From Propionispora vibrioides (GTDB taxonomy: Bacteria; Bacillota; Negativicutes; Propionisporales; Propionisporaceae), in assembly GCF_900110485.1 (NCBI RefSeq), contig NZ_FODY01000008.1, positions 93,187 to 157,186 on the forward strand: DNA of 64,000 nt. The letters run 5' to 3'. How positions within the stretch are numbered: position 1 is the first letter of the stretch; each line of letters begins with the position of its first letter. The notes below the pieces were generated by a model. It had not been told where the DNA came from. It saw only the letters and a list, made by a program, of their open reading frames with translations, and ran no database searches. The position numbers and the translations under genes were made by a program. Shown piece by piece: positions 1 to 64,000 of this stretch.

Positions 1-231
1 AAACTGCCTGTTGTCGACCTCTTCTTATCTTCTTCATAATTTCATAACTGCTGTTTCAAGCAGAATTCCAACACTAAACACAGAGCAGGACTTGTCGAAA
101 GATTGTCTAATATTGTCTAAAATTGCCTACTCTCTATCTATATTAATAAGCAATTTGTTGAGGGAAAAGATTACTAAATAAGAGGATCATTCTTTAGGGG
201 ATGTTTTTTAGACGACGTTGAGGTGGAAAGC

Positions 232-1905
232 ATGAAAATTAGAAACAAAATTATTGCCGGCTATCTGGTTGTTTCCGTCTTGGTACTTGCTGTTGCTATT
301 TCGGCCGCCTACGGATTCAACTCAATAAAATCGTCTTTTCAATTAATCACTGACCAATCTGAGGCAAAGATTATTTATCTGCGCGAAATTCAATTCTATT
401 TTACCGGTCAGGCTAATGATGAAAGAGGCTTCCTGCTGACGACCGGACCTGAATTTCGCCAGGAGATTACCCAAAAGGCGGATAACATCAAAAAAAGGAT
501 TACCTTAATTCAAGGCTTAATCGACAACAACGAGCACGCTGAATTACTGAAAAAAATTGATGATGCTCACAGCCGGTTCACGCAAATCAACTATAAGGTA
601 ATCGACCTTTATAATGGCGGACAGGCTGAGGCGGCGAAGAAACTGTCCTTTGGCGAGGGCCGCAGTACCCGCAAGGATCTGGAAACCTCCTTCAATCAGC
701 TGGTAAAACTTACTGAGGAAGATATTGCACACAAGAAACAATCCGCGCAAAACACAGTCGACAGATTACTTTTATTTATTGCGCTAGTTTCTATTTCGGT
801 CATAGTAATCGGTATTGGGATAGGTATTTACCTGGCACGAAGTATTACCAAACCGATTAATACAATTACCGATCATATTAACCAGGGAGACATTGGCTTC
901 GCGGCAACAGTTACCGTTAACGATGAAGTAGGACTTTTAGTTAAGGCTTTTGAAAAACTGAATTCAGTTTTACGGCATATGGTAGCAGATATTCAGTCCC
1001 ACTCTGAACAGGTAGCCGCATCCAGTCAGGAACTCACGGCTACCGCCGAACAATCCAGTCTTGCTGCTTCCCAGGTGGCGGCCGGCGTAGAGCAAATTGC
1101 CCATCAAACGGAACAGCAAAACAGCTTTGCCCAGTAAGTAGTTCATGCAACGGAGAATATAACGTTCCAAATTAAAGAAGTCGCCCAAGACATTGCCAAC
1201 GTAGCCACACTCTCAGAAACCACCAACTTCGAAACCCAAAAAGGTGTGGAATCGGTCAATAAAGTAGTGAGCCAAATGAAAAACATTGAGTCGTCCATGG
1301 CCGATTCCGCTTCTGTCATTGTCCGGCTCGGTGAACGGTCGAAAGAAATCAGCGATATAACTAACTCCATAGCCGCCATAGCGGCTCAGACTAATTTACT
1401 GGCGCTTAATGCCGCCATTGAAGCGGCAAGAGCCGGCGAAGCGGGACGCGGCTTTGCGGTCGTGGCCGAGGAGGTAAGAAAGCTTGCAGAAAATTCTCAG
1501 CAAGCTTCTCAACAAATCGTAGAGCTTGCCGAAGCAATCCAAAGCGATTCCCAACAGGCCGTGAAAACCATCCGGCGGGGTACTGACGAGGTAGAACTTG
1601 GCACAGAGGTTGTGACTGACTCTGGCCAGTCCTTTAAAGGGATTGAAAAGTTAGTTGAGGAGGTTTCTGCCAAGCTAGCGGGTATTGCGGCTGCCGTCCC
1701 GGCGATGACCCGCGAAGCAGAATCGGTTTTTGACTTAGTTAATCAACTGGAAGAAGCCAACAAAGATATTGCGACACAAACTCAAACCATGTCTGCCACA
1801 ACGGAAGAACAATCGGCGGCTATGCAGGAAGTGGCCGGCTTTAGTGAAAACCTTGCCAAGATGGCCCAAGAGTTGCAGGCCATTGTCAATAAATTTAAGG
1901 GTTGA
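232..1905 (+). pseudogene. Methyl-accepting chemotaxis protein interrupted by an in-frame TAA
   Basis: This is a transmembrane chemoreceptor that would signal to CheA/CheW. The order is TM1 (about residues 7-27), an extracytoplasmic four-helix-bundle sensor (contains NDERGFLLTTGPEF), TM2 (about 182-205), HAMP, then a long methyl-accepting coiled coil with the conserved hairpin tip [24 protein letters not shown] at 1135-1137 (codon 302) splits it. Both halves are in the same frame and the 36 codons after the stop read as ordinary MCP coiled coil, so only a point change is needed to restore about 556 residues. The first half keeps both TMs and HAMP but not the signalling tip. I chose ATG 232 because GAGGTGG lies 5-7 nt upstream; GTG 223 is the alternative and overlaps that site. 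It could be a true nonsense mutation, a sequencing error or a readthrough site. Confidence 0.85.
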
Positions 1906-1926
1906 GGAAAAACTCCTCAACCCTTA
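1897..1926 (+). terminator. Intrinsic terminator-like hairpin after the chemoreceptor
   Basis: A 12-bp stem (AAGGGTTGAGGA / TCCTCAACCCTT) with a 5-nt loop overlaps the MCP stop codon and is followed by TATTTA. The T tract is weak. Confidence 0.6.
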
Positions 1927-2021
1927 TTTACCAACACACCTGATTCATCCGGCTTTTTCTTCGTCTGGCTATCGCCAGATACCTTCTGAATATGTCCCAT
2001 AGTGATAAGCTGACTTCCATT

Positions 2022-2768
2022 TTAATTGGGGAAAATATACGGACAGGCCGGCCGGTCAATCGCCGCAACCCAGGTGACCTGGACAACGGGAACATTCCTG
2101 CCGTTTACCTGCCTGGTTTGCAGAGTGCCCTGCACTTCATACCAGGCACCTTCCGTAAGGATAGCCGAGTCCGCTGTTTCACAGATAATACCGTAAGGAT
2201 AGGCATCAGCCGCGCAGCAGCCGACCACATATCTAACTAAGGATGTACTGCCAGGCAATTCGTCATTGCTTTTATAGGCAAATCCCTTTAGTTCTATGCG
2301 TTTTCCGCTGTTTTCCTCCGGATGATAGGTAAGTTCTCTGAGAACGCCAAGGAAATTACTATCGGTTATTTTAACAAAGGTTGCCTGCTGCAGCTCATTG
2401 CGATAGTCCTCACTGGAAGATTTATTGGTAAGGTTACTGTTCAGACCCCGGTTATTGACCATATTGGCATTAAGATCAGCGTTAGGCAGCAGAAAAGCAA
2501 CCAACAGCGTAAGGATGAAGGGCAAATAGTTCAGAATCCGGTCATGAAAACAAGAGTGGCTATCGCGAAGCTCTCTTGTTTTTTTGAATTTCCAGCACTG
2601 CCTCAACAGCATGAGGAAAAATAGAACACAGGCAATCTCGATAAAGCTGGTAAAGCGGGGATGAACATATAGTATAATTTCATTTGTGTAGACAAGCTTA
2701 TATAAGAAAACAAAAAAACCCAGTAATATAGTGACTCTGATCATTAGATCCCTGACTGCAGATGACAT
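2022..2768 (-). CDS. ycgQ: YcgQ-like TIGR03943 family membrane protein
   Basis: The protein has two or three N-terminal membrane segments (LGFFVFLYKLVY, ACVLFFLMLLRQ, LPFILTLLVAFLLP) followed by a soluble C-terminal domain with the family motif GCCAADAYPYGIICE. This matches the TIGR03943/DUF1980 family typified by Bacillus YcgQ. It lies directly behind the YcgR-type permease, and the pair is a recurring unit thought to handle a metal or small ligand; the exact role is not established. The longest frame starts at TTG 2795 inside the permease gene. I prefer ATG 2768, which removes the overlap, but neither start has a strong Shine-Dalgarno sequence. Confidence 0.75.
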   Translation of the reverse strand: MSSAVRDLMIRVTILLGFFVFLYKLVYTNEIILYVHPRFTSFIEIACVLFFLMLLRQCWKFKKTRELRDSHSCFHDRILNYLPFILTLLVAFLLPNADLNANMVNNRGLNSNLTNKSSSEDYRNELQQATFVKITDSNFLGVLRELTYHPEENSGKRIELKGFAYKSNDELPGSTSLVRYVVGCCAADAYPYGIICETADSAILTEGAWYEVQGTLQTRQVNGRNVPVVQVTWVAAIDRPACPYIFPN

Positions 2769-2784
2769 ATCGTATAACCCCGTT

Positions 2785-3699
2785 TCAAAATTCAAAAGTT
2801 GCTATCGGATAGATATAACTGCCTAGCAAACAAAGAAGTACAACAATGGTAATTAAGGTGATGACAAACCGTAAGGGAAACGTATGCAGCAGCATAAACA
2901 AGTTTTTTATATCAATCATCGGGCCAAAGACCATGAAGGCAAGTAAAGACTGGGTGGAAAAACTGCTGATAAAGGAGGAGGCAATAAAAGCATCCGCTGA
3001 TGAACAAACGGAAATGGTAAAGGCAAACAGAATCATCACCATAACGGATAATAACGGAGAGTGGCCAATGGCCAGCAAAAATTCCCGCGGCAGAAAGGTT
3101 TGTACCGCCGCGCCAATGGCCGATCCAAGAATCAAGAATTTACCCATTTCAAAAAATTCACTGCAAGCGTCATCTACCACACTGAGCAACTTTTCTTTCC
3201 AAGCTTTTGCATGGTTATGATCATGGGAATGGCATTCACAACCGTGGTTAACCGCCGGATTTATACTGCTTAACGGGACTTGTTTAAACAATCGATCAAT
3301 GAGCAAGCTTGTCCCAGAAGCCACAAAAAAAGCGATGAATAATCGAAAAAAGGCTATTTCCAAGCTGTTAAACGCGTAAAATGTGGAAAATGCCACAACC
3401 GGATTGATAATCGGGGCGGATAATAAAAAGGCGATGGCCGAGTAAAGTGGCACTCCTTTCTGCACTAACCGCCGGACAATGGGCACCATGCCGCAATCAC
3501 AGGCCGGAAAGATAACGCCCAAACAACAGGCCAGTAAAATATTGTAGCTCTTCTTTTTGGGCAATGACTCCTGAATTATCTTTTCCGAAATAAAATTATG
3601 CAAAATAGATGAAACGAGTACGCTAACTAAGATAAAGGGTAACGCGTCGATGAGAATACCTAAAAAAATGACTTTGAAATTGGAAAGATTCTGCCACAT
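2785..3699 (-). CDS. ycgR: YcgR-like permease (DUF318 family) with a His-rich loop
   Basis: A polytopic membrane protein of 304 aa with about eight hydrophobic segments. It carries the family motif FPACDCGMVP near residue 66 and a cytoplasmic or loop segment CECHSHDHNHAKAW rich in His and Cys, which suggests metal binding. The family (COG0701) contains putative permeases, some linked to Cu/Zn efflux. The ATG at 3699 has AAGGAGCT about 8 nt upstream. It precedes ycgQ in a two-gene operon. The substrate cannot be read from the sequence. Confidence 0.8.
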   Translation of the reverse strand: MWQNLSNFKVIFLGILIDALPFILVSVLVSSILHNFISEKIIQESLPKKKSYNILLACCLGVIFPACDCGMVPIVRRLVQKGVPLYSAIAFLLSAPIINPVVAFSTFYAFNSLEIAFFRLFIAFFVASGTSLLIDRLFKQVPLSSINPAVNHGCECHSHDHNHAKAWKEKLLSVVDDACSEFFEMGKFLILGSAIGAAVQTFLPREFLLAIGHSPLLSVMVMILFAFTISVCSSADAFIASSFISSFSTQSLLAFMVFGPMIDIKNLFMLLHTFPLRFVITLITIVVLLCLLGSYIYPIATFEF

Positions 3700-3861
3700 A
3701 TTAGTTTAGCTCCTTACATGGTAAACAAGTAACACCACTAATTATTATCGTCCTTGTTAAATGTGTCAAGAATTTCCGATTTTTCTTCCCTAAAATAGTT
3801 AAAAGCACCCTTTTCACCACAAGCAATTATGTATAGCACACAACTACCCAAGACGCAAAAA

Positions 3862-3895
3862 ACGGCAAGGTTCAGGCAGCCTGAAGCCTTGCCGT
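3862..3895. repeat. ACGGCAAGG hairpin, first of three copies
   Basis: An inverted repeat (ACGGCAAGGTTCAG / CTGAAGCCTTGCCGT, one bulge) lies between the permease promoter region and the SGNH hydrolase. Related hairpins occur at 11996-12029 and 13690-13722, where they stand beside tRNA-Arg 3-prime ends. Here it probably serves as the terminator of the SGNH gene; no tRNA sequence is attached. The rest of 3700-3950 shows no gene. Confidence 0.6.
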
Positions 3896-3950
3896 ATGCA
3901 TGTATCTATTGCCCGCACCGTTTTTCGCAATACCTTGCATCCATATGTTG

Positions 3951-4511
3951 CTATAACAAATTCTGAAGTGCCTTAATAGCAACGTCAGCCATAGCCCTGT
4001 AACCGGCCTCATTGGGATGTACACCGTCACAATGCAGTCCGGACTTTATTTCGGCAGTCTCTTCATCAACCATGGCTGCATAGAAGTCAATATAGTTAAG
4101 ACCATTGTTAACCGCATACTCCTGCATAGCTTCCCGGCATTCGCCTAACAAGATTTCGGCCGACCAGTCATTGCACGGTATCGGCAGACCAATGATCGGA
4201 GTAATTTGATTGTCTCTAGCCAGTTGTACCATCTTTTTGATATTGCCAACAACCTGGCTGACCTCCAGGCCTTCATAAGCGTCATTCGTTCCGCCCATGA
4301 TGATGACATAGGATGGCTTGTGCCTGCACACATCGCTGGCAAAGCGACTGAGCATACCGCTGGTGGTATCGCCGTTCACTCCGCTGTTGACCTGTTCTAT
4401 CGCCAGTTCTTTAGCCGTAAAATAAAGCCACGATTGCTCCGGCGAATAGGGAAAACCATAGGTTACGGAATCGCCTATGGCAACTATTTTTACTGCGTTA
4501 ATAACAATCAC
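3951..4511 (-). CDS. SGNH/GDSL-family hydrolase (186 aa)
   Basis: A small cytoplasmic esterase/lipase-type hydrolase. The four family blocks are visible: block I GDSVTYGF with the nucleophile Ser near residue 15, block II Gly in GVNGDTT, block III MGGTNDA with the oxyanion Asn, and block V DGVHPNEAGY with the catalytic Asp and His. No signal peptide is present, unlike the second SGNH protein at 22605-23984. GTG 4511 is taken as the start because GGGAGG immediately precedes it, which is unusually close. The substrate is unknown; neighbours give no clue. The 170 bases between this gene and the next hold nothing recognisable. Confidence 0.85.
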   Translation of the reverse strand: MIVINAVKIVAIGDSVTYGFPYSPEQSWLYFTAKELAIEQVNSGVNGDTTSGMLSRFASDVCRHKPSYVIIMGGTNDAYEGLEVSQVVGNIKKMVQLARDNQITPIIGLPIPCNDWSAEILLGECREAMQEYAVNNGLNYIDFYAAMVDEETAEIKSGLHCDGVHPNEAGYRAMADVAIKALQNLL

Positions 4512-4681
4512 CCTCCCAGCTAAATATAAACCCTCCCAACAGGTTTATGTGTCATCGCATATAAGGCTCTATAAAATACCGGATTATTCTTTATTACTTT
4601 AGTGATCATGCTTTCGGCATGGCCAATCATGAAAAGTGCCGTTTATACAGAATGGACTTTACTGCTAAAAATACGACTAAA

Positions 4682-7324
4682 TTATTCCCTTTCCTCCAAC
4701 TTGGGGCTTAAAATTTCAATGTACCCCAAATCGCCATTAACCCTTATTTTTTCTCCGTCTTTAATTAAGGTTGTGGCATCATCAACACCTACTACCGCGG
4801 GAATGCCATATTCGCGGGCAACCACTGCCCCATGGGTCATTAAGCCGCCGACTTCGGTTATAACTGCAACAGCAGATTGAAAGAGCGGGGTCCAGCCTGG
4901 GTCAGTATGGGGTGCCACCAGAATTTCCCCTTCCCTCAAAATAGCACTCTCCGGCCTAAGTATAACGCGGGCAATCCCTTCCGCCACTCCGGCGGAAACG
5001 GGACTGCCGATGATCATTCCGGCTGAGACATTTTCTTTATTAAGAGGAACAATAACAATTTCGCCCTCGCTTGTCATGACTCGCGGTGGCTTCAAATTTT
5101 GATACCGCCCGTGTTCTTCCATGCGCTTAGCAATCAGTTCATCAACATTTCCCGCAAAATTGTGCTGCAAAAGATTAACCAGTTCATCTAGTGTCAGGAA
5201 ATACACGTCCTTGCTTTCCCGCAGTATTCCCTGTTGGACAAGTATATCAGCTTCCTCCATAATGGCTTTTTTGCATTCAGCCATAACGGCAATGAGAATA
5301 TACTTATGTTGCTCGCGCAGCCCGCCTAACTGACGGTAAACAGCGATTAGCCGTTTAATGATTTTGCTTCTAAAATATTTCCCTTTTACCGAGTCTAACA
5401 TAATATGCATAGCTGTTTCGGCTTCCTTTTGCCCCTCGGCAAATCGCAGCCGATGTTCGCCGGCCCGCAGGCTCTGCAGGTGACTGAACAATGCGGAGTT
5501 TAACCGTGTAGGCGCTTCATACCAGCGTGTAACGGTCATATCAATTTCACCGGGACACCTCATCCCGTACTTGTCCATGAACCCGGCAAAAGCACGTCTA
5601 AAAGTTTCGCCACCCGCTATACCGTCAAGTCCGGAATAAAAGGTTTGATCATCAGCTTTTTTGAGATATTCCTGGACCGCCGGCAGTTCCCGCAGCAGAT
5701 CGGCAAGATCGCCCAATTCCAGCCCCATCTCACTTGTCACATTGTGAGGAAGTGACTTATTCAATTTATTAATCTCATCATCATGGCCCAAACGAGGGGT
5801 AATTGCTTTTTTCAGCATAAAAACGGATATGATGCCGGGAAAAACATAAGGAATCAGGTTATGTAGAATATCGAGTAAAAGAGTTTTCAATTGCTTTTGA
5901 ACAATGATTATCCGTTCGGCGCCCTGTTTTCCATCGAGTGCTTGTTGTATCCCCTTTTGGTGTTCCCGGGTATATATTGCTACCTCATCCAGAATATGTT
6001 CCAGGTTACCGGAACGAAGAACCTTCCATCCCTTCCTTAAGATAGGAACTGCGATTTTTCTAACGGACGAGAATGCTGTGTTATGAGCAGATTGGCTTTC
6101 CTCAAGAAAGTCGGGACGCGAAGTGACCGCCGCCACAGCCCGGCTCATGCTTTCGTCTACATTTTTAAGCACTGACGGAACAACCTTGCGGGCTATCGGA
6201 TTGTGCAAAATATCGGTAAGATCAATAAACACTCTTCCCCCGGCAAGATTAAAGACACTGGCCGGAAATATATGCTGTAATACCGATAAGCCCAATGGCT
6301 TCATTGCATTCGTTGCCATTTGAATATGGCCAAAGGACAGCAATACCCGCAAAGGCCGCTGCGGCATATCCGGCCGGGGATAAAGGGTGGTAATCGGCCG
6401 GCTCTGGACAATATATATTTCATCCTTTGCCACACAAAATTCGATATCCTGGGGTACGCCATAGTGTTGCTCAATCTTTTTGCCTAGCACCGCAAGCTCA
6501 CTAATTTGCCTGTCACTGAGAGCTTGCTGGTCCTGTTGTTCCGGCGGAATTTCCTTGGTGACCGTACCGCCTTCCGGTAACGCATAGATGGCTAATTTCT
6601 TTTTCGCTAGCTTCTTGCTGACAATATGACTATTCTTTACTTTATATAAATCAGCAGACACCTGCCCGGAGACAAGGGCTTCACCTAAACCAAAACTGGC
6701 GTCAATGGAAACAACCGTCCGATTACCATTTACCGGGTCGGCGGTGAACATGATGCCAGCAGTGTCGGGGCTTATCAGTTGCTGAACGACTACAGACAGA
6801 TAGATATTCCGGTGGTCAAAACCATTCTTAGCTCGATACACGATAGCGCGGTCTGTAAACAGCGATGCCCAGCATTTTCTGACGTGCCACAGCAGTTCTT
6901 CCTGCCCTTTCACATTTAGATAAGTATCCTGCTGACCCGCAAAGGATGCGCCAGGCAAATCTTCTGCCGTTGCGCTGGACCTGACGGCGTAAAAATTTTC
7001 CGTTCCCTGTTTTGCCCAGGCCTGAATAATGGCATCCTTAATCGAAAGCGGGATAGGTATTTGCTCTACATGGGTCCTTATCTGCTGAGCGATTACTCTC
7101 ACTTGCTCTAAGTCGGCCAGTTCAATTTGGTCTAGGGCAGTAAAAAAAGCCGACATTTCCGTACTCGTTTCTACAAATTCCTTATAGGCATAGGTCGTTA
7201 TACAAAATCCGCCGGGTACAGGAAAGCCGGCCTGCGTCATCTCACCCAGGTTAGCCCCCTTTCCGCCAACATAGCTAAGGCTTGAGGCATCTATTTGATT
7301 AAAGAAGAGTACATATGGCTTCAT
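4682..7324 (-). CDS. Rifampin phosphotransferase / PEP-synthase-like enzyme
   Basis: 880 aa. The N-terminal third is a pyruvate-phosphate-dikinase ATP-grasp domain (VGGKGANLGEM, SSATAEDLPGASFAGQQDTYLN). The middle is a long helical domain, and the C-terminus is the swivelling phosphohistidine domain with GGLMTHGAVVAREYG (His near residue 831). A canonical PpsA has its phosphohistidine domain in the middle and a PEP/pyruvate TIM barrel at the end; that barrel is absent here. The architecture instead fits the rifampin phosphotransferase (RPH) type, where the middle domain binds the drug, or a related PEP-synthase-like dikinase. ATG 7324 has AAAGGTGG 6 nt upstream, and MKPYVL matches the family N-terminus. 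It is monocistronic. Annotation pipelines may call it phosphoenolpyruvate synthase. Confidence 0.8.
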   Translation of the reverse strand: MKPYVLFFNQIDASSLSYVGGKGANLGEMTQAGFPVPGGFCITTYAYKEFVETSTEMSAFFTALDQIELADLEQVRVIAQQIRTHVEQIPIPLSIKDAIIQAWAKQGTENFYAVRSSATAEDLPGASFAGQQDTYLNVKGQEELLWHVRKCWASLFTDRAIVYRAKNGFDHRNIYLSVVVQQLISPDTAGIMFTADPVNGNRTVVSIDASFGLGEALVSGQVSADLYKVKNSHIVSKKLAKKKLAIYALPEGGTVTKEIPPEQQDQQALSDRQISELAVLGKKIEQHYGVPQDIEFCVAKDEIYIVQSRPITTLYPRPDMPQRPLRVLLSFGHIQMATNAMKPLGLSVLQHIFPASVFNLAGGRVFIDLTDILHNPIARKVVPSVLKNVDESMSRAVAAVTSRPDFLEESQSAHNTAFSSVRKIAVPILRKGWKVLRSGNLEHILDEVAIYTREHQKGIQQALDGKQGAERIIIVQKQLKTLLLDILHNLIPYVFPGIISVFMLKKAITPRLGHDDEINKLNKSLPHNVTSEMGLELGDLADLLRELPAVQEYLKKADDQTFYSGLDGIAGGETFRRAFAGFMDKYGMRCPGEIDMTVTRWYEAPTRLNSALFSHLQSLRAGEHRLRFAEGQKEAETAMHIMLDSVKGKYFRSKIIKRLIAVYRQLGGLREQHKYILIAVMAECKKAIMEEADILVQQGILRESKDVYFLTLDELVNLLQHNFAGNVDELIAKRMEEHGRYQNLKPPRVMTSEGEIVIVPLNKENVSAGMIIGSPVSAGVAEGIARVILRPESAILREGEILVAPHTDPGWTPLFQSAVAVITEVGGLMTHGAVVAREYGIPAVVGVDDATTLIKDGEKIRVNGDLGYIEILSPKLEERE

Positions 7325-7536
7325 ACCCAACCACCTTTACGTGATTTTTTAACCGACTCTGCTGATTGCTAAAGGGTTCCTTTTTTACATTTAAATAGAG
7401 TGTAACAGCGCATGCCCATCTATCCTTAGTATATTACATATTTTAGCTTCTAGTCAGAGCAAAAGCATCGGCTATGCAGACTAAGTTCTTTCCGGCATTA
7501 AACCTCTCGGGTTTGTCAAATACGTCCGAATAAAAT

Positions 7537-7568
7537 AATCCTCTTTGCCAAACTCCGCAAAGAGGATT
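7537..7568 (-). terminator. Terminator hairpin downstream of the AraC/LysE operon
   Basis: A perfect 12-bp inverted repeat (AATCCTCTTTGC / GCAAAGAGGATT) with an 8-nt loop lies 60 nt past the AraC stop; on the minus strand it runs into TATTTTATTC. The remainder of 7325-7629 has no gene. Confidence 0.65.
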
Positions 7569-7629
7569 AAATATACTATTATTTATGTCTTTCTAATCAC
7601 ATCAAGCTGAGGGGATTAATAGTTTTACA

Positions 7630-8415
7630 CTAATTTAAATGTGCTTTATACTCAAACGCCGTTATTCCATAAATCTTTTTGAAATGCTTATTTAAATGAG
7701 ATAAATCGACAAAACCACATTCTGCGATGGCTGAATAAATATCTTTGTTTTTCTCCAGTAACTGCTTGGCACGATTGACCTTGCTAAATATAAAAAATTG
7801 ATAGGGTGAGATCCCCGTATTCGCTTTAAATAACCGGATAAACTGAAACTTTGACATAGCCAGCTCCCGGGAAATTTCATCAAGGCTCAATACATTTTCT
7901 ATTTTAGAATAAATCATTTCCTTTGCTTTTTTAATTAGCTTACTATCTTTTCTATAGTCTGTATAAAGATTAATCCGATTAAAGTTATCTACGAGAGACA
8001 GGAGCAATTCACTGCACAAAGCTTCCTCGTCCTCACTTAGAATGGCGCGGGAAAGCTTTAAAATACTATTCCGCAGAGCTTGATGATAGACAATGGGGGC
8101 TGCAAACCGGACTATATCCTTTTTCCCCAGGATATCTAAAAACAGCCTCGGTTCAATATACAGCATAACATAATCAATCCCCGTACGGTCATGGGCTCTG
8201 CCGTCATGGATCTGCTCAGGATTAAACAGCATAACCCCGCTTTGATAGGACGACTGAAAACTGCCATCCAAATTATACTGTTGAATGCCGCGCAAGGTCA
8301 CACCCAAGGCATATTCCTCATGACAATGCTTTTTATAGGTGAAATCGGTAAAGCTCGCGGATAGCGCCGTAACCTCGGATGACTTTTTATATATGAATTT
8401 TTCCATACCGCTCAT
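7630..8415 (-). CDS. AraC-family transcriptional regulator
   Basis: 261 aa. The N-terminal half is a cupin-like ligand domain (HEEYALGVTLRG, MLFNPEQIHDGRA). The C-terminal 100 residues carry two helix-turn-helix motifs ending in SAIAECGFVDLSHLNKHFKK, the classic AraC signature. The start overlaps the LysE stop as ATGA, implying translational coupling; an internal ATG at 8406 with GGGAG at better spacing is the alternative. Because it is co-transcribed with the exporter gene, it probably senses the exported amino acid or analogue and controls the pair. This is inference from context. Confidence 0.88.
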   Translation of the reverse strand: MSGMEKFIYKKSSEVTALSASFTDFTYKKHCHEEYALGVTLRGIQQYNLDGSFQSSYQSGVMLFNPEQIHDGRAHDRTGIDYVMLYIEPRLFLDILGKKDIVRFAAPIVYHQALRNSILKLSRAILSEDEEALCSELLLSLVDNFNRINLYTDYRKDSKLIKKAKEMIYSKIENVLSLDEISRELAMSKFQFIRLFKANTGISPYQFFIFSKVNRAKQLLEKNKDIYSAIAECGFVDLSHLNKHFKKIYGITAFEYKAHLN

Positions 8416-9008
8416 CTCCCAACAAGCTCAACTAGTCCTGACCCCATTATAGCAGAATAGATTAAAAACAGGGCCATACTGATATTAACTGACTTCTGAT
8501 ATTTCATCAGAAACTCTTTAAAAATCGCCCCAAAAAGCACCCAGGTAACAAAGGCTAGAAAACCAATAACGGTAATAACTACAACAAATATTGATAACAA
8601 CTGAGGTTCTGTATAATATGGCATGACAAAACCCGGAATGACCGTCATGGTAAACAATACCACTTTGGGATTTACAAACTGCATAATAAATCCCGACCGA
8701 AAGGTGGCAGCTTGCCTTGCCGTTGATCCTGCTGTATCCATTTTGTATATCTGATAAGCCAAATACAAAATATAAAGAGTTCCGATGATCTGCATGATCA
8801 GTAAAATCTTAGGTATTACGGCCGCAAGTACAGTATTTAAAATGGCAGAACCGGCAAGCAAGGTACCAAAGGCAAGCGTTGCTCCATAGGTGTATTCCAT
8901 CGCCTTTTTTACTCCACAACCATGCACCGTAGACAATATAACAATATTGGTCGGCCCCGGTGTAAACGTTACGATAACGCAATATATTAAAAAAGAGGTA
9001 ATATTCAT
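8412..9008 (-). CDS. LysE/RhtB-family amino-acid exporter
   Basis: 198 aa with about six membrane helices and the family N-terminus containing TPGPTNIVILST (the conserved TPGP motif). LysE/RhtB proteins export amino acids such as lysine, threonine or homoserine, or related compounds. It is the first gene of a two-gene operon with the AraC regulator (4-bp overlap). An SD-like GAGG stands about 9 nt upstream of ATG 9008. A palindromic repeat copy begins only 19 bp upstream of the start, so the promoter lies in or beyond that repeat. Confidence 0.88.
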   Translation of the reverse strand: MNITSFLIYCVIVTFTPGPTNIVILSTVHGCGVKKAMEYTYGATLAFGTLLAGSAILNTVLAAVIPKILLIMQIIGTLYILYLAYQIYKMDTAGSTARQAATFRSGFIMQFVNPKVVLFTMTVIPGFVMPYYTEPQLLSIFVVVITVIGFLAFVTWVLFGAIFKEFLMKYQKSVNISMALFLIYSAIMGSGLVELVGR

Positions 9009-9026
9009 GACACAAACTCCTCACGA

Positions 9027-9191
9027 GGTAACCCACTGATTTAATGAGCCTGCCAGCCTGGCGAGAGATTTTTTCGTCTGGCAAGGAAGCAAAACCACAG
9101 GAATAGCGATCCCTATTTCAAGGTTTTGCTGACGCAGTCAGGCGGAAAAAGATCCGTCAGGACGTGCAGTGTGAATTAATCAGTGGTTACC
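9027..9191. repeat. Palindromic MITE-like repeat, copy A
   Basis: About 165 bp bounded by near-perfect terminal inverted repeats (GGTAACCCACTGATTTAAT at the left, ATTAATCAGTGGTTACC at the right). The interior is also imperfectly self-complementary (GCAAAACC with GGTTTTGC, TTTTTCGTCTGGC with GTCAGGCGGAAAAA), so it can fold into one long hairpin. It has no coding capacity. Other copies are at 10828-10991 and 34377-34545 (inverted relative to this one), plus degraded copies at 50329-50400 and 51186-51330. From 9192 to 9384 no gene is visible; only a short CCCGT/ACGGG hairpin near 9313-9331. Confidence 0.85.
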
Positions 9192-9384
9192 AGGTTGTTA
9201 TCATGAATATTACATCAGGAAAATGAATCGGTATAGTATATTATTGCAGCATCTTCTTACCCGTCCCTTCTAACAGAGCCGGACCATCTCTTTCAAAGCA
9301 AACCGATAGCCCTATTCCCGTGCTTTTTACGGGATTACCCTCTAACTGTCTGCTCGCAAAAGACGTTCCCGATTTAAGCTGCTT

Positions 9385-10251
9385 TTATAGCAAAGCACAT
9401 AAGTAAATTACGCCCACACCAAGAAGAGCCAGTGAACTTAAAATAGGCAACGGCTTTTCAACAAAATATTGTAATTGCGGATAGGGAGCAATAACTGCTT
9501 CCTTTTTTACTTTCCACACCGTATAAGAAATAGCCAGCAGAGCGATGCCCATTCCACCGGCAAAAGCACCGACGAGTAAAAGTCCCAGCCAGGCAAGGTG
9601 TAAGGTCAGGCAAAAGATAAAAATCACACTGGTTACCGGACAGGGAACCAAACCAACCGAACACGCAATCCAGGCCGGATTGCTCATCGCGGGACGGTTG
9701 GTTGCCAAGTTACCGGTTTGTTTTGTTTGCATAGCGTTATATAGGGTGTTAAGACTAATTCCAATGATCAAGACAGCAGCAACCAGTTGCAGGTCGACAT
9801 TCAACTGCTGTGTACTCAGCGAAGCATATTTCCCCAGTACGAGATACGTGACTGCTATCATAGTGGTCGCTGACAATGCATGCAACAAGGCGGCAGCAAG
9901 GGAAACAAAGCCGACTTCCTTTACCCTGCGTTGCTTGGCAAGAATCCAGGTAGAAAGCAGTGTTTTTCCATGCCCTGGCCCCAAGGCATGTAAGGCGCCA
10001 TAAACAAATGATAGCCCCAACAGGGAGGCAAGTAAGCGAAGATTCGTTTGCGCCTGTAATTCTTTTACGGCCAAGGCTACCTGATGGTTCATTTCCTGCT
10101 GCAGTTTGCTAAGAAACCGTAAATACGGATTATGCTCAATAAACAGATTGACTGGCATTAAAAGAGAATGCAGTGTATTACCCAAGAAATAAACTATACC
10201 ATATAGAAGTAAGCCGCAAACGATACATACGATAAAATGCTTAGTTTTCAT
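9385..10251 (-). CDS. NicO-family nickel/cobalt transporter
   Basis: 288 aa polytopic membrane protein with the NicO-family motif LGPGHGKTLLSTWIL near residue 92 and about six to seven helices. NicO/RcnA-type proteins move Ni(II) or Co(II) across the inner membrane, in either direction depending on the member. ATG 10251 has AGGTGA 7 nt upstream. It follows a DUF1007 gene by 10 bp, a pairing seen in many genomes where the DUF1007 protein is an extracytoplasmic partner. The operon is bracketed by two inverted copies of the MITE-like repeat. Confidence 0.82.
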   Translation of the reverse strand: MKTKHFIVCIVCGLLLYGIVYFLGNTLHSLLMPVNLFIEHNPYLRFLSKLQQEMNHQVALAVKELQAQTNLRLLASLLGLSFVYGALHALGPGHGKTLLSTWILAKQRRVKEVGFVSLAAALLHALSATTMIAVTYLVLGKYASLSTQQLNVDLQLVAAVLIIGISLNTLYNAMQTKQTGNLATNRPAMSNPAWIACSVGLVPCPVTSVIFIFCLTLHLAWLGLLLVGAFAGGMGIALLAISYTVWKVKKEAVIAPYPQLQYFVEKPLPILSSLALLGVGVIYLCALL

Positions 10252-10261
10252 AATTTTTCAC

Positions 10262-10804
10262 CTAAAATGAAACATAAATTTTGTCGATACCACTTTCGCT
10301 CCGTTGTTCCAAGCTAACCGGTTGAGCACCTTGATTATCTATTTGAAAATTACCGGGATACATATCGAACTGATTATAAATAGTAGGATCATCAAACCAT
10401 AAGGTTACACTGTGATTGATAGGTTGATTGATAAACAAGGTAAAGCGGCATTGTAAAATGCCATCTACAAACGTTGTTTGAAAATATGCCGGCATAAGGT
10501 TAGGATAAGGCTTGCCGTCGATTTCAAGATATGTATAATAGCCGGAACGAGGCGCCTGGCTGCCATTCACCAATAGCTGCATTTGCGGAAACACTAAATT
10601 CCAGATGGCAGCACTGTCGGAGCCACCGCTTTCTTTAAATAAAGCGGATGACATATCGTCAAAGTCCCATTCCACATTGATCTGAGAAACAGCGTGGTTA
10701 CCGGTGACAATCGTCGCTTTCGGCGTAATAAACACATGGGGATGTGCGCTGACCGGCAAAGTAAATATGAAGCTACAGAGTACTGCCATAAGCCAAATTT
10801 TCAT
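10262..10804 (-). CDS. DUF1007 family exported protein
   Basis: About 180 aa. A signal peptide (MKIWLMAVLCSFIFTLPVSA) is followed directly by HPHVFITPKATIV, the typical mature N-terminus of DUF1007 proteins, so it is expected in the periplasm or at the outer face of the inner membrane. It precedes the NicO transporter and probably assists metal transfer to it; the His residues at the mature N-terminus could bind metal. ATG 10804 has GGGAGAG about 9 nt upstream. The longer frame to 10837 would start inside the upstream repeat and is rejected. Confidence 0.8.
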   Translation of the reverse strand: MKIWLMAVLCSFIFTLPVSAHPHVFITPKATIVTGNHAVSQINVEWDFDDMSSALFKESGGSDSAAIWNLVFPQMQLLVNGSQAPRSGYYTYLEIDGKPYPNLMPAYFQTTFVDGILQCRFTLFINQPINHSVTLWFDDPTIYNQFDMYPGNFQIDNQGAQPVSLEQRSESGIDKIYVSF

Positions 10805-10827
10805 AAGTTGTTCTCTCCCAAATTGCC

Positions 10828-10991
10828 GGATAACCACTGATTAATTCACGCTACGCGTTCTGACGGATCTTTTTTCGCCTGACTGCGTCAGCAAAACCTT
10901 GAAATAGCGGCACTATTCCTGCGGTTTTGCTTCCTTGCCAGGCGAAAAAATCTCTCGCCAGGCCGACAGGTTCATTTAATCAGTGGTTACC
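10828..10991. repeat. Palindromic MITE-like repeat, copy B
   Basis: Inverted relative to copy A. Ends GGATAACCACTGATTAATT and AATCAGTGGTTACC. It lies 24 bp upstream of the DUF1007 start codon, so the operon's promoter must be inside or beyond it. Confidence 0.85.
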
Positions 10992-11020
10992 TAGAATGAT
11001 CATTAGCCTTTATTGGCTAA

Positions 11021-11797
11021 CTATAGATTGAATAGCAGCCCCGGTATGAATCCCTTTTTTAAGAGAATATAAGAAAGCGAGTGGGTTTGGTCATGGTGAA
11101 AGATCGGAATTCTCTTTAACGTAAAGGGATGCTTAAAGGTTTCCACGCCCAGACGGGTAGACCATCCGGCCATATAGCCGGCTTCTTGTGCTATCTGCAG
11201 CGTATCGCTGGAATAACTTCCGCCGGGATAGGCAACAAAGTCCACTTTACTGCCTATGATTTGTTCAAGCGTAACCTTGGATTCCGCTAATTCAATTTTA
11301 ACCTCATCAATAGAAAGCGTGCCCAGTAAGCGATGCGTCACCGTATGCGACCCGAAGTCCATACCGGCAGCCTGCATTTCACGAATTTGCGATATAGTCA
11401 AGCGATCAGCTTGTCCAATAATACCGGTAATAATATAAAAGCTTGCAACCATAGAATATTTTTGCAATAGGGGAAACGCATAGAGATAATTGTCCAGATA
11501 GCCGTCATCAAAAGTAATGATCAAAGGTTTCTCCGGTAGTACAACCGCTTTATGCTGGATGATTTGCTGAACCTGATTAAGCGATAAAGTCGTATAGCCT
11601 TCCTGAGACAAGGCCTTAACGTTTGACTCAAAATGTTCAGCCGTAATTGTATACGGATTATCTTCCTGGCCAATCCGATGATACAGTAATACCGGAATAC
11701 TATGATTCAGACCTTCATATTCCCAAAGAAATGACAATCCAGCTACAGTGCCCATCGCACCGAAACCAAGTTTCAAAAACTGCCGACGTGAAAGCAT
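11021..11797 (-). CDS. Polysaccharide deacetylase family protein with a Tat-type signal
   Basis: 258 aa. The N-terminus MLSRRQFLKLGFGAMG carries a twin-arginine motif (SRRQFLK) followed by a hydrophobic stretch, so export by Tat is predicted. The NodB homology domain follows, with ITFDDGYLDN (catalytic base and metal Asp), FGSHTVTHRLL (metal His residues) and YPGGSYS. Such enzymes remove N-acetyl groups from cell-wall or surface polysaccharide. VLLYHRIG is typical of the PgaB/IcaB-like branch. It is apparently monocistronic; its ATG is at 11797 with GGAGAA about 6 nt upstream. Confidence 0.88.
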   Translation of the reverse strand: MLSRRQFLKLGFGAMGTVAGLSFLWEYEGLNHSIPVLLYHRIGQEDNPYTITAEHFESNVKALSQEGYTTLSLNQVQQIIQHKAVVLPEKPLIITFDDGYLDNYLYAFPLLQKYSMVASFYIITGIIGQADRLTISQIREMQAAGMDFGSHTVTHRLLGTLSIDEVKIELAESKVTLEQIIGSKVDFVAYPGGSYSSDTLQIAQEAGYMAGWSTRLGVETFKHPFTLKRIPIFHHDQTHSLSYILLKKGFIPGLLFNL

Positions 11798-11995
11798 AAA
11801 ACATTTTCTCCTAAATAGTGGCTTTAGCTAATGTATCCTTGTTTATTATACAACTGCCTGCATTTCTTGAAAATAGGAATATTCCTATTAAGCGCAAAAT
11901 GTTTTTTTATATTGGCACAGCTCAATGCAGGGAATCAATGAAGCCGTCCCCTTTTTGAGGTTTAAATTAGAGTTCGTTAAGTTTCAGAGATAAAA

Positions 11996-12069
11996 ACGGC
12001 AAGGCTCAGAGAATCTGATGCCTTGCCGTAAATATTATTCATAGTTGGTGCGCCGGGAGAACCACGCAA
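11996..12069 (-). repeat. Duplicated terminator hairpin plus tRNA-Arg 3-prime end remnant
   Basis: The hairpin at 11996-12029 (ACGGCAAGGCTCAG...CTGATGCCTTGCCGT) and the following ATAGTTGGTGCGCC match the sequence 3-prime of the intact tRNA-Arg at 13690-13750. Read on the minus strand, 12046-12069 is GTGGTTC-TCCC-GGCGCACCA, the T arm and acceptor end of that tRNA with a short internal deletion. A tRNA 3-prime end and its terminator have therefore been copied to the far side of the WG-repeat gene. The rest of 11798-12140 shows no gene. Confidence 0.75.
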
Positions 12070-12140
12070 TGATATAAAATACCTTGTTCTATCTACTAGC
12101 ACAAAGTCACTTTACTAATTAAAGCTCTGACTCTAATTCT

Positions 12141-13577
12141 TCATTGATAGCTCCAAGAAGTCAGTTTTCCTTTCATATCTACATATCCCCATTTATTATT
12201 TACTTTTATCGGTGCTAATCCATGGGCAAATGGTAATGCGTAGTCATACTCGTTTGAAATTAATTCATCCCCATTTTGTTTATAAAACTTCCATTTCCCC
12301 TCACCAAAAACTCTAAAGTTTTTACTATCATCATAAATAATATACTCATATACTTTGCTTTGTATCGGTATCACAACTTTATCTGTTTTATCAATAACTC
12401 CATACTTGTTGTCTAATTGCACTTTAAATAATCCATCACCAATTGAACTTATGTAATCATATTTTAAAGGAATAATTTCTTGACCGTCAGTATCAAAAAC
12501 ACCTTCCTTACCATTCAATTTTACAATAATCAAATTGTCTCCAGCATACATTGTCGAACCATTATAAAGCTGTGCCAAATAATAAAGATTATCATATTGT
12601 AGTGGAATAATGACTCTATTTTCTTTATTAATCAACCCCTCTTTTTTATTAAGTGCAACTACTGCTAGACCGTCCTTAAAAGGATGTCCACTATCATACT
12701 CAAAAGGAATGACCGTTTTATCCCTTTCATCAATATAGCCCCATTTTCCAGCAACAGATACCGCGGCCAGCCCTTCACTGAAATAATAATACCCCGCATA
12801 TCTCCAGTCCTCATCATATTTTAGAGGAATTACTTCTTGCCCCCGATAATTGATAAATCCAAATTTCTTATCTTTCTGAACCCTAATTAAGTTAGTTCCC
12901 ATGCTTACTCGATCATATTCTACCGGAATAAGTTCCTTCCCGCTTCGATCAGCAATACCCCATTTATCCCCCTGCCGTACTACGGAAAGTTTTTTTACTG
13001 GATCTTTTTCATCCCACTGTGAAGAACTTGAAATAAAATTATACCCAACAGGAATTATCGTATGCCCCGACTCATCCAACAGGCCCACCTTGCTATTTAG
13101 AATCACATTAATTGTTCTGTTAAAATTAATTTCGATTTTATCATAAAATACCGGAACAATTTGCCTGCCAGTTGTATTATAAACACCCCATTTCCCTCCC
13201 TGCTTCACAGCAAGAAGCTCATTCTGAGGTCTATTCCGCCAATCTTTGCAATAAGTTATTTCTTCATATTGAGCAGGAATAATTTCCTTTCCCGATGTAC
13301 TGATTACTCCATACTTGCCAGCAATTTTAATGATTGCAGTTCCTTTATAAAAACTTATATTTTCATATTCAGCAGGTACAACAAAATTACCCTTTAAATC
13401 GATAAGCCCCCACTTCCCATTTATTTTAACTGCTGCTAAGTTCTCGGAGAAAGAACGAGCCTCATCAAATTTCAGATTTTGTTTTTCATCCGCATAAACC
13501 TTTATTCCGACACTTGAAATAAATAGAATCAAGATAAAACTAAAACATAATACCTTTTTATTAAATTGCAAAATCAA
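12141..13577 (-). CDS. WG-repeat exported protein
   Basis: 478 aa. An N-terminal signal peptide or anchor (residues about 8-29) precedes twelve tandem repeats of roughly 35 residues built on GKWGLID...VVPAEYE, the WG/KWG beta-rich repeat. These proteins are extracytoplasmic and of unknown function. The coding DNA is distinctly more AT-rich than the neighbours, and the gene sits between a tRNA-Arg 3-prime remnant (12046-12069) and the intact tRNA-Arg (13738-13814), which suggests acquisition by transfer at the tRNA. The final repeat ends the protein with no further domain. Confidence 0.85.
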   Translation of the reverse strand: MILQFNKKVLCFSFILILFISSVGIKVYADEKQNLKFDEARSFSENLAAVKINGKWGLIDLKGNFVVPAEYENISFYKGTAIIKIAGKYGVISTSGKEIIPAQYEEITYCKDWRNRPQNELLAVKQGGKWGVYNTTGRQIVPVFYDKIEINFNRTINVILNSKVGLLDESGHTIIPVGYNFISSSSQWDEKDPVKKLSVVRQGDKWGIADRSGKELIPVEYDRVSMGTNLIRVQKDKKFGFINYRGQEVIPLKYDEDWRYAGYYYFSEGLAAVSVAGKWGYIDERDKTVIPFEYDSGHPFKDGLAVVALNKKEGLINKENRVIIPLQYDNLYYLAQLYNGSTMYAGDNLIIVKLNGKEGVFDTDGQEIIPLKYDYISSIGDGLFKVQLDNKYGVIDKTDKVVIPIQSKVYEYIIYDDSKNFRVFGEGKWKFYKQNGDELISNEYDYALPFAHGLAPIKVNNKWGYVDMKGKLTSWSYQ

Positions 13578-13689
13578 CCACTTCTTTCATATATTTATTT
13601 ATCAAATAAGGACTCCCCTGATTCTATTTCATCCAGAATTACAAAAAACCTGCCTAATTAATACATAAAGTAAGCTACCTAGAACACAA

Positions 13690-13722
13690 ACGGCAAGGCT
13701 CAGAAATCTGATGCCTTGCCGT
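13690..13722 (-). terminator. Probable terminator of tRNA-Arg
   Basis: The hairpin ACGGCAAGGCTCAG / CTGATGCCTTGCCGT lies 15 nt beyond the tRNA CCA end, and on the minus strand runs into TTTGTG. It is the best-preserved copy of the hairpin also found at 3862 and 11996. Confidence 0.65.
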
Positions 13723-13737
13723 AAGTATATCCATAGT

Positions 13738-13814
13738 TGGTGCGCCTGGGAGGACTCGAACCACCGACCAACGGTTTAGGAAACCGCTGCTCTATCCACC
13801 TGAGCTACAGACGC
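13738..13814 (-). tRNA. tRNA-Arg (anticodon CCU)
   Basis: 77 nt including an encoded CCA. Acceptor GCGTCTG pairs with CAGGCGC; the D stem is GCTC/GAGC; anticodon stem GCGGT/ACCGT encloses loop TTCCTAA, giving anticodon CCU (reads AGG). The T arm is GGTGG-TTCGAGT-CCTCC with one U-U mismatch at the middle pair. A consensus promoter precedes it, and partial copies of this locus occur at 12046-12069 (3-prime end) and 21981-22024 (5-prime half). Confidence 0.93.
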
Positions 13815-13835
13815 ATATACCATTGTACTCAAAAT

Positions 13836-13864
13836 ATTATAGCAAATCGTCTGAACCTTGTCAA
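13836..13864 (-). promoter_or_regulatory. Sigma-A promoter of tRNA-Arg
   Basis: Read on the minus strand, TTGACA (13859-13864), 17 nt, TATAAT (13836-13841), both perfect consensus; the tRNA begins 21 nt after the -10 box. Continuing to about 13926 the sequence resembles the flank of the truncated tRNA copy near 22031-22126. No gene is visible between 13815 and 14170 apart from this and the Fur box. Confidence 0.85.
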
Positions 13865-14097
13865 AAAGACCGGCGATTTATGCTTATGGCTTCGCTTTTA
13901 CAAATTGTCCCTCGTTACAACTTTATCCATGCTGTCTGTCTTACCACATTCACCACCTTTATTTATACTATCAGGAATTTTCAGAATGCGACCCTTCCCG
14001 TGACATTGAGAACTTTCCAAAAGCAAGAGTCAATTTGGTAAAAATCCATCCAAATTGTAACTATGTCCATTTTAATGTGTGTTGTATTTTGATACAA

Positions 14098-14112
14098 TGA
14101 TAATGAATATCA
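14098..14112 (+). promoter_or_regulatory. Fur box upstream of the siderophore-binding lipoprotein
   Basis: TGATAATGAATATCA matches the 7-1-7 Fur consensus TGATAAT-N-ATTATCA at 13 of 14 arm positions. It lies about 60 bp before the start of the substrate-binding protein, so iron repression of the transport operon is expected. Confidence 0.75.
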
Positions 14113-14170
14113 AAATCGTATTCAATGTGGAGTTAATCTTAGCTCTTCGGATTAAACGAAACGGAGGACA

Positions 14171-15175
14171 TTGCAAATTAGAATGAAAAAGCTTATAGGG
14201 TTGACTGTCGCTCTCTTCCTATTGACGGGCATACTAACCGGATGTGCTGAGACGCCTTCGAATAGCAGCACAACATCGAAAGTTACCGATAAAACAGCTG
14301 TGGAAATAACCTGGCCACGAACAATAAAAGATGCTTTAGGCAAACAAATAACCTTGAAGAAAAAACCTGAACGGATTGTGCTTCTTGATTTTGGGTTCAT
14401 GGAAAGTATGTTCGCGTTGGGCGTTCCCCCCATTGCCTCGACTTATGCCGAAAGGTCATTAAAAGGTTTTGGAACTTTACAGCCCTACGCCGCGAATGCG
14501 CAAATTGAAGAATTGGGGGAAGGCAGGGCGCCAAATCTTGAGAAACTGGCGGAACTGGCGCCTGATCTTATTCTCCAGACCGCCGAGCCGGAACATCTGG
14601 ATATGAAGTTATACGAAAGAGCTTCTCAGATCGCTCCCGTAGTAACATTCAACAGTTCTGACTGGAAAGAACAGTTGAGGAATTTCGCCGCATGCCTCGG
14701 TGAAGAAAAAAAGGCAGAGGCATACATTATATCTATCGAAACACTACTTGCTGAATCCAGAAAAAAGCTTTCCGGACATAATGGCAAAACCGTGGCGTTA
14801 CTATTTGAGAGCAGCGGTAATAAAGGCAACTTTGTCATTACGGGCTCTGCGGAAAATCCGGTGTGGTTCGACAGGGAAACCGGCCTTGGTCTGACGCCTC
14901 CGGACGGTTATCCCAGGAAAGGGGAAGCGATATCTTTGGAAGGTTTGGCGGCGATAAACCCGGATTATATCTTCCTGTTCGGTTCATTGGGGTCGGCGGC
15001 GAACGACTACAAACAAAACTATTTGTCGGAAAAAACGCAGGCTTCCTCCGTCTGGCAATCGTTAACCGCCGTAAAAAACAGACATGTTTATCAGCTTGAC
15101 GCGGCAGTGCGGGCAGTCGGCCCCCTGAGCATCAAGCTTGGAATTGAAACCATAGTTGAGAACATGACCAAGTAA
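14171..15175 (+). CDS. Ferric-siderophore ABC transporter substrate-binding lipoprotein
   Basis: 334 aa. A lipoprotein signal (MKKLIGLTVALFLLTGILTGC, lipobox LTGC) precedes a two-lobed periplasmic-binding domain of the FecB/FhuD type (KKPERIVLLDFGFMES, ELGEGRAPNLEKLAELAPDLIL, IETIVENM). It binds an iron complex in the envelope and delivers it to the FecCD-type permeases that follow. GGAGG at 14163-14167 lies 3 nt from TTG 14171 and 15 nt from ATG 14183; neither spacing is ideal, so the start is uncertain by four codons. A Fur box upstream supports iron regulation. Confidence 0.87.
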   Translation: MQIRMKKLIGLTVALFLLTGILTGCAETPSNSSTTSKVTDKTAVEITWPRTIKDALGKQITLKKKPERIVLLDFGFMESMFALGVPPIASTYAERSLKGFGTLQPYAANAQIEELGEGRAPNLEKLAELAPDLILQTAEPEHLDMKLYERASQIAPVVTFNSSDWKEQLRNFAACLGEEKKAEAYIISIETLLAESRKKLSGHNGKTVALLFESSGNKGNFVITGSAENPVWFDRETGLGLTPPDGYPRKGEAISLEGLAAINPDYIFLFGSLGSAANDYKQNYLSEKTQASSVWQSLTAVKNRHVYQLDAAVRAVGPLSIKLGIETIVENMTK

Positions 15176-15198
15176 GGAATCCCCTTCGATATATTCTA

Positions 15199-15236
15199 AG
15201 CCAGGGACAGCAAAAAGCCTGCGCCTGGCTTTTTGT
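15199..15236 (+). terminator. Intrinsic terminator between binding protein and permeases
   Basis: AAGCCAGG pairs with CCTGGCTT and is followed by TTTTGTTG. It separates the lipoprotein gene from the downstream permeases in a 125-bp gap, probably setting a higher level of binding protein than of permease by partial termination. Confidence 0.65.
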
Positions 15237-15300
15237 TGTCTTAACAATTATTAGCCCGGTCCAGCGCGCGAGCGCGTGACATGGAGGAGATACATAAGCA

Positions 15301-16347
15301 ATGGATCAATCAAAATTCCCGGCAAAGCCGGTTCAAATCAATCGAATAAAAAGCTACCCCTGGGCGGCATGGCTGACCATCGCCGGCGGCACAGGACTAC
15401 TGGCGATGATCATGGCATTTTCCATTACCAGAGGAGCAGCCCAAATCCCGCTGTCCTCGGTATGGAACGCCTTGTTTCACTTTAATCCGGCAGATACACA
15501 GCACTTGATTGTGGTGGACCTACGCCTGCCCCGCGTGCTGGCCAGTGCCTTGGCGGGCGCGTCCTTGGCGGTGGCTGGGGCTGTTATGCAGGGTGTGACC
15601 CGCAATCCTATGGCAGATTCCGGCTTAATGGGTTTAAACGCCGGAGCAGGGTTTGCTCTCTCCATCTGCTTTGCATTTTTCCCCGAACTGCCCTACCTGC
15701 GGCTTATCCTGTTTTCCTTTATGGGAGCGGCCATAGGCGCGGGATTTACGTATGGCATCGCGTCCCTGCAGCGTGGCGGGGCGACCCCTATGCGCTTGGT
15801 ACTCGCAGGTGCGGCAGTCACCGCATTGCTGACTGCACTTAGTCAGGGTATTGCTTTGTACTTCAATGTAGCGCAAAATATCATGTTTTGGACGGCGGGC
15901 GGCGTGGCCGGCTCCAACTGGGAACAAGTCAGGATTATGATCCCATGGATTACGGTCACCCTTCTGGGCGCAATCGCCCTTTCCCGTTCCATTTCCATCA
16001 TGAGTTTGGGTGAAGATGTGTCCAAGGGCTTGGGGCTAAATACACTGCTTGTCAATTTACTCAGCAGCGCCGTCGTGCTGTTACTGGCCGGCGCTGCTGT
16101 GGCGGTGGTCGGTGCGGTGGGTTTTGTAGGGCTGATCGTACCGCATCTGGCTCGGTTTCTCATTGGGGTGGATTACCGCCTCATTATTCCCTCCTCGATA
16201 GTGTTAGGAAGCCTGTTGGTGGTATTGGCGGATTTGGGTGCGAGAACGCTCAACCCGCCCTTTGAGACTCCCATTGGCGCGCTCATCGCCTTGATCGGCG
16301 TTCCTTTCTTCCTGTACCTGGCCCACAAAGAAAGGAGGGCGCTATGA
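15301..16347 (+). CDS. FecCD-family iron-siderophore permease (first)
   Basis: 348 aa with about nine to ten membrane helices. Typical FecCD/BtuC family stretches are visible: LRLPRVLASALAGASLAVAG, GVTRNPMADSGLMGLNAGAG and VGAVGFVGLIVPHLARFLIG. It forms a heterodimeric inner-membrane channel with the next protein. GGAGGAGA lies 11-12 nt before ATG 15301. Its stop overlaps the next start by 4 bp (ATGA). Confidence 0.9.
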   Translation: MDQSKFPAKPVQINRIKSYPWAAWLTIAGGTGLLAMIMAFSITRGAAQIPLSSVWNALFHFNPADTQHLIVVDLRLPRVLASALAGASLAVAGAVMQGVTRNPMADSGLMGLNAGAGFALSICFAFFPELPYLRLILFSFMGAAIGAGFTYGIASLQRGGATPMRLVLAGAAVTALLTALSQGIALYFNVAQNIMFWTAGGVAGSNWEQVRIMIPWITVTLLGAIALSRSISIMSLGEDVSKGLGLNTLLVNLLSSAVVLLLAGAAVAVVGAVGFVGLIVPHLARFLIGVDYRLIIPSSIVLGSLLVVLADLGARTLNPPFETPIGALIALIGVPFFLYLAHKERRAL

Positions 16348-17387
16348 TGAATATGCAACAGGAGAAAAACCAAGCTCATAAACGAAAAATTACGCGCAGG
16401 AATACCGGTATTGTATTTGCTTTTTCGCTACTGCTCCTGTTGTCGTTTCTCGTCAGCATGAACAGCGGCTACGTAAAGCTCTCGCCGCTGGATACACTGA
16501 GCACGCTGTTCGGTGGCGGCAGCGACAGGGAAAAGCTGCTCCTGTTCGGCTTCCGGCTGCCCCGCATCGTGATTGCCATGCTGGTAGGAGCGGGACTTTC
16601 GTTGTCCGGCTGCATCATCCAGGGTGTGTCCCGCAACGCCTTGGCAGACCCCGGTCTGTTAGGCATTAACGCCGGCGCGGGATTGACGGTTATTTTATTC
16701 GTACTGTTTTTCGGCACTCAGTCCATCCTGTCGGTTTTTACTCTGCCATTTCTGGCGCTCATCGGCGCCGGCATTACGGCGGTTCTGATTTATGCCCTGG
16801 CTTACAAAGGGCATACCGGTCTGGCACCGATTCGCTTAATTTTAACCGGTGTGGCAGTGCAGGCAGGCATTGCCGCACTGACCACGGTGCTGGTGGTCAA
16901 ACTGGATGATACGCAGTTTGATTTTGTGGCAGCCTGGCAAGCGGGCAGCATCTGGGGCTCTAACTGGAAATTTGTTCTGGCACTGTTGCCCTGGCTATTG
17001 CTGTTGATTCCCTATGTGCTGTCCAAGTCCCGCGTGCTGGACGTGCTGAGTCTGGGAGATGATATCGCTTGCGGCTTAGGAGTTGCGGTGGAAAAGGAGC
17101 GCAGGCATCTGCTTGCCGCCGCTGTGGCGTTGGCGGCCTCCTGTGTGGCGGTTAGCGGCAGTATCAGCTTTGTAGGACTGATTGCGCCCCATCTGACGCG
17201 GCGGCTGGTGGGGCCGGGCCACAGGGTTTTGTTTCCCGTCTGTGCTTTGGCCGGAGCGGTACTGGTATCCGCTGCAGATACGCTTGCGCGGGTGCTTGTC
17301 CAGCCATTCGAAATTCCCACCGGCATTATGGTTTCAATTGTGGGTGCACCGTACTTCTTGTACCTGCTCACCAGGAGCAAACAGTAA
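16344..17387 (+). CDS. FecCD-family iron-siderophore permease (second)
   Basis: 347 aa, polytopic. Family motifs FRLPRIVIAMLVGAGLSLSG, GVSRNALADPGLLGINAGAG and GSISFVGLIAPHLTRRLVG mark it as the partner of the preceding permease. Translation is coupled to the upstream gene through the ATGA overlap; AAAGGAGGGC precedes the start. ATG 16347 immediately after is an equivalent start. Confidence 0.9.
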   Translation: MMNMQQEKNQAHKRKITRRNTGIVFAFSLLLLLSFLVSMNSGYVKLSPLDTLSTLFGGGSDREKLLLFGFRLPRIVIAMLVGAGLSLSGCIIQGVSRNALADPGLLGINAGAGLTVILFVLFFGTQSILSVFTLPFLALIGAGITAVLIYALAYKGHTGLAPIRLILTGVAVQAGIAALTTVLVVKLDDTQFDFVAAWQAGSIWGSNWKFVLALLPWLLLLIPYVLSKSRVLDVLSLGDDIACGLGVAVEKERRHLLAAAVALAASCVAVSGSISFVGLIAPHLTRRLVGPGHRVLFPVCALAGAVLVSAADTLARVLVQPFEIPTGIMVSIVGAPYFLYLLTRSKQ

Positions 17388-17406
17388 ACAAAGGCAGGGA
17401 GAGAAT

Positions 17407-18207
17407 ATGAACAGTATTGTAACTGAAAATCTGGCCATCGCCTATGACAACAACCTTGTTGTCGCTGATTTAAAACTTCAACTTCCCCAGGGAAAGATCA
17501 CCGCTATTATTGGACCGAACGGTTGCGGCAAATCCACGGTACTCAAAGCGATAGGACGTATTTTGAAGCCGAAAGACGGCATAGTGTACTTAAACGGCAA
17601 GGATATCCGCAGCCTTTCTACCAGAGAAATAGCACAGAAGCTGGCAATTCTGCCGCAGTCGCCACAGGCGCCGGCGGGGCTGACCGTGGGCGAGTTGGTA
17701 GCCTATGGCCGCTTTCCCCATCAGCGGGGTTTTGGCAAGCTGGGGCCCCAGGACAAAGAAATCATCGCCTGGGCGTTGGCAGCCACCAAGCTTACAGAAC
17801 TTGAAACCACTGTGGTGGATAATCTTTCGGGCGGACAAAAACAGCGGGTATGGATTGCCATGGCTCTGGCACAGCAAACCGACCTCATTTTGTTGGATGA
17901 ACCAACGACCTATCTGGACCTAACCTATCAATTGGAAGTACTGGAACTTTTATACCGGCTCAACCGGGAGCAAAACTGCACGATTGTCATGGTGCTGCAT
18001 GACCTGAACCTGGCGGCGCGTTTCGCAGATTATATGGTCGCCATCCGCAGCGGGGATATCATCCGCCACGGCACGCCGGCAGAGGTCATAACCGCCGAGG
18101 TTCTCCGTGAAACCTTCCACATCGACGCAAATGTTGTTGTAGAGCCCCGCACTGGACGTCCCGCCTGCATTTTCTATGACCTGATCAAAGGGCTGGAAAG
18201 CAATTGA
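17407..18207 (+). CDS. Iron-siderophore ABC transporter ATPase (FecE type)
   Basis: 266 aa. Walker A GPNGCGKST, signature LSGGQKQR, Walker B LILLDEPT and the switch His in VLHDLNLAARFAD are all present. It energises the two permeases. I place the start at ATG 17407 (AGGGAGAG 5-12 nt upstream) because the family N-terminus begins with IVTENLAIAYDN; the longer open frame back to 17242 runs through the permease gene. It is the last gene of the transport operon before a bidirectional terminator. Confidence 0.9.
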   Translation: MNSIVTENLAIAYDNNLVVADLKLQLPQGKITAIIGPNGCGKSTVLKAIGRILKPKDGIVYLNGKDIRSLSTREIAQKLAILPQSPQAPAGLTVGELVAYGRFPHQRGFGKLGPQDKEIIAWALAATKLTELETTVVDNLSGGQKQRVWIAMALAQQTDLILLDEPTTYLDLTYQLEVLELLYRLNREQNCTIVMVLHDLNLAARFADYMVAIRSGDIIRHGTPAEVITAEVLRETFHIDANVVVEPRTGRPACIFYDLIKGLESN

Positions 18208-18308
18208 AAGAGGTTTTGGAATGAGGCGCTGCGACAACGTAGCAGGAAGGGAGATTAGTGACATTAACCTTGCTCCAAACATACTTGTACTTTTCATCCC
18301 CTTAAAAT

Positions 18309-18353
18309 TTTTATTGCCTTCATACAGACAAACTCTGCATGAAGGCAATAAAA
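18309..18353. terminator. Bidirectional terminator between convergent siderophore genes
   Basis: A 13-bp perfect inverted repeat (TTATTGCCTTCAT / ATGAAGGCAATAA) flanked by T/A runs on both sides lies between the ATPase gene (plus) and the TonB receptor (minus). The other bases of 18208-18431 show nothing. Confidence 0.8.
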
Positions 18354-18431
18354 GTTTAGGAGAATGTCCAGCGCTTCGGCTGCTTTCCAGAATCCAAATA
18401 TCCGGAACATGGTAGTAGACAGGGTTCAGCT

Positions 18432-20693
18432 TTAGAATTGCATAGTTGCCGACAACTTAACAGTGCGGGGGCTACCTAACGTGACAATACCATCGTTGGC
18501 GGAGCAGCCTGCCCAATAGTGTTTGTTAAACAGATTTTCTACGCTGAGCCGGTAGGTGACGGGGGTCTTATTAATGACCGTCTTGTACCGCGCGCCGATA
18601 TCATAGCGTACCCAGTCCGGGATTTTAACGGTGTTGGCATTATTGGCGTATTGGGAACTGGTATATACGGCCCGTAACGAAAGTGCAAGATCCGGATTCC
18701 AGGGCGTATCCCACTCGACGCCGGCATTCATCGTCCATTTGGGTACGCCGAACGGCGTATTGCCGTTATTGGCGGCGGTATTAGAGCGGACCAGTTCGCC
18801 ATCGGTATAGGCAATGCCGCCTAACAGGCGAAGGTTTTTCGCTATGTCGCCGAAGGTATTCCATTCAATGCCGCTGTTTCTCTGTTGGCCGTCATAGGAA
18901 TAAAGATTGCTAGTAGTCGTATAACTGGGCATTTCAATTTTGAAAAAGGCCAGCGTGTTAGCAAAACCTCTCTTGTCCCACTTGATACCGAATTCGTGCT
19001 GTTTGGTTTTGTACGGTGCCAATACCTGACCTGAATTGCTATAACCTGTTCCCACCACAGTTCCAACGGAAAGCGCTTCAATATAATTGGCATATAGAGA
19101 CACCGCTTCTCCCCATGGTTTGACAACAAGGCCGACCATCGGCGTATTGGCGTCGGAGTCGTAGGTGGTTATTGATGTCGGTGAGCCGGTAGCAAGGCTA
19201 CTGGCATACTTGTAGCTTGTCTGTTTCACATCTTGCCGCCGTACTCCCAATGTTAACTGAACCTTTTCTTCGTCAAAGGAAAGCGTGTCGGCCAGGAGAA
19301 AACTGGAAAGATCGGTGACGGCGGTCTTGTTGCCCTTGTTCACAGTCAGGCTGTTGTAAAGATCGGCAACCGCAGACGGGTTGTAGATATTTGTTGCCAT
19401 ATTCAGTGCGGTACTAGCATACGCATTGGAAAAATCCGTATTCTGGAAGTTCCCCCCCAAAATGACCTGATGCTTTACCGCACCAGTCTGGTAAGTACCG
19501 CGCAGTCCTATTTCGGAAGCAGTGGTGTCAGTCCAGAACCATTGATTAAAAATACCCTTGAGAGTGGCCGAGCCATCTGTCTGAAGGGCCTGCACGTGAT
19601 TGCCGTTGATAAAGCCGGTGGCGTTGGCGGATAGTTTGCCAATACTGGCATAGGCGGTTAAATTGTCCTGTATGTCGTATTCACCTTTAAACAAAACCCC
19701 GTTGTTCCTTGTGGTGCCCGACACCCCTTTGAATAAGTTGGTCGAGCCGCCCGGCGCTTTTACATAACCGTAGGTGGATAGGTCATACATAGAGATAAGA
19801 CCGCCGTCGTAATGCTCCTGCGTGCCATATGCGTCCAGAGACAGCCGCCAGCGGTCCTTGCGGTAATCCACGCCCAGAGCCCCCAGCAACCGTTTACGGG
19901 ATTGGTCGTCAGTTGTGGTCTCGCCGTCCGAATATAGGCCGTTAAAGCGGATGCCCCACTCCTTGTTTTCACCGAAGCGGCGTCCTATGTCGATCTGACC
20001 GCCGAGCTGGGACGAGGAGGCGTAGCTGGTGGTAAAGTTAGTGATATCCTCGTCACCGGCCCGTTTGGGCACCAGGTTGATGGCGCCGCCCACCGAAGTG
20101 CTCACGCCGCCGTAAAGAAAGGAGCTGGGCCCCTTGAGCACTTCCACCCGTTCCAGAAATTCTACGGGAACACGATAGTTTGGTGACAAACCCGCTATGC
20201 CGTTAAAATAGAGATACTGATAATTTACATCCAGACCGCGTATTTTGAAATTTTCACTGACCTGTCCGCTGGGGGTGGCGAAGCGAACAGAGGGATCATT
20301 AGCAAGCACGTCAAATACGGTATCGGCCTGCTGGTCTTCCATGGTCTGGGCGGTATAACTGGTGATGTTGAAAGGCGTGTCCATGAAATCCTTGTTGCCC
20401 AGTACGCCAACATTGGCGCCGCGGGCCACTTGTCCGCCGGCGTAGGGCGGAGGAAAATCACTCCATTTTTCACGGTCACGGTTAGCCGTCACTTCAATTC
20501 CTTCAAGACTAAATTCATATTGTCCCTCCACTGTTTTACCCGACTTTTCCTGTTTCTCAGTTTGCTCGGCGGGAACCGTGGTCTGAGCTTCCTCCCCTGC
20601 GACGTAGGACGTAAACGCAGTTTGCCAAAATAAGCTGCCGCTGATTATGGCGCAGAAAAGTTCTTTTGGAAAATACGGAAACTGTCTTTTCAT
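18432..20693 (-). CDS. TonB-dependent siderophore receptor (outer membrane)
   Basis: 753 aa. An N-terminal export signal (hydrophobic core LFCAIISGSLFWQTAF) is followed by a plug domain (LGNKDFMDTPFNITSYTAQT, RGLDVNYQYLYFNG, LERVEVLKGPSSFLYG, GGAINLVPKRA) and a 22-strand-type barrel ending in the canonical C-terminal Phe (VKLSATMQF). It takes up a ferric siderophore across an outer membrane, so this Firmicute-like genome must be diderm. Two Fur-box-like sites lie in the divergent region shared with the AraC regulator. The TonB/ExbBD partners are not in the window. Confidence 0.92.
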   Translation of the reverse strand: MKRQFPYFPKELFCAIISGSLFWQTAFTSYVAGEEAQTTVPAEQTEKQEKSGKTVEGQYEFSLEGIEVTANRDREKWSDFPPPYAGGQVARGANVGVLGNKDFMDTPFNITSYTAQTMEDQQADTVFDVLANDPSVRFATPSGQVSENFKIRGLDVNYQYLYFNGIAGLSPNYRVPVEFLERVEVLKGPSSFLYGGVSTSVGGAINLVPKRAGDEDITNFTTSYASSSQLGGQIDIGRRFGENKEWGIRFNGLYSDGETTTDDQSRKRLLGALGVDYRKDRWRLSLDAYGTQEHYDGGLISMYDLSTYGYVKAPGGSTNLFKGVSGTTRNNGVLFKGEYDIQDNLTAYASIGKLSANATGFINGNHVQALQTDGSATLKGIFNQWFWTDTTASEIGLRGTYQTGAVKHQVILGGNFQNTDFSNAYASTALNMATNIYNPSAVADLYNSLTVNKGNKTAVTDLSSFLLADTLSFDEEKVQLTLGVRRQDVKQTSYKYASSLATGSPTSITTYDSDANTPMVGLVVKPWGEAVSLYANYIEALSVGTVVGTGYSNSGQVLAPYKTKQHEFGIKWDKRGFANTLAFFKIEMPSYTTTSNLYSYDGQQRNSGIEWNTFGDIAKNLRLLGGIAYTDGELVRSNTAANNGNTPFGVPKWTMNAGVEWDTPWNPDLALSLRAVYTSSQYANNANTVKIPDWVRYDIGARYKTVINKTPVTYRLSVENLFNKHYWAGCSANDGIVTLGSPRTVKLSATMQF

Positions 20694-20737
20694 ATTCTTA
20701 CTCCTTTGCTGTATAATTTCCGGATCATTTTATCAGT

Positions 20738-20753
20738 GATTATCATTATCATT
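20738..20753 (-). promoter_or_regulatory. Fur box upstream of the TonB receptor
   Basis: On the minus strand AATGATAATGATAATC matches the GATAATGATAATCATTATC core in tandem hexamers, 45-60 bp before the receptor start. Confidence 0.75.
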
Positions 20754-20890
20754 TATTTGCTTTTTATAGTATAACAAACTGCAAAGCATGGACGAATAGA
20801 TATTTTCTTAAATATTTCTTGATTTTTTCAAAATTTTACCTAGATATAGCTATAAATGAAATTGAAAATTATTGGCAGCGTTGTTAGAAT

Positions 20891-20909
20891 GATAATAATA
20901 ACCATTATC
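20891..20909. promoter_or_regulatory. Fur box in the receptor/AraC divergent region
   Basis: GATAATAATAACCATTATC agrees with the 19-bp Fur consensus at 17 of 19 positions. It lies 139 bp before the AraC gene and 198 bp from the receptor start. The remaining bases of 20694-21047 are AT-rich; a CTACTCTTCAAAT...ACTTGAAGAGTAG inverted repeat near 20939-20980 may be an operator for the regulator or a leader hairpin. Confidence 0.8.
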
Positions 20910-21047
20910 ATTCTAATTTTATTTTTATAAAAAGAAACTACTCTTCAAATAGGGTTTTGCCCCACTACTTGAAGAGTAGCTGACCTTATAGTGATCTTTA
21001 CAAACCGATACGATCTTAAAATTATTGTTACTTAGGGGGAACAAAAA

Positions 21048-21863
21048 ATGAAAGTGGATATTGATGATCTATCCGATTATTTTTCCAAAATACAATTTAG
21101 CATAATCGACATAAGACGAGCGGTTATCGAACCTGGAACAAAACGTTTCGGTACGGTTACTTCGCCATTTTCAGGTATCATTTTTCCATTACGTGGCCGG
21201 TCAAGAATGTTTTTTGACGGCGTTCCTTATGACATGGAGCCCGGTAAGGTATTTCACGGAGGTCCGAATATGCCATTGGATAAAGAGGTCCTGGGACAAT
21301 CCACGTGGGATTTCATGGTCCTGCATTACCAAGTATATGGCAATACCAAAGGGACGTTCCCCTATGCATTATCGCATTATGAACTCAGCCCGGGACATAA
21401 TTCGCGGATAAACGACGCGCTGTACCGGCTGTACCATCTCTACACAACGGCAGGTAACCTATCGGGTCTGAGAGCCAAATCCCTGTTTTTTATCATTTTG
21501 GATGAAATTTTAACTTGCGCCAATTGCCGCTTGCATAACGGCAGCCACGAGCTGGCGGAAAAAGCCGTCGAATATATGAAGGATCACTATATGGAGCCGC
21601 TCACCGTACCGGAGTTAGCTAGGCAATATGGTCTGAACAGTAATCAGTTTGCCTACTTTTTTCATAAACATAAAGGATTGAGCCCAAATGAATTTCTTAT
21701 CGAATACCGAATGCGGCGGGCGAAAGATTTACTCCGCACCACGTCCTGCTCTGTCACGGAAATTTCTGCTTGCGTTGGTTACTCAGATCCTTTTTACTTC
21801 AGCAAATTATTTAAGAAGCGAACTGGTTTGTCTCCTAAGTTATTCAGAGAAATGAGAGGTTGA
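21048..21863 (+). CDS. AraC-family regulator of siderophore uptake
   Basis: 271 aa. The N-terminal cupin-type sensor (PFSGIIFPLRGRSRMFFDG, MEPGKVFHGGPNMPL) precedes two C-terminal HTH motifs (LTVPELARQYGLNSNQFAYFFHKHKG; SVTEISACVGYSDPFYFSKLFKK). AraC regulators beside TonB receptors, such as PchR and YbtA, activate uptake when the siderophore is bound; that role is inferred here from position and from the Fur box upstream. ATG 21048 has TTAGGGGGAAC upstream. It is read away from the receptor gene. Confidence 0.88.
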   Translation: MKVDIDDLSDYFSKIQFSIIDIRRAVIEPGTKRFGTVTSPFSGIIFPLRGRSRMFFDGVPYDMEPGKVFHGGPNMPLDKEVLGQSTWDFMVLHYQVYGNTKGTFPYALSHYELSPGHNSRINDALYRLYHLYTTAGNLSGLRAKSLFFIILDEILTCANCRLHNGSHELAEKAVEYMKDHYMEPLTVPELARQYGLNSNQFAYFFHKHKGLSPNEFLIEYRMRRAKDLLRTTSCSVTEISACVGYSDPFYFSKLFKKRTGLSPKLFREMRG

Positions 21864-21944
21864 TAGCAATTGATTCAGAAGCACCGAAATTAAATATCTT
21901 CTCTTATTTTGAACCTCACGTCTAACGTAGGGTTTCTGCATATA

Positions 21945-22030
21945 AAAAACAAAAGATCTGTATTTTTACAGATCCTTCAAACGGAAGAGAAACCGTTGCT
22001 CTATCCACCTGTGCTACAGGCGCATATACC
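21945..22030 (-). ncRNA. Truncated tRNA-Arg copy (5-prime half) ending in its own terminator
   Basis: On the minus strand 22024-21981 reads GCGCCTGTAGCACAGGTGGATAGAGC... and aligns with the acceptor 5-prime strand, D arm and anticodon stem of the tRNA-Arg at 13738. The anticodon stem (AACGG/CCGTT) is retained with an 8-nt loop, but the T arm and 3-prime acceptor strand are missing. Instead the sequence goes into a hairpin GATCTGTA/TACAGATC (21955-21974) followed by TTTTGTTTTTT. With the promoter just upstream this is a complete transcription unit of about 85 nt for a tRNA-half-like RNA. It may equally be a decaying copy. Confidence 0.55.
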
Positions 22031-22059
22031 TTTATAGCCAATCGCCTGAACCTTGTCAA
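22031..22059 (-). promoter_or_regulatory. Sigma-A promoter of the truncated tRNA copy
   Basis: TTGACA (22054-22059), 17 nt, TATAAA (22031-22036) on the minus strand; homologous to the intact tRNA promoter, with the spacer AGGTTCAGGCGATTGGC differing at only a few bases. Confidence 0.75.
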
Positions 22060-22096
22060 AATGCTGGCAGCTTGCGTTTATACTCCTGCAGCGCTC

Positions 22097-22441
22097 TTAC
22101 GCGTCCTCCATCGTTACGATTCTTAAGCTGGTGATCAGGCCGTCCCGAGTTGTAAAGAAGTAATCCAGCAATACCGGACTGCCCGCAAAGTCGCCGGAAA
22201 CACGGGCGGATAAAATCGACTCCTGCCGTTTGGCGCTAAAGCCCATAACCAGATACTGATTTTTATACTTCGCGCTATCTTCAAACCATTGCCGGATAGC
22301 ATCCTTGCCGCGGAACTCCTGCCCTTCGGTATAAACAACCGCCTCCTCGGCAAAGCAGGCTACGAACGCCTGGCTGTCACCGCTAGACTTTGCCTGCATA
22401 AATGTATCAATCCGTGGTGGCAATTTTACGGACACGCTCAT
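22097..22441 (-). CDS. SnoaL-like/NTF2-fold protein
   Basis: About 114 aa with the pattern of the SnoaL/ketosteroid-isomerase-like fold (FMQAKSSGDSQAFVACFAEEAVVYTEGQEFRGKDAIRQWFED). Such proteins are cone-shaped barrels with diverse small-molecule roles; no substrate can be assigned. ATG 22441 follows AAAGGAAGGG and is preferred over the GTG at 22468. The 3-prime end resembles the sequence beyond the intact tRNA promoter near 13900-13926, so the duplication at the tRNA locus may have extended into this gene. Confidence 0.7.
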   Translation of the reverse strand: MSVSVKLPPRIDTFMQAKSSGDSQAFVACFAEEAVVYTEGQEFRGKDAIRQWFEDSAKYKNQYLVMGFSAKRQESILSARVSGDFAGSPVLLDYFFTTRDGLITSLRIVTMEDA

Positions 22442-22524
22442 CCCTTCCTTTACAAACCGAATATACACAACACTGTTGTCGCGGAGCAGCTCCGCTGCCT
22501 GGCCTTCTCTAACTGCGCCTCAAA

Positions 22525-22576
22525 TTATTATACCATCAAAAAGAGCAAATAGCCGCCTTCTTTGATGGTATAATAA
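22525..22576. repeat. Perfect 16-bp inverted repeat between SnoaL-like and SGNH genes
   Basis: TTATTATACCATCAAA at 22525-22540 and TTTGATGGTATAATAA at 22561-22576 are exact complements around a 20-nt loop. The right arm contains TATAAT-like sequence. It may be the terminator of the SnoaL-side transcription or an operator. Confidence 0.7.
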
Positions 22577-22604
22577 CATTCACACTATAGCCGGACCGGA
22601 AGCC

Positions 22605-23984
22605 TTATTTCCCCGGAATAGATGGTCCGGTAATACGTCCCCAGTTGGCGTTAATGGCGGCGGCAATCATCTGTTTGCCCTTAATATCCAGATGCAGTCC
22701 GTCTGTCGCCAGTTCGTTCGGCAATATCCCTTCCGGCGACTCCATGCCCTGAGCCACATCTATATGATCCTGCGTCCGGATAAAGTCATTGATCTTCTGC
22801 CGTTCCTGCTGCCAGCCCGCTGCGGTCGGTTCGTCAAACACGCGCTTAATATTGCCCGGATTAATCGGCGGCAGCGTCAAGAATACAGGATGTATCCCGT
22901 TGTCCAGGCATTTTTTCTTCAAGGCGGTCAAATCTGCAATAATATCCTCTGCCGAATAACCGCCGCGCATACTATTGGAGCCTCCCATAATGATCAGGTA
23001 ACGGGGCTTGAACGGCAGCACATCCTGTTCAAAGCGCTCCACCATCGTCGCGCTGGTATCGCCGCTCTTTCCCAGGTTGATCACCGGAAAATCCAGATAG
23101 TGCTGATAGCTGTATTCCCAGTCCGACGGCGAATACGATACTGCACCGCCGCCATGAGTAATGCTGTCGCCGTAAGTGGCCACCTCAAAAGCGGCGCCGG
23201 GGACAACGCCAAATTTGCCGACATCCGAATAGACTCCCACCGGATTCCCCTCCTGATCCATCGCCCGCACTCGCCAATAAAAAGGCTTCCTGCCAACCCG
23301 GGGCGTGGAATCATAATAGTCAAAGCCCACGGCAATAGCCGAATCGATGCGATGCACGGAAGGTTCTATTCCGTTAGGGTTTTCCGGCAAATCATCAAGA
23401 ATTTCCACTTCATACTTGTCCCCACCGGCCACAGGAATCCAGGCATATACCGGATAAAGCAAAACACTGCCCGCCGTTTGGTTAAAAACAGAGGTGGGAA
23501 TAGGCTTTAGCTGAATGTCCTTGTCCTGATCCACATATACCTTTTGCACGTCCGAGTCATCGCCGATGCGTTGTCCGTCCAGATTAAGGCCATGAACCCG
23601 CCAGTAAAAATAATCTTGCTGTAATCGATCAGTTAGATCAGCATTATAGCCATTGACATAAATATAAGAAGTTGAAAAAAACGGCGTCGGCTGGAAGCGT
23701 GGTTCATCATACACGCCCGGATTTTCCTGAAACAATTCAATTTCATAAGCCACGGCCGACTCCACCTTGGTCCAGCGCAGCACTGGCTTTAAGGATGCCG
23801 GATTCTGTTGCGAAAACTCCACGGTTGCCTCCGGCTTATCCGGCCGGGGCATTTTTTTCACAACCGTTTGTCCAGCCGTTGCTACCGTCTGCGTATCTAC
23901 CGGATCTTCCGCCGCCGTCGTGCGAAACAGGAAAAAACCTACTATAAAAAGAGCGATACCACTTAGCAAAAAAAACTTTTTCAC
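22605..23984 (-). CDS. Exported SGNH/GDSL hydrolase with N-terminal beta-sandwich repeats
   Basis: 459 aa. A signal peptide or anchor (residues 3-24) is followed by two fibronectin-III-like modules (PVLRWTKVESAVAYEIELF; YPVYAWIPVAGGDKYEVEIL, each with FYWRVRAMD-type strands), then an SGNH domain with GDSITHGGG (Ser nucleophile near residue 270), GKSGDTS, MGGSNSMRGG and DGLHLDIKGK. It probably acts on polysaccharide or lipid esters in the envelope. GTG 23984 is preceded by AAGGAGG at 5 nt. It is unrelated in length to the small SGNH protein at 3951. Confidence 0.85.
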   Translation of the reverse strand: MKKFFLLSGIALFIVGFFLFRTTAAEDPVDTQTVATAGQTVVKKMPRPDKPEATVEFSQQNPASLKPVLRWTKVESAVAYEIELFQENPGVYDEPRFQPTPFFSTSYIYVNGYNADLTDRLQQDYFYWRVHGLNLDGQRIGDDSDVQKVYVDQDKDIQLKPIPTSVFNQTAGSVLLYPVYAWIPVAGGDKYEVEILDDLPENPNGIEPSVHRIDSAIAVGFDYYDSTPRVGRKPFYWRVRAMDQEGNPVGVYSDVGKFGVVPGAAFEVATYGDSITHGGGAVSYSPSDWEYSYQHYLDFPVINLGKSGDTSATMVERFEQDVLPFKPRYLIIMGGSNSMRGGYSAEDIIADLTALKKKCLDNGIHPVFLTLPPINPGNIKRVFDEPTAAGWQQERQKINDFIRTQDHIDVAQGMESPEGILPNELATDGLHLDIKGKQMIAAAINANWGRITGPSIPGK

Positions 23985-24168
23985 GGCTGCCTCCTTCTGG
24001 GCAACGTACTTTTCGCTCCCCTTTACATATATTTTTCCGGAAGCCTTCGCGCTTTATGCTCCGGCAACCCTTGTCTATTTACTGATAATTATAAATGTCT
24101 TTGAATAAAAAGGCTAGTACCAATGCATTGTCCTGTCAGGATAGGAAAATATATCCACCCAGAGCGCC

Positions 24169-24198
24169 TTGACAGCCGCTTGTAGCTGCTCCTATAAT
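24169..24198 (+). promoter_or_regulatory. Sigma-A promoter of the lipase gene
   Basis: TTGACA (24169-24174), 18-nt spacer, TATAAT (24193-24198), both consensus, 54 bp before the start codon. Confidence 0.8.
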
Positions 24199-24251
24199 TT
24201 GAGTAGTACAACTGACTGTTCAGTCCAGATTCTACGGAAGGAGGTGCGGCT

Positions 24252-25574
24252 GTGAAGCCATTTTTGCACCTGCTGCTTGTTCTTTGCTTTCTGATCTATC
24301 CTTCGGCTGCCGCCTGGGCCGGTCCCCAGGAAGATTATGAAGAAGCTTATAAAATTTATCTGGCTGCCGCCACCAGCGCCGCAGCCTATAGCGACCGTCT
24401 TGGTGAGTTAAGCACCCGCTACCTGGAGCAGGACGGCTGGCAAATTGATCATTACGTTCAGCCCCAGGGCCGCTCCGGCGTCCGCTACTTGATTGCCCAG
24501 AAAAATAATACGCCCTTCTATTTTATCGCCATTGTCGGTACGGAAAATGAAAAGGATGTTAAACTTGACCTTAAAGTGGATAAAGTACCCTTCGCCGGCG
24601 CTACCGATGAAGAAATCTCCGCTGCTGCGGCTCAAAAGAATGTGCCTGATACCGAACCTAAAGTCCATAAGGGCTTTAACCAATTCCTACAGGCCGGACC
24701 GGCGGCCACGCTGCGCAGCCCCCGCCGGGGCAGCCTGGCGCTGCCCGATCTGCTGACGGCGAACAAAGACCGCAAGCTTTACCTGACCGGTCACAGCCTC
24801 GGCGGCGCAGCCGCTACCCTAGGCGGCGCAAGATTAATCAGCACCGGTATGACTTCCGGCCAACTGGAGGTTATCACTTTCGGCGCCCCGGCTGTGGGCA
24901 ATGCCGCTTTCGCCGCCAAGTTCGCCCCGATCCTGCCAGTGACCCGCATCGTCCAGTCCAGCGATCCGGTCACCGGCGTGCTGCAGACCCTATTCGGCGG
25001 TTATCAGCAGTTTGGCCGGGAAATAAAATGGCCGGCCCCAGCCTTCGTAAGCGATTCCCATCAGTTAACCGGTTATATCGATTCGGCCATCAAAAATTAT
25101 TACGACAAACGCCGCCTGGCCATGGATGCCGGCATGCCGCTTCCCGCTTTTCCGGCGTTTGCCGGGGCCAGCCAGGACAGTGCCTATATCCTGCCGCTGA
25201 AAAACAGCTTGCCCGAGAACTTAACCACCGAATTCTGGTATATGAATGAGGCCTTGCAGGATGAATACCGCCGCACCTTTTCCCGCCAGGTAACTCCTGC
25301 CGACATGCCGGATTCCTGGCAACAGGCAGCAGCGGCCTCCGGCTGCCGCTGGGTCATTGCCTCTGAAGTCAGTGCCAGCCGCGTTAAGCAAGAAAAGAAT
25401 GCCTATTATATCACCCTGACTCAGACAATCTATGACGCAACGACTGGCGCCGTCGCCGACACAGCCATTTACTCGACAGGCACCTATACCCTGACGCCGC
25501 TGGAAGCCTTTATCCACGCCTTTAAAGAAATGAATATCCATCTGAACTCCCGGCTAACTAAAACCGCCATATAG
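24252..25574 (+). CDS. Exported class 3 lipase-like protein
   Basis: 440 aa. A signal peptide (cleavage probably after AAWA) precedes an alpha/beta-hydrolase with the lipase nucleophile elbow LYLTGHSLGGAAAT near residue 178 and a following VITFGAPAVGN, as in class 3 (fungal-type) lipases. The C-terminal 140 residues have no recognised motif. GTG 24252 is supported by GAAGGAGGTG 6 nt upstream. It is monocistronic between a consensus promoter and a strong hairpin. Confidence 0.85.
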   Translation: MKPFLHLLLVLCFLIYPSAAAWAGPQEDYEEAYKIYLAAATSAAAYSDRLGELSTRYLEQDGWQIDHYVQPQGRSGVRYLIAQKNNTPFYFIAIVGTENEKDVKLDLKVDKVPFAGATDEEISAAAAQKNVPDTEPKVHKGFNQFLQAGPAATLRSPRRGSLALPDLLTANKDRKLYLTGHSLGGAAATLGGARLISTGMTSGQLEVITFGAPAVGNAAFAAKFAPILPVTRIVQSSDPVTGVLQTLFGGYQQFGREIKWPAPAFVSDSHQLTGYIDSAIKNYYDKRRLAMDAGMPLPAFPAFAGASQDSAYILPLKNSLPENLTTEFWYMNEALQDEYRRTFSRQVTPADMPDSWQQAAAASGCRWVIASEVSASRVKQEKNAYYITLTQTIYDATTGAVADTAIYSTGTYTLTPLEAFIHAFKEMNIHLNSRLTKTAI

Positions 25575-25624
25575 CGGCAGCTCCTATCAGATGCTTCATC
25601 AATTTGCCGCCGCTTTTACCCTGC

Positions 25625-25668
25625 ATAAATCGAGGCCTGTTCCGTAAAAGGAACAGGCCTCGATTTAT
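25625..25668 (+). terminator. Terminator hairpin after the lipase gene
   Basis: A perfect 19-bp stem (ATAAATCGAGGCCTGTTCC / GGAACAGGCCTCGATTTAT) with a 6-nt loop; the T run after it is short. From 25669 to 25899 I see no gene or structured element. Confidence 0.75.
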
Positions 25669-25899
25669 ATCTCCCGTAAAGTCATCAGTATAAGTAATGG
25701 CCTTATGACCAAATAAAAAGACATCTGTTTGTCACACTTCCATCAGGCTCAGGATAATCCTGTTTCTTACTCTGGATACAAACCACCCTGGTTTTCGAGA
25801 AGCCTGTCTCCGGCGAAGGGTCCCTGATTGGCCCGAAAAAGAATAAACCTGGGTTAGACGGTTCACATTCCCCATCTTTTCCCAGGAAATAATTCCTCT

Positions 25900-26274
25900 C
25901 TAAAACAGTCTGGCAATACCAATCCCCAGCCAGGTGGCAAAAAAACCGACTCCCAAATTGAGTCCTACATTATAAAAAGCCCGCAAGGCATCGGCAGTTT
26001 GCAGTAAGCGCAAAGTCTCATAACTAAAGGATGAAAACGTAGTCAAACCGCCTATTAAGCCAATGGCGACAAGCAATCGCCAGTAGGGGCTGATGCTTAA
26101 CCGCTCGGTGGTCATTGTCAAAAATAAGCCGATAATGAAGCACCCTACCACATTAACAAGCAACGTCCCAAAGGGAAACTCCGGACCAAACCGCTCCGCC
26201 ATCCAATTGGACACTAAATACCGAATGACTGAACCAATCCCACCGCCGACCGCTACTAAAACAATTCCCAGCAT
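25900..26274 (-). CDS. crcB: Fluoride channel CrcB (Fluc)
   Basis: 124 aa with four membrane helices. Family motifs are GGGIGSVIRYLVSNW, FGTLLVNVVGCFIIG (with the channel Asn) and GGLTTFSSFSYETL (Phe box and Na-site region). Fluc proteins form antiparallel dimers that let fluoride leave the cytoplasm. It is the last gene of an operon headed by a fluoride riboswitch at 28727-28779 (antiporter, universal stress protein, DUF190, crcB). AGAGGTGA precedes ATG 26274. Some Firmicutes need two crcB genes; only one is in this window. Confidence 0.95.
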   Translation of the reverse strand: MLGIVLVAVGGGIGSVIRYLVSNWMAERFGPEFPFGTLLVNVVGCFIIGLFLTMTTERLSISPYWRLLVAIGLIGGLTTFSSFSYETLRLLQTADALRAFYNVGLNLGVGFFATWLGIGIARLF

Positions 26275-26309
26275 ATACTTTCACCTCTCTTGCCTCGTCT
26301 GTTCTTCTG

Positions 26310-26657
26310 TTATCGCTTCGGTGGTTTATGACCGTATTTGATAACTTCTATATCGTCAATCGTAACCATTCCCTCCTCCAGCATATCATCCAGGAAGGGC
26401 AATAGCTTGGCAACATACTCCTCACTGTCGATAATTTCCACTAAAATGGGTAAATCACTGGATAAATCCACAATACTGGCCGTATGAATCCGGCTGTTGG
26501 CCCCATAACCCACGATGCCGCGAAACACCGTCGCCCCCGCCATATCCAGTTCCTTGGCCTTTTCCACGATAGCTTGATACAAAGAACGCCGTTTCCAGTG
26601 ATCGCTTTCCCCGATATAAATCCGTAATCGTTTGGCCTGACTCGCAATTTTGGGCAC
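26310..26657 (-). CDS. DUF190 protein (first of three)
   Basis: 115 aa, a ferredoxin-like/PII-like fold family common beside crcB: RLRIYIGESDHWKRRSLYQAIVEKAKE, VFRGIVGYGANSRIHTASIVDLSSDLP, LVEIIDSEE. Start GTG 26657 is set by GGAGGAG 5 nt upstream. It is very similar to the DUF190 protein at 34638-34988. The PII-like fold hints at regulation of a transporter, here CrcB or the antiporter, but this is unproven. Confidence 0.88.
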   Translation of the reverse strand: MPKIASQAKRLRIYIGESDHWKRRSLYQAIVEKAKELDMAGATVFRGIVGYGANSRIHTASIVDLSSDLPILVEIIDSEEYVAKLLPFLDDMLEEGMVTIDDIEVIKYGHKPPKR

Positions 26658-26691
26658 AAAGACTCCTCCTTCAACTTGATACCAATCAACT

Positions 26692-26838
26692 TTTTATAGC
26701 CCGGCTGCCTGCAACGGCCTAAACCGGCACAGCAGCGTGTATGATCTTTTGCAGCCTGGTCGCCGGCTGCCACCACGACAGCCAATACGGCTCGGGCCAG
26801 CCAGCTACCGGGCCGTATTTTTGTAATTTTCTCCGTTA
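26692..26838 (-). pseudogene. Frameshifted remnant of the small membrane protein found at 35030-35320
   Basis: On the minus strand ACGGCCCGGTA...GGCTGTCGTGGTGGCAGCCGG... aligns with the second half of the intact gene at 35030-35320. In one frame it reads RPGSWLARAVLAVVVAAG (intact copy: RPGIWQDRARLAVVLAAG); after a frameshift it reads LQKIIHAAVPV then a stop (intact: LLHLVVRAAVAL). The N-terminal half is gone. It stands directly before DUF190, the same order as in the intact pair, showing that a [membrane protein-DUF190] unit was duplicated and this copy decayed. Confidence 0.75.
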
Positions 26839-26924
26839 ACCCTTAGGGGGGTGCTTAACTATCCGCAACAACCCTAACGGCACTTTTTGTACCATACTTC
26901 GTTAACATTTTTGATATGCTATCT

Positions 26925-27350
26925 TTATTTTACCACAACAACCGGCACTTTAGCATAGGTAACCACCTTTTGCACTACACTGCCAATAATCAGACTTTTA
27001 AATCCACCCATGCCCCGTGTACCCATGACAATCAAATCGGCCCTGCGATCAACAGCGTAGCGCATCAGGCTCTCCGCCGGATGGCCCTTTAAGATTTCCG
27101 TCTGTAGAAAAATCCCCTGTTCCTCACCATAAACCACAGCCTGCTCCAGCAGCGGCCGGTACTGTTTCTCTCCATCGGCGTACCATTCATCCACTTCATC
27201 AATGCTGGAGCTAAATTCAGGGGGCTTAACCACACTGGCCACTACCACCGTCGCCCCCTCAAACCTGGCAGCCAGGCCTACCGCCCAGACTAACGCCTTG
27301 TGGCTGCCGGCTGAGCCGTCATAAGCCACAACTATTTTTTTCAAATCCAT
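26925..27350 (-). CDS. Universal stress protein (UspA family)
   Basis: 141 aa, one Usp domain. MDLKKIVVAYDGSAGSHKAL at the N-terminus and GTRGMGGFKSLIIGSV near the C-terminus form the ATP-binding Usp pattern (G-2X-G-9X-G-S/T). Start ATG 27350 follows the antiporter stop by 1 nt, so it is co-transcribed and under the same fluoride riboswitch. Usp genes are known members of fluoride-riboswitch regulons; the mechanistic role is unknown. Confidence 0.9.
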   Translation of the reverse strand: MDLKKIVVAYDGSAGSHKALVWAVGLAARFEGATVVVASVVKPPEFSSSIDEVDEWYADGEKQYRPLLEQAVVYGEEQGIFLQTEILKGHPAESLMRYAVDRRADLIVMGTRGMGGFKSLIIGSVVQKVVTYAKVPVVVVK

Positions 27351-27351
27351 A

Positions 27352-28527
27352 TCAATCGGCCTCCCTCTCCCTGATAACCATGTTTTTTATCACTGCCGGC
27401 GATTCGTCGGTCTCATCTGTCGGGAAAAACCATTTTTGGGCGATCATCGTCGGCACCACGGCGCTCAAAATGACGGTTGCCACCAGTACACTGTACTGTC
27501 CCTCATCGATATAGTGATTAGTTAGCCCGTACAAGGCCGAAATAGTGCCAAAGGTCAGACCGGTGCTCATTAGCAAGGTAGTGTAAATACCGGTACGCGG
27601 TGTATAGTGAAACCAGTTGGTCGCCGGCAATACGCCGATAAACTTGGCAGCCATTTTGATCAGCAGGAAAACCAGGATAGTCCCGGACATCGTATACAAA
27701 GCTCCCACCGATACCAGTACCCCCGCTTTAATGAAATAGAACGGCGTAAAAACGGCAAATACAATGGCTCGCATTTTCACCAGCGTTGGTTTGTAGTGCT
27801 TGAAAAAGCGGGCCATGGCCATACCGATAATATAGGCCGGAAGTACCGCCTCGCTGCCGCTGATTACCGCCAGATAGGCCAGGGCTAAGAGTACCAGAAA
27901 AATGAACTTGATTTCCGGCTCACTGACCCGCCCGCCATACCATTTGAATATCCTGGCAGCCAGCGGAGTAATAACCAGCACAGCCACGATCATAACTGCT
28001 GTAAACCAGACGACCTTTAGCGAAAATCCGGTAAAGAGCAACCCCAGGGCCAGCACCGTCCCCAAATCAGTGACAAAGCAGGCCGCCAGAATGCCTTGAC
28101 CTAAACGGCTGGCCGACAGCCCGCTTTCTACCATGACGGCATACACGACGGCCACTGAGGTGGTTGACAGTGCAATACCGGCAATTTTAGCGGCATTGCC
28201 GTCCCAGCCGAACATATACTCGGCAAGCCACATGCCGCCCAGAAAGGGCAGCAGAAACGATAAAAAGCCAATCACCAGACTTTCTTTCAGGTTGCCTTTA
28301 AGACTATCGGGATCAATCTCAGCCCCGGCAAGAAAGGTCAACACCACAGCACCAAATCCGGCTAAAAAAGTAACCCAGGATGTAATCTCCAAATGCATGG
28401 CGTTGCCGCCAATCACACCCACGGCAATCTCCATAAGCGCCACCGAAATGCCCAGCCGGATAGACAGGACGGTGGCAATAAGGGCCAGCAGCACCCACTG
28501 CGCGGCAATAGCAAAGTTCTGTTCCAT
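27352..28527 (-). CDS. CPA2-family cation/proton antiporter
   Basis: 391 aa with about twelve membrane helices, of the Kef/NapA type (GFGAVVLTFLAGAEIDPDSL, ALSTTSVAVVYAVM, VTDLGTVLALGLLF). It lacks the C-terminal RCK domain of KefB/C. Sodium/proton antiporters of this type recur under fluoride riboswitches and probably restore ion or pH balance when HF enters. ATG 28527 has AAGGAGGT 11 nt upstream. A 156-bp inverted-repeat element separates it from the riboswitch. Confidence 0.88.
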   Translation of the reverse strand: MEQNFAIAAQWVLLALIATVLSIRLGISVALMEIAVGVIGGNAMHLEITSWVTFLAGFGAVVLTFLAGAEIDPDSLKGNLKESLVIGFLSFLLPFLGGMWLAEYMFGWDGNAAKIAGIALSTTSVAVVYAVMVESGLSASRLGQGILAACFVTDLGTVLALGLLFTGFSLKVVWFTAVMIVAVLVITPLAARIFKWYGGRVSEPEIKFIFLVLLALAYLAVISGSEAVLPAYIIGMAMARFFKHYKPTLVKMRAIVFAVFTPFYFIKAGVLVSVGALYTMSGTILVFLLIKMAAKFIGVLPATNWFHYTPRTGIYTTLLMSTGLTFGTISALYGLTNHYIDEGQYSVLVATVILSAVVPTMIAQKWFFPTDETDESPAVIKNMVIREREAD

Positions 28528-28566
28528 TGACAGCTACCTCCTTGTTAGTCCTTGACTAATACTCCC

Positions 28567-28722
28567 AGGGTGTGCTTCAAATTAACGAAATGTTCTATGG
28601 CGAGTGACTTTTGCGAAAAGACAAAATTCACGAAAATGGCCCTTACTTCCAAAAATTTCAACGAAGTGTGTCAAAAAAGCACCCTTCAAAGACACTCCGA
28701 ACCATTTGCCAACACACCCTAG
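28567..28722. mobile_element. MITE-like element inserted between riboswitch and antiporter gene
   Basis: The 156-bp segment begins AGGGTGTGCTTCAAAT and ends ATTTGCCAACACACCCT, so the outer ends are inverted repeats (AGGGTGTG / CACACCCT). It has no coding capacity. A diverged partial copy of its left end occurs at 50276-50328. It starts 4 nt from the 3-prime end of the fluoride aptamer (28727), where the other copies have their terminator hairpin. Confidence 0.6.
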
Positions 28723-28726
28723 GGAA

Positions 28727-28779
28727 GGTAGGAGTTATTACCGCGTTCACTGCGGGGTTATGGCGAACTCCATCGCCGG
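28727..28779 (-). promoter_or_regulatory. Fluoride riboswitch 1 (antiporter-usp-DUF190-crcB)
   Basis: On the minus strand GGCGATGGAGTTCGCC, ATAACC, a GCAGTGAACGCGG stem and TAATAACTCCTACC reproduce the crcB-motif aptamer. Unlike most copies here it is not followed by a matching GGTAGGAGT arm and T tract: the inserted element begins at once. No convincing promoter separates it from the enolase gene, whose stop is 42 bp upstream, so readthrough from the enolase unit may supply the transcript. Confidence 0.9.
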
Positions 28780-28820
28780 TTTTTACGCCGTTCTGCCTGA
28801 AAAATCAACCGGACAGCCTG

Positions 28821-30101
<1,281 letters not shown>

Positions 30102-30221
30102 ACATAGCGCCTCCTTCGATAAATTACCTATAAGATTTGTTAGCAAACACCTATCAATACATTCAACTCTAATTTTTTCACCAATTAAACTTATATTAGA
30201 CTTGTTCTTAGCAGCGGGCAG

Positions 30222-30300
30222 AAAAAAAACAGACTCCTACCACCTAAGTGGTAGGAGTCATTACCGTCTGCACGGACTTAAAGGCGAACTCCATCGCCGC
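30222..30300 (-). promoter_or_regulatory. Fluoride riboswitch 2 with terminator (enolase)
   Basis: Aptamer at 30250-30300 (GCGGCGATGGAGTTCGCC ... TAATGACTCCTACC). Its 3-prime strand also forms the terminator hairpin GACTCCTACC/GGTAGGAGTC (30232-30259) followed by eight T residues, the classic mutually exclusive expression platform: fluoride-bound aptamer prevents termination. It is 120 nt upstream of the enolase start. Confidence 0.96.
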
Positions 30301-30317
30301 TATAAAAATATGGCTTT

Positions 30318-30347
30318 ATTATATCAGCCGGTCTGATTCTGCGTCAA
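30318..30347 (-). promoter_or_regulatory. Promoter of the enolase riboswitch transcript
   Basis: TTGACG (30342-30347), 18 nt, TATAAT (30318-30323) on the minus strand, overlapping the last codons of the upstream dynamin-like gene, so enolase has its own promoter. Confidence 0.75.
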
Positions 30348-32145
30348 TAGCAACCGCTTTGCCAAACTCTGGCTCTACGGTATTCACTTGCTGCAAAAGC
30401 TGCTGCAATTGCCCGGCAGCCCGCTGCAGCCGGCTGCACCGGTCTGCCACATCCTCAGTTTGTCCCTGTTTTTGCACCGCCGCGGCAGCAACTGCCTGGG
30501 CAGTCCCGTCCACCGCCTCGGCCAGCCGGGCACTAAAGGTTGCCCGGAAGGAATGAAAAGCTGCCTCCGTATTCTGTAAAAGAGCCCAACGCAGGCTTTC
30601 CACATTCCGCAGCACCAGCGTTTCCACCTGCCGTTCCAGACGCTTGCGGATACGGACAAACCGAAACGAGGCCGGTAGCAGTACCTCCAGCCAGGTGTGG
30701 GGAATTCCCCCCAGGCCTGTTTGCCATTCCGTTTTTACCCAATAGGGCTGACGTTTCATTTGAAAGGTCAGCTCCTGCTCCACCGCCTGATAATCAAGGG
30801 CAAAAATGGTGGCTGCCGTCTGACGCACCGCCTGAATCAAAGCCTCAGCCCGCTGCTGATGAACAGCCATTACACCGGCCAGGTAGTCGCTAAACTGGTC
30901 GGCAGTGGCTGACAGTTCCCGGTCAAAAAAGGGAGCAACAGCCGCCATCAGGGCAGCCTGAGCGTCCCGCTCCAGACCGGGACGTTCACCACCGCTTAGC
31001 TCTTTTGCCACCACATGGGATAAGTAGTCCCGGGCCTGCTGCCGCAAGAAGCCGGCCTGCTGCTCCAGAAAGTCCAAAGCCCGCTTGCGATCACCGGCCA
31101 GTATGTCATCGGCCTGCTGCTCTTCGTCCGTCAATTCTGTCAGTTTCTGCCGCAGCAGTGCCTGCTTGGCGGCCAATTCATCGACCGGCATAAGCAGAAC
31201 CTGGACGGCAAGCTCCAGCTCCAACAAGGCTTCCCGCAGCACGGCAGCCAGTTTGGTTTCAATAGCCATAGCCAGTACCGCCTGCATTTCCTGCCGGAAG
31301 AAAGCTGTTAATACCTCCTCCAGCAGGCCTAACCCACTAGCCGCCAGCAGACGGCTATCACCTCTCGCTTTGCCCAAAACTGCCTGCCGGGCCGATACCT
31401 GGTAGACGGTTTCCACTGCTATGCCGGCCTGTTCCCGCAAAACCTGCCGCAAAAAGCTAACCATGGTGTCCTGTTCCTCACTGCTGAGATGATCAGCCTT
31501 ATTGAGCACAAAAAACAAACGCCGCACATGATGCTGCACAATCTGCAGAAACGCCAATTCCGCCGCCGTAACCGGCGGGTCGGCAGATACGACAAACAGC
31601 GCGGCATCACACTGGGCAAGAAACCGGAGCGTCGTGTCCGTATTATGCCGGAAAGTAGAACCAATGCCCGGCGTATCAATCAGGACGACTCCGCCGGCCA
31701 GCAGTGCCGCCGGATATTCTACAATCACCTGCTCCACCTGCAAACAATTGGCCGGGTTGGCCTGTTCCGCCACAAACCGGCTCAAATAGTCTGCCAGTGA
31801 CGCATCATCATCAAATACGCCCTGTTCCTCCCGTCCGTCAGCAAACGTTATATATGCCCGCCGTCGCATCCCCTGACGGATGACGGTCGGCAGCGCCGTC
31901 ACCGGCACCAAACTGGACGGCAAAAACGGGCCGCCCAGCAAAGCATTGATCAGGCTGCTTTTGCCGCGCTTAAACTGCCCCAGTACCGCCAAATGAAATT
32001 GTTTTTCCCTCAGCCGCTCCGCTAGTTTTTCCACCCGGACAGCATGCGGGATAAATCGATTGCCAACCTGCCTTAGCTGCCCGGCTGCCTCTTCCAGCAG
32101 TCCGGTCAGGCAGGCTTCCTGTTCCGGCATACGGTCATATTTCAT
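30319..32145 (-). CDS. Dynamin-like GTPase 1
   Basis: 608 aa. The GTPase domain shows the P-loop GQFKRGKSSLINALL (residues about 57-70), switch region FLPSSLVPVTALPTVI, DTPGIGS and the base-specificity motif LNKADHLS. A long helical stalk follows, with a hydrophobic/basic segment near ETLVLRNVE and PASFRFVRIRKRLERQ that could touch membrane. Bacterial dynamin-like proteins remodel or protect membranes. It is the last gene of a three-gene operon under fluoride riboswitch 3. A related protein is encoded at 38156-40054. Confidence 0.85.
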   Translation of the reverse strand: MKYDRMPEQEACLTGLLEEAAGQLRQVGNRFIPHAVRVEKLAERLREKQFHLAVLGQFKRGKSSLINALLGGPFLPSSLVPVTALPTVIRQGMRRRAYITFADGREEQGVFDDDASLADYLSRFVAEQANPANCLQVEQVIVEYPAALLAGGVVLIDTPGIGSTFRHNTDTTLRFLAQCDAALFVVSADPPVTAAELAFLQIVQHHVRRLFFVLNKADHLSSEEQDTMVSFLRQVLREQAGIAVETVYQVSARQAVLGKARGDSRLLAASGLGLLEEVLTAFFRQEMQAVLAMAIETKLAAVLREALLELELAVQVLLMPVDELAAKQALLRQKLTELTDEEQQADDILAGDRKRALDFLEQQAGFLRQQARDYLSHVVAKELSGGERPGLERDAQAALMAAVAPFFDRELSATADQFSDYLAGVMAVHQQRAEALIQAVRQTAATIFALDYQAVEQELTFQMKRQPYWVKTEWQTGLGGIPHTWLEVLLPASFRFVRIRKRLERQVETLVLRNVESLRWALLQNTEAAFHSFRATFSARLAEAVDGTAQAVAAAAVQKQGQTEDVADRCSRLQRAAGQLQQLLQQVNTVEPEFGKAVAIDAESDRLI

Positions 32146-32199
32146 CCCGCTCTCTCCCTTCTCAAGCTGCCACTGCTCCGTTTTTCAGCACGGGCATGG

Positions 32200-32634
32200 T
32201 CAGCCGCCACTTACCAAATAAATCAGGCATACCCGGCGTTTAAAACAGCCCAGCAGCCGGTATAGCCGATTCAGCCACAGCCGGCCGGCCGGAGCTACCG
32301 GAACCAGCCCTTTAAAATCAGTTTCTTTAACCGGTTCCACCGTCACCATTCCATCGCTGCACATATCATCAAGACAGTTCAGCAACTGCCGGAGCCGGGA
32401 TTCCCGGTCGAGCACCTCAATCATCACCGGAATCTCCTGACAAAGCTTCCAGGGCTGTTCCACATGCCAGGTGTCACTGCCGCCATACCCCATGCAGCCC
32501 TGCAACGCGGCAACCCTGACAATCCCCAGGGCCTTGGCTTTCCCCACCACCGCTTGATACAGCGACCTGCCCCGGTAACGGTCAGTGGTTTGTAAATAGA
32601 TACATATTCGCAGGACCGGGTCTTTTTCTTGCAT
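32200..32634 (-). CDS. DUF190 protein (second, divergent)
   Basis: 144 aa. The core VLRICIYLQTTDRYRGRSLYQAVVGKAKALG ... ALQGCMGYGG ... IPVMIEVLDRESRL keeps the DUF190 pattern but differs strongly from the other two copies and has a basic C-terminal extension (LWLNRLYRLLGCFKRRVCLIYLV) that may be membrane-associated. It lies between an unrecognised protein and dynamin-like GTPase 1. The start is ATG 32634 with a TAGGAGGTAG site about 8 nt upstream. Confidence 0.8.
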   Translation of the reverse strand: MQEKDPVLRICIYLQTTDRYRGRSLYQAVVGKAKALGIVRVAALQGCMGYGGSDTWHVEQPWKLCQEIPVMIEVLDRESRLRQLLNCLDDMCSDGMVTVEPVKETDFKGLVPVAPAGRLWLNRLYRLLGCFKRRVCLIYLVSGG

Positions 32635-32655
32635 AGCCTTCTACCTCCTATGCTT

Positions 32656-33519
32656 CTAGTGCTCAGACAGGCTGGCTTTCTTGCCGCGTGCCTCCTCCAG
32701 TAAATCAGCCAACTCCAACAGGAAATCCTGCACCGGGGCCGAGAAGCACAACGCGATGCCCTCCCCCGTCAACTGTAACCGCCAAATGCCGGTCTGCTCA
32801 CCAATCGCCGGTATCAACTGCCAGTCTTTAATCTTGGTTAACGGAACATACCGGTGTACTATTCCATACCGGCCGGTATTTCCGTCGCTGCCGTCGTCAC
32901 TTATACAAATCAGTTCCTTATCGGTCAGCACACTCACATAAGCAGGCACCACACGGCGCTGAAAGAACAGCAGCCACGGAACGTCGATCTCCGGCTGATA
33001 CACCTGCCCCAACATCCGTTCTCCCGGCAGCAGGCTGTCCCGGGCATAACTCCAGAATTTATAGTCCACGGCGGCCAAACCGGCCAGTTTGGCCTGTTCC
33101 TGCGCCAACGATGCGTTGCCTGTTCCGGTCCAGCTCCGGCGGACAGCCTGCACTACCCTGGTAAACAGCGGCGCCACGACCGCGTTATATTCTACCTGAA
33201 CCGAAGCCGGCCACCCACCTGCAACGCCGCTCAGCCGCAGCCAGGAATACAAATGTACTGCCCCCTGTTCCACGTAATCGATCTCGTCAAACAACCACTC
33301 ACTACTTCTAACCCCGTCTGGCGTATTTTCCAGCACCGTAACTCCCTGTTCGGACAATACCGTCAGCCGGGCGTTCACTTTACGGTTGCCCCAGGCATCG
33401 GGCGGCGAATAAATCAAATACGGCAAAGGCCGGTCAAAGTCGATAAACGGCCAAAACGGTTCGGGAAATTCCTCCCGGGAAGTAACCTGGCGGGCCCAGG
33501 CATCAGTCAGCGACGGCAT
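32656..33519 (-). CDS. Uncharacterised fluoride-riboswitch-controlled protein (PH-like region)
   Basis: 287 aa, no signal peptide or membrane segment. I do not recognise the family. Two halves look like beta-rich pleckstrin-homology-type folds: VNARLTVLSEQGVTVLENTPDG...FDEIDYVEQG and AYVSVLTDKELICISDDG...YVPLTKIKDWQLIP, each with the strand pattern of bacterial PH domains, though this is pattern reading only. GAAAGGAGGG lies 6 nt before ATG 33519. It is the first gene behind riboswitch 3, and its partner genes encode DUF190 and a dynamin-like GTPase, which suggests a membrane-surface role. Confidence 0.7.
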   Translation of the reverse strand: MPSLTDAWARQVTSREEFPEPFWPFIDFDRPLPYLIYSPPDAWGNRKVNARLTVLSEQGVTVLENTPDGVRSSEWLFDEIDYVEQGAVHLYSWLRLSGVAGGWPASVQVEYNAVVAPLFTRVVQAVRRSWTGTGNASLAQEQAKLAGLAAVDYKFWSYARDSLLPGERMLGQVYQPEIDVPWLLFFQRRVVPAYVSVLTDKELICISDDGSDGNTGRYGIVHRYVPLTKIKDWQLIPAIGEQTGIWRLQLTGEGIALCFSAPVQDFLLELADLLEEARGKKASLSEH

Positions 33520-33543
33520 ATGTGTTCCCTCCTTTCTGTATGT

Positions 33544-33620
33544 AAAAAAATAAAGACTCCTACCGTTTTCCGGTAGGAGTCATCACCTGGCCAGCCAGGA
33601 TTGGAGCGAACTCCATCGCT
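33544..33620 (-). promoter_or_regulatory. Fluoride riboswitch 3 with terminator
   Basis: Aptamer 33572-33620 begins AGCGATGGAGTTCGCT, a compensatory change of the GGCGATGGAGTTCGCC stem seen in other copies. Terminator GACTCCTACC/GGTAGGAGTC at 33555-33581 then TTTATTTTTTT. Promoter TTGACG-18-TACAAT at 33636-33665. It controls the PH-like, DUF190 and dynamin genes. From 33666 to 33825 nothing is visible. Confidence 0.95.
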
Positions 33621-33825
33621 CTCTTACTTACTCTTATTGTAACAATTGGGAAGTGTCCCCGTCAAGCATCCGGCAACTTTCCTCCTGTTTCTTCCTAGTG
33701 TCATAACACACAGCAGCACCTGCTAGGACACGCTGCCGCCATAGGCTGGATACCCCCTAAGAAAAAACCGCCGCCCTGTTGATCAACTTTTTTTGGACAT
33801 TCGGCCAACCCTCGTTAAAGCAGCC

Positions 33826-34308
33826 TTAGCTTCGTAACGTTGCAATCAGCCGTTGGGGCTGCAAAAGCAGTTTGATGGCCTCCACCGGCGACTGAACCAC
33901 AACGTTTGCCAGCGACAGCAGGCACGCCCCGGCTCCTTCCGGGCCTAATACGCAGATTCGCAGCCCGGCAATAAAAAACATGGGCTGATCATTGACGCCA
34001 TTACCGATGACTACGGTATGCTCAGAACCCCATGTTTGAACATACCGGGCTTTTTCTGTACCATCTTGTCCCGGCTCCAATATAATAAGTTCCACTCCCG
34101 GCAAGTCTGCCAGCGCCTGGCGCGCCAAGCCAAACGTATCTGCCGTTATTACGGATACCTGGATCGTGGCTGACAGCTCAACCAGTAAGCGACGCACGTC
34201 CTCACTTATTCTTCCTTCCTCTGCCAATGTCCCATTAAAATCAAATACCGCATGGCGGAATTCATACTGTCTGCCATTAGGCAACTGTACAGAAATCACT
34301 TTCTCCAC
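33826..34308 (-). CDS. HAD-family phosphatase (soluble P-type ATPase-like)
   Basis: 160 aa. Motif I is FDFNGTLAEEG (nucleophile Asp, with Asn in place of the usual second Asp, as is normal for the COG4087 soluble P-type ATPase-like group); motif II VSVITADT; motifs III/IV include VVIGNGVNDQPMF. It is a cytoplasmic hydrolase of unknown substrate. It stands downstream of the DUF190 gene at 34638, from which it is separated by a MITE-like repeat, and may once have been or still be part of the riboswitch 4/5 operon. HAD proteins are also fluoride/aluminium-fluoride-sensitive enzymes. Confidence 0.8.
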   Translation of the reverse strand: MEKVISVQLPNGRQYEFRHAVFDFNGTLAEEGRISEDVRRLLVELSATIQVSVITADTFGLARQALADLPGVELIILEPGQDGTEKARYVQTWGSEHTVVIGNGVNDQPMFFIAGLRICVLGPEGAGACLLSLANVVVQSPVEAIKLLLQPQRLIATLRS

Positions 34309-34376
34309 TCTCCCTCGTATAGCATGTAATCTTTCATTGGTAGACAGTTTGGCGACACCTGTTCTCAGCCATGCAG

Positions 34377-34545
34377 CTAGGGAATCACTGATTTATTCAC
34401 ACTGCACATCCTGACGGATCTTTTTCCGTCTGGCTGTGTCAGCAAAACCTTGAAATAGGGACCGCTATTCCTGCGGTTTTACTTCCTTACCAGCCGAAAA
34501 AATCTCTCGCCAGGCCGGCAGGTTTATTAAATCAGCGGTTCCCTA
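34377..34545. repeat. Palindromic MITE-like repeat, copy C
   Basis: Ends CTAGGGAATCACTGATT and AATCAGCGGTTCCCTAG; same orientation as copy B. It separates the HAD gene from the DUF190 gene. The bases 34546-34637 hold nothing recognised. Confidence 0.85.
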
Positions 34546-34637
34546 GAAATCCGTCCACGATACTGAGCCGCTACGCTACCATGTCACGCAGGTCCTCTTC
34601 TCAAAAGGCTGCAACCCAACACAAACAATTAACTCCG

Positions 34638-34988
34638 CTACTGCTCCTTGGAGAACTGGCGGCCATATTTGATAACCTCCGCATCATCAATCATAACCAT
34701 TCCTTCTTCCAACGCATCATCCAAAAAGGGCAGCAGCTTGGCAATATACTCCTCACTGTCGATAATCTCAATCAAAACAGGCAAATCACTGGATAAATCC
34801 AGGAGGGTAGCTGTATGAATCCGGCTATTCGCCCCATAGCCCATCACTCCCCGCAATACGGTTGCTCCCGCCATGTCCAGCTCTTTTGCCTTTTCCACAA
34901 GCGAATTATACAAATTCCGCCGTTTCCGGTGATCATCCTCACCAATATAAACTCGCAAGCGCTTAGCCTTACTTGCAATTTTAGGCAC
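34638..34988 (-). CDS. DUF190 protein (third)
   Basis: 116 aa: VPKIASKAKRLRVYIGEDDHRKRRNLYNSLVEKAKE, LRGVMGYGANSRIHTATLLDLSSDLP, LIEIIDSEEYIAKLLPFLDD. It is a close paralogue of the copy at 26310-26657. GTG 34988 is the start because GGAGGAGG lies 7 nt upstream and the N-terminus then matches its paralogue; the longer open frame upstream is out-of-frame sequence of the membrane-protein gene. It follows that gene by 41 bp and is under riboswitches 4 and 5. Confidence 0.88.
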   Translation of the reverse strand: MPKIASKAKRLRVYIGEDDHRKRRNLYNSLVEKAKELDMAGATVLRGVMGYGANSRIHTATLLDLSSDLPVLIEIIDSEEYIAKLLPFLDDALEEGMVMIDDAEVIKYGRQFSKEQ

Positions 34989-35029
34989 CAAGATTCCTCC
35001 TCCCAATTTGACCTCATATCCTACTCGCA

Positions 35030-35320
35030 TTACAGTTTCGCCGGAAGCCCTACCATATAAGCCAGCGCAACAGCCGCACGGACAACCAAATGCAGCAGGG
35101 TAGCGCCGGCGGCCAGCACCACGGCCAGCCTCGCCCGGTCTTGCCAAATACCGGGCCGTTTCTTCCCGACCTTCTCCATCAGCCATAGCCCCAAAAATAT
35201 TGATATGGCAAAGAAAATAAGATTAAACAGATATTCCAGCTCAAGCTGCAACATGCTACTTACTCCTCCAATCCACTCCACAGCCTCCGTCAGCCACCAT
35301 AACAAAGTCTCGCCTAGCAT
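35030..35320 (-). CDS. Small membrane protein of the fluoride operon
   Basis: 96 aa with two clear membrane helices (YLFNLIFFAISIFLGLWLM and LAVVLAAGATLLHLVVRAAV) joined by a basic loop KVGKKRPGIWQDRAR, so it follows the positive-inside rule with a cytoplasmic loop. I do not recognise the family. ATG 35320 has GGAG 7 nt upstream; GTG 35338 would add six residues. It precedes DUF190, and the same order, with this gene decayed, occurs at 26310-26838. It may be a fluoride-response membrane component or DUF190 partner. Confidence 0.7.
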   Translation of the reverse strand: MLGETLLWWLTEAVEWIGGVSSMLQLELEYLFNLIFFAISIFLGLWLMEKVGKKRPGIWQDRARLAVVLAAGATLLHLVVRAAVALAYMVGLPAKL

Positions 35321-35500
35321 CCATTTACTCCGAGACACGCGCTTAACTGCAGGGTGTTATCGCCGATTCCGGCAAGGGCAAAACCTCCATGCCGCCGCAA
35401 AGCTCATTCACTTGAACAAATCTTTGACAACGAGGCTCATAACTTCCACTACGCAATGACGGAAAAACTTTATCTCCTCTGCAATTGCCTCCTTCCCGGC

Positions 35501-35531
35501 CCAGGACCGGTAATAAGCTTACCGGCCCTGG
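35501..35531. other. Strong hairpin in the riboswitch 4 leader
   Basis: CCAGGACCGGTAA pairs with TTACCGGCCCTGG (one non-Watson-Crick pair) around a 5-nt loop. It lacks a T tract, so it is probably not a standard terminator. It sits between aptamer 4 and the small membrane protein gene. Confidence 0.6.
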
Positions 35532-35547
35532 CCATAGTAATAGTAAA

Positions 35548-35603
35548 GTAGGAGTTATCACCGCATTACTTTCACTGCGGGGTTATGGCGAACTCCATCG
35601 CCG
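35548..35603 (-). promoter_or_regulatory. Fluoride riboswitch 4 (inner member of a tandem)
   Basis: GGCGATGGAGTTCGCC, ATAACC, a CCGCAGTGAAAGTAATGCGG stem and TGATAACTCCTAC. It is most like riboswitch 1 and, like it, lacks the overlapping GGTAGGAGTC/T-tract terminator. No promoter-like sequence separates it from riboswitch 5 upstream, so both are on one transcript. Confidence 0.9.
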
Positions 35604-35758
35604 TCCTCTGGCTGAGACTACGGGAACAAAAACAAATTGGCAGCTATTCCTGAGCGAACCGATTGGGCTACAAAGCTTGCCAGGCTCAAGCTACCTATTT
35701 CCTGGGCACTTTTCCTGCCTCCCTGGACAAGATTTATTGTCACTATCAAGCGCAAGGC

Positions 35759-35836
35759 AAAAAAATAGACTCCTACCACTTAAGTGGTAGGAGTCATTAG
35801 CGTCTGCAAAAAGGGTAAGGCGAACTCCATCGCCGC
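35759..35836 (-). promoter_or_regulatory. Fluoride riboswitch 5 with terminator (outer member of a tandem)
   Basis: Aptamer 35786-35836, terminator GACTCCTACC/GGTAGGAGTC at 35768-35795 followed by TATTTTTTT. It is 156 bp upstream of riboswitch 4 and reads into the small membrane protein-DUF190 unit. Confidence 0.95.
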
Positions 35837-35857
35837 TGTTAATTGAATTATGGACCT

Positions 35858-35887
35858 ATTATACCAGGCTGCCTGAACCATCGTCAA
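35858..35887 (-). promoter_or_regulatory. Promoter of the riboswitch 5/4 transcript
   Basis: TTGACG (35882-35887), 18 nt, TATAAT (35858-35863) on the minus strand. Confidence 0.8.
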
Positions 35888-35947
35888 TATAAACCTGCCG
35901 CAGGTATACGAAAGGTGACGGGTACGCAGTAACTATCCTCTTTAAAT

Positions 35948-36778
35948 TTAGTTGACTTCAGCCTTCTTCATAATGCCTGCCGCTTTAACACGATCCGGGT
36001 TTCCCGGCATAAACGGCTGCAAAAGAAAGTTATAGATAGCTCCGGCCAGAATACCGCCAATCACGGGAGCAATCAACGGCACCCACCAATAACCCTGGAT
36101 ACCGGGAAACGCGTTTTGTCCCCAACCCATTAACCAGCAAAACAGTCTCGGTCCCAAATCACGGGCAGGATTAATGGCCCAGGCTTCTAACTGCCCGCCA
36201 AAACCACCGACTAATGCCACCAACAGGCCGACCATCAGGGGAGCCGTGTTGGCACCGGGACTGTTTGTATTCCATTTGTCCGAAATAGCAAGAATGCCAA
36301 TTACCAGGGCTGCCGTTAATATAATTTGGTCAATAAACGCATGTCCTGTTGTAATTCCCGCATTGGGACTGGTAAAAAAGACACCTGCCGTAGTAAGTCC
36401 CTGCGCCGCATCACGGGTAGTATTGTGCACAATATTATACGCATCAATGACGGGAGAATACAACTGATAGGTAATTGCCGCACCGATAAACGCCCCAATC
36501 ACCTGGGCAATAATAAAACCAAATACTTTTTTCCAGGGGAACCCGCCATATATGGCAAAGGCAATAGTCACCGCCGGATTTAAATGCGCGCCCGATATGG
36601 CTCCGACAAGATAAACGGCAAAGGTTACGGCTAATCCCCATAAGACACATATACCCCAATAGTCCCCACTAAACGATCCGTACAAAATCGCCATGGCAGC
36701 GACCCCGGTACCGCCCATGATCAAAAAAGCAGTCCCTATCACTTCAGCTAAATATTCTCCCCAAACAGAATCACGCAT
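35948..36778 (-). CDS. glpF: Aquaglyceroporin (MIP family, GlpF-like)
   Basis: 276 aa, six membrane helices and two pore half-helices with the NPA boxes SGAHLNPAVT and AINPARDLGPR. The Asp after the second NPAR is typical of glycerol facilitators rather than strict water channels. It conducts small neutral solutes. No glycerol kinase or dehydrogenase is adjacent; instead two tandem fluoride riboswitches precede it. AGAAGGAGGAGA lies close before ATG 36778. A possible role is volume adjustment or passage of a small neutral molecule during fluoride stress, which is inference. Confidence 0.9.
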   Translation of the reverse strand: MRDSVWGEYLAEVIGTAFLIMGGTGVAAMAILYGSFSGDYWGICVLWGLAVTFAVYLVGAISGAHLNPAVTIAFAIYGGFPWKKVFGFIIAQVIGAFIGAAITYQLYSPVIDAYNIVHNTTRDAAQGLTTAGVFFTSPNAGITTGHAFIDQIILTAALVIGILAISDKWNTNSPGANTAPLMVGLLVALVGGFGGQLEAWAINPARDLGPRLFCWLMGWGQNAFPGIQGYWWVPLIAPVIGGILAGAIYNFLLQPFMPGNPDRVKAAGIMKKAEVN

Positions 36779-37010
36779 GCTGTCTCCTCCTTCTATTGAT
36801 TAAAAATATGATTTCTTACTATCACCCACTAATCCATGTAAAACCAGCTAAAGCACCACCCCCTCAGTCTGTTGCCTCTTACGGTTCACGGTTCCCTTTC
36901 CCCAGATTATCACCCCCTTTCTATAAAGCACTGCCCTTCGCTCCGCCGCCATTCCCTTGCGACTTCACCGTCGCCGGCAATAAAAACAGACGGTACACGC
37001 TTTTTTTAAG

Positions 37011-37083
37011 ACAAAAGATAGACCCCTACCGCATATGGTAGGAGTCATTATTCCTGATCGGATTTATGGCGAACTCCATCGCC
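37011..37083 (-). promoter_or_regulatory. Fluoride riboswitch 6 with terminator (inner, aquaglyceroporin)
   Basis: Aptamer 37037-37083 (GGCGATGGAGTTCGCCATAAATCC ... TAATGACTCCTACC); terminator GACTCCTACC/GGTAGGGGTC at 37021-37046 then TATCTTTTG, with a weaker T tract than riboswitch 7. No promoter is evident between it and riboswitch 7. It lies 233 nt before the aquaglyceroporin start; 36779-37010 has no other feature. Confidence 0.94.
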
Positions 37084-37186
37084 TCTTCTTATATTTAAAT
37101 GCTCTGGCTTGACCGCTGCAAGGCTCCCCTCTCCCTATACGGATTCTGTAACGTACAATAAATAGACGGTACACGCTTTTTAAGAC

Positions 37187-37258
37187 AAAAAAACAGACTC
37201 CTACCGCATATGGTAGGAGTCATTATCCTCGGTTGGATTTATGGCGAACTCCATCGCC
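37187..37258 (-). promoter_or_regulatory. Fluoride riboswitch 7 with terminator (outer, aquaglyceroporin)
   Basis: Aptamer 37212-37258; terminator GACTCCTACC/GGTAGGAGTC at 37196-37221 then TGTTTTTTTG. It is a tandem duplicate of riboswitch 6 including flanking GACGGTACACGCTTTTT (at 36989 and 37165). Upstream on the minus strand TTGACT-17-TACAAT near 37283-37311 is a likely promoter. Confidence 0.95.
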
Positions 37259-37367
37259 TTTTCCTATACCTATTATATATTCATTGTACAATAGTCAAAC
37301 AATTCAGTCAATACTCTATTGAACCTGCTTTATTAAACCTGTAACCCGAATACGGGAGCACATCTTG

Positions 37368-38159
37368 CTAATATAACTCCTCCACTGCCATACGAACCGC
37401 CCAGTCACCGCTTTCCCATAGTTCGGCCAGGCGTAGCAGCACTTTTTCCCGTCCAGCGCCGGAGTCTCTCGCCAGACAGATGGAGCAGGCGGTCAAGGCA
37501 ACCTGGATATCAGCATCCAGCACCAGTTCCCACACCGTTTGGGGTACTGCTTGGCGCGGGTATAGCTCATCAAACAGATTCAGCGCACTGCGCCGGAGCC
37601 GAAGGCTGGATTCGAGTTCCACGTCCGCCAAAGGCACTGTCCGAACGGCCAAAGACAGCAAACAGGAACAAGCGGCCGGCCCCAGCTTGCGAAAAGCCGT
37701 TTCCGCCGCCGACCGGCAAAAGTCCTCAGCCAGGGCGGCAGCCAAAACAGGCAGGGCGTCCATTCGGCGGTACTCACCCAAAGCAGCCACAATACCCGGC
37801 AGCAGCTTGCGTTTTGCCACCGCCAACAATAGCAAAAAGGTCGCATCGTCCGGCCAGCGAGTCAACGCACGGGCAACAAAACTCAACACGGCATCCTCAC
37901 CGGCCTGTTCCACAGGATCAGCGAAACTTCGCGGAGCGGTTAAAAATTCAAGCAGTACTGCTTTGGCCCCCAGCTTGGCCAAAGCCTCTACAGCCTGACA
38001 GCGCGGTTGAAATAGGCCGCAGGGCTCACGGCTGAACAAAAATTCACGGAGCGGCCCCACAGCCGCTTGTCCACAGTCGATCAGCTCGGCTATCGCCTCA
38101 TCCCCTTCGCGCAAGGCCCGCAATTTGCCAAGGGCAGCTTGGATACGTGGTCCGCTCAT
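37368..38159 (-). CDS. HEAT-repeat-like protein of the fluoride island
   Basis: 263 aa, all-helical and rich in Leu/Ala. Repeating helical pairs such as QAVEALAKLGAKAVLLEFL, LPGIVAALGEYRRMDALPVLAAAL and AAETAFRKLGPAACSCLLSLA resemble HEAT/armadillo repeats, a scaffold for protein binding. The start ATG 38159 overlaps the stop of dynamin-like GTPase 2 (ATGA), so the two are translationally coupled; the longer frame to 38189 is rejected. It is the last gene of the riboswitch 8 operon. A role as GTPase partner is inferred. Confidence 0.75.
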   Translation of the reverse strand: MSGPRIQAALGKLRALREGDEAIAELIDCGQAAVGPLREFLFSREPCGLFQPRCQAVEALAKLGAKAVLLEFLTAPRSFADPVEQAGEDAVLSFVARALTRWPDDATFLLLLAVAKRKLLPGIVAALGEYRRMDALPVLAAALAEDFCRSAAETAFRKLGPAACSCLLSLAVRTVPLADVELESSLRLRRSALNLFDELYPRQAVPQTVWELVLDADIQVALTACSICLARDSGAGREKVLLRLAELWESGDWAVRMAVEELY

Positions 38160-40054
38160 AGGATTCCGTCCTCCGGCCAGGGAATACACACATACCGTTC
38201 ACCGACAAGATGGATGACAGCCTGCCGGTAAGCCTCCTCCTCATCACGGTTCTGCAGCTCCCGGCGGACCGCTTCATGTTTCAAGGCATAGCTGCGCATA
38301 TCTTCCGCCGCCTCCTCAAACCGCTGCGCCCCATGGTCAATCAGAAACTGCTGATCATCTGCGTCAACAGCCGCCACCAGCAAACTAAGATGGCGAAGAC
38401 AAACGCCCTGGGAACGTCGATACCAGCGCCGCCCGGCAGCTTCGCCAAGCCAGACGGCAAGCTGCCCGATATAGTCCGCCTCGGCTTGACGGAGCAGCCG
38501 GCAAACCCGGCAATTCCGGGAATCATGCACCAGTTGCCGCAGCTTCTCCTCCCTGGCCGGCCCGTCGCTGATCCGGTGCAAACGGCGGGCGGCCTCTTCA
38601 GCCAGCCGCGCATAACCGACAGAAGCGCCGTGGGCCGAAGCTAAGGCGAGCAGTTGCCAGGTATGGAGCGGGCAAAAGCCCAGTTCCGCGGCAAAACCGG
38701 CCTGGTCCTGTTCCTGCATGCTGATCTGGTACTGCCAGCGGCGGAAAAATTCCCGCCCATAGTTCTCCAAATGCCGGCATACCGGGCAGCCCTTGCTCCC
38801 CAACTCGGGCAAGTGCTTTGCCGGGGCAGTTGCCGGCACGGTGAAGGCAGCCGGATTTACTGCCTCGGCGGGTAACGGTATCCCTGGCAGAAAGTCGCCG
38901 TCTAACAACGCTGCCGGCTGATTTTCCTGCATCCGTTTAGCCAAAGCCGCCAGTTTTGCCTGTACAGCCATGATCAGGGGCACAGCAGAGCCATCGCGCC
39001 GAGTCGTACCGGCTGATTTTTCCCCGCCATTGCCACTGTCCTCCTGTCCGGTGGCTTCCTGGCAGAAATTCTGTTCCATCGCTGCGTCTCCTATTTGCAG
39101 CGCCTTATGCAGTACTGCAGCCAGAAAGGCCTGCGACTTTTCCTCCGCCAGAAAAGCAGCCAACGTTTCTTCCAGCGCTTTCATGCCGCTTTGTTCATAA
39201 CCGGCCGGGTCACCGGCCAATCGGGCAGCAAGTCCCTGCCGGGCGGAAACGGGAAAGACCTTTATCGCAGCGCCTCCGGTTTGTTGGCGGATGGTATCGG
39301 TCACAAACGTTAGTACCGCCTCCTGTTCGGCAGGACTCACAAGATCCAGCTTATTCACAACAAAGAAAATCCGGTTCACATATTCCCGGATTTCCCGGAG
39401 AAAGGCCAGTTCCAGACTGGTCAGCGGCGTATCCACACTAATGACAAACAATACGGCGTCACATTCGGGTAAGAAGCCATAGGTGGTTGCCGTATTAGCC
39501 GTAACGACCGAGCCGACACCCGGTGTGTCGACGAATTCAACGCCGCGCCGCAAAAAGGGAACAGGCAATTCGACCGTGGCGGTCTTTACTTTTTTTTGAT
39601 TGGACGGATTACCTTTTTCGGTAACATAGTCGGCCAGCGCCGCAACAGGCAGTTCATCGGGGAACAGCGAATTTTCCCGGCGAACCACCAATCGTTCCGT
39701 AGCGCCGTACTTAAGCACCGTAATCGCCGAGGTAAGGGGCAGCACGCCGGTAGGTAAGAGTTCGCGCCCAATAATTGCATTCATCAGCGAGCTCTTGCCC
39801 CGTTTGAACTGGCCGACTACGGCCAGTGTGAACCGGTCTTCCGCTAGCTTTACCAATAGCTCCCCGCACCGTCGCCCGCTTTCTTCCCGGCCCAGCGTTG
39901 TCAGAGCTTCGCGCTGCAGCCGTAGCTGCTCGGCCAGGAACAATTTCGCCTGCGTATAGCCCCGCAGCTTGGCCAAATCGGGATTAACCGGCGCGGTATC
40001 TTCCGTATCAGCCGACCGCGCTGCGGCAACATAGGCACCATCCTTTTCGTCCAT
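38156..40054 (-). CDS. Dynamin-like GTPase 2 with a C-terminal Cys/His module
   Basis: 632 aa. The GTPase domain shows GQFKRGKSSLMNAII (near residue 80), PTGVLPLTSAITVLKYG, DTPGVGS and VNKLDLVS. The region after about residue 400 differs from GTPase 1: it carries CPVCRHLENYG, FCPLHTWQLL, CRVCRLLRQAE and CLRHLSLL, paired Cys/His motifs that resemble DUF6062-like modules and could bind zinc. ATG 40054 follows the MutS-like gene by 13 bp. It is thus the third gene of a four-gene operon behind riboswitch 8. Confidence 0.82.
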   Translation of the reverse strand: MDEKDGAYVAAARSADTEDTAPVNPDLAKLRGYTQAKLFLAEQLRLQREALTTLGREESGRRCGELLVKLAEDRFTLAVVGQFKRGKSSLMNAIIGRELLPTGVLPLTSAITVLKYGATERLVVRRENSLFPDELPVAALADYVTEKGNPSNQKKVKTATVELPVPFLRRGVEFVDTPGVGSVVTANTATTYGFLPECDAVLFVISVDTPLTSLELAFLREIREYVNRIFFVVNKLDLVSPAEQEAVLTFVTDTIRQQTGGAAIKVFPVSARQGLAARLAGDPAGYEQSGMKALEETLAAFLAEEKSQAFLAAVLHKALQIGDAAMEQNFCQEATGQEDSGNGGEKSAGTTRRDGSAVPLIMAVQAKLAALAKRMQENQPAALLDGDFLPGIPLPAEAVNPAAFTVPATAPAKHLPELGSKGCPVCRHLENYGREFFRRWQYQISMQEQDQAGFAAELGFCPLHTWQLLALASAHGASVGYARLAEEAARRLHRISDGPAREEKLRQLVHDSRNCRVCRLLRQAEADYIGQLAVWLGEAAGRRWYRRSQGVCLRHLSLLVAAVDADDQQFLIDHGAQRFEEAAEDMRSYALKHEAVRRELQNRDEEEAYRQAVIHLVGERYVCIPWPEDGIL

Positions 40055-40067
40055 ATGCCCGTACCCC

Positions 40068-41591
40068 CTAACCGGTAGTTTCTAAAACATCAGCTGTTAC
40101 ACCAAATACTTCGGTATACAAGTCTTCCCCAAAACTGGTGGGCTGCGGTTCACCTTCCACTATTTTAAAGCTCCTCGTTCCGCTATTTTGCCGCTCGGCC
40201 TGCAGAAAAATCGCGTTATCCAGCTTTTTCTCATAAAAACCATGGGCCAACGCATATTGATGGGTAACAAAAAACACCTGAATGTGCTTTTCCAATAAGG
40301 CGGACACGATCTGCCTGGCAATTTCCGAGCCTTCGCGTTCGTTTGTCGCTGCAAAGGATTCATTGAACAGGATCATGGACTGGGGCGTGATATTGTCTAC
40401 CATACCACTCATCCGGCTAAGCTCTTCATCCAGTTTGCCGCTGGTCATCGCCGTGTCTTCTTCCCGCTTATAGTGCGTGAACAGACCGCTGCACACGCGC
40501 GCGCAGAAAGCTTCTGCCGGTACAAACATCCCGCATTGCATAAGCAGTTGAGCCAGGCCGATACTGCGTAAAAAGGTCGACTTGCCCCCCTGATTGGCGC
40601 CGGTGATCATTACCAGGTCTTTCTGATCGGCCTGCGCGTCATTGCCTACCACCCGCTGCGCCAGGAGCAAGGTCAGGCAAATGTCATACAGCCCCTTAAA
40701 GGAAAGGCAACGCTCCTGGCTGGCTCCAGGAACGGGAAAAGTAACCGGCTCTTCCTTGGCGGCAAGTTTCTCCCGCAAATTCAAGCAACCGACATAAAAA
40801 GCCAGTTCCGTCCGCAGCATGGCAAAAAAACTGTTGATATGCTCCACAGACTGGGCCAGGGCATTGGCAACCAGGTTAATCCCCCGGTCCTTTAACTCTC
40901 CCAGCGCCCTGGCACCGGCTTCATCCCGCTCATGGATATGGATCGTATAGGCCGGCGGCTACTGAGCAAAGAGCCGCTCCAGCCAGCTTTGCTTTTTATC
41001 CTGTACCTTATGCAGGGTGTAGCCGGTCCCCTCGTTGCCCTTGCCCAAAGCAGCACTGACCAGAACGCCGCTACGGAACTGGAGGTGCCGCAAATGCTCC
41101 TGTACCAGGGCAAAATAGTCATCGGCAAGCTCTTGCCGAAGCATGGCAAAAAGCACCCGGAAGCCCTCCGATTCAAAGTTACCGGCATATTCATCAGCTA
41201 GCTGCTTAAGTTGTTTCAGCCGGGCCAGAAACAGTTGCAGGGCTTCCCGTGCGCTATATAGAATGCCTGCCGGATAGCGGCCGAAAATGCTGAAATAGAG
41301 CTTTTTCTTTTTTTCCTCCATGGCCTCTGTGACAATAAGGTACATCTTTCTGACTACAGCAGGATTGTTCAGACAATCCTTAAGAATAGCCTGACGATAA
41401 AGAATAGTGTCTATATCATCCGTCCCGCACAACAGGCTTTTCCTGGCCACATCAAAGAGAAATTGATCACCGGATGCCATGGTCTGAAACAACGTAGTCA
41501 ATTCCAGATCCTGCACCAGGTCGTCGGCATTGGCCGGCAAGGCCTGTTGCAAATTAAAATCACGGTCCCTATACATAAGAAAAGCTTTCAT
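40068..41591 (-). pseudogene. MutS-like ATPase 1 interrupted by an in-frame amber codon
   Basis: A MutS-family protein reduced to the clamp/lever and ABC-type ATPase parts; it lacks the mismatch-binding N-terminus. ATPase motifs are GANQGGKSTFLRSIGLAQ (Walker A), SMILFNESFAATNEREG (Walker B/signature) and VFFVTHQYAL. A TAG at 40959-40961 (codon 211) follows LFAQ; the same frame continues PPAYTIHIHERDEAGARALG and into the ATPase domain, so one base restores a protein of about 507 aa. The first half alone has no ATPase. Start ATG 41591 overlaps the upstream stop (ATGA). Confidence 0.87.
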
Positions 41592-43120
41592 GATGGTATA
41601 CGCTCCTTTAGCAGGCGGTAGGTAAGCCGGTACTTCTCGGCAATGGATATGGCATGGGCCAGGCCGTCGGCAGGCCTTCGCACAATCCGGTACGTTCGCC
41701 TGGCCGGATCGTCGGGCACTACGGTACTCACCATACTCACGGTTTGCTCGCTTAAAGCGGCCAATTCATCGATGAAGGTTACACAAACACACAACAAATC
41801 CAGTTCCATGATTCGCTGCATAATCTTCCTGCCCAGCAGCACGGCGTCGTTCAACGTGGTGGAGGTAAAGATTTCATTCATAATAATGATGCTGTTTGCC
41901 GTAGTCCGGTCAAGAATATCATGAATTCTGACCAAATCATCCTGCAGTTTGCTGCGCAGATTGTTGATGTCTTCTTCTTTTTCAAAATGCGTAAACAACC
42001 TGTCGCACAAAAAGAGTTTGGCTTGCCGCCCCGGCACAGGACAGCCCAACCCGGCCAGATAATGCAGTTGGCCAAACGTACGGGCAAAGGTTGTCTTGCC
42101 GCCTTGGTTCGGACCGGTTACCACAATAATCCGTTCGCGGCCCTGCAGGTGAAAATCATTGCACACAACGGCTTCCTTCCGGCCAACCAGTTGAGCGGCC
42201 AGAGCCAGATCAAACCCGTCGTAATCGTAAATTTCCTTACAGGTAGCGGAAAGCAGCGGATAGCAAAACCGCAGCCCCGCCTGCTTTAGCTTATCAGTAT
42301 GTTCCAGGTAAGCCATATAAAATTGTACCTCCCGGTCAAACACAACCAGTGTCTCATCGGGAAAACGGCTATGTTTTGCGCAAAAGGCGTCGAGCCTGGC
42401 AAAGCTGTCGGGATACAATTGGGCTACGCAATCCAATATTTGCGCTTCCATATGGTTCATGCCCATCCCGCTGGCAAACTTCGCTTTATAGTCCTGTACC
42501 GCTCCCTGCTTAAATTTGGCAAAGGTTTCTTCTACGTCAATGCTATAGTCTGCCTCAGCTTCATAGTGGCGAACTTTGATGGCCCCATCCTTGATGAGCA
42601 GGCAATATCTTATGGCAGTTAATTCAGCCTTAAGCTCCCGGGTCTCCGCCACAAGCGCCCTAAACTCTCCGGCCCGGGCATAGGCCGCCACATATTCGCG
42701 AAAAGCTAAAAAGCCGCGGGAGCGTAACCCGGCAGCGTTCAAGTCCTCTGCTAAACGGGTAACGGCTGCGCAATACCGGTCTACCGCCTCGAGAAACCAA
42801 CCCGCTTTATGGTAATGATAATAGAGCTTTTCAACGGAACCAAGATAACCGCGGATGGCCCGCATATTGTCCGCGAACGAACGGATAGCGGCCAATAGAG
42901 TTTGATTGCCAAGCTCCTGCATGACTTCCTGGCGATACCGGACGGCTTCCTCATCAGGCAGAGCAATATAAAAAAACGATTTTAAATCATATTCCTGCTT
43001 ACCGGCCGTGATGGCCTCCACAATCTGGTCCAGATTCAAATCCCGGAAAAAAGCCGGTTCTTCCCTGATTTCCCTTCGCAAATGCCCGGCATGTTCCGCA
43101 AACAGTATACTAAAGCTCAT
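41588..43120 (-). CDS. MutS-like ATPase 2
   Basis: 510 aa, the intact tandem paralogue of the next gene, with core/lever helices and a MutS ATPase: VTGPNQGGKTTFARTFGQ (Walker A), SIIIMNEIFTSTTLNDAV (Walker B and signature) and LCVCVTFIDEL. There is no mismatch-recognition domain, so classical mismatch repair is unlikely; the fluoride riboswitch literature lists MutS-like genes as regulon members. ATG 43120 has GGGAGGTG 5 nt upstream; the longer frame to 43165 is rejected. It is the first gene behind riboswitch 8. Confidence 0.87.
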   Translation of the reverse strand: MSFSILFAEHAGHLRREIREEPAFFRDLNLDQIVEAITAGKQEYDLKSFFYIALPDEEAVRYRQEVMQELGNQTLLAAIRSFADNMRAIRGYLGSVEKLYYHYHKAGWFLEAVDRYCAAVTRLAEDLNAAGLRSRGFLAFREYVAAYARAGEFRALVAETRELKAELTAIRYCLLIKDGAIKVRHYEAEADYSIDVEETFAKFKQGAVQDYKAKFASGMGMNHMEAQILDCVAQLYPDSFARLDAFCAKHSRFPDETLVVFDREVQFYMAYLEHTDKLKQAGLRFCYPLLSATCKEIYDYDGFDLALAAQLVGRKEAVVCNDFHLQGRERIIVVTGPNQGGKTTFARTFGQLHYLAGLGCPVPGRQAKLFLCDRLFTHFEKEEDINNLRSKLQDDLVRIHDILDRTTANSIIIMNEIFTSTTLNDAVLLGRKIMQRIMELDLLCVCVTFIDELAALSEQTVSMVSTVVPDDPARRTYRIVRRPADGLAHAISIAEKYRLTYRLLKERIPS

Positions 43121-43235
43121 AAAAACACCTCCCTGTTTAAACCCCTGGTTCTTACCGGCAGACACCCATAACCCGTCAACCCAAACAAGCCGCTATCCTT
43201 CATTCTTCACGATCGCCGTCCACATCCTCGGCATA

Positions 43236-43315
43236 TAAAAAAATGACTCCTGCAGACTTTTTAGCCTGCAGGAGTCATTAGCGCTTACGCGCTTTTACGG
43301 TGAACTCCATCACCG
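43236..43315 (-). promoter_or_regulatory. Fluoride riboswitch 8 with terminator (MutS-like operon)
   Basis: Aptamer 43268-43315 reads GGTGATGGAGTTCACC, a covarying version of the GGCGATGGAGTTCGCC stem; 3-prime strand TAATGACTCCTGC. The terminator (GACTCCTGCAG/CTGCAGGAGTC-like, 43245-43276) has changed in concert and ends in a T run. TTGACA-17-TAGTAT upstream (about 43342-43370) is a likely promoter. The bases 43371-43580 are AT-rich and empty. Confidence 0.95.
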
Positions 43316-43580
43316 GAAAATACAGTTTATATTCTATATACTAACAAGCCCTGCTTCCTCTGTCAATTCCTCCGGCTCCAGCTGCACTATTTTCCAGCCG
43401 TCCAGTTCTCCCCGGCAAAGGGGCCGGACGTCATACAAGATTGGTCAAAGCGCAGCGCAACCACCATATATAGTGTATATAAAAAAATAAATAACAATAT
43501 ATCGTTAACCAGGCAGGATTTACCACTTCCCATGCGGAAAATACATCAACTATAAATACAGCTAAGGGAGTTGGCGTCAA

Positions 43581-44339
43581 ATGGGTAAATTTGATCAACA
43601 CAGGAGCTTTTTAAAATCGAACTTTGCCGAATTTAAGAAAATAACAACCGATGCAAAGAAGGGTATGCCCCAGCCGGTAAAGGTAAAACCTTACGAGCTG
43701 CAGACCGAATTAATTGATCTCCCGGCAGCAAATGAAAATACTCTGACAAGTAAAAATATCTTTACTTGCATAAAAGAACGAAGAAGTACCAGACTTTACA
43801 GCGATTGTCCGCTAAGCCTCGACGAATTATCCTACCTTCTGTGGGCGACCCAGGGGATTACCGGAACGAATAGAGCCGGCCTTACACTAAGAACGGTTCC
43901 CTGCAGCGGTGCGACCCATTCCTTTGAAAGTTACCTGTTGATTAGAAATGTGGCAAATATCCCAAAAGGAGTATACCGTTACCTTCCGGTAGAGCATAAA
44001 CTTTTATTTATGTTTGAACTGGATAGGCTGGAAAACAAGATAGACGAGATTACCCTGGACCAGCCATTTGTCCCTAACTTTGCCAATAAAGCAGCGGTGT
44101 TATTCCTTTGGAGCACAACTCCGTACCGGTCGGAGTGGAAATATGATATAACCGCCCATAAAAAAATCCTGATAGATATCGGACATGTATGCCAAAACCT
44201 GTATTTAGCCAGTGAATCCATCGCCGCCGGAACCTGTGCCATCGGAATATACGATCAAGCGCTGGTCGACCGGTTATTAGGGCTGGATGGGAACGATGAA
44301 TTTGTCATCTATCTCGCGGCGGTAGGGAAGAAACCATAA
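43581..44339 (+). CDS. SagB/ThcOx-family nitroreductase-like oxidoreductase
   Basis: 252 aa. The C-terminal 190 residues form an FMN nitroreductase fold with ERRSTRLYSDCPLSLDELSYLLWATQG, TVPCSGATHSFESYL, GVYRYLPVEHKL and GHVCQNLYLASESIAAGTCAIGIYD, as in SagB/ThcOx dehydrogenases. Stand-alone members, without a peptide-precursor or cyclodehydratase gene nearby, may act as general flavin-dependent reductases. AAGGGAG lies 11-12 nt before ATG 43581. It is convergent with the methyltransferase gene. Confidence 0.85.
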   Translation: MGKFDQHRSFLKSNFAEFKKITTDAKKGMPQPVKVKPYELQTELIDLPAANENTLTSKNIFTCIKERRSTRLYSDCPLSLDELSYLLWATQGITGTNRAGLTLRTVPCSGATHSFESYLLIRNVANIPKGVYRYLPVEHKLLFMFELDRLENKIDEITLDQPFVPNFANKAAVLFLWSTTPYRSEWKYDITAHKKILIDIGHVCQNLYLASESIAAGTCAIGIYDQALVDRLLGLDGNDEFVIYLAAVGKKP

Positions 44340-44359
44340 CGCCTTATTTATGGGTAAGC

Positions 44360-45160
44360 TTATACAAACTGTAAATGAGCAATTTTGTTATTAAAATACC
44401 GCTTGCCGGCCGGAATCAATGCGAGCCAGCCAAACCAGCCCCACCGGTTCCGGTGATAATCAAAGTAATTCCATTCTTCCAGGAACCTGATATTTTCGTG
44501 CAAAGCCTCCACCATTTTCCCACTGACCACGCCCCATTGAAAGGAAGCATCGGTTTTACTGACACTATCATGGCGCCGGCTGTTTTTTACCAATAGGGGC
44601 GACAAAATTTCAAACAGCATTTCCGCTTGGGGAAACTCGCCGGCCAGTCTGGCAAGCAACTCTTTTATTTCCGGTTCGGTAAAATACATAAGCAAGCCTT
44701 CGGCGATAATCAATACCGGCCTATCGCCCCGCTGGATTGCCTGCGGCCAAGACGGATCAAATACGGACTTTTCGAGCATCCGGTACCGGTCGGTTTCGGA
44801 AAAAAACTGGCGGCGCAGCCGGATAGGCTCGGGTAGATCCAGATCATACCAATGAACACGGCCGTTATCTACACGGAAAAAGCGGGTATCAAGCCCACAG
44901 CCAAGATTAACCACAACGGCCTCGGCCTGCTTTGCCAGAAACGCAGTGACCGCTTTATCCAGCAGTTCCGTCCGGATCGCCACACCTACCTGTGACAGCC
45001 TGGCCTTTTCAAACTTTGCAAAATCATAATCTAGCTTTTCCATCATCTGCACGGCCAGTTCATCCCGGATGATCGGCTCCGGTCGCTTCGTTTCCACCGC
45101 TCTGGCCCATAGAGGGATTAATAACGTCTCCGAAACACCCTCCAGCTTTTGTTTAACCAT
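44360..45160 (-). CDS. SAM-dependent methyltransferase (LCMT/PPM family)
   Basis: About 266 aa. The SAM-binding region is VVNLGCGLDTRFFRVD with acidic loop WYDLDLPEPI; EGLLMYF is the typical family motif. The family includes leucine carboxyl methyltransferases and polyketide O-methyltransferases. ATG 45160 follows GGGGAGGGC at 6 nt; the upstream frame to 45190 is rejected. A Fur-box-like site lies 37 bp upstream of the start codon, so expression may rise in iron limitation. Its substrate is not evident. Confidence 0.83.
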   Translation of the reverse strand: MVKQKLEGVSETLLIPLWARAVETKRPEPIIRDELAVQMMEKLDYDFAKFEKARLSQVGVAIRTELLDKAVTAFLAKQAEAVVVNLGCGLDTRFFRVDNGRVHWYDLDLPEPIRLRRQFFSETDRYRMLEKSVFDPSWPQAIQRGDRPVLIIAEGLLMYFTEPEIKELLARLAGEFPQAEMLFEILSPLLVKNSRRHDSVSKTDASFQWGVVSGKMVEALHENIRFLEEWNYFDYHRNRWGWFGWLALIPAGKRYFNNKIAHLQFV

Positions 45161-45196
45161 CTTGCTGCCCTCCCCGGCATTATCACTCAATCAATC

Positions 45197-45215
45197 GATA
45201 ATGATTTTTGTTATC
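45197..45215 (-). promoter_or_regulatory. Candidate Fur box upstream of the methyltransferase
   Basis: GATAATGATTTTTGTTATC agrees with the 19-bp Fur consensus at about 15 of 19 positions, with intact outer GATAAT/TTATC arms. Confidence 0.5.
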
Positions 45216-45284
45216 AACTAGATTATAATAGAATAAAAATTTCCAGTCAACTTCCATTCATTCAATATCAGGAAACCTTACGCA

Positions 45285-45340
45285 CCCGTCATGGATGAAT
45301 TGGCACGGCCTTTGGAAACCTATAAGCAAATAACCGCCCG
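45285..45340 (+). pseudogene. Remnant of a TSCPD gene upstream of the first Mrp-NifX gene
   Basis: In frame the segment reads VMDELARPLETYKQITAR, matching the C-terminus CMDQFAQALEAYKQRAQS of the intact TSCPD protein at 51362-51619. The rest of the gene is missing. The intact copy likewise stands directly before an Mrp-NifX gene, so a [TSCPD-mrp] unit was duplicated and this one decayed. Confidence 0.7.
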
Positions 45341-45457
45341 TCCACAAGCTCGGCAACCAAACATAACCTCACAAAAATAAGCTTTATCCCGGCGTCCTGC
45401 CCGGCTGATACCTCTGGGGATAGCCATTGTTCACCAAGAAAAGGAGATGACCTGTCC

Positions 45458-46669
45458 ATGTCTTGTAATTCCAATCCAGCGCAGCAATTCGCTGCCCAAA
45501 CCGAACGAATTCACCGTTTTTTAGATCAGGTAACTAAAAAACTGATTGTCATGAGCGGCAAAGGCGGCGTCGGCAAGAGCACCGTAGCGGCCAATCTGGC
45601 CGTAACACTCAGTCAGCAGGGCTACCAAGTAGGCCTGCTGGATGTTGATGTGCACGGTCCCAGCATTGCCGGCCTGCTGGACTTGAACGACCTGCCGCTA
45701 TTGACTGACCGCGAGCAAATCTATCCCATCGAATACAGTCCAACCCTGAAGGTAGTGACCATTCAAGGGCTTCTGGACAAACCCGATGATCCGATCATCT
45801 GCCGGGGCCCCGCCAAAATCACCATGATCCGCCAATTCTTAGGCGATGTTGACTGGGGGCCGCTGGATTTTCTGATTATCGACAGCCCGCCGGGAACCGG
45901 TGACGAGCCGCTTACCATCGCTCAGACCGTCACCGGCTGCCAGGCCGTCATTGTTACTACCCCGCAGGAAATCGCCTTAGCTGATGTCCGCAAATCCATT
46001 CAATTCTGCCGGAAGGTCAATCTCCCCATTGCCGGTATTATCGAAAACATGAGCGGCTTTGTCTGCCCCACCTGCGGCAGCCGCCATGATATTTTCAAAA
46101 GCGGCGGCGGCGAGAAAACGGCGGCCGCAGCAGGACTGCCTTTTTTAGGACGCCTCCCCATCGATCCGGCCATTGTTACGGCCGGCGACAGCGGTAAAGC
46201 CATTGCCGGCCTCCATAATCAAACACAGACAGATATGCAGCACCTGGTCGATCAGTTGCTCCAGCAGCTCGGCAACCCGACCCCGACAGAAACCGGGCTG
46301 CTGAAGATCGCCGTCCCCACCGACAACGGAAACCTGGGAGAGCGCTTTGGCCATAGTGCGGTATTTTCCATAATCAGCGCCCAAAAGGGGCAAATCGTAC
46401 AGCAAGAAGAGCTCACACCACCCCCTAAACCAGGCGCGATTCCCGGCTGGCTGGCCGAACAGGGCTGTCATACCGTCATTGCCGGCGGTCTGGGCGAGGC
46501 AGCCAGAATCAAACTGGCCGAACTGGGGATCAAAGTGATCTGCGGAGCACCGGCCGCTACGCCGGAGCAACTGACGCTCCGCTATCTGCGGGGTGAACTG
46601 ATTGCCAGTACTCCCGCCGCCAGTCGGACGTCCCCGGCTTCTTCCTGCCAGGACTGTAACCACACCTAA
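45458..46669 (+). CDS. mrp: Mrp/NBP35 Fe-S carrier ATPase fused to a NifX/NifB-type domain (copy 1)
   Basis: 403 aa. Residues about 1-270 are an Mrp/ApbC-type P-loop ATPase (MSGKGGVGKSTVAANLAV deviant Walker A; DSPPGTGDEPLTIAQ; metal-site CPTCGSRHDIF). Residues about 290-390 are a dinitrogenase iron-molybdenum-cofactor (NifX-like) domain (KIAVPTDNGNLGERFGHSAVF, GGLGEAARIKLAELGIKVICG). The fusion suggests handling or delivery of Fe-S or related metal clusters. AAAAGGAGATGA precedes ATG 45458. A paralogue lies at 51707-52921. Confidence 0.9.
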   Translation: MSCNSNPAQQFAAQTERIHRFLDQVTKKLIVMSGKGGVGKSTVAANLAVTLSQQGYQVGLLDVDVHGPSIAGLLDLNDLPLLTDREQIYPIEYSPTLKVVTIQGLLDKPDDPIICRGPAKITMIRQFLGDVDWGPLDFLIIDSPPGTGDEPLTIAQTVTGCQAVIVTTPQEIALADVRKSIQFCRKVNLPIAGIIENMSGFVCPTCGSRHDIFKSGGGEKTAAAAGLPFLGRLPIDPAIVTAGDSGKAIAGLHNQTQTDMQHLVDQLLQQLGNPTPTETGLLKIAVPTDNGNLGERFGHSAVFSIISAQKGQIVQQEELTPPPKPGAIPGWLAEQGCHTVIAGGLGEAARIKLAELGIKVICGAPAATPEQLTLRYLRGELIASTPAASRTSPASSCQDCNHT

Positions 46670-46677
46670 CTAAAAGC

Positions 46678-46730
46678 AAACAGAGAAGGTACGTCACCTG
46701 GCATCGGCCAAGAGGCGTACCTTCTCTGTT
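46678..46730 (+). terminator. Terminator-like hairpin after mrp copy 1
   Basis: AACAGAGAAGGTACG and CGTACCTTCTCTGTT form a perfect 15-bp stem with a 22-nt loop, 10 bp past the stop; followed by CTCTG, no strong T tract. Confidence 0.65.
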
Positions 46731-46822
46731 CTCTGTCCGGCTTTGTCCTCTGAAAAGCGGCAATACCTGCCTAATCAATCCGGCCACAGTTAAACAGGTC
46801 ATCCGGTCATTGTAGACAACCC

Positions 46823-49267
46823 TTAAATAAACAAATTGACATTGGCGTCTTCCGCCTCACTGAGATAATAGCCCACACCGCCGATTTTCACGCCGTCCAG
46901 CAGTTCTTCCGGCTTAAAGCCCATGACATCCATCGACATCTGACAGGCCACGATCTCCACCCCGGCGGTCATGGCACTCTTCATCAATTCCTCCAGCGAA
47001 GCTACTTGCTTATTGTTCATAACCCTTCGCATCATCGCCGTACCCAGCCCCAGCATATTCATGTTGGACAAGGTCAGTTTTTCGCTGCCCCGGGGCATCA
47101 TCCAGCCGAACATGCGGTCCAGAAAACCCTTGGCCACAGGCACCGTTTCCGGCTTGCGCAAAATGTTCAACCCCCAGAAGGTAAAGAAAAGGGTTACTTT
47201 TTTCCCCATGGCGGCCGCGCCGTTGGCGATGATAAAGGCGGCCATAGCCTTATCCAGATCGCCGCTGAAAACGACGATGGTTTTATTATCCTTCGCCGGC
47301 GCAGTGCAGGCCGGAGCGGCGCCAGGCACCACCGCCTGCTTTTGAAGGCGGGCCACAATCCGGTTCTTTTCCTTTTGCAACGACAGCAACGTGTGTCCGG
47401 TCCGCAGGCACCAGGCCTTAATGTCCTCCAGGAAGCCGGGATCCGAAGCCGTAACCCGCAGTACGCCTCCCGCTGCCAGCTTATCCATGGCCGCTTTCAC
47501 CTGCAGCAACGGACCGGGGCAGGAAAGGCCACAGGCATCCAGCACCTGTTCCGGTTCACTTAGCGGCACTGCTGCCATAGCCGGTTCGACAGCCGGCTGC
47601 ACCTGTTCAGCCGGCGGCTGCCACTTAACCAGACGCGGGGCTGCCGCTTTGTAACCGCCAGTCAAGCTTTTGACCCGGAAGCCGTTCTGGCTGAGAATGC
47701 GGGCGGCAATGTAGCTTTGCAGCCCGACCTTGCAATAGGTCAGGATCAGCTTGTTCTTATCCAGCTCAGCGAGACGGCTGCGCAGACTGTCGGTCGGAAG
47801 GTTGACCGCTCCCGGCAGCGCGTTGGTGGCAAATTCAAGAGGAGAACGGACATCCACCAGCACGGTGGTCTGCGGATCAAAGCCGGCCAGTTCTTCATAG
47901 GTGAATACCTCCAGCCGTTTGGCCAGAATATTTTCGGCAACAAAGCCGGCCATATTGACAGGATCTTTCGCCGACGAGTAAGGCGGGGCGTAGGACAGCT
48001 CCAGCTCTGTCAGGTCCTGGACCGTGCCGTTCAGGCGGATAGCGGTGGCCAGCACATCAATATGCTTATCAATCGACTCCGGTCCTACCGCCTGGGCGCC
48101 AAGGATTTTACCATCGTTGCCAAACAGCAGCTTGATAGTCAGTTGCAGTGCATCCGGATAGTAGGAAGCATGAGAATTGGGGTGCACATAAATGGCCTGA
48201 TACGGCACCTGCAGACGTGCTAAGCTTCGCTCATTATTGCCGGTGGCGGCCGCCGTCAGGTCAAACACCTTTAAGATGGCCGTGCCTTGCGTCCCTTTAT
48301 AGGCGCTGGGGATGCCGGCGATATTATCAGCGGCAATACGCCCCTGCTTGTTGGCCGGACCGGCCAGCGGCACAGCGGCTGGCTGACCTGTCACCAAATC
48401 CACAACCTCCACGGCATCGCCAACAGCATAAATATCCGTCTGGTTGGTTGCCATATGCTCATCGACCAAAATATGCCCCCGTTTGCCCAGTGCAATGCCG
48501 CTGTCCTTTAAAAACCCGGTGGCCGGAGCCACACCGATGGCCAATACCACCATATCGGCAACAATCTGCCTGCCGCTCTGCAGCGTAACCAGCATCCCCT
48601 CAGCCTGTTCCGCAAAATGCGCCACACCATCTCCCACATGAACGGTTACGCCGTGGTCCTGAAGTTCTCGTTCGATCAATAAAGCCATATCACTGTCAAA
48701 GGGCGGCAGAATATGGGGCGCCGCCTCCACCAGCGTTACGGCAAGACCGCGCTCACGCAGGTTCTCCGCCATTTCCACACCGATAAAGCCACCGCCGATG
48801 ACCGCCACCCGCTGTGTGTTCTCCCGGTCTACCATCGCCTTGATGCGGTCGGTATCCGGTATATTGCGCAGAGTGAAAATACGCGGACTGTCGATGCCCG
48901 GAATCGGTGGCCGCACCGGTTGAGCCCCCGGCGACAACAGCAAGACATCATAGCTCTCTTCATAACAGCCCCGGTCCCGGCTATTAATGCGGATCATTTT
49001 TTTCTCCGGCTCAATAGCCGTCACCTCGCTGTTCACTCGGACGTCGATGGCAAACCGCGCCCGCATAGCTTCCGGAGTCTGCACCAGCAGTTTATCCCTC
49101 TCCCGGATGGTTTCGCCGATATAGTAAGGTAAACCGCAATTGGCAAACGAAATATGTTCATCTCTTTCCAGCAGGATAATCTCGGCTTGCTCATCCAGCC
49201 GGCGCAGGCGGGCGGCGGCCGATGCCCCGCCGGCCACACCGCCGACAATAACCACTTTTTTCCCCAT
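46823..49267 (-). CDS. CoA-disulfide reductase-type flavoprotein with rhodanese, TusA and DsrE-like domains
   Basis: 814 aa. Residues about 1-445 are an FAD/NAD(P)H pyridine-nucleotide-disulfide oxidoreductase with the single active Cys of the CoADR family (ISFANCGLPYYIG). Then follow a rhodanese domain (VDVRSPLEFATNALPG, active Cys in LTYCKVGLQ), a TusA/SirA domain (LDACGLSCPGPLLQVK) and a DsrE/F-like domain (VVFSGDLDKAMAAFIIANGAA). The set acts on persulfides or polysulfide and passes sulfane sulfur between domains. It is probably NADH-dependent persulfide or sulfur reductase. A decayed relative of its rhodanese part and an ArsR regulator lie upstream. AGGAGGTT precedes ATG 49267. Confidence 0.9.
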   Translation of the reverse strand: MGKKVVIVGGVAGGASAAARLRRLDEQAEIILLERDEHISFANCGLPYYIGETIRERDKLLVQTPEAMRARFAIDVRVNSEVTAIEPEKKMIRINSRDRGCYEESYDVLLLSPGAQPVRPPIPGIDSPRIFTLRNIPDTDRIKAMVDRENTQRVAVIGGGFIGVEMAENLRERGLAVTLVEAAPHILPPFDSDMALLIERELQDHGVTVHVGDGVAHFAEQAEGMLVTLQSGRQIVADMVVLAIGVAPATGFLKDSGIALGKRGHILVDEHMATNQTDIYAVGDAVEVVDLVTGQPAAVPLAGPANKQGRIAADNIAGIPSAYKGTQGTAILKVFDLTAAATGNNERSLARLQVPYQAIYVHPNSHASYYPDALQLTIKLLFGNDGKILGAQAVGPESIDKHIDVLATAIRLNGTVQDLTELELSYAPPYSSAKDPVNMAGFVAENILAKRLEVFTYEELAGFDPQTTVLVDVRSPLEFATNALPGAVNLPTDSLRSRLAELDKNKLILTYCKVGLQSYIAARILSQNGFRVKSLTGGYKAAAPRLVKWQPPAEQVQPAVEPAMAAVPLSEPEQVLDACGLSCPGPLLQVKAAMDKLAAGGVLRVTASDPGFLEDIKAWCLRTGHTLLSLQKEKNRIVARLQKQAVVPGAAPACTAPAKDNKTIVVFSGDLDKAMAAFIIANGAAAMGKKVTLFFTFWGLNILRKPETVPVAKGFLDRMFGWMMPRGSEKLTLSNMNMLGLGTAMMRRVMNNKQVASLEELMKSAMTAGVEIVACQMSMDVMGFKPEELLDGVKIGGVGYYLSEAEDANVNLFI

Positions 49268-49448
49268 TTTAAAACCTCCTCTATATTTCTCTCTATATCC
49301 ATTAAACCATATATTATTATATTTAGTTTATACGATATTTCAAATAAAGTAAAGTCCTAAATAGTTTATACCTGCTATATTTTATACTTTCCAGCTGTTA
49401 AAGGTACCTGTAAAATTCCTTGAAACAGAACATCTGCTGACCCTGCAT

Positions 49449-49501
49449 AAAAAAACATACACTCCATGTCCCGGCTGTCCGGTCAGGGCATGAAGTGTAT
49501 G
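49449..49501 (-). terminator. Terminator of the ArsR/rhodanese-remnant unit
   Basis: CATACACTCCATGTCC pairs with GGGCATGAAGTGTATG (one mismatch, one G-U) around 14 nt; on the minus strand it is followed by TTTTTTT. From 49268 to 49448 the DNA is AT-rich; CCATATATTA at 49304-49313 recurs upstream of the ArsR gene at 50223-50232. Confidence 0.75.
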
Positions 49502-49565
49502 ACAATAAATACTACGGAAAATAGCCTTGCCCTCTCCAACTGTTTCAAGACTGGCAGGATACTGC

Positions 49566-49868
49566 TCATGTTAACCGCAGCGCCGATGTATAGCCGCCGG
49601 TCATGCCCTTTGCCCGGCAGCCATGCTGTTGTAGAATTCGCGCTACAATATAACTGCGTATACCAACACCGCATCCCAGCATACGGGCGCGAATACTGTC
49701 GGTCAGAATGTTCACCGCTCCCGGCAAAGCACCATGGGCAAACTCGCCTTCTGTGCAGACGTCCATCAGGATATATTCATTCCGGTCATATGTCCCCAGG
49801 CTGGCATAGGTGAATACTTGAACCAGTCCGTTCAATATATTTGCCGCGGCAAAACCGGCCATATTCAC
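49566..49868 (-). pseudogene. Decayed rhodanese-domain fragment of a CoA-disulfide reductase paralogue
   Basis: The translation NMAGFAAANILNGLVQVFTY, GALPGAVNILTDSIRARM and GIRSYIVARILQQHGCRAKG aligns with the linker and rhodanese domain of the 814-aa protein, but about a dozen residues before the active-site Cys are deleted and both neighbours of the domain are missing. The Cys itself (GCGVG) is kept. It starts inside former coding sequence, so I treat it as a remnant rather than a gene. Confidence 0.7.
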
Positions 49869-49915
49869 CGGGGCCGGTTCCTCAACCTGCTCTCCACTCC
49901 TGTATGGCTGTCTCT

Positions 49916-50197
49916 CTATTGAGAAAACAATATCCGAATCAATTCAACAACCCGTTGGTCACAAACGCTATACCTGATTTCCGTGCCATTGCGCGTTCCC
50001 TGTACAATCCCGGCCATACGCAGCTTTTGCAAATGCTGAGATATGGTCGACTGCGGCGCGCTCAGGCAATCCTGCATATGTGTAACATTGCAGCCGTTCT
50101 TCTCGATCAGACCGCGCACAATACACAGCCGTAACGGATGGGCCAAGGCCTTTAGCAATTCAGCCTGTTCCGCATATACCGAAACGTCCACTTCCAT
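49916..50197 (-). CDS. ArsR/SmtB-family repressor, possibly sulfur-sensing
   Basis: 93 aa. A winged helix with LLKALAHPLRLCIVRGLIEKNG, the recognition helix region SAPQSTISQHLQKLRMAGIV and a beta wing RNGTEIRYSV. Cys residues occur in LRLCIV, GCNV and MQDCLS; the pair about eight residues apart resembles the thiol-sensing BigR/SqrR type rather than metal sites. With sulfur-transfer genes next door, persulfide sensing is a reasonable inference. ATG 50197 is 6 nt after AAAGGGGGG; ATG 50203 is possible. Confidence 0.82.
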   Translation of the reverse strand: MEVDVSVYAEQAELLKALAHPLRLCIVRGLIEKNGCNVTHMQDCLSAPQSTISQHLQKLRMAGIVQGTRNGTEIRYSVCDQRVVELIRILFSQ

Positions 50198-50275
50198 GGT
50201 CATCCCCCCTTTAATTAAAATATCCATATATTACGTTTAATGCTATCACTCTCTTAAAAAAAAGTCAATTTTCTA

Positions 50276-50328
50276 AGGCGTGTTTTCAAAATTAACGGAA
50301 AGGTTCATGACAAGTGATTTTATGCTAA
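50276..50328. repeat. Partial copy of the MITE-like element seen at 28567-28722
   Basis: AAGGCGTGTTTTCAAAATTAACGG... aligns with the left end AGGGTGTGCTTCAAATTAACG... of the element at 28567 (roughly three quarters identical by eye) and stops where the other repeat family begins. Confidence 0.55.
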
Positions 50329-50400
50329 GAACCGCTGATTTAATGAACCCGGCGGCCTGACGAGAGATTTTTTCGTCGGCAAGGATGCAAAACCGCCGAA
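50329..50400. repeat. Palindromic MITE-like repeat, truncated copy D
   Basis: GAACCGCTGATTTAATGAACC... to GCAAAACCGCC, the left half only, same orientation as copy A. Confidence 0.7.
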
Positions 50401-50460
50401 TAATCTTGCTTCTATTTTACATTTACTTGACAAGCATCTTTAACTGCGCTATAACTAATT

Positions 50461-50475
50461 ATGAAATATATTTCA
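50461..50475. promoter_or_regulatory. Palindromic operator candidate before the DUF134 gene
   Basis: ATGAAATATATTTCA contains the 14-bp palindrome TGAAATATATTTCA, 14-27 bp before the DUF134 start. The identical 14 bp form the centre of the 42-bp palindrome at 51076-51117, upstream of the TSCPD-mrp unit. Confidence 0.6.
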
Positions 50476-50488
50476 AAAGAGGGACATT

Positions 50489-50923
50489 ATGGTACGACCG
50501 CACAAAGAACGGCAAATTGAACAACTTCCGCCGGTCACGCATTACAAACCGGTCGGCAAACCCTTACGCAGCTTGGAGGAAGTCATCCTGACCATCGAAG
50601 AAATGGAAGCGGTCCGCCTTGCTGATATTGAACTGCTGGATCAGAAATCTGCCGCCGAACGCATGGCTATATCACGCCCCACCTTTCACCGCATCGTTAA
50701 CCGGGCACATCAGAAAATCGCCGCAGCCTTATGGCAGGGTTGTGCTCTCCGGGTAGATGGCGGCAGCTTTAAGATCGCCCATACCTGCCAAAAAACGCCC
50801 CGTGATTTTTTGTGCCAGACCTGCGGGCACCGGTGGTCGCTGCCCCACGGCACCGGCCAGCGCTGTCAGGAACTAGTCTGTCCGGCCTGCCAGGCAGACA
50901 CGGTAAAACGGGAAGACGAATAG
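50489..50923 (+). CDS. DUF134 family HTH regulator
   Basis: 144 aa. The N-terminal region has the DUF134 pattern (VRPHKERQIEQLPPV, EEMEAVRLADIELLDQKSAAERMAISRPTFHRIV, a sigma-70-region-4-like HTH). The C-terminus adds two CxxC pairs (LCQTCGHRW, VCPACQAD) that suggest a zinc ribbon. DUF134 genes commonly sit beside NifX-type and Mrp genes, as here. The protein probably binds the TGAAATATATTTCA palindromes found before its own gene and before TSCPD; this is inference. AGAGGGAC lies 6 nt before ATG 50489. Confidence 0.85.
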   Translation: MVRPHKERQIEQLPPVTHYKPVGKPLRSLEEVILTIEEMEAVRLADIELLDQKSAAERMAISRPTFHRIVNRAHQKIAAALWQGCALRVDGGSFKIAHTCQKTPRDFLCQTCGHRWSLPHGTGQRCQELVCPACQADTVKREDE

Positions 50924-51075
50924 CCCAGAGTGACGCACTGCCGCCCCATCACCACGATAACCGGCACCGCGCCCAAACTCCCGGCAATTGCTGCCGTTAC
51001 GCCGGACAACAACTGACTGCAGTGCACCTATTCCACAGTAACTCCACTGCAACTTTATTATTAGTTAGCTATTTT

Positions 51076-51117
51076 TTTGGTTTTGTTATGAAATATATTT
51101 CATAACAAAACCAAAAT
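51076..51117. promoter_or_regulatory. Perfect 42-bp palindrome upstream of TSCPD-mrp
   Basis: The arms TTTTGGTTTTGTTATGAAATA and its exact complement meet without a loop. The core TGAAATATATTTCA is shared with the DUF134 promoter. It could be an operator or a cruciform. The region 50924-51361 otherwise contains only the repeat copy at 51186. Confidence 0.8.
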
Positions 51118-51185
51118 CCCCCTTGCCCGAGCCATCGGCAAACCGGTTTAGCTGACGTACCGTTCTAGAAAATCATTGCTTCTTT

Positions 51186-51330
51186 GGGCTTGTCGGCCTG
51201 GCGAGAAATCTTTTCGTCCGCCAAGGAAGTAAGACCACAGGAACAGTCGGGCTATCTCAAGGCTGCCAACGACAGGCAGAAAAAGATCCGCCTGGACGCG
51301 CAGTGCAAACCAGTCAGTGATCCCTCGATA
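51186..51330. repeat. Palindromic MITE-like repeat, degraded copy E
   Basis: GGCCTGGCGAGAAATCTTTTCGTCCGCC ... GGCAGAAAAAGATCCGCC ... AACCAGTCAGTGATCC matches copy A with scattered changes; the left terminal repeat is gone. Confidence 0.7.
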
Positions 51331-51361
51331 AGCAAAATAATTAGATAAGGAGACTTGTTCC

Positions 51362-51619
51362 ATGAATACCTACATTCCTACAGGCATTTGTCCGAAAAAA
51401 ATTCAATTTTCCGTAGAAAACGACCAGGTTAAACATGTTGAATTTAGCGGCGGCTGTCCGGGTAATTTAAAAGCCCTTAGCCTGCTGGTACAGGGAATGC
51501 CTGTGGATACAGTCATTCAAACCTTCAAGGGCAACCTCTGCCGCAATGGCACCTCCTGTATGGACCAATTTGCGCAAGCTTTGGAAGCCTATAAGCAACG
51601 CGCTCAGTCCGGTGCCTAA
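51362..51619 (+). CDS. TSCPD domain protein (TIGR03905 type)
   Basis: 85 aa with four conserved Cys in the family pattern: ICPKKIQF, GGCPGNLKAL, NLCRNGTSCMDQ. TSCPD domains occur alone or at the end of class II ribonucleotide reductases and probably bind a metal or cluster. AAGGAG lies 10 nt before ATG 51362. It precedes mrp copy 2 by 87 bp; a decayed relative stands before mrp copy 1. Confidence 0.85.
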   Translation: MNTYIPTGICPKKIQFSVENDQVKHVEFSGGCPGNLKALSLLVQGMPVDTVIQTFKGNLCRNGTSCMDQFAQALEAYKQRAQSGA

Positions 51620-51706
51620 GTCACAATCTGCCCAATAGGTACGTCAGGGCACTGCTTTCCATACTCTATTTCTTCTGCTACTACTAAAAAAGGAGATGAC
51701 CAATCT

Positions 51707-52921
51707 ATGACATGTAATTCTCACACAAACCAGGAGTTTGATGAACAAACCCAGCGAATTAATCTTTTTTTAGACCAGGTTGACAAAAAGCTCGTCGTTA
51801 TGAGCGGTAAAGGCGGTGTCGGCAAAAGTACCGTCGCTGCCAATCTGGCTGTCGCCCTCAGCAACCAGGGCTACCAAGTGGGTCTGCTGGATATCGACGT
51901 CCACGGTCCCAGCATTGCCGGCCTGCTCGGCCTGACCGAACAGCCGTTGCTGACCGACGGCGAGCAGCTCCTGCCCATCGAATACAGCCCGACCCTGAAA
52001 GTCGTGACCGTCCAGGGCATACTTGAGCACCGCGACGATCCCGTAATCTGCCGCGGCCCTTTTAAAATCGGTATGATCCGTCAGTTTCTGGGCGATGTAA
52101 ACTGGGGACCGTTGGATTTTCTCATCATTGACAGCCCGCCGGGGACAGGCGATGAGCCTTTGACCATAGCGCAAACCGTCGCCGGCTGCCAGGCCGTCAT
52201 CGTCACCACACCGCAGGAAATCGCCCTGGCCGACGTCCGCAAGTCCATTCAGTTTTGCCGGAAAGTAGAGCTGCCTATTGCCGGCATCATCGAAAATATG
52301 AGCGGCTTCGTCTGCCCGTCCTGCGGCAGCCGCCATGATATCTTCAAAAGCGGTGGTGGCGAGAAAACAGCCGCCGCTGCCGGACTTCCCTTCTTAGGAC
52401 GCCTGCCGCTTGATCCGGCCATTGTCGCCGCCGGCGACACCGGCGAGGCAATCAGCAGCAGCCAAAGCCATACGCAAACAGATCTGCAGCATATTGTGGC
52501 GCAACTGCTGTATCAACTCAATAAACACCCGGCGATAAACGGGGAAGTATTTAAAATCGCCGTCCCCGTCACCAACGGAACGCTTAGCGATCACTTCGGC
52601 CACTGCAAGACCTTCTCCATATTCAGCGTCCGGGAACAGCAAGTCGTACAGCATGAAAGCCTGACCCCGCCGCCCCACGCCCCGGGTGTCATTCCCGACT
52701 GGCTTGCCGAACAGGGCTGCCGCACCGTCATTACCGGCGGTCTGGGAGAAGGCGCCAAACTAAAATTAGGCAAACTGGGCATCGAGACCGTTTGCGGCGC
52801 ACCGTCCGACACACCTGAGAATTTAATCATCCGGTATCTTCAGGGCGATCTGGTCACCAAGCCCACAACCTGCAACCATGATCACGCCACTACGGCCGGC
52901 CATAATTGCCAACATACATAA
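51707..52921 (+). CDS. mrp: Mrp/NBP35 Fe-S carrier ATPase fused to a NifX/NifB-type domain (copy 2)
   Basis: 404 aa, same architecture as copy 1 and very similar throughout: MSGKGGVGKSTVAANLAVAL, DSPPGTGDEPLTIAQ, CPSCGSRHDIF, then the NifX-like domain KIAVPVTNGTLSDHFGHCKTF. The His-rich tail (TTCNHDHATTAGHNCQHT) is longer than in copy 1 and may bind metal. AAAAGGAGATGA precedes ATG 51707. It probably forms an operon with TSCPD. Confidence 0.9.
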   Translation: MTCNSHTNQEFDEQTQRINLFLDQVDKKLVVMSGKGGVGKSTVAANLAVALSNQGYQVGLLDIDVHGPSIAGLLGLTEQPLLTDGEQLLPIEYSPTLKVVTVQGILEHRDDPVICRGPFKIGMIRQFLGDVNWGPLDFLIIDSPPGTGDEPLTIAQTVAGCQAVIVTTPQEIALADVRKSIQFCRKVELPIAGIIENMSGFVCPSCGSRHDIFKSGGGEKTAAAAGLPFLGRLPLDPAIVAAGDTGEAISSSQSHTQTDLQHIVAQLLYQLNKHPAINGEVFKIAVPVTNGTLSDHFGHCKTFSIFSVREQQVVQHESLTPPPHAPGVIPDWLAEQGCRTVITGGLGEGAKLKLGKLGIETVCGAPSDTPENLIIRYLQGDLVTKPTTCNHDHATTAGHNCQHT

Positions 52922-52931
52922 ATGTCCATAC

Positions 52932-52964
52932 AAAAAGGCATCTCCCTCAGGGAAATGCCTTTTT
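52932..52964 (+). terminator. Intrinsic terminator after mrp copy 2
   Basis: AAAAAGGCATCTCC / GGAAATGCCTTTTT with a 5-nt loop and T tract; one mismatch in the stem. Confidence 0.85.
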
Positions 52965-53293
52965 TCACTGTCTATCTTCTTTATTTTCTTACAAGCGTGC
53001 CGCCGAAGAATCGGGGGAAGACTACCCGCCCATACTCCTTTAATCACGGTCTAATGACTGTCACTGCGTGGCAAGTACCGCTTATCTTACTCTGCCTTAG
53101 CAACAATACCGGTTACCATTTCCGGCGAAACCGACCGTTCGATATAAAAAGCCGTAAGGAGGTACAGTGGCACTCTAACACGTGGATCAAGGTGAAGTTG
53201 ATGCTGAGCGACACTGCCTCAAATAGCAGGATCGGAAGCTTAGTACTTGACCAGACACCTAAAAAAACATTATCCTGTCAATCCGCATCCTTC

Positions 53294-53324
53294 TTGACTT
53301 AGAGTTAAGTCCAGGTGCTATGCT
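53294..53324 (+). promoter_or_regulatory. MerR-type promoter with 19-bp spacer
   Basis: TTGACT (53294-53299), 19-nt spacer TAGAGTTAAGTCCAGGTGC, TATGCT (53319-53324). The elongated spacer with a partial dyad (ACTTAGAGTTAAGT) is characteristic of MerR-family activation. No intact MerR gene is in the window; an open stretch at 53165-53300 reading WIKVKLMLSDTA faintly recalls a MerR dimerisation region but is too degraded to call. Between 52965 and 53549 I see no other gene. Confidence 0.6.
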
Positions 53325-53549
53325 TCTCTTAAGAAGGCTCACTTCCTTCAAATAGCTTATCGAAAGGGGTAAATAGCATGAATGGTAAAAGTCTGCTCAA
53401 ATGCCGGGTCCTCCCAGCCAAGTCCACCGTTATAGCCGGGGCGACGCTTATCTGTACAATGAACAAAGTATCGCCCGGCTAGCAAAAACCACGCGATTTC
53501 CGTCGCAGCCCAACAAACTGCTGCCAGAAAATGAAGAGGAGAAAAATAA

Positions 53550-54089
53550 ATGAGTAAAAAAGCATTGATTATATCCGCCAGTCCCCGAAAAGGCGGCAAC
53601 TCCGATACGCTGTGCGATGAATTCATCGCCGGAGCGCTTGCTGCGGGCCACGAAGCGGAAAAGATATTCCTGCGCGACCGGGACATCAATTATTGCACCG
53701 GCTGTGGCGCCTGCAACACAACTCATCGGTGCGTGCAAAAAGACGACATGGCGGAAGTACTTGATAAACTGGTTAAAGCCGACGTCATCGTTATGGCAAC
53801 GCCTGTGTATTTTTACACCATGGACGGGCAGATGAAAACACTGATCGACCGTACCGTACCCAGATATGCCGAAATCGCCAACAAAGATTTTTACTTCATC
53901 GTGACAGCCGCCGATACGGAGCAGTCTGGGCTGGAACGTACGATAGAAGGCTTCCGGGGCTTTACAAACGAATGCCTGACTAATCCCCGGGAAAAAGGCA
54001 TTATCTACGCCACCGGTGTCTGGCAGACAGGCGAGATTAAAGGTCATCCAGCCCTGCGGCAGGCTTACGAAATGGGTAAACAGCTATAA
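53550..54089 (+). CDS. Flavodoxin-fold NAD(P)H-dependent reductase
   Basis: 179 aa. KALIISASPRKGGNSDTLCDEF is the FMN phosphate loop of the flavodoxin-like/FMN-reductase family; YCTGCGACNTTHRCVQKDDM is the Cys segment seen in related iron-sulfur flavoproteins; TPVYFYTMDGQMKTLIDR contacts flavin. It probably reduces quinones or similar electrophiles. AAGAGGAG precedes ATG 53550. With a MerR-type promoter upstream and a cupin remnant downstream, it resembles the remains of an aldehyde/electrophile-response operon. Confidence 0.85.
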   Translation: MSKKALIISASPRKGGNSDTLCDEFIAGALAAGHEAEKIFLRDRDINYCTGCGACNTTHRCVQKDDMAEVLDKLVKADVIVMATPVYFYTMDGQMKTLIDRTVPRYAEIANKDFYFIVTAADTEQSGLERTIEGFRGFTNECLTNPREKGIIYATGVWQTGEIKGHPALRQAYEMGKQL

Positions 54090-54095
54090 AAAGGA

Positions 54096-54362
54096 GTGTA
54101 CAACAGGGACCATACTGGTTTATCAAACAGCGTGATTTTCCCAGGGGTGAAAAACCGCCTGAGATATTTAGCAAAGATTTCCCGGGCAGTCCAGGAGCTT
54201 CGGCCAGGCGACGTCATACGTATCCCGGCAAACGTAAAGCATTGGCATGGTGCGGCAAAAGACAGTTGGTTCGCCCGCCTCTCCATCGAAACAAATTGCC
54301 AGGCCGGCCCTGCCGAATGGCTAGAGCCTGTATCCACCGCGGAATATGCCAAACTGAAATGA
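54096..54362 (+). pseudogene. Cupin-domain protein remnant
   Basis: The C-terminal 55 residues (VQELRPGDVIRIPANVKHWH, PAEWLEPVSTAEYAKLK) are the second half of a small cupin. The expected first cupin motif (the HSHPGGQ-type metal ligands) is absent and the N-terminal 30 residues do not resemble the family, so the gene is truncated or rearranged. It follows the reductase by 6 bp. Confidence 0.65.
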
Positions 54363-54586
54363 TCGCCTGCTAATTGACTTGACGGAAGAACCTGAGGCAC
54401 CTCTGGTTAATTGAATCCCACAGATAGCCCGGATTTTTTTCCGGCGGTTGCATAATTTACAAGCTATGGGTATATTATAAGAAAAGGACTGACGTGCGCT
54501 ACCACGTCAGCCCACAGGCTGTCTAGCCGGAAAACGGTTAACCCTACGTTTTTAGCCGAAATAGCCGCATTCTTGAACAGGAGCGG

Positions 54587-54664
54587 CTATTTCCCTTTGG
54601 TCGTGACCAATACCATGAGCGTGGCAAATGCAACCGCAAATGTCAAGGCTTCATAGATCGTCAT
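54587..54664 (-). CDS. Holin-like type I toxin peptide
   Basis: 25 aa: MTIYEALTFAVAFATLMVLV followed by TTKGK. It has the make-up of the small hydrophobic toxin peptides of Firmicutes (acidic/aromatic start, one membrane helix, polar basic tail). GGGGGGTGG lies 5 nt before ATG 54664. A hairpin GAAATAGCCGC/GCGGCTATTTCC (54558-54592) overlaps the stop and a second, CTGACGTG/CACGTCAG at 54490-54511 followed by TCCTTTTCTT, is a likely terminator. Such genes are usually silenced by an antisense RNA. Confidence 0.65.
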   Translation of the reverse strand: MTIYEALTFAVAFATLMVLVTTKGK

Positions 54665-54791
54665 CTTACCACCCCCCTTTCCTGAAAAGGAAGGGGTTGA
54701 TCGTCCCCCGAGCAGCCTGTCATCACTACTATAAGATATTCCTCCAAATAGAAATATATGTTTACCTTTCCCGTTTACGTCATACCGTTGT

Positions 54792-54820
54792 CACCTCTCA
54801 CTAAGAGGTGCCTTTTTATT
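54792..54820 (+). terminator. Plus-strand terminator opposite the toxin leader
   Basis: CACCTCT/AAGAGGTG hairpin followed by CCTTTTTATTTT. It would end a transcript antisense to the toxin 5-prime region, i.e. a candidate antitoxin RNA. From here to 55080 only two small hairpins (54961-54976, 54981-54995) are visible. Confidence 0.6.
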
Positions 54821-55080
54821 TTCCCGCTGCCCAGCCTAGATGACGCTTGGCTTTGCCACTTTAAAGGATTATTCGTACTTTTGTCGAAAAGAAATACCCA
54901 ATTCATTCCTCCGGCTGTAACCTTCTTATAAATCTCAGAACTGTAAAGAACGGATTTCCCAAGCCCCGTGTGGCTTCGACGTTACCATGGGCAACTCGCC
55001 AGAGGGTTAGACAACAAAAAAATATCGTTTAAAACCGCCCTGTACATGGTTCTGCAAATTTTCAGGAAAGAAGCTCGCTT

Positions 55081-56787
55081 ATGTCGTCTGTCATTACCTT
55101 TATGCCTGTTGATAACCTCATACTCTATTTAGGCATTACCGCCGTTTTCGAGGCTTTGGCCGTCTACCTCCTCCAGTTCCGTAAGACACCGGGCGCCATG
55201 ATGCTGGTGTATTGCCAGCTCTGCAAAGGCATCTGGATTGCAGCCAAAGTTTTCTGCGGGATAAGTTCCGACCTGCCAACGAAGCTATTCTGGGCCAGAT
55301 TGACCGAGTGGATGCCGCTCTTGCTCATCTACTTCTGGTTTGAATTTATCTGGGAAAGCAGCCGGCCCCAGGGAAAAACCGCAGCAATCATGCGGTATAC
55401 CGTCCGGGGAATCGTCGCCGGCCTGGTGCTGATCATCGGCTTTGACCGTTGGCTTGGCTGGTACTATGGACCTATAACCTTGAACGGTCAACTGCTGACT
55501 GTCGCCTTCGGTCCGGCAGCCTGGGTGACTTTGGTTTTTTGTTACGCCCTGAATCTGATCTGTCTGGGACTATCGGTCCGCTGGATATACGCTACCCAGG
55601 GACTCCGCCGCCAGCAGGCCGTCGTGCTTGCGGTGACGCCGCTATTCAATTTTATCGGCAGCATTCTAAGCTATACCGTGAACCTGCAGATGGTATCGCC
55701 GCAAATCGTCGGACAGCTGCTGTCGGCCTGTTACGTAACCTGGGTCTTTTACCGCTGGCGGGTATACAGCATTCTGCCACTGGCGCAGGATACCGTCACC
55801 CACGACATGATCGACGGCCTGGTGGTTGTCGATGAAAAAGGCTACATCGTCGATCTCAATCCGGCGGCGCAAGCAATCCTGGCCGGTCTGCCGGCAGCCA
55901 TAGGCGAACCCTTTCAAAACGTAACAACCGCCTGGCCGGCACTCGCCTGCATCGGGGACGGCGACGAGCCGGAAACACGGGAAGCCTCTCGCCAAGGCGA
56001 CGCACAGCACTGCTTTTATCAGTTGCGGGCTCTGCCGCTTAAAACACCGCAGGGAAACCCACTCGGCAAAACCATCCTCTTGAAAGACATTACCCGACAA
56101 AAACAAGACGAGAAGCGAATGCTGGAAGCGGAAAAGGCCCTATCCATTCTCACCGAACGGGAACGGCTGGGCCGGGAACTGCACGACGGTCAGGGACAGC
56201 TATGGAGTTACTTTCATGTGCAGTTGGAAGCCGCCCGGTCACTGCTGGAAAAAAATGATTCCGCTCAGGCCGGAGTACTCCTGAACAAATTAGCCGGCAA
56301 CATCCAAAACATGCATGTCGATATCCGGGAATCCATCACCGGCCTGCAGCTTGCGGCTAGTGGCGAACAGGGTATCTGGCAGTCCCTGGCTGAATATCTG
56401 CAATGGTTTAGGCAAAACTACGAAATTGCCGCAACGCTCACCGTCGACCAGTCATTTATTCCCGGGCTGCTGTCGCCGACCACCGAAGTGCAGCTCTTAC
56501 GCATTATCCAGGAAGCACTGACCAATATCCGCAAGCACGCTAAAGCACGACAGGTTAATGTCACGATCATGGCAAGCGGCGACTGGGTGGATATCGAAGT
56601 AGCCGATGACGGCAATGGCTTTGACCTGCCGGCGGCAGCGGCAAAGAAAGGCAGCTTTGGACTAAAAATTATGCAGGAACGAGCCGCTGAGATCGGCGCG
56701 CAGCTTTGCATCAAATCGACGCCGAATGCCGGCACAAAGCTTACCCTGCAAATCCCGGTGACGGACGGAAAGGAAGCATTGTCATGA
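55081..56787 (+). CDS. NarL-type sensor histidine kinase with 7TM N-terminus and PAS domain
   Basis: 568 aa. Residues about 1-230 contain seven membrane helices of the histidine-kinase 7TM N-terminal type (VYLLQFRKTPGAMMLVYCQL). A PAS domain follows (MIDGLVVVDEKGYIVDLNPAAQAIL), then HisKA_3 with the phospho-acceptor in ERERLGRELHDGQGQ and an HATPase_c domain (EALTNIRKHAKA, VADDGNGFDLP, GSFGLKIMQERA). It signals to the LuxR-type regulator whose start overlaps its stop (ATGA). The stimulus is unknown. AGGAAAG precedes ATG 55081. Confidence 0.92.
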   Translation: MSSVITFMPVDNLILYLGITAVFEALAVYLLQFRKTPGAMMLVYCQLCKGIWIAAKVFCGISSDLPTKLFWARLTEWMPLLLIYFWFEFIWESSRPQGKTAAIMRYTVRGIVAGLVLIIGFDRWLGWYYGPITLNGQLLTVAFGPAAWVTLVFCYALNLICLGLSVRWIYATQGLRRQQAVVLAVTPLFNFIGSILSYTVNLQMVSPQIVGQLLSACYVTWVFYRWRVYSILPLAQDTVTHDMIDGLVVVDEKGYIVDLNPAAQAILAGLPAAIGEPFQNVTTAWPALACIGDGDEPETREASRQGDAQHCFYQLRALPLKTPQGNPLGKTILLKDITRQKQDEKRMLEAEKALSILTERERLGRELHDGQGQLWSYFHVQLEAARSLLEKNDSAQAGVLLNKLAGNIQNMHVDIRESITGLQLAASGEQGIWQSLAEYLQWFRQNYEIAATLTVDQSFIPGLLSPTTEVQLLRIIQEALTNIRKHAKARQVNVTIMASGDWVDIEVADDGNGFDLPAAAAKKGSFGLKIMQERAAEIGAQLCIKSTPNAGTKLTLQIPVTDGKEALS

Positions 56788-57446
56788 GAATATTGTTAGT
56801 GGACGATCACCCTCTGTTTATGGATGGACTAAAAGACCTCCTGACTGCCAATGACATCGAAGTGACAGGCACAGCCACCAATCTCCGGGACGCGGTTCGC
56901 CAAGTCAGAGCCACGCGGCCCGAGGTCATTTTGATGGACGTCCAAATGCCGGGCGGTGACGGAATCGAGGCCACCCGGCTTATCAAAACCGAATTCCCGG
57001 AAATCAAAATCGTCATGCTCACCGTCTCGCAGGATGACAAGCATTTATTCGAGGCGATTAAAGCCGGCGCTTCCGGCTATCTGCTAAAAGGCCTCCCCAA
57101 GGAACAATTCCTGACCCTGCTGGCCGGTCTGAGTCAGGGAGAATCCCCGCTTTCCCCCGGTCTGGCAGGCAAAGTGCTCGCCGAATTCGCCCGGCTGCAG
57201 CAGGAACGGGACCTGGCGAATATGGCCGCCGGCAAAACCGCGTTATTAAGCTCCCAGCAGATTGAAATCTTAAAGCTGGTGGCTCAGGGATTAACTTATA
57301 AGGAAATTGGCGGCATGGTCTACCTTAGCGAAGCTACCGTCAAATATCATATGGGAGAAATCATGAACCGGCTGCACCTGGAAAATCGCAGCCAGGTCAT
57401 CGCCTTTGCCGCCGAACTAGGACTGGCTGCCAGAAGAGAAAAATAA
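56784..57446 (+). CDS. NarL/LuxR-family response regulator
   Basis: 220 aa. Receiver domain MRILLVDDHPLF with acceptor Asp in VILMDVQMPGGDG, switch residues MLTVSQDD and Lys in GYLLKGLPKE; C-terminal GerE HTH (LSSQQIEILKLVAQGLTYKEIGGMVYLSEATVKYHMGEIMNRL). ATG 56784 is set by the 4-bp overlap with the kinase and the receiver N-terminus; the longer frame to 56706 is rejected. Partner of the preceding kinase. Confidence 0.93.
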   Translation: MRILLVDDHPLFMDGLKDLLTANDIEVTGTATNLRDAVRQVRATRPEVILMDVQMPGGDGIEATRLIKTEFPEIKIVMLTVSQDDKHLFEAIKAGASGYLLKGLPKEQFLTLLAGLSQGESPLSPGLAGKVLAEFARLQQERDLANMAAGKTALLSSQQIEILKLVAQGLTYKEIGGMVYLSEATVKYHMGEIMNRLHLENRSQVIAFAAELGLAARREK

Positions 57447-57490
57447 CGCTGCCTGGCGCAGAAGTAACATACAGGATAGGAAAATTCCCC

Positions 57491-57519
57491 AAAAAGTATA
57501 GAAAATCTATACTTTTTTT
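57491..57519 (+). terminator. Intrinsic terminator after the two-component genes
   Basis: AAAAAGTATAG / CTATACTTTTTTT with a 6-nt loop; strong T tract. Confidence 0.85.
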
Positions 57520-57625
57520 GTGGGCAAATTTATCCCTTCGTCTAATGTGTTCGCGACAGATTTCTGCTATTTTAGTAAAGAGAAATGTTGAGCCATCCTA
57601 TTTTGATTTGAAAGTAGGTGAAACC

Positions 57626-57967
57626 TTGAAAACGGTGGAAGTCGTTTTCTGTGGCAACTCCGTCTATCTTTGCGGCTTAGCCGCCGGGCTGCGGCAAAAT
57701 GAAAATCTGCGTATCCGGCTTGTGGACAATACCCTGAAAAAAGCCCTGCCCGAACTCAAAATACTACAGCCCCATGTAGTCATTGCGGAAAGCCCCGCTT
57801 CACCAGAAATACGCATCCTGCAAACCAGCCAGCCCGGCCTGCTTTTGATCGGCATTGACGCGGCGACTGATTCGTTCAGAATCTTGGTCGGTGAACAGCC
57901 AGCCTTCTCAGTGGAAGAATTGGTACAAGTTATTTTCCAGTATACGAAAAGAACTGACCTCTCGTAA
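57626..57967 (+). CDS. Uncharacterised receiver-like protein
   Basis: 113 aa. Alternating hydrophobic strands and helices (VEVVFCGNSVYLCGLAAGLR, LKILQPHVVIAESP, QPGLLLIGIDAATDSFRIL, VEELVQVIFQYT) look like a Rossmann/receiver fold in which the phospho-acceptor Asp is replaced (VVIAESP). I do not recognise a named family. TTG 57626 is chosen because AGGTGA lies 4 nt upstream; upstream codons in the same frame run into the terminator. Its position after a two-component pair suggests a signalling accessory. Confidence 0.6.
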   Translation: MKTVEVVFCGNSVYLCGLAAGLRQNENLRIRLVDNTLKKALPELKILQPHVVIAESPASPEIRILQTSQPGLLLIGIDAATDSFRILVGEQPAFSVEELVQVIFQYTKRTDLS

Positions 57968-58013
57968 AATGAATTGGGGCTGCCGATCCCTGAGAAACTA
58001 ATAAGAATGAAAA

Positions 58014-58041
58014 AAGAGCTTACGAAATATCATAAGCTCTT
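58014..58041 (-). terminator. Terminator of the DUF438 gene
   Basis: AAGAGCTTA / TAAGCTCTT with a 10-nt loop; on the minus strand followed by TTTTTTCATTC. Confidence 0.8.
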
Positions 58042-58120
58042 CCCGTTGGTCCCCGGCAGATTCGAAGTGGCGGCCTTTTGACTGGATTTTTTCAATTCCT
58101 CCCAAGCTGCCGCCCGGACC

Positions 58121-59344
58121 CTAATCCATAATCCGTTTTTCGCCGGTAATCTGCTGCAACGGCTGAATGTTTTGCGTGACCTCGAGGATACCCAAGAACT
58201 CCCCTTGGTCGTCCCGGACGGCGAAATACTGGATATAAACAAATTTATCGCCCATTCTGATCCAGAAGCTCTCCTGGTCCTTCTTACCGCTTTTTAAATC
58301 GGCGGCAATCTGTTCGACAATGTGTACGCTGGCCGGGGGATGGCAGTTTTCCACCTTACGTCCGATAATCGTTTTGGTCCGGTGAAAGATTCTTTCCTTG
58401 GCGGTTGAAAAATATTTCACAATGCCGTCCTTATCGACAAACGTAATGTCCACAGGCAGATGATTGAAAATATGCTCGATTTCCTTCGGCGTTAATACGC
58501 CGGTGGCGAATTTGATATAGTCCGCATCCTGGCGGGAAGTCATCGCAGCGGACGGCTCCTCCTTTGACCCGGCAGGCTGCCAATGAAGCTGCGGCTCTAT
58601 CAGGCAATAGCCGATTTGATCGCTGTCATTCTGGACGGCCAGCCAGTCATTCTCGCTCAGCGTTTCCAGCAGCATGGGGAACAGGATTTTGCTCTCCTTA
58701 AAAATCATTTCCCGTACTTGTTCTATCGTTTTCTCCAGTTTTTCAATAAATTGCTCCCGGTTCGCGGACCTGTAGTTTAATGCAAGCCCTTTGGCGTCCT
58801 TTAGCAAGGCACGGATCTCATCGTCGACACCCCACATGACCTTGGGTGGAGCGGTTATGCCATACTTTTCAAGGAACGGGAAAATCAAATTTTCCTTGCG
58901 GCTGTAGTGCTTGTCCACGTCCCACAGCAAGTTCAGCTTCTCCGCCAACTGGATGGCCAGCGCGGCTGAGCGCTCGGCAGGCGCTGCCTTAAATTCCGCT
59001 AGCAGCGGATTGATTTCTTCATCGATCAATTTTTCCAACGCCTGATTTTCATCCCGGTAAATATCCAGCGGATGACCTTGCGGCACGGCTTCGTCCGGTT
59101 TTTCGCTGAGCGTTTCTTTAAACACGGCGGCATGTACATCGCATAGATTCTGGATTTCAGTAACGTCCATGCCTTCGTCAATCAGACTTTGTTCAATCAG
59201 GGAAATCTCCGCCGGAGCCAGGTCCCCGGCAACGGCGTCGAAGCGGGGTTTAACCTCCTCCACCGATTTTCCCCGGTGCAGGTCCCGCAGGATCTCCTTG
59301 ATAACCTGCTTACGATGCTCGCGATTGTTAATCAACTCACTCAT
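58121..59344 (-). CDS. DUF438 protein with hemerythrin-like and PAS domains
   Basis: 407 aa. N-terminal DUF438 helix bundle (EILRDLHRGKSVEEVKPRFDA), a hemerythrin-type HHE domain (HPLDIYRDENQALEKL, LLWDVDKHYSRKENLIFPFLEK) and a C-terminal PAS domain (HLPVDITFVDKDGIVKYFSTAKERIF). A di-iron site and PAS sensor suggest oxygen or nitric-oxide sensing. It is divergent from the DUF1858 gene, which belongs to the same functional set. AAGGAGGTATA precedes ATG 59344. Confidence 0.88.
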   Translation of the reverse strand: MSELINNREHRKQVIKEILRDLHRGKSVEEVKPRFDAVAGDLAPAEISLIEQSLIDEGMDVTEIQNLCDVHAAVFKETLSEKPDEAVPQGHPLDIYRDENQALEKLIDEEINPLLAEFKAAPAERSAALAIQLAEKLNLLWDVDKHYSRKENLIFPFLEKYGITAPPKVMWGVDDEIRALLKDAKGLALNYRSANREQFIEKLEKTIEQVREMIFKESKILFPMLLETLSENDWLAVQNDSDQIGYCLIEPQLHWQPAGSKEEPSAAMTSRQDADYIKFATGVLTPKEIEHIFNHLPVDITFVDKDGIVKYFSTAKERIFHRTKTIIGRKVENCHPPASVHIVEQIAADLKSGKKDQESFWIRMGDKFVYIQYFAVRDDQGEFLGILEVTQNIQPLQQITGEKRIMD

Positions 59345-59403
59345 CAGACTATACCTCCTTGTCTCTATTTTATTTTTGGTTTAACTGGAAAAACTATTCT
59401 TGA

Positions 59404-59459
59404 TCAATTAGAATAAAAGCAGGATAGGCTGTCCTGCCTTCCTCCTTTATTCTAATTGA
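59404..59459. promoter_or_regulatory. Nested inverted repeat between DUF438 and DUF1858
   Basis: Outer arms TCAATTAGAATAAA / TTTATTCTAATTGA (14 bp, perfect) enclose an inner hairpin GCAGGA...TCCTGC. It lies midway between two divergent genes and may be an operator for an FNR/HcpR-type regulator or a cruciform. Confidence 0.6.
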
Positions 59460-59491
59460 GGCTATATGTTGTGAAAGGGAGTGGCAAATAT

Positions 59492-59704
59492 ATGATCACC
59501 GAAGATGATAAAATTGCCGATGTACTGAATCAGTATCCCATTCTGAAAGAGCATTTACTCCAGCGCTCGCCCAAATTCGCCAATCTGAATAATCCGATCA
59601 TTTTTAATACGGTGGGCAAATTCGCCCGGATTAAAGATGTGGCGAAGAATACAGGCGAAGATCTGACAGAGTTCCTGGACTTCTTAAACCAGCATAAGGA
59701 CTAA
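59492..59704 (+). CDS. DUF1858 domain protein
   Basis: 70 aa: ITEDDKIADVLNQYPILKEHLLQRSPKFANLNNP and DVAKNTGEDLTEFLDFLNQH match the DUF1858/ScdA N-terminal-like fold that accompanies DUF438 and hemerythrin proteins. ATG 59492 follows GGGAGTGG at 9 nt. From 59705 to 59948 I see only a short open tail (SQNYLKEIVKAEIKQLQET) without a start, perhaps a gene remnant. Confidence 0.82.
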   Translation: MITEDDKIADVLNQYPILKEHLLQRSPKFANLNNPIIFNTVGKFARIKDVAKNTGEDLTEFLDFLNQHKD

Positions 59705-59948
59705 CCGCTTGGTCTCGTTTTGCTATGTGCACGTAAAGCTTTATAGTTATATTTTCCCTTTATATTCTTGGCTGATGGGTTGGTTTCCCTGCTACCATAA
59801 GCGGCTCACAGAATTATTTAAAAGAAATAGTTAAAGCTGAAATAAAGCAGTTACAAGAGACATAACCGACAAACCATCAATAGGCTTCACCCGGAACCAT
59901 TAGGGCTCCCGTTGTCACGAAATGCCCGGCTGCATCATTCCCCGTCAG

Positions 59949-60305
59949 TTACCGGCAGCCACTGGCCTTCTCAAGAATAATCGCCGGGCCTGTACTGCCA
60001 ACCTCCCCGCCATGGGTGTAGCCGACCACCGCAAAATCTTCCGACAAACGCCGGGCTAAGGCTTCATAGTTGGAGTCTTTTCCCCGTATGCAAGAGGACA
60101 GATGAACCACGTCCACCGCTTTTTTCTTTAATGTAGCGATCTTCTTTTCCAGATCGCCTCCGTTATGGGTAAAAGCGACCAACTCTACATCGTTACAGTC
60201 TGCATAGCGGGCAAAAGAGTCAAGCCGTTGGAAAAAAGCGTTCATACACCCGCTGCCCGTACAACGCCGCATCGTTTCCTCCCGCACGATAATTGCTATT
60301 TTCAT
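59949..60305 (-). CDS. CGGC domain protein
   Basis: 118 aa: MKIAIIVREETMRRCTGSGC, VELVAFTHNGGD, VDVVHLSSCIRGKD, THGG. The CGGC family is a small flavodoxin-like/metal-binding fold of unknown role in anaerobes. AAGAGGTG lies 5 nt before ATG 60305. Confidence 0.8.
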   Translation of the reverse strand: MKIAIIVREETMRRCTGSGCMNAFFQRLDSFARYADCNDVELVAFTHNGGDLEKKIATLKKKAVDVVHLSSCIRGKDSNYEALARRLSEDFAVVGYTHGGEVGSTGPAIILEKASGCR

Positions 60306-60443
60306 ACCGCACCTCTTCTTTATTCATATAACATATCGCTTTCTTGTTAATTCTATGCTTCGGACCCGCTGCCTGCAGTGATTCAGGTCACAGTACAGCC
60401 GCACCACCGGCATATTCCATCATCTTTTGAGTATCTGCCATCA

Positions 60444-60502
60444 ATGATAAAGACGGTCCTGTTATTTTCCCGCACGGAAACTAACAGGACCGTCTTTATC
60501 AT
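60444..60502. terminator. Long hairpin downstream of the sensor kinase operon
   Basis: ATGATAAAGACGGTCCTGTTA and its exact complement (21 bp) surround a 17-nt loop. It can act on either strand; the remaining bases of 60306-60587 are empty. Confidence 0.75.
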
Positions 60503-60587
60503 TTTCGGATAGAAAAGTTATTGTACTTTCAAAGTGGGTAGGCCACTAGCTCAAAGCCGCTACCGCCAAACTATGAACACATAGCCT

Positions 60588-62456
60588 TCACCGCTCAGCC
60601 GGTTTTGATTCAATCGGAAACCGTATGGTAAAGGCCGTACCTTCACCACAAACGCTGGCCACCGCTACCGTCGCTCCGTGCAATTCAATGATCTGCCGGG
60701 CAATAGCCAAGCCCAGCCCGGTACCATGACTGGCACGAGATTTATCCGCCTTATAAAATCGCTCCCAGATATAGGGCAAGTCATTGGGGGCAATGCCTGC
60801 GCCGGTATCGGCAATGGTCAAAACCGCTTCGGCACTTTCTTGCATCAGTTGAACGGTAATTTGCCCGCCCGACGGCGTAAATTTCAAAGCGTTATCCATC
60901 AGGATAAGCACCAATTGTGTCAATCGATCACCATCACCCTGAATGGGAGGAACGGCCAAATCAATATGGGCAGCCAGCCTGACGCCTCGTTGTTCGCTTT
61001 TTTGTTTAAGGAGCATCATTACATTATCTACCACCTCGGCCAAAAGAACGCTTTCTGTTTCCGGCATAACACTCCCTGCCTGCAACTGGCTTAAATCCAG
61101 TAATTCGGCAATGAGCTTTTCCAGCCGCAGAATCTCGTCCCCCATGACATGATGATATTTGTTGATCTTTTCCGGATCGGTAACGGTACCATCCTGCAGT
61201 GCCTGGTTATAGCCATGTATGATGGTAAGCGGGGTTCTCAGCTCGTGGGATACATTGGCCACGAAATCCCGCCGCATCTGATCGGTTTTTTGCATCCGTC
61301 CAATATACTCGCCCAGGTCACTGGCCAACGAGTTCAGCGACTGCCCAAGATCGCCTATCTCATCGCCGGCGGCTATCGCAACTCGCCGTTCATAATCACC
61401 GCAGGCCATTGCTGCTGCCGTTTCTCGCATGGCCCGCAAAGGCCGCACGATTCCACGAGCCATATAGGCCGCTAGTAAAGCAGCAAATAAAATGGCAGCC
61501 AGACCGGCAAGACCAATATAGTAGTACACATGCTGCAAAAAATCATTTATTTCACCAATAGGCGCATTAATCATGACTGTACCGCTGATTGTTCCATCTG
61601 CTTTTGCAAGAGGTACGGCAACAATAAGCATATTTTCTTCGTAATACGGGTGGTAATACGTCCGGGACCAAGGCTTACCGCTATTAGCTTTGATTTCCCG
61701 GCTAAGTTCGTCCATGCCCTTGATATCGGCCAAACTGATCGCTGCGCCGTCCACACCGCCCGGCTGCGACTCTTGTCCAATATCCAGAACAACAGCAGAT
61801 TTCTGACCCTCGCCAGCAGCAGATAGATTCGCTGTTGACTTAACTTCAGGATTAGGCAGCGGCATCTGCTGATTATCGGGTGTACGAAAGTGCCCTCTCA
61901 TCATCGTGTGCCGCCCGGAATGATGATCATCCGTTTTTCCGCTGCTCTCCGTTCCATCCATCAAATCCAAAATCCGGTCATTCGACTTCTGATATGGATC
62001 AGTCTGATTGTCAGTCTGCTCGCGTGTTGGCTGCTGTCCATGCTTTTGCATCATCATGCCACTATGCTGATCGGCAAGATCACAGTCCCACATGGCATGA
62101 TGCATAGGGCTGGGCTTGCTTGCTGCCGCACCGCGCCTGCTGATCTGTCCTTCATCCGCCCGTTCCTCGGACACGGTAATCAGGTTAAGTTCATTATCCA
62201 CCACCCAAACCCTGGCATCCAGAAAATGATCCACACTATCGACAAAATTATGTAATTGACTATGAGTCATGTTGCCGTCGTAATAGGCATTGACCACCCG
62301 GGCCATTTCATAAGCTTTATCGGAAAGCTCATGCCGTTTTCTATTGATAAAATAATCTCGGATAAGCACGGAACCGCCTACCGTAACCCCGGCCAGTACC
62401 AGAATGACTATGATCATAAATGCAGCCATTAGTTTATACTGTAGCGAGAATTTCAC
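60588..62456 (-). CDS. Sensor histidine kinase with a Met/His-rich extracytoplasmic domain
   Basis: 622 aa. TM1 (about 8-30), an extracytoplasmic domain of about 280 residues, TM2 (about 315-338), HAMP, HisKA with VANVSHELRTPLTIIHGYNQ and HATPase_c (NALKFTPSGG, DTGAGIAPNDLPYIWERFYK, GTGLGLAIARQI). The sensor contains PMHHAMWDCDLADQHSGMMM and DDHHSGRHTMMRGHF, which look like copper/silver or zinc ligands. GTG 62456 overlaps the regulator stop (GTGA). The next gene cluster encodes a His/Met-rich exported protein, supporting metal sensing. Confidence 0.9.
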   Translation of the reverse strand: MKFSLQYKLMAAFMIIVILVLAGVTVGGSVLIRDYFINRKRHELSDKAYEMARVVNAYYDGNMTHSQLHNFVDSVDHFLDARVWVVDNELNLITVSEERADEGQISRRGAAASKPSPMHHAMWDCDLADQHSGMMMQKHGQQPTREQTDNQTDPYQKSNDRILDLMDGTESSGKTDDHHSGRHTMMRGHFRTPDNQQMPLPNPEVKSTANLSAAGEGQKSAVVLDIGQESQPGGVDGAAISLADIKGMDELSREIKANSGKPWSRTYYHPYYEENMLIVAVPLAKADGTISGTVMINAPIGEINDFLQHVYYYIGLAGLAAILFAALLAAYMARGIVRPLRAMRETAAAMACGDYERRVAIAAGDEIGDLGQSLNSLASDLGEYIGRMQKTDQMRRDFVANVSHELRTPLTIIHGYNQALQDGTVTDPEKINKYHHVMGDEILRLEKLIAELLDLSQLQAGSVMPETESVLLAEVVDNVMMLLKQKSEQRGVRLAAHIDLAVPPIQGDGDRLTQLVLILMDNALKFTPSGGQITVQLMQESAEAVLTIADTGAGIAPNDLPYIWERFYKADKSRASHGTGLGLAIARQIIELHGATVAVASVCGEGTAFTIRFPIESKPAER

Positions 62457-63166
62457 TTTCTCACCTCAAATTTATAGCCAATTCCCCAGACGGTCTTTAT
62501 ATCCCAGGGCGAATCTGGTCCGGCTCCCAGCTTTTTGCGCAAGCGTTTAACGTGGGTGTCTACTGTCCGGGTGTCGCCACAGTAACTGTAATCCCATACT
62601 AACTCCAGGAGCTGTTCGCGGCTCAAGACTTTACCGGCATGTAAAGCAAGCTGCCACAGGACCTCCTTTTCTTTATTGGCTAAGGCCACAGGCTGTCCAA
62701 AAGCCGTTATAGTGTGTTCCGCCATATTAATTTCCAGTTCGGGAAACTGAAGAATATCAGAGCTTTCATATTGCGGTGGAACGGCTGTACGTCGCAGTAC
62801 TGCTTTAACCCGCGCCACCACTTCTTTAGGATTGAACGGCTTAGCCACATAATCGTCCGCACCAATTTCAAGCCCCATGATACGGTCATCATCCTGTGTA
62901 CGGGAAGTCAGCATAATGATGGGGACGCTGGAATACTTACGAATTTGCCGGCAGACTTCGATACCGTCCAGGACAGGCATCATGATGTCAAGTATGATCA
63001 AATCCGGTCTCACTGCCTGTACTTTTAGCAATGCCTCAGCCCCGTCGGCGGCTTCCGTTGCGGCAAATCCATCCTGAGTAAGATAGATTGATAAAAGTTC
63101 CCGGATTGGTTGTTCATCGTCCACAATCAGCACCATTTTACCTTCCACCGTTCCACCCCATCTCAT
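62453..63166 (-). CDS. OmpR/PhoB-family response regulator
   Basis: 237 aa. Receiver MVLIVDDEQPIRELLSIYL, acceptor Asp in LIILDIMMPVLDG, MLTSRTQDD and Lys in DYVAKPFNPKE; C-terminal winged helix (LANKEKEVLWQLALHAGKVLSREQLLELVWDY, TVDTHVKRLRKKLG). ATG 63166 has AAAGGAAA 8 nt upstream. It is the first gene of the pair with the Met/His-rich kinase; TATAAT at about 63187-63192 is a likely -10 box. Confidence 0.92.
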   Translation of the reverse strand: MRWGGTVEGKMVLIVDDEQPIRELLSIYLTQDGFAATEAADGAEALLKVQAVRPDLIILDIMMPVLDGIEVCRQIRKYSSVPIIMLTSRTQDDDRIMGLEIGADDYVAKPFNPKEVVARVKAVLRRTAVPPQYESSDILQFPELEINMAEHTITAFGQPVALANKEKEVLWQLALHAGKVLSREQLLELVWDYSYCGDTRTVDTHVKRLRKKLGAGPDSPWDIKTVWGIGYKFEVRK

Positions 63167-63209
63167 AAGGTAATTTCCTTTATTTATTATATCATAGTCC
63201 GAATACGGG

Positions 63210-63246
63210 AAAAGAGCCCGGCGAATGCTGCGCGGCAGGCTCTTTT
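63210..63246 (-). terminator. Terminator between the DUF2680-like gene and the response regulator
   Basis: AAAAGAGCC / GGCTCTTTT with a 19-nt loop and a TTTTCCC tail on the minus strand. Confidence 0.7.
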
Positions 63247-63270
63247 CGGTATTAAGAATTCTTTAATTAC

Positions 63271-63645
63271 TTACCAGCAGCCGGAACCACGTGCTCCCGT
63301 CATACCGTGATGACCATGCAGTCCGCTTGCCATCATGCCAAAACCATAGCTCCCATTGGCCACCTGCTGCTCCATCCAGGCAATTCGTTGATCGGCTTGC
63401 TCCTGGGTAAGCCACCCCCACTCCACTTGGCGGGAAAGCATTTGTTTTTCCTGTTCGAGCCTTTGATTCTGCCAAGCAGTAATTTGTGCCTTCTGATCAT
63501 CGGTCAGATTGCTGTAGCTTTGACCATAATAGGGGCAGTACCCATTGCCGGGACCAGCCGTGGCTTGTACCGGCACAGCCAAAGCAGCACCGGCGAAAGA
63601 AACTACTAGCAAAGCGGCCATCGCAATTAGAATTATTTTTCTCAA
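63271..63645 (-). CDS. Exported DUF2680/YckD-like protein with His/Met-rich tail
   Basis: 124 aa. Signal peptide (MRKIILIAMAALLVVSFAGAALA), a helical hairpin LTDDQKAQITAWQNQRLEQEKQML...WLTQEQADQRIAWM typical of YckD/DUF2680 and related to CpxP/ZraP-like periplasmic metal-stress proteins, and a tail GLHGHHGMTGARGSGCW rich in Gly, His and Met. It is upstream of the metal-sensing two-component genes and may be their target. AGGAGG lies 6-7 nt before ATG 63645. Confidence 0.75.
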   Translation of the reverse strand: MRKIILIAMAALLVVSFAGAALAVPVQATAGPGNGYCPYYGQSYSNLTDDQKAQITAWQNQRLEQEKQMLSRQVEWGWLTQEQADQRIAWMEQQVANGSYGFGMMASGLHGHHGMTGARGSGCW

Positions 63646-63689
63646 GATACCATCCTCCTAGTATATTGATATTAGACAATCCAATATAA

Positions 63690-64000
63690 ACTGTTCACGT
63701 ATCCTCCAAGTTTTGAGATAATATTCTCGTGTGAGTCGGAGTGCTACGAAATCCTCCTTGAGACTTTGTTCTCGGTATAAAGAGTGTAGCCCCGACTTTG
63801 CGAGAGTTTACGAATGAGCTGGATGTTGAAGGGCATCGCCCGATCTTCGTATGTCAAACTAGGTTGTATATCGCAAAGGTATGCGGGAACCGACCACTTG
63901 GAGGTATGTGATATGTTTTTTGTTGGTATCGATGTCGGCAAACGACATCATGAAGCTTGTGTTATTGATTCCATAGGCCAGAGTATCGGTAAAACACTTC
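63690..64000 (+). mobile_element. Left end of an IS110-family element (cut by the window edge)
   Basis: The transposase start at 63913 is preceded by about 200 bp of noncoding sequence with several short hairpins (for example GGGC-ATC-GCCC at 63821-63830). In IS110-family elements this region encodes the bridge RNA that chooses donor and target. The exact outer end is not identified; 63690 is an estimate. Confidence 0.55.
63913..64000 (+). CDS. IS110-family transposase, N-terminal fragment
   Basis: 29 codons before the window ends: MFFVGIDVGKRHHEACVIDS, with the first catalytic Asp of the DEDD (RuvC-like) domain in GIDVGK. GGAGG at 63900-63904 precedes ATG 63913. The rest lies beyond the window. 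Confidence 0.8.
   Translation, partial: MFFVGIDVGKRHHEACVIDSIGQSIGKTL

What the first reader, a model, noticed from the sequence alone, without database searches (positions are those of the whole stretch)
25900..43315. Fluoride-response island with eight riboswitches in about 15 kb
Eight copies of the crcB-motif aptamer (28727, 30250, 33572, 35548, 35786, 37037, 37212, 43268; all minus strand) serve nearly every gene between crcB and the MutS-like pair. Known fluoride-regulon members are present (crcB, usp, CPA2 antiporter, enolase, MutS-like). The same switches also head genes I do not know as fluoride genes: two dynamin-like GTPases, an aquaglyceroporin, a HEAT-like protein, a PH-like protein, a two-helix membrane protein and three DUF190 proteins. 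Covariation among aptamer copies (GGCGATGG/TTCGCC, GGTGATGG/TTCACC, AGCGATGG/TTCGCT) supports functional selection. Such a density of one riboswitch class suggests a dedicated multi-layer fluoride resistance system.
Basis: partly seen in the sequence, partly recalled or inferred. Interest (0 to 1): 0.93.

Follow-up and report, generated by a model that had tools for sequence, protein, structure and literature searches.

The report
Eight-switch bacterial fluoride-defence island
A 17-kb stretch of what is likely a Propionispora chromosome carries eight fluoride-sensing RNA elements in front of 16 genes, among them dynamin-like and MutS-like proteins whose relatives also sit near such elements in other bacterial groups, so it is likely an inducible, multi-layer fluoride-defence island.

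Summary
Rfam RF01734 hits all eight sites above its gathering score, all on the minus strand; the genome has two more. Five aptamers lie just behind five of the six best minus-strand promoter-like sites of the region; the other three are second in series. Six of eight overlap an intrinsic terminator. Of 80 named MutS-a loci, 61 held a switch and 32 a dynamin gene; six of those dynamin genes stand within 500 nt of an Rfam-confirmed switch. Limits: no expression data; enolase and MutS-b each carry an in-frame stop here (open in sister G001); 19 of 80 loci show no switch; the aquaporin is switch-linked only in this species pair. Known kind (a fluoride regulon), new extent, new recurrent members, and in-series switches that may combine transcriptional and translational control.

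The parts
43262..43323 (-). fluoride aptamer 1, unit mutSa-mutSb-dynB-HEAT; overlapping terminator 43279-43242; promoter-like 43366-43338
   Evidence: RF01734 47.3 bits; terminator and promoter
41588..43165 (-). mutSa: MutS-like ATPase, 525 aa, MutS core without mismatch-recognition domain
   Evidence: PF00488; model pLDDT 83.2, MutS/MutS2 core fold
40068..41591 (-). mutSb: second MutS-like ATPase, interrupted by in-frame TAG at 40959-40961
38156..40054 (-). dynB: dynamin-like GTPase fused to Cys-rich DUF6062
   Evidence: PF00350 98.3 bits, PF19538 34.8 bits
37368..38189 (-). HEAT-like protein
   Evidence: PF13646 weak, below cut-off; relatives in MutS-a loci and a plasmid fluoride cluster
37207..37267 (-). 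fluoride aptamer 2, first of tandem ahead of aquaporin; terminator 37221-37196; promoter-like 37311-37283
   Evidence: RF01734 45.8 bits
37032..37092 (-). fluoride aptamer 3, second of tandem, no good promoter; weaker terminator 37046-37021
   Evidence: RF01734 44.3 bits
35948..36778 (-). aquaglyceroporin (MIP family)
   Evidence: PF00230 166.3 bits; TIGR00861
35781..35843 (-). fluoride aptamer 4, first of tandem; terminator 35795-35768; promoter-like 35887-35858
   Evidence: RF01734 39.2 bits
35542..35611 (-). fluoride aptamer 5, second of tandem, no terminator, no good promoter; an AGGAGG lies 48 nt downstream in the sister's copy
   Evidence: RF01734 49.2 bits
35030..35257 (-). small hydrophobic (two-helix) protein, relatives in other fluoride loci (G001, G091, G119)
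34638..34988 (-). DUF190 copy c
33826..34308 (-). HAD-like protein, no switch of its own
   Evidence: weak HAD; in switch-linked gene runs of relatives
33567..33629 (-). fluoride aptamer 6, unit PH-DUF190b-dynA; terminator 33581-33555; promoter-like 33665-33636
   Evidence: RF01734 38.0 bits
32656..33519 (-). PH-fold protein with two PH-like parts, no Pfam/NCBIfam family
32200..32634 (-). DUF190 copy b
   Evidence: PF02641 80.8 bits
30319..32145 (-). dynA: dynamin-like GTPase
   Evidence: PF00350 100.1 bits
30245..30307 (-). fluoride aptamer 7 ahead of enolase; terminator 30259-30232; promoter-like 30347-30318
   Evidence: RF01734 46.6 bits
28821..30101 (-). enolase frame, interrupted by in-frame TAG at 29028-29030
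   Evidence: PF00113/PF03952
28722..28786 (-). fluoride aptamer 8, between enolase and cpa2, no good promoter, no clear terminator; likely translational type
   Evidence: RF01734 50.4 bits
28551..28725 (-). long leader between aptamer 8 and the cpa2 ribosome-binding site, present here and in G001 (86.5% identical); the leaders of G002 and G111 are short
27352..28527 (-). CPA2-type Na+/H+ antiporter
   Evidence: PF00999 126.7 bits
26925..27350 (-). universal stress protein
   Evidence: PF00582 115.1 bits
26310..26657 (-). DUF190 copy a
   Evidence: PF02641 133.9 bits
25900..26274 (-). crcB fluoride channel gene (Fluc family)
   Evidence: PF02537 103.4 bits

Best explanation
The window holds a likely fluoride-response island in which eight RF01734 aptamers stand in front of 16 same-strand genes that they are predicted to switch on when fluoride enters the cell. 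Shown by sequence: eight aptamers above the Rfam cut-off; five promoter-like sites, each ending 6-15 nt upstream of an aptamer match; six terminator hairpins whose 5' arm contains the very ACTCC that the aptamer pseudoknot needs. Inferred: without fluoride the terminator forms and transcription stops; Mg-bound fluoride locks the pseudoknot, the terminator cannot form and the unit is read. Three aptamers have no good promoter and lie second in series (after enolase; ahead of the aquaporin; ahead of the small hydrophobic protein). The switch ahead of the antiporter gene has no clear terminator here or in G002 and G111; predicted folds hide its AGGAGG ribosome-binding site in the strand at or just behind the pseudoknot strand, so it is likely translational, and unit 5 would then be gated first at transcription and again at translation. 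Predicted output layers: fluoride export (CrcB), proton balance (CPA2 antiporter), replacement of the fluoride-sensitive enolase, and an NTP-driven repair layer (MutS-like pair, two dynamin-like GTPases, PH, HEAT proteins) tied to fluoride islands. I think the last layer most likely repairs or protects membrane and poisoned enzymes rather than DNA; that step is inference.
For: 8/8 RF01734; 10 in genome. Five of the six minus-strand promoter-like sites that score 10-11 of 12 serve 5 of 8 aptamers; random stretches reached 10 or more in 8 of 1000. The six longest-stem terminator-like sites of 25.8-43.7 kb are all switch terminators; 63 of 68 switch sites in other genomes overlap a terminator vs 13 of 400 random positions. 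Class reverse searches over 300 genomes: mutSa in 9, all 9 with a switch upstream in the gene run; dynA in 9, all 9; dynB in 8, all 8; PH in 7, 5 directly behind a switch. 80 named mutSa loci: mutSb adjacent in 79, a switch in 61, directly upstream in 38; 8 of 43 dynamin genes start within 500 nt of a switch vs 2.8% of random positions, six of these confirmed by Rfam and a seventh (L149, the contig of G087). Ribosome-binding site paired in the predicted fold of 4 of 4 antiporter-type leaders. Plasmid clusters with the same genes.
Against: No transcript or fluoride data. Two of the 16 genes are interrupted here, so the island may be partly decayed in this isolate, or the draft may hold errors. 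The profiles for the reverse searches were built from switch-linked proteins, which favours switch-linked relatives. 19 of 80 mutSa loci showed no switch although all 19 were also scanned with Rfam; 10 of the 19 are contigs of 10 kb or less, 9 are longer than 12 kb. HEAT relatives had no switch within 3 kb upstream in 7 of 7. One PH gene (G047) has no switch found, and in G003 the switch lies downstream of PH. Aptamer 5 faces no gene at a normal distance; aptamer 8 has about 150 nt extra before the start codon. In G002's predicted fold the ribosome-binding site is hidden while the pseudoknot strand pairs with its own partner, so exclusion of one by the other is not shown there.
Confidence: 0.82

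Rival explanations
1. The MutS-like pair is a DNA-repair system switched on because fluoride stress damages DNA, as the published label for mutS under the crcB motif implies.
For: Weinberg et al. 2010 list mutS (DNA repair) as a crcB-motif gene (PMC2864571, passages read); the fold is a MutS core with a conserved Walker A-like GPNQGGKT.
Against: The model aligns with MSH2 from about residue 185 on and with the MutS2 core, so the mismatch-recognition domain (domain position recalled) is missing; all scores lie far below the MutS and MutS2 cut-offs, and MutS, MutS2 and KamC profiles hit the same ATPase part with broadly similar scores.
Confidence: 0.25
2. The MutS-like pair works like KamB/KamC: a heterodimeric ATPase that reactivates a poisoned enzyme (for example enolase blocked by Mg-fluoride-phosphate). 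KamB and its pairing with KamC are recalled.
For: Two ~510-aa MutS-like ATPases, adjacent in 79 of 80 loci; NCBIfam KamC (508 aa) scores 74 bits on the C-terminal part of MutS-b; enolase in 26 of 80 of these loci.
Against: KamC similarity covers the ATPase domain only and is far below its cut-off of 300 bits; on MutS-a it is the weakest of the four profiles (44 bits); no KamC at E 1e-80 in 150 class genomes and none in the controls, so no comparison was possible; the listings showed no title on it and were not read further.
Confidence: 0.25
3. The island is a decaying relic: the switches remain but the products no longer work as a system in this organism.
For: In-frame TAG in enolase and mutSb; an orphan second aptamer (35542); the longer cpa2 leader.
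Against: 14 of 16 frames are open; all eight switches have counterparts in sister G001 (on two contigs), with the genes in the same order within each, both frames open and proteins 95-99% identical.
Confidence: 0.12
4. Dynamin, PH and HEAT genes are bystanders that only happen to lie in fluoride loci.
For: No function is known from any call; HEAT relatives have no switch nearby upstream; the aquaporin is unique to this species pair among the loci seen.
Against: Switch-dynamin junctions recur in records titled Tepidanaerobacteraceae, Proteobacteria, Atribacteria, Deltaproteobacteria, Bacteroidota and Acetobacteraceae; class-level DynA 9 of 9 and DynB 8 of 8 genomes switch-linked.
Confidence: 0.06

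Closest known systems
Fluoride (crcB-motif) riboswitch, RF01734
   Same: Sequence, P1 and pseudoknot pairing, terminator overlap, and crcB, enolase, antiporter, HAD and mutS among its targets (PMC2864571, PMC11139923, passages)
   Different: Eight in 14.6 kb; three in series; some copies with a likely ribosome-binding-site platform
Enterobacter cloacae FRM fluoride island (ppaC-uspA-eno-gpmA-crcB-orf5249; PMC5533749, abstract and passages read)
   Same: Switch-led multi-gene fluoride island with crcB, usp, enolase; the authors conclude that all six genes contribute
   Different: One switch and six genes; no dynamin, PH, HEAT or MutS pair among the six
Bacterial dynamin-like proteins
   Same: Dynamin_N GTPase domain
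   Different: One GTPase domain, ~600 aa, far below the DynA equivalog cut-off; DynB has a Cys-rich DUF6062 tail; in fluoride-switch gene runs
MutS2 / MutS core
   Same: Lever-clamp plus ATPase fold
   Different: No mismatch-recognition domain; neighbour pair in 79 of 80 loci; fluoride-switch linked
Tandem riboswitches (glycine; PRPP with guanine; PMC7266159, passages read)
   Same: Two aptamers in one leader
   Different: Here same-ligand switches in series; in one tandem (37207, 37032) each has its own terminator

Membership tests
Fluoride riboswitch RF01734 | Score above Rfam gathering cut-off | tested here: met
   8 of 8, 38.0-50.4 bits vs 34
Fluoride riboswitch RF01734 | P1 and pseudoknot covariation | tested here: met
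   3 pairs changed on both sides, 99.6% paired on 50 sites
Fluoride riboswitch RF01734 | Expression platform exclusive with aptamer | tested here: met
   6 of 8 overlapping terminators; aptamers 5 and 8 without
Fluoride riboswitch RF01734 | Binds fluoride and induces the gene | not testable with these tools
   needs probing or RNA-seq
CrcB/Fluc | PF02537 above cut-off | tested here: met
   103.4 bits vs 32.9
Dynamin superfamily (DynA, DynB) | PF00350 above cut-off | tested here: met
   100.1 and 98.3 bits vs 27
DynA equivalog (NF052648) | Score above 1600 bits | tested here: not met
   76.5 and 68.4 bits
MutS mismatch repair protein | Curated equivalog score | tested here: not met
   MutS-a 80.3 bits vs 480
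MutS mismatch repair protein | Mismatch-recognition domain | tested here: not met
   525-aa model aligns to MSH2 185-826 and MutS2 core 1-469; domain position recalled
MutS2 | Curated equivalog score | tested here: not met
   MutS-a 71 bits vs 400
KamC reactivase (NF052383) | Curated equivalog score | tested here: not met
   44-75 bits vs 300
KamC reactivase (NF052383) | Reactivates an enzyme with ATP | not testable with these tools
   biochemistry
PH-domain protein | PH fold | tested here: met
Aquaglyceroporin / MIP | TIGR00861 above cut-off | tested here: met
   205.2 bits vs 171.25
Aquaglyceroporin / MIP | Conducts glycerol, water or HF | not testable with these tools
   needs transport assay
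HEAT repeat | PF13646 above cut-off | tested here: inconclusive
   24.3 bits vs 27.7
UAG recoding (pyrrolysine) for the two TAG codons | PylS in the genome | tested here: not met
   TIGR02367: no match over cut-off in G000, best 23.6 vs 178.15 bits

The most novel reading that the evidence does not exclude
Bacteria of many phyla share a previously unrecognised fluoride-damage machine: a MutS-like ATPase pair without mismatch recognition, working with dynamin-like GTPases (and PH, HEAT partners), that remodels fluoride-poisoned enzymes or membranes; and some of its islands are gated twice by the same ion, first at transcription, then at translation.
Probability: 0.3. Interest if true: 0.82.

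Novelty: new variant of a known kind. Interest (0 to 1): 0.7.

Why it matters
Fluoride resistance is usually told as export plus a few replaced enzymes. Here a rare set of ATPases and GTPases keeps company with fluoride switches across bacterial groups, which points to a damage-repair layer that I found no assay of, and casts doubt on the DNA-repair label of the switch-linked MutS. The island is a compact list of genes for testing, and its serial switches offer a natural test of how one ion can set a sharp threshold. It also bears on defluorinating microbes, where released fluoride limits growth.

Tried and rejected
UAG read as pyrrolysine in enolase and MutS-b: rejected, no PylS over cut-off and the sister frames are open without a stop. 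Order and family samples held only 4 genomes, so a class sample of 300 was used. KamC in 150 class genomes: nothing rang anywhere, controls included, so no tree with KamC could be made. GGGtGRT (PF14057) as a fluoride-only family: rejected as such, 97 of 300 genomes have it and by coordinates I could place a switch upstream in 8. An own covariance model (R1, 5 pairs, no P3) proved biased to this class: it missed sites that Rfam found, so Rfam was run on 54 of the 80 named loci; the other 26 rest on R1 at E < 0.01. In L194 R1 put a switch 82 nt ahead of a dynamin gene that Rfam did not confirm. Paper searches for 'fluoride riboswitch' with dynamin, with MutS, with enolase and MutS, and for fluoride, riboswitch, crcB and DUF190 together gave 0 papers each; the library holds open papers only, and Baker et al. 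2012 (Science), whose gene list matters most, was not held, so I cannot say that dynamins are absent from it. A mixed search for aquaporin/HEAT/tandem terms was uninformative. The second-look list covered mainly residues 148-284 of the PH protein; its first half rests on predicted secondary structure and Foldseek only.

A claim that did not survive checking: I first read the antiporter leader of G002 as pairing the pseudoknot strand with the ribosome-binding site. One search shows that in G002's fold the site pairs with the stretch just behind that strand; the strand itself joins in G111 (6 of 6 bases), in the window (4 of 6) and partly in G013 (3 of 6). In G013 the gene behind that leader is a short antiporter start fused to a usp-like remainder, so G013 is weak support.

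Row choices: G001 is a near sister and is not independent of G000. In the terminator count the G000 and G001 sites were left out (68 sites of other genomes used). In the dynamin count, hits within 1.5 kb were merged. In tandem counts G119's third and G055's second aptamer are under the Rfam cut-off.

Full report
OBSERVATION. The whole genome (4.43 Mb, 58 contigs) has ten; the other two lie on another contig. In 300 genomes of the class 72 have at least one match; this genome and its sister G001 have ten each, the next 6, 5, 5 and 5 (stricter filters, so counts are lower bounds). On 50 aptamers P1 and the pseudoknot pair in 99.6% of cells with three pairs changed on both sides.

ORGANISM. The genome shares its genus with G002. 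G002's contig C14 has 139671 bases, the same length as the contig behind a protein named for Propionispora sp. 2/2-37. So the window most likely comes from a Propionispora.

WIRING. Six minus-strand promoter-like sites of the region score 10 or 11 of 12. Five of them end 6-15 nt upstream of the matches at 43262, 37207, 35781, 33567 and 30245; the sixth lies inside DUF190c (34771). Random 70-nt stretches reach 10 or more in 8 of 1000. The six longest-stem terminators of the region are exactly those that overlap aptamers 43262, 37207, 37032, 35781, 33567 and 30245. Each contains GACTCCT, whose ACTCC is the pseudoknot strand, so aptamer and terminator exclude one another. In other genomes 63 of 68 sites have such a terminator against 13 of 400 random positions. 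The units read: (1) 43262 > mutSa-mutSb-dynB-HEAT; (2) 37207 + 37032 > aquaporin; (3) 35781 + 35542 > small hydrophobic protein-DUF190c, with the HAD gene 329 nt further; (4) 33567 > PH-DUF190b-dynA; (5) 30245 > enolase > 28722 > cpa2-usp-DUF190a-crcB. Unit borders are inferred from gaps and strand.

SERIES. Aptamers 37032, 35542 and 28722 have no good promoter of their own (7-8 of 12, the commonest random score being 7). Same-strand neighbours within 300 nt occur also in G001 (twice), G119 (three in a row), G013, G037 and G055 (one aptamer each in G119 and G055 is under the cut-off). The switch ahead of the antiporter start has no terminator in G002, G111 and G013, and an AGGAGG stands near the start codon. 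In the predicted folds of these three leaders and of the window's own, four or five of the six AGGAGG bases (G002 5, G111 5, G013 5, window 5) pair with the stretch at or just behind the pseudoknot strand; the pseudoknot strand itself joins this hairpin in G111, the window and partly G013, but not in G002. I infer a translational platform, so that unit 5 would have a transcription gate followed by a translation gate. In G013 the gene behind is a fused remnant. In the window and in G001 about 150 nt extra lie between this aptamer and the start codon, so the mode is less sure here. Aptamer 35542 is also without a terminator and has an AGGAGG downstream but no gene start at a normal distance; it may be a leftover leader.

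DO THE UNKNOWN GENES BELONG? Reverse searches over the same 300 genomes: the full-length mutSa family is in 9 genomes (E 1.4e-244 or lower, next 3.4e-33), and all nine have a switch upstream in the same gene run, by coordinates. DynA (E 1.4e-116 or lower) is in 9 genomes, DynB (1.5e-164 or lower) in 8, all switch-linked. PH is in 7: directly behind a switch in G000, G001, G002, G032 and G119; in G003 the switch follows PH and precedes crcB; in G047 none was found. The search profiles came from switch-linked proteins, a bias. mutSb is adjacent in 79 of 80; enolase occurs in 26, crcB 17, cpa2 12, HEAT 7, PH 4; dynamin-like genes (43) in 32. 61 of 80 loci hold a switch, 48 of 57 among loci over 12 kb; 19 hold none, all scanned with Rfam too. 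Eight of 43 dynamin genes start within 500 nt of a switch (random 2.8%, binomial p 2e-5); 29 of 43 have none within 3 kb upstream. Of the eight, L149 is G087's contig (switch over cut-off), Rfam confirms six (L124, L126, L144, L158, L160, L197) and did not confirm one (L194). The HEAT protein never has a switch within 3 kb upstream in these 80 loci (0 of 7) but has a relative in a plasmid fluoride cluster of Methylocystis, 17 nt behind an RF01734 match. The aquaporin is switch-linked only here and in G001 among fetched loci.

KNOWN AND NEW. crcB, enolase, Na+/H+ antiporters, HAD proteins and mutS under this RNA are known (PMC2864571, PMC11139923, passages read). The Enterobacter cloacae FRM island is the nearest studied case I saw (PMC5533749, abstract and passages). 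I found no paper on dynamin under this switch in the library searched, and the 2024 review holds neither 'dynamin' nor 'MutS'; Baker et al. 2012 was not held. PH and HEAT proteins under this switch were not searched by a query of their own.

VERDICT. Real, well above chance, and rightly read as a likely fluoride island. What is new is its extent, its serial switches and the repair-type genes tied to fluoride switches across bacterial groups. Function of that layer is open.

Noticed in passing
L030 (own genome contig C15), 8223-11803: The two other fluoride switches of this genome precede an MFS transporter and a NifU-like plus GGGtGRT (PF14057) gene pair; the same pair starts 51-61 nt behind a switch in G001, G099, G013 and G119 and at one in G003. 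GGGtGRT itself is common (97 of 300 genomes).
   Followed up: partly
L036, 8814-10140: In G002 (likely Propionispora sp. 2/2-37) a cyclopropane-fatty-acid synthase-like gene (PF02353) lies 75 nt behind a fluoride switch, which fits a membrane-protection layer.
   Followed up: partly
L066, 7220-14980: Three fluoride aptamers in a row within 266 nt (one just under the cut-off) lie upstream of a six-gene complex-I/formate-hydrogenlyase-like run (Pfam hits in five of six) in G119, likely Lucifera butyrica.
   Followed up: partly
window 29028-29030 and 40959-40961: One in-frame TAG each in enolase and mutSb; the sister genome G001 has open frames.
   Followed up: partly
window 1135: A plus-strand frame that reads by eye like a chemotaxis receptor is interrupted by a TAA with 255 further open codons.
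   Followed up: no
window about 35345-35400: Between aptamer 35542 and the small hydrophobic gene a stretch resembles a degenerate aptamer by eye; it was no hit.
   Followed up: no
L231, L232, L233, L234, L235, L236: Plasmid-borne clusters with RF01734 in all six and MutS-a, dynamin or HEAT relatives in Methylocystis, Lichenicola, Caballeronia, Rhodococcus, Klebsiella and Rubrobacter, so such genes are also carried on plasmids.
   Followed up: partly
window 38156-40054: DynB joins a dynamin GTPase to a DUF6062 domain with repeated Cys motifs; in G037 a separate DUF6062 gene follows a dynamin gene.
   Followed up: no
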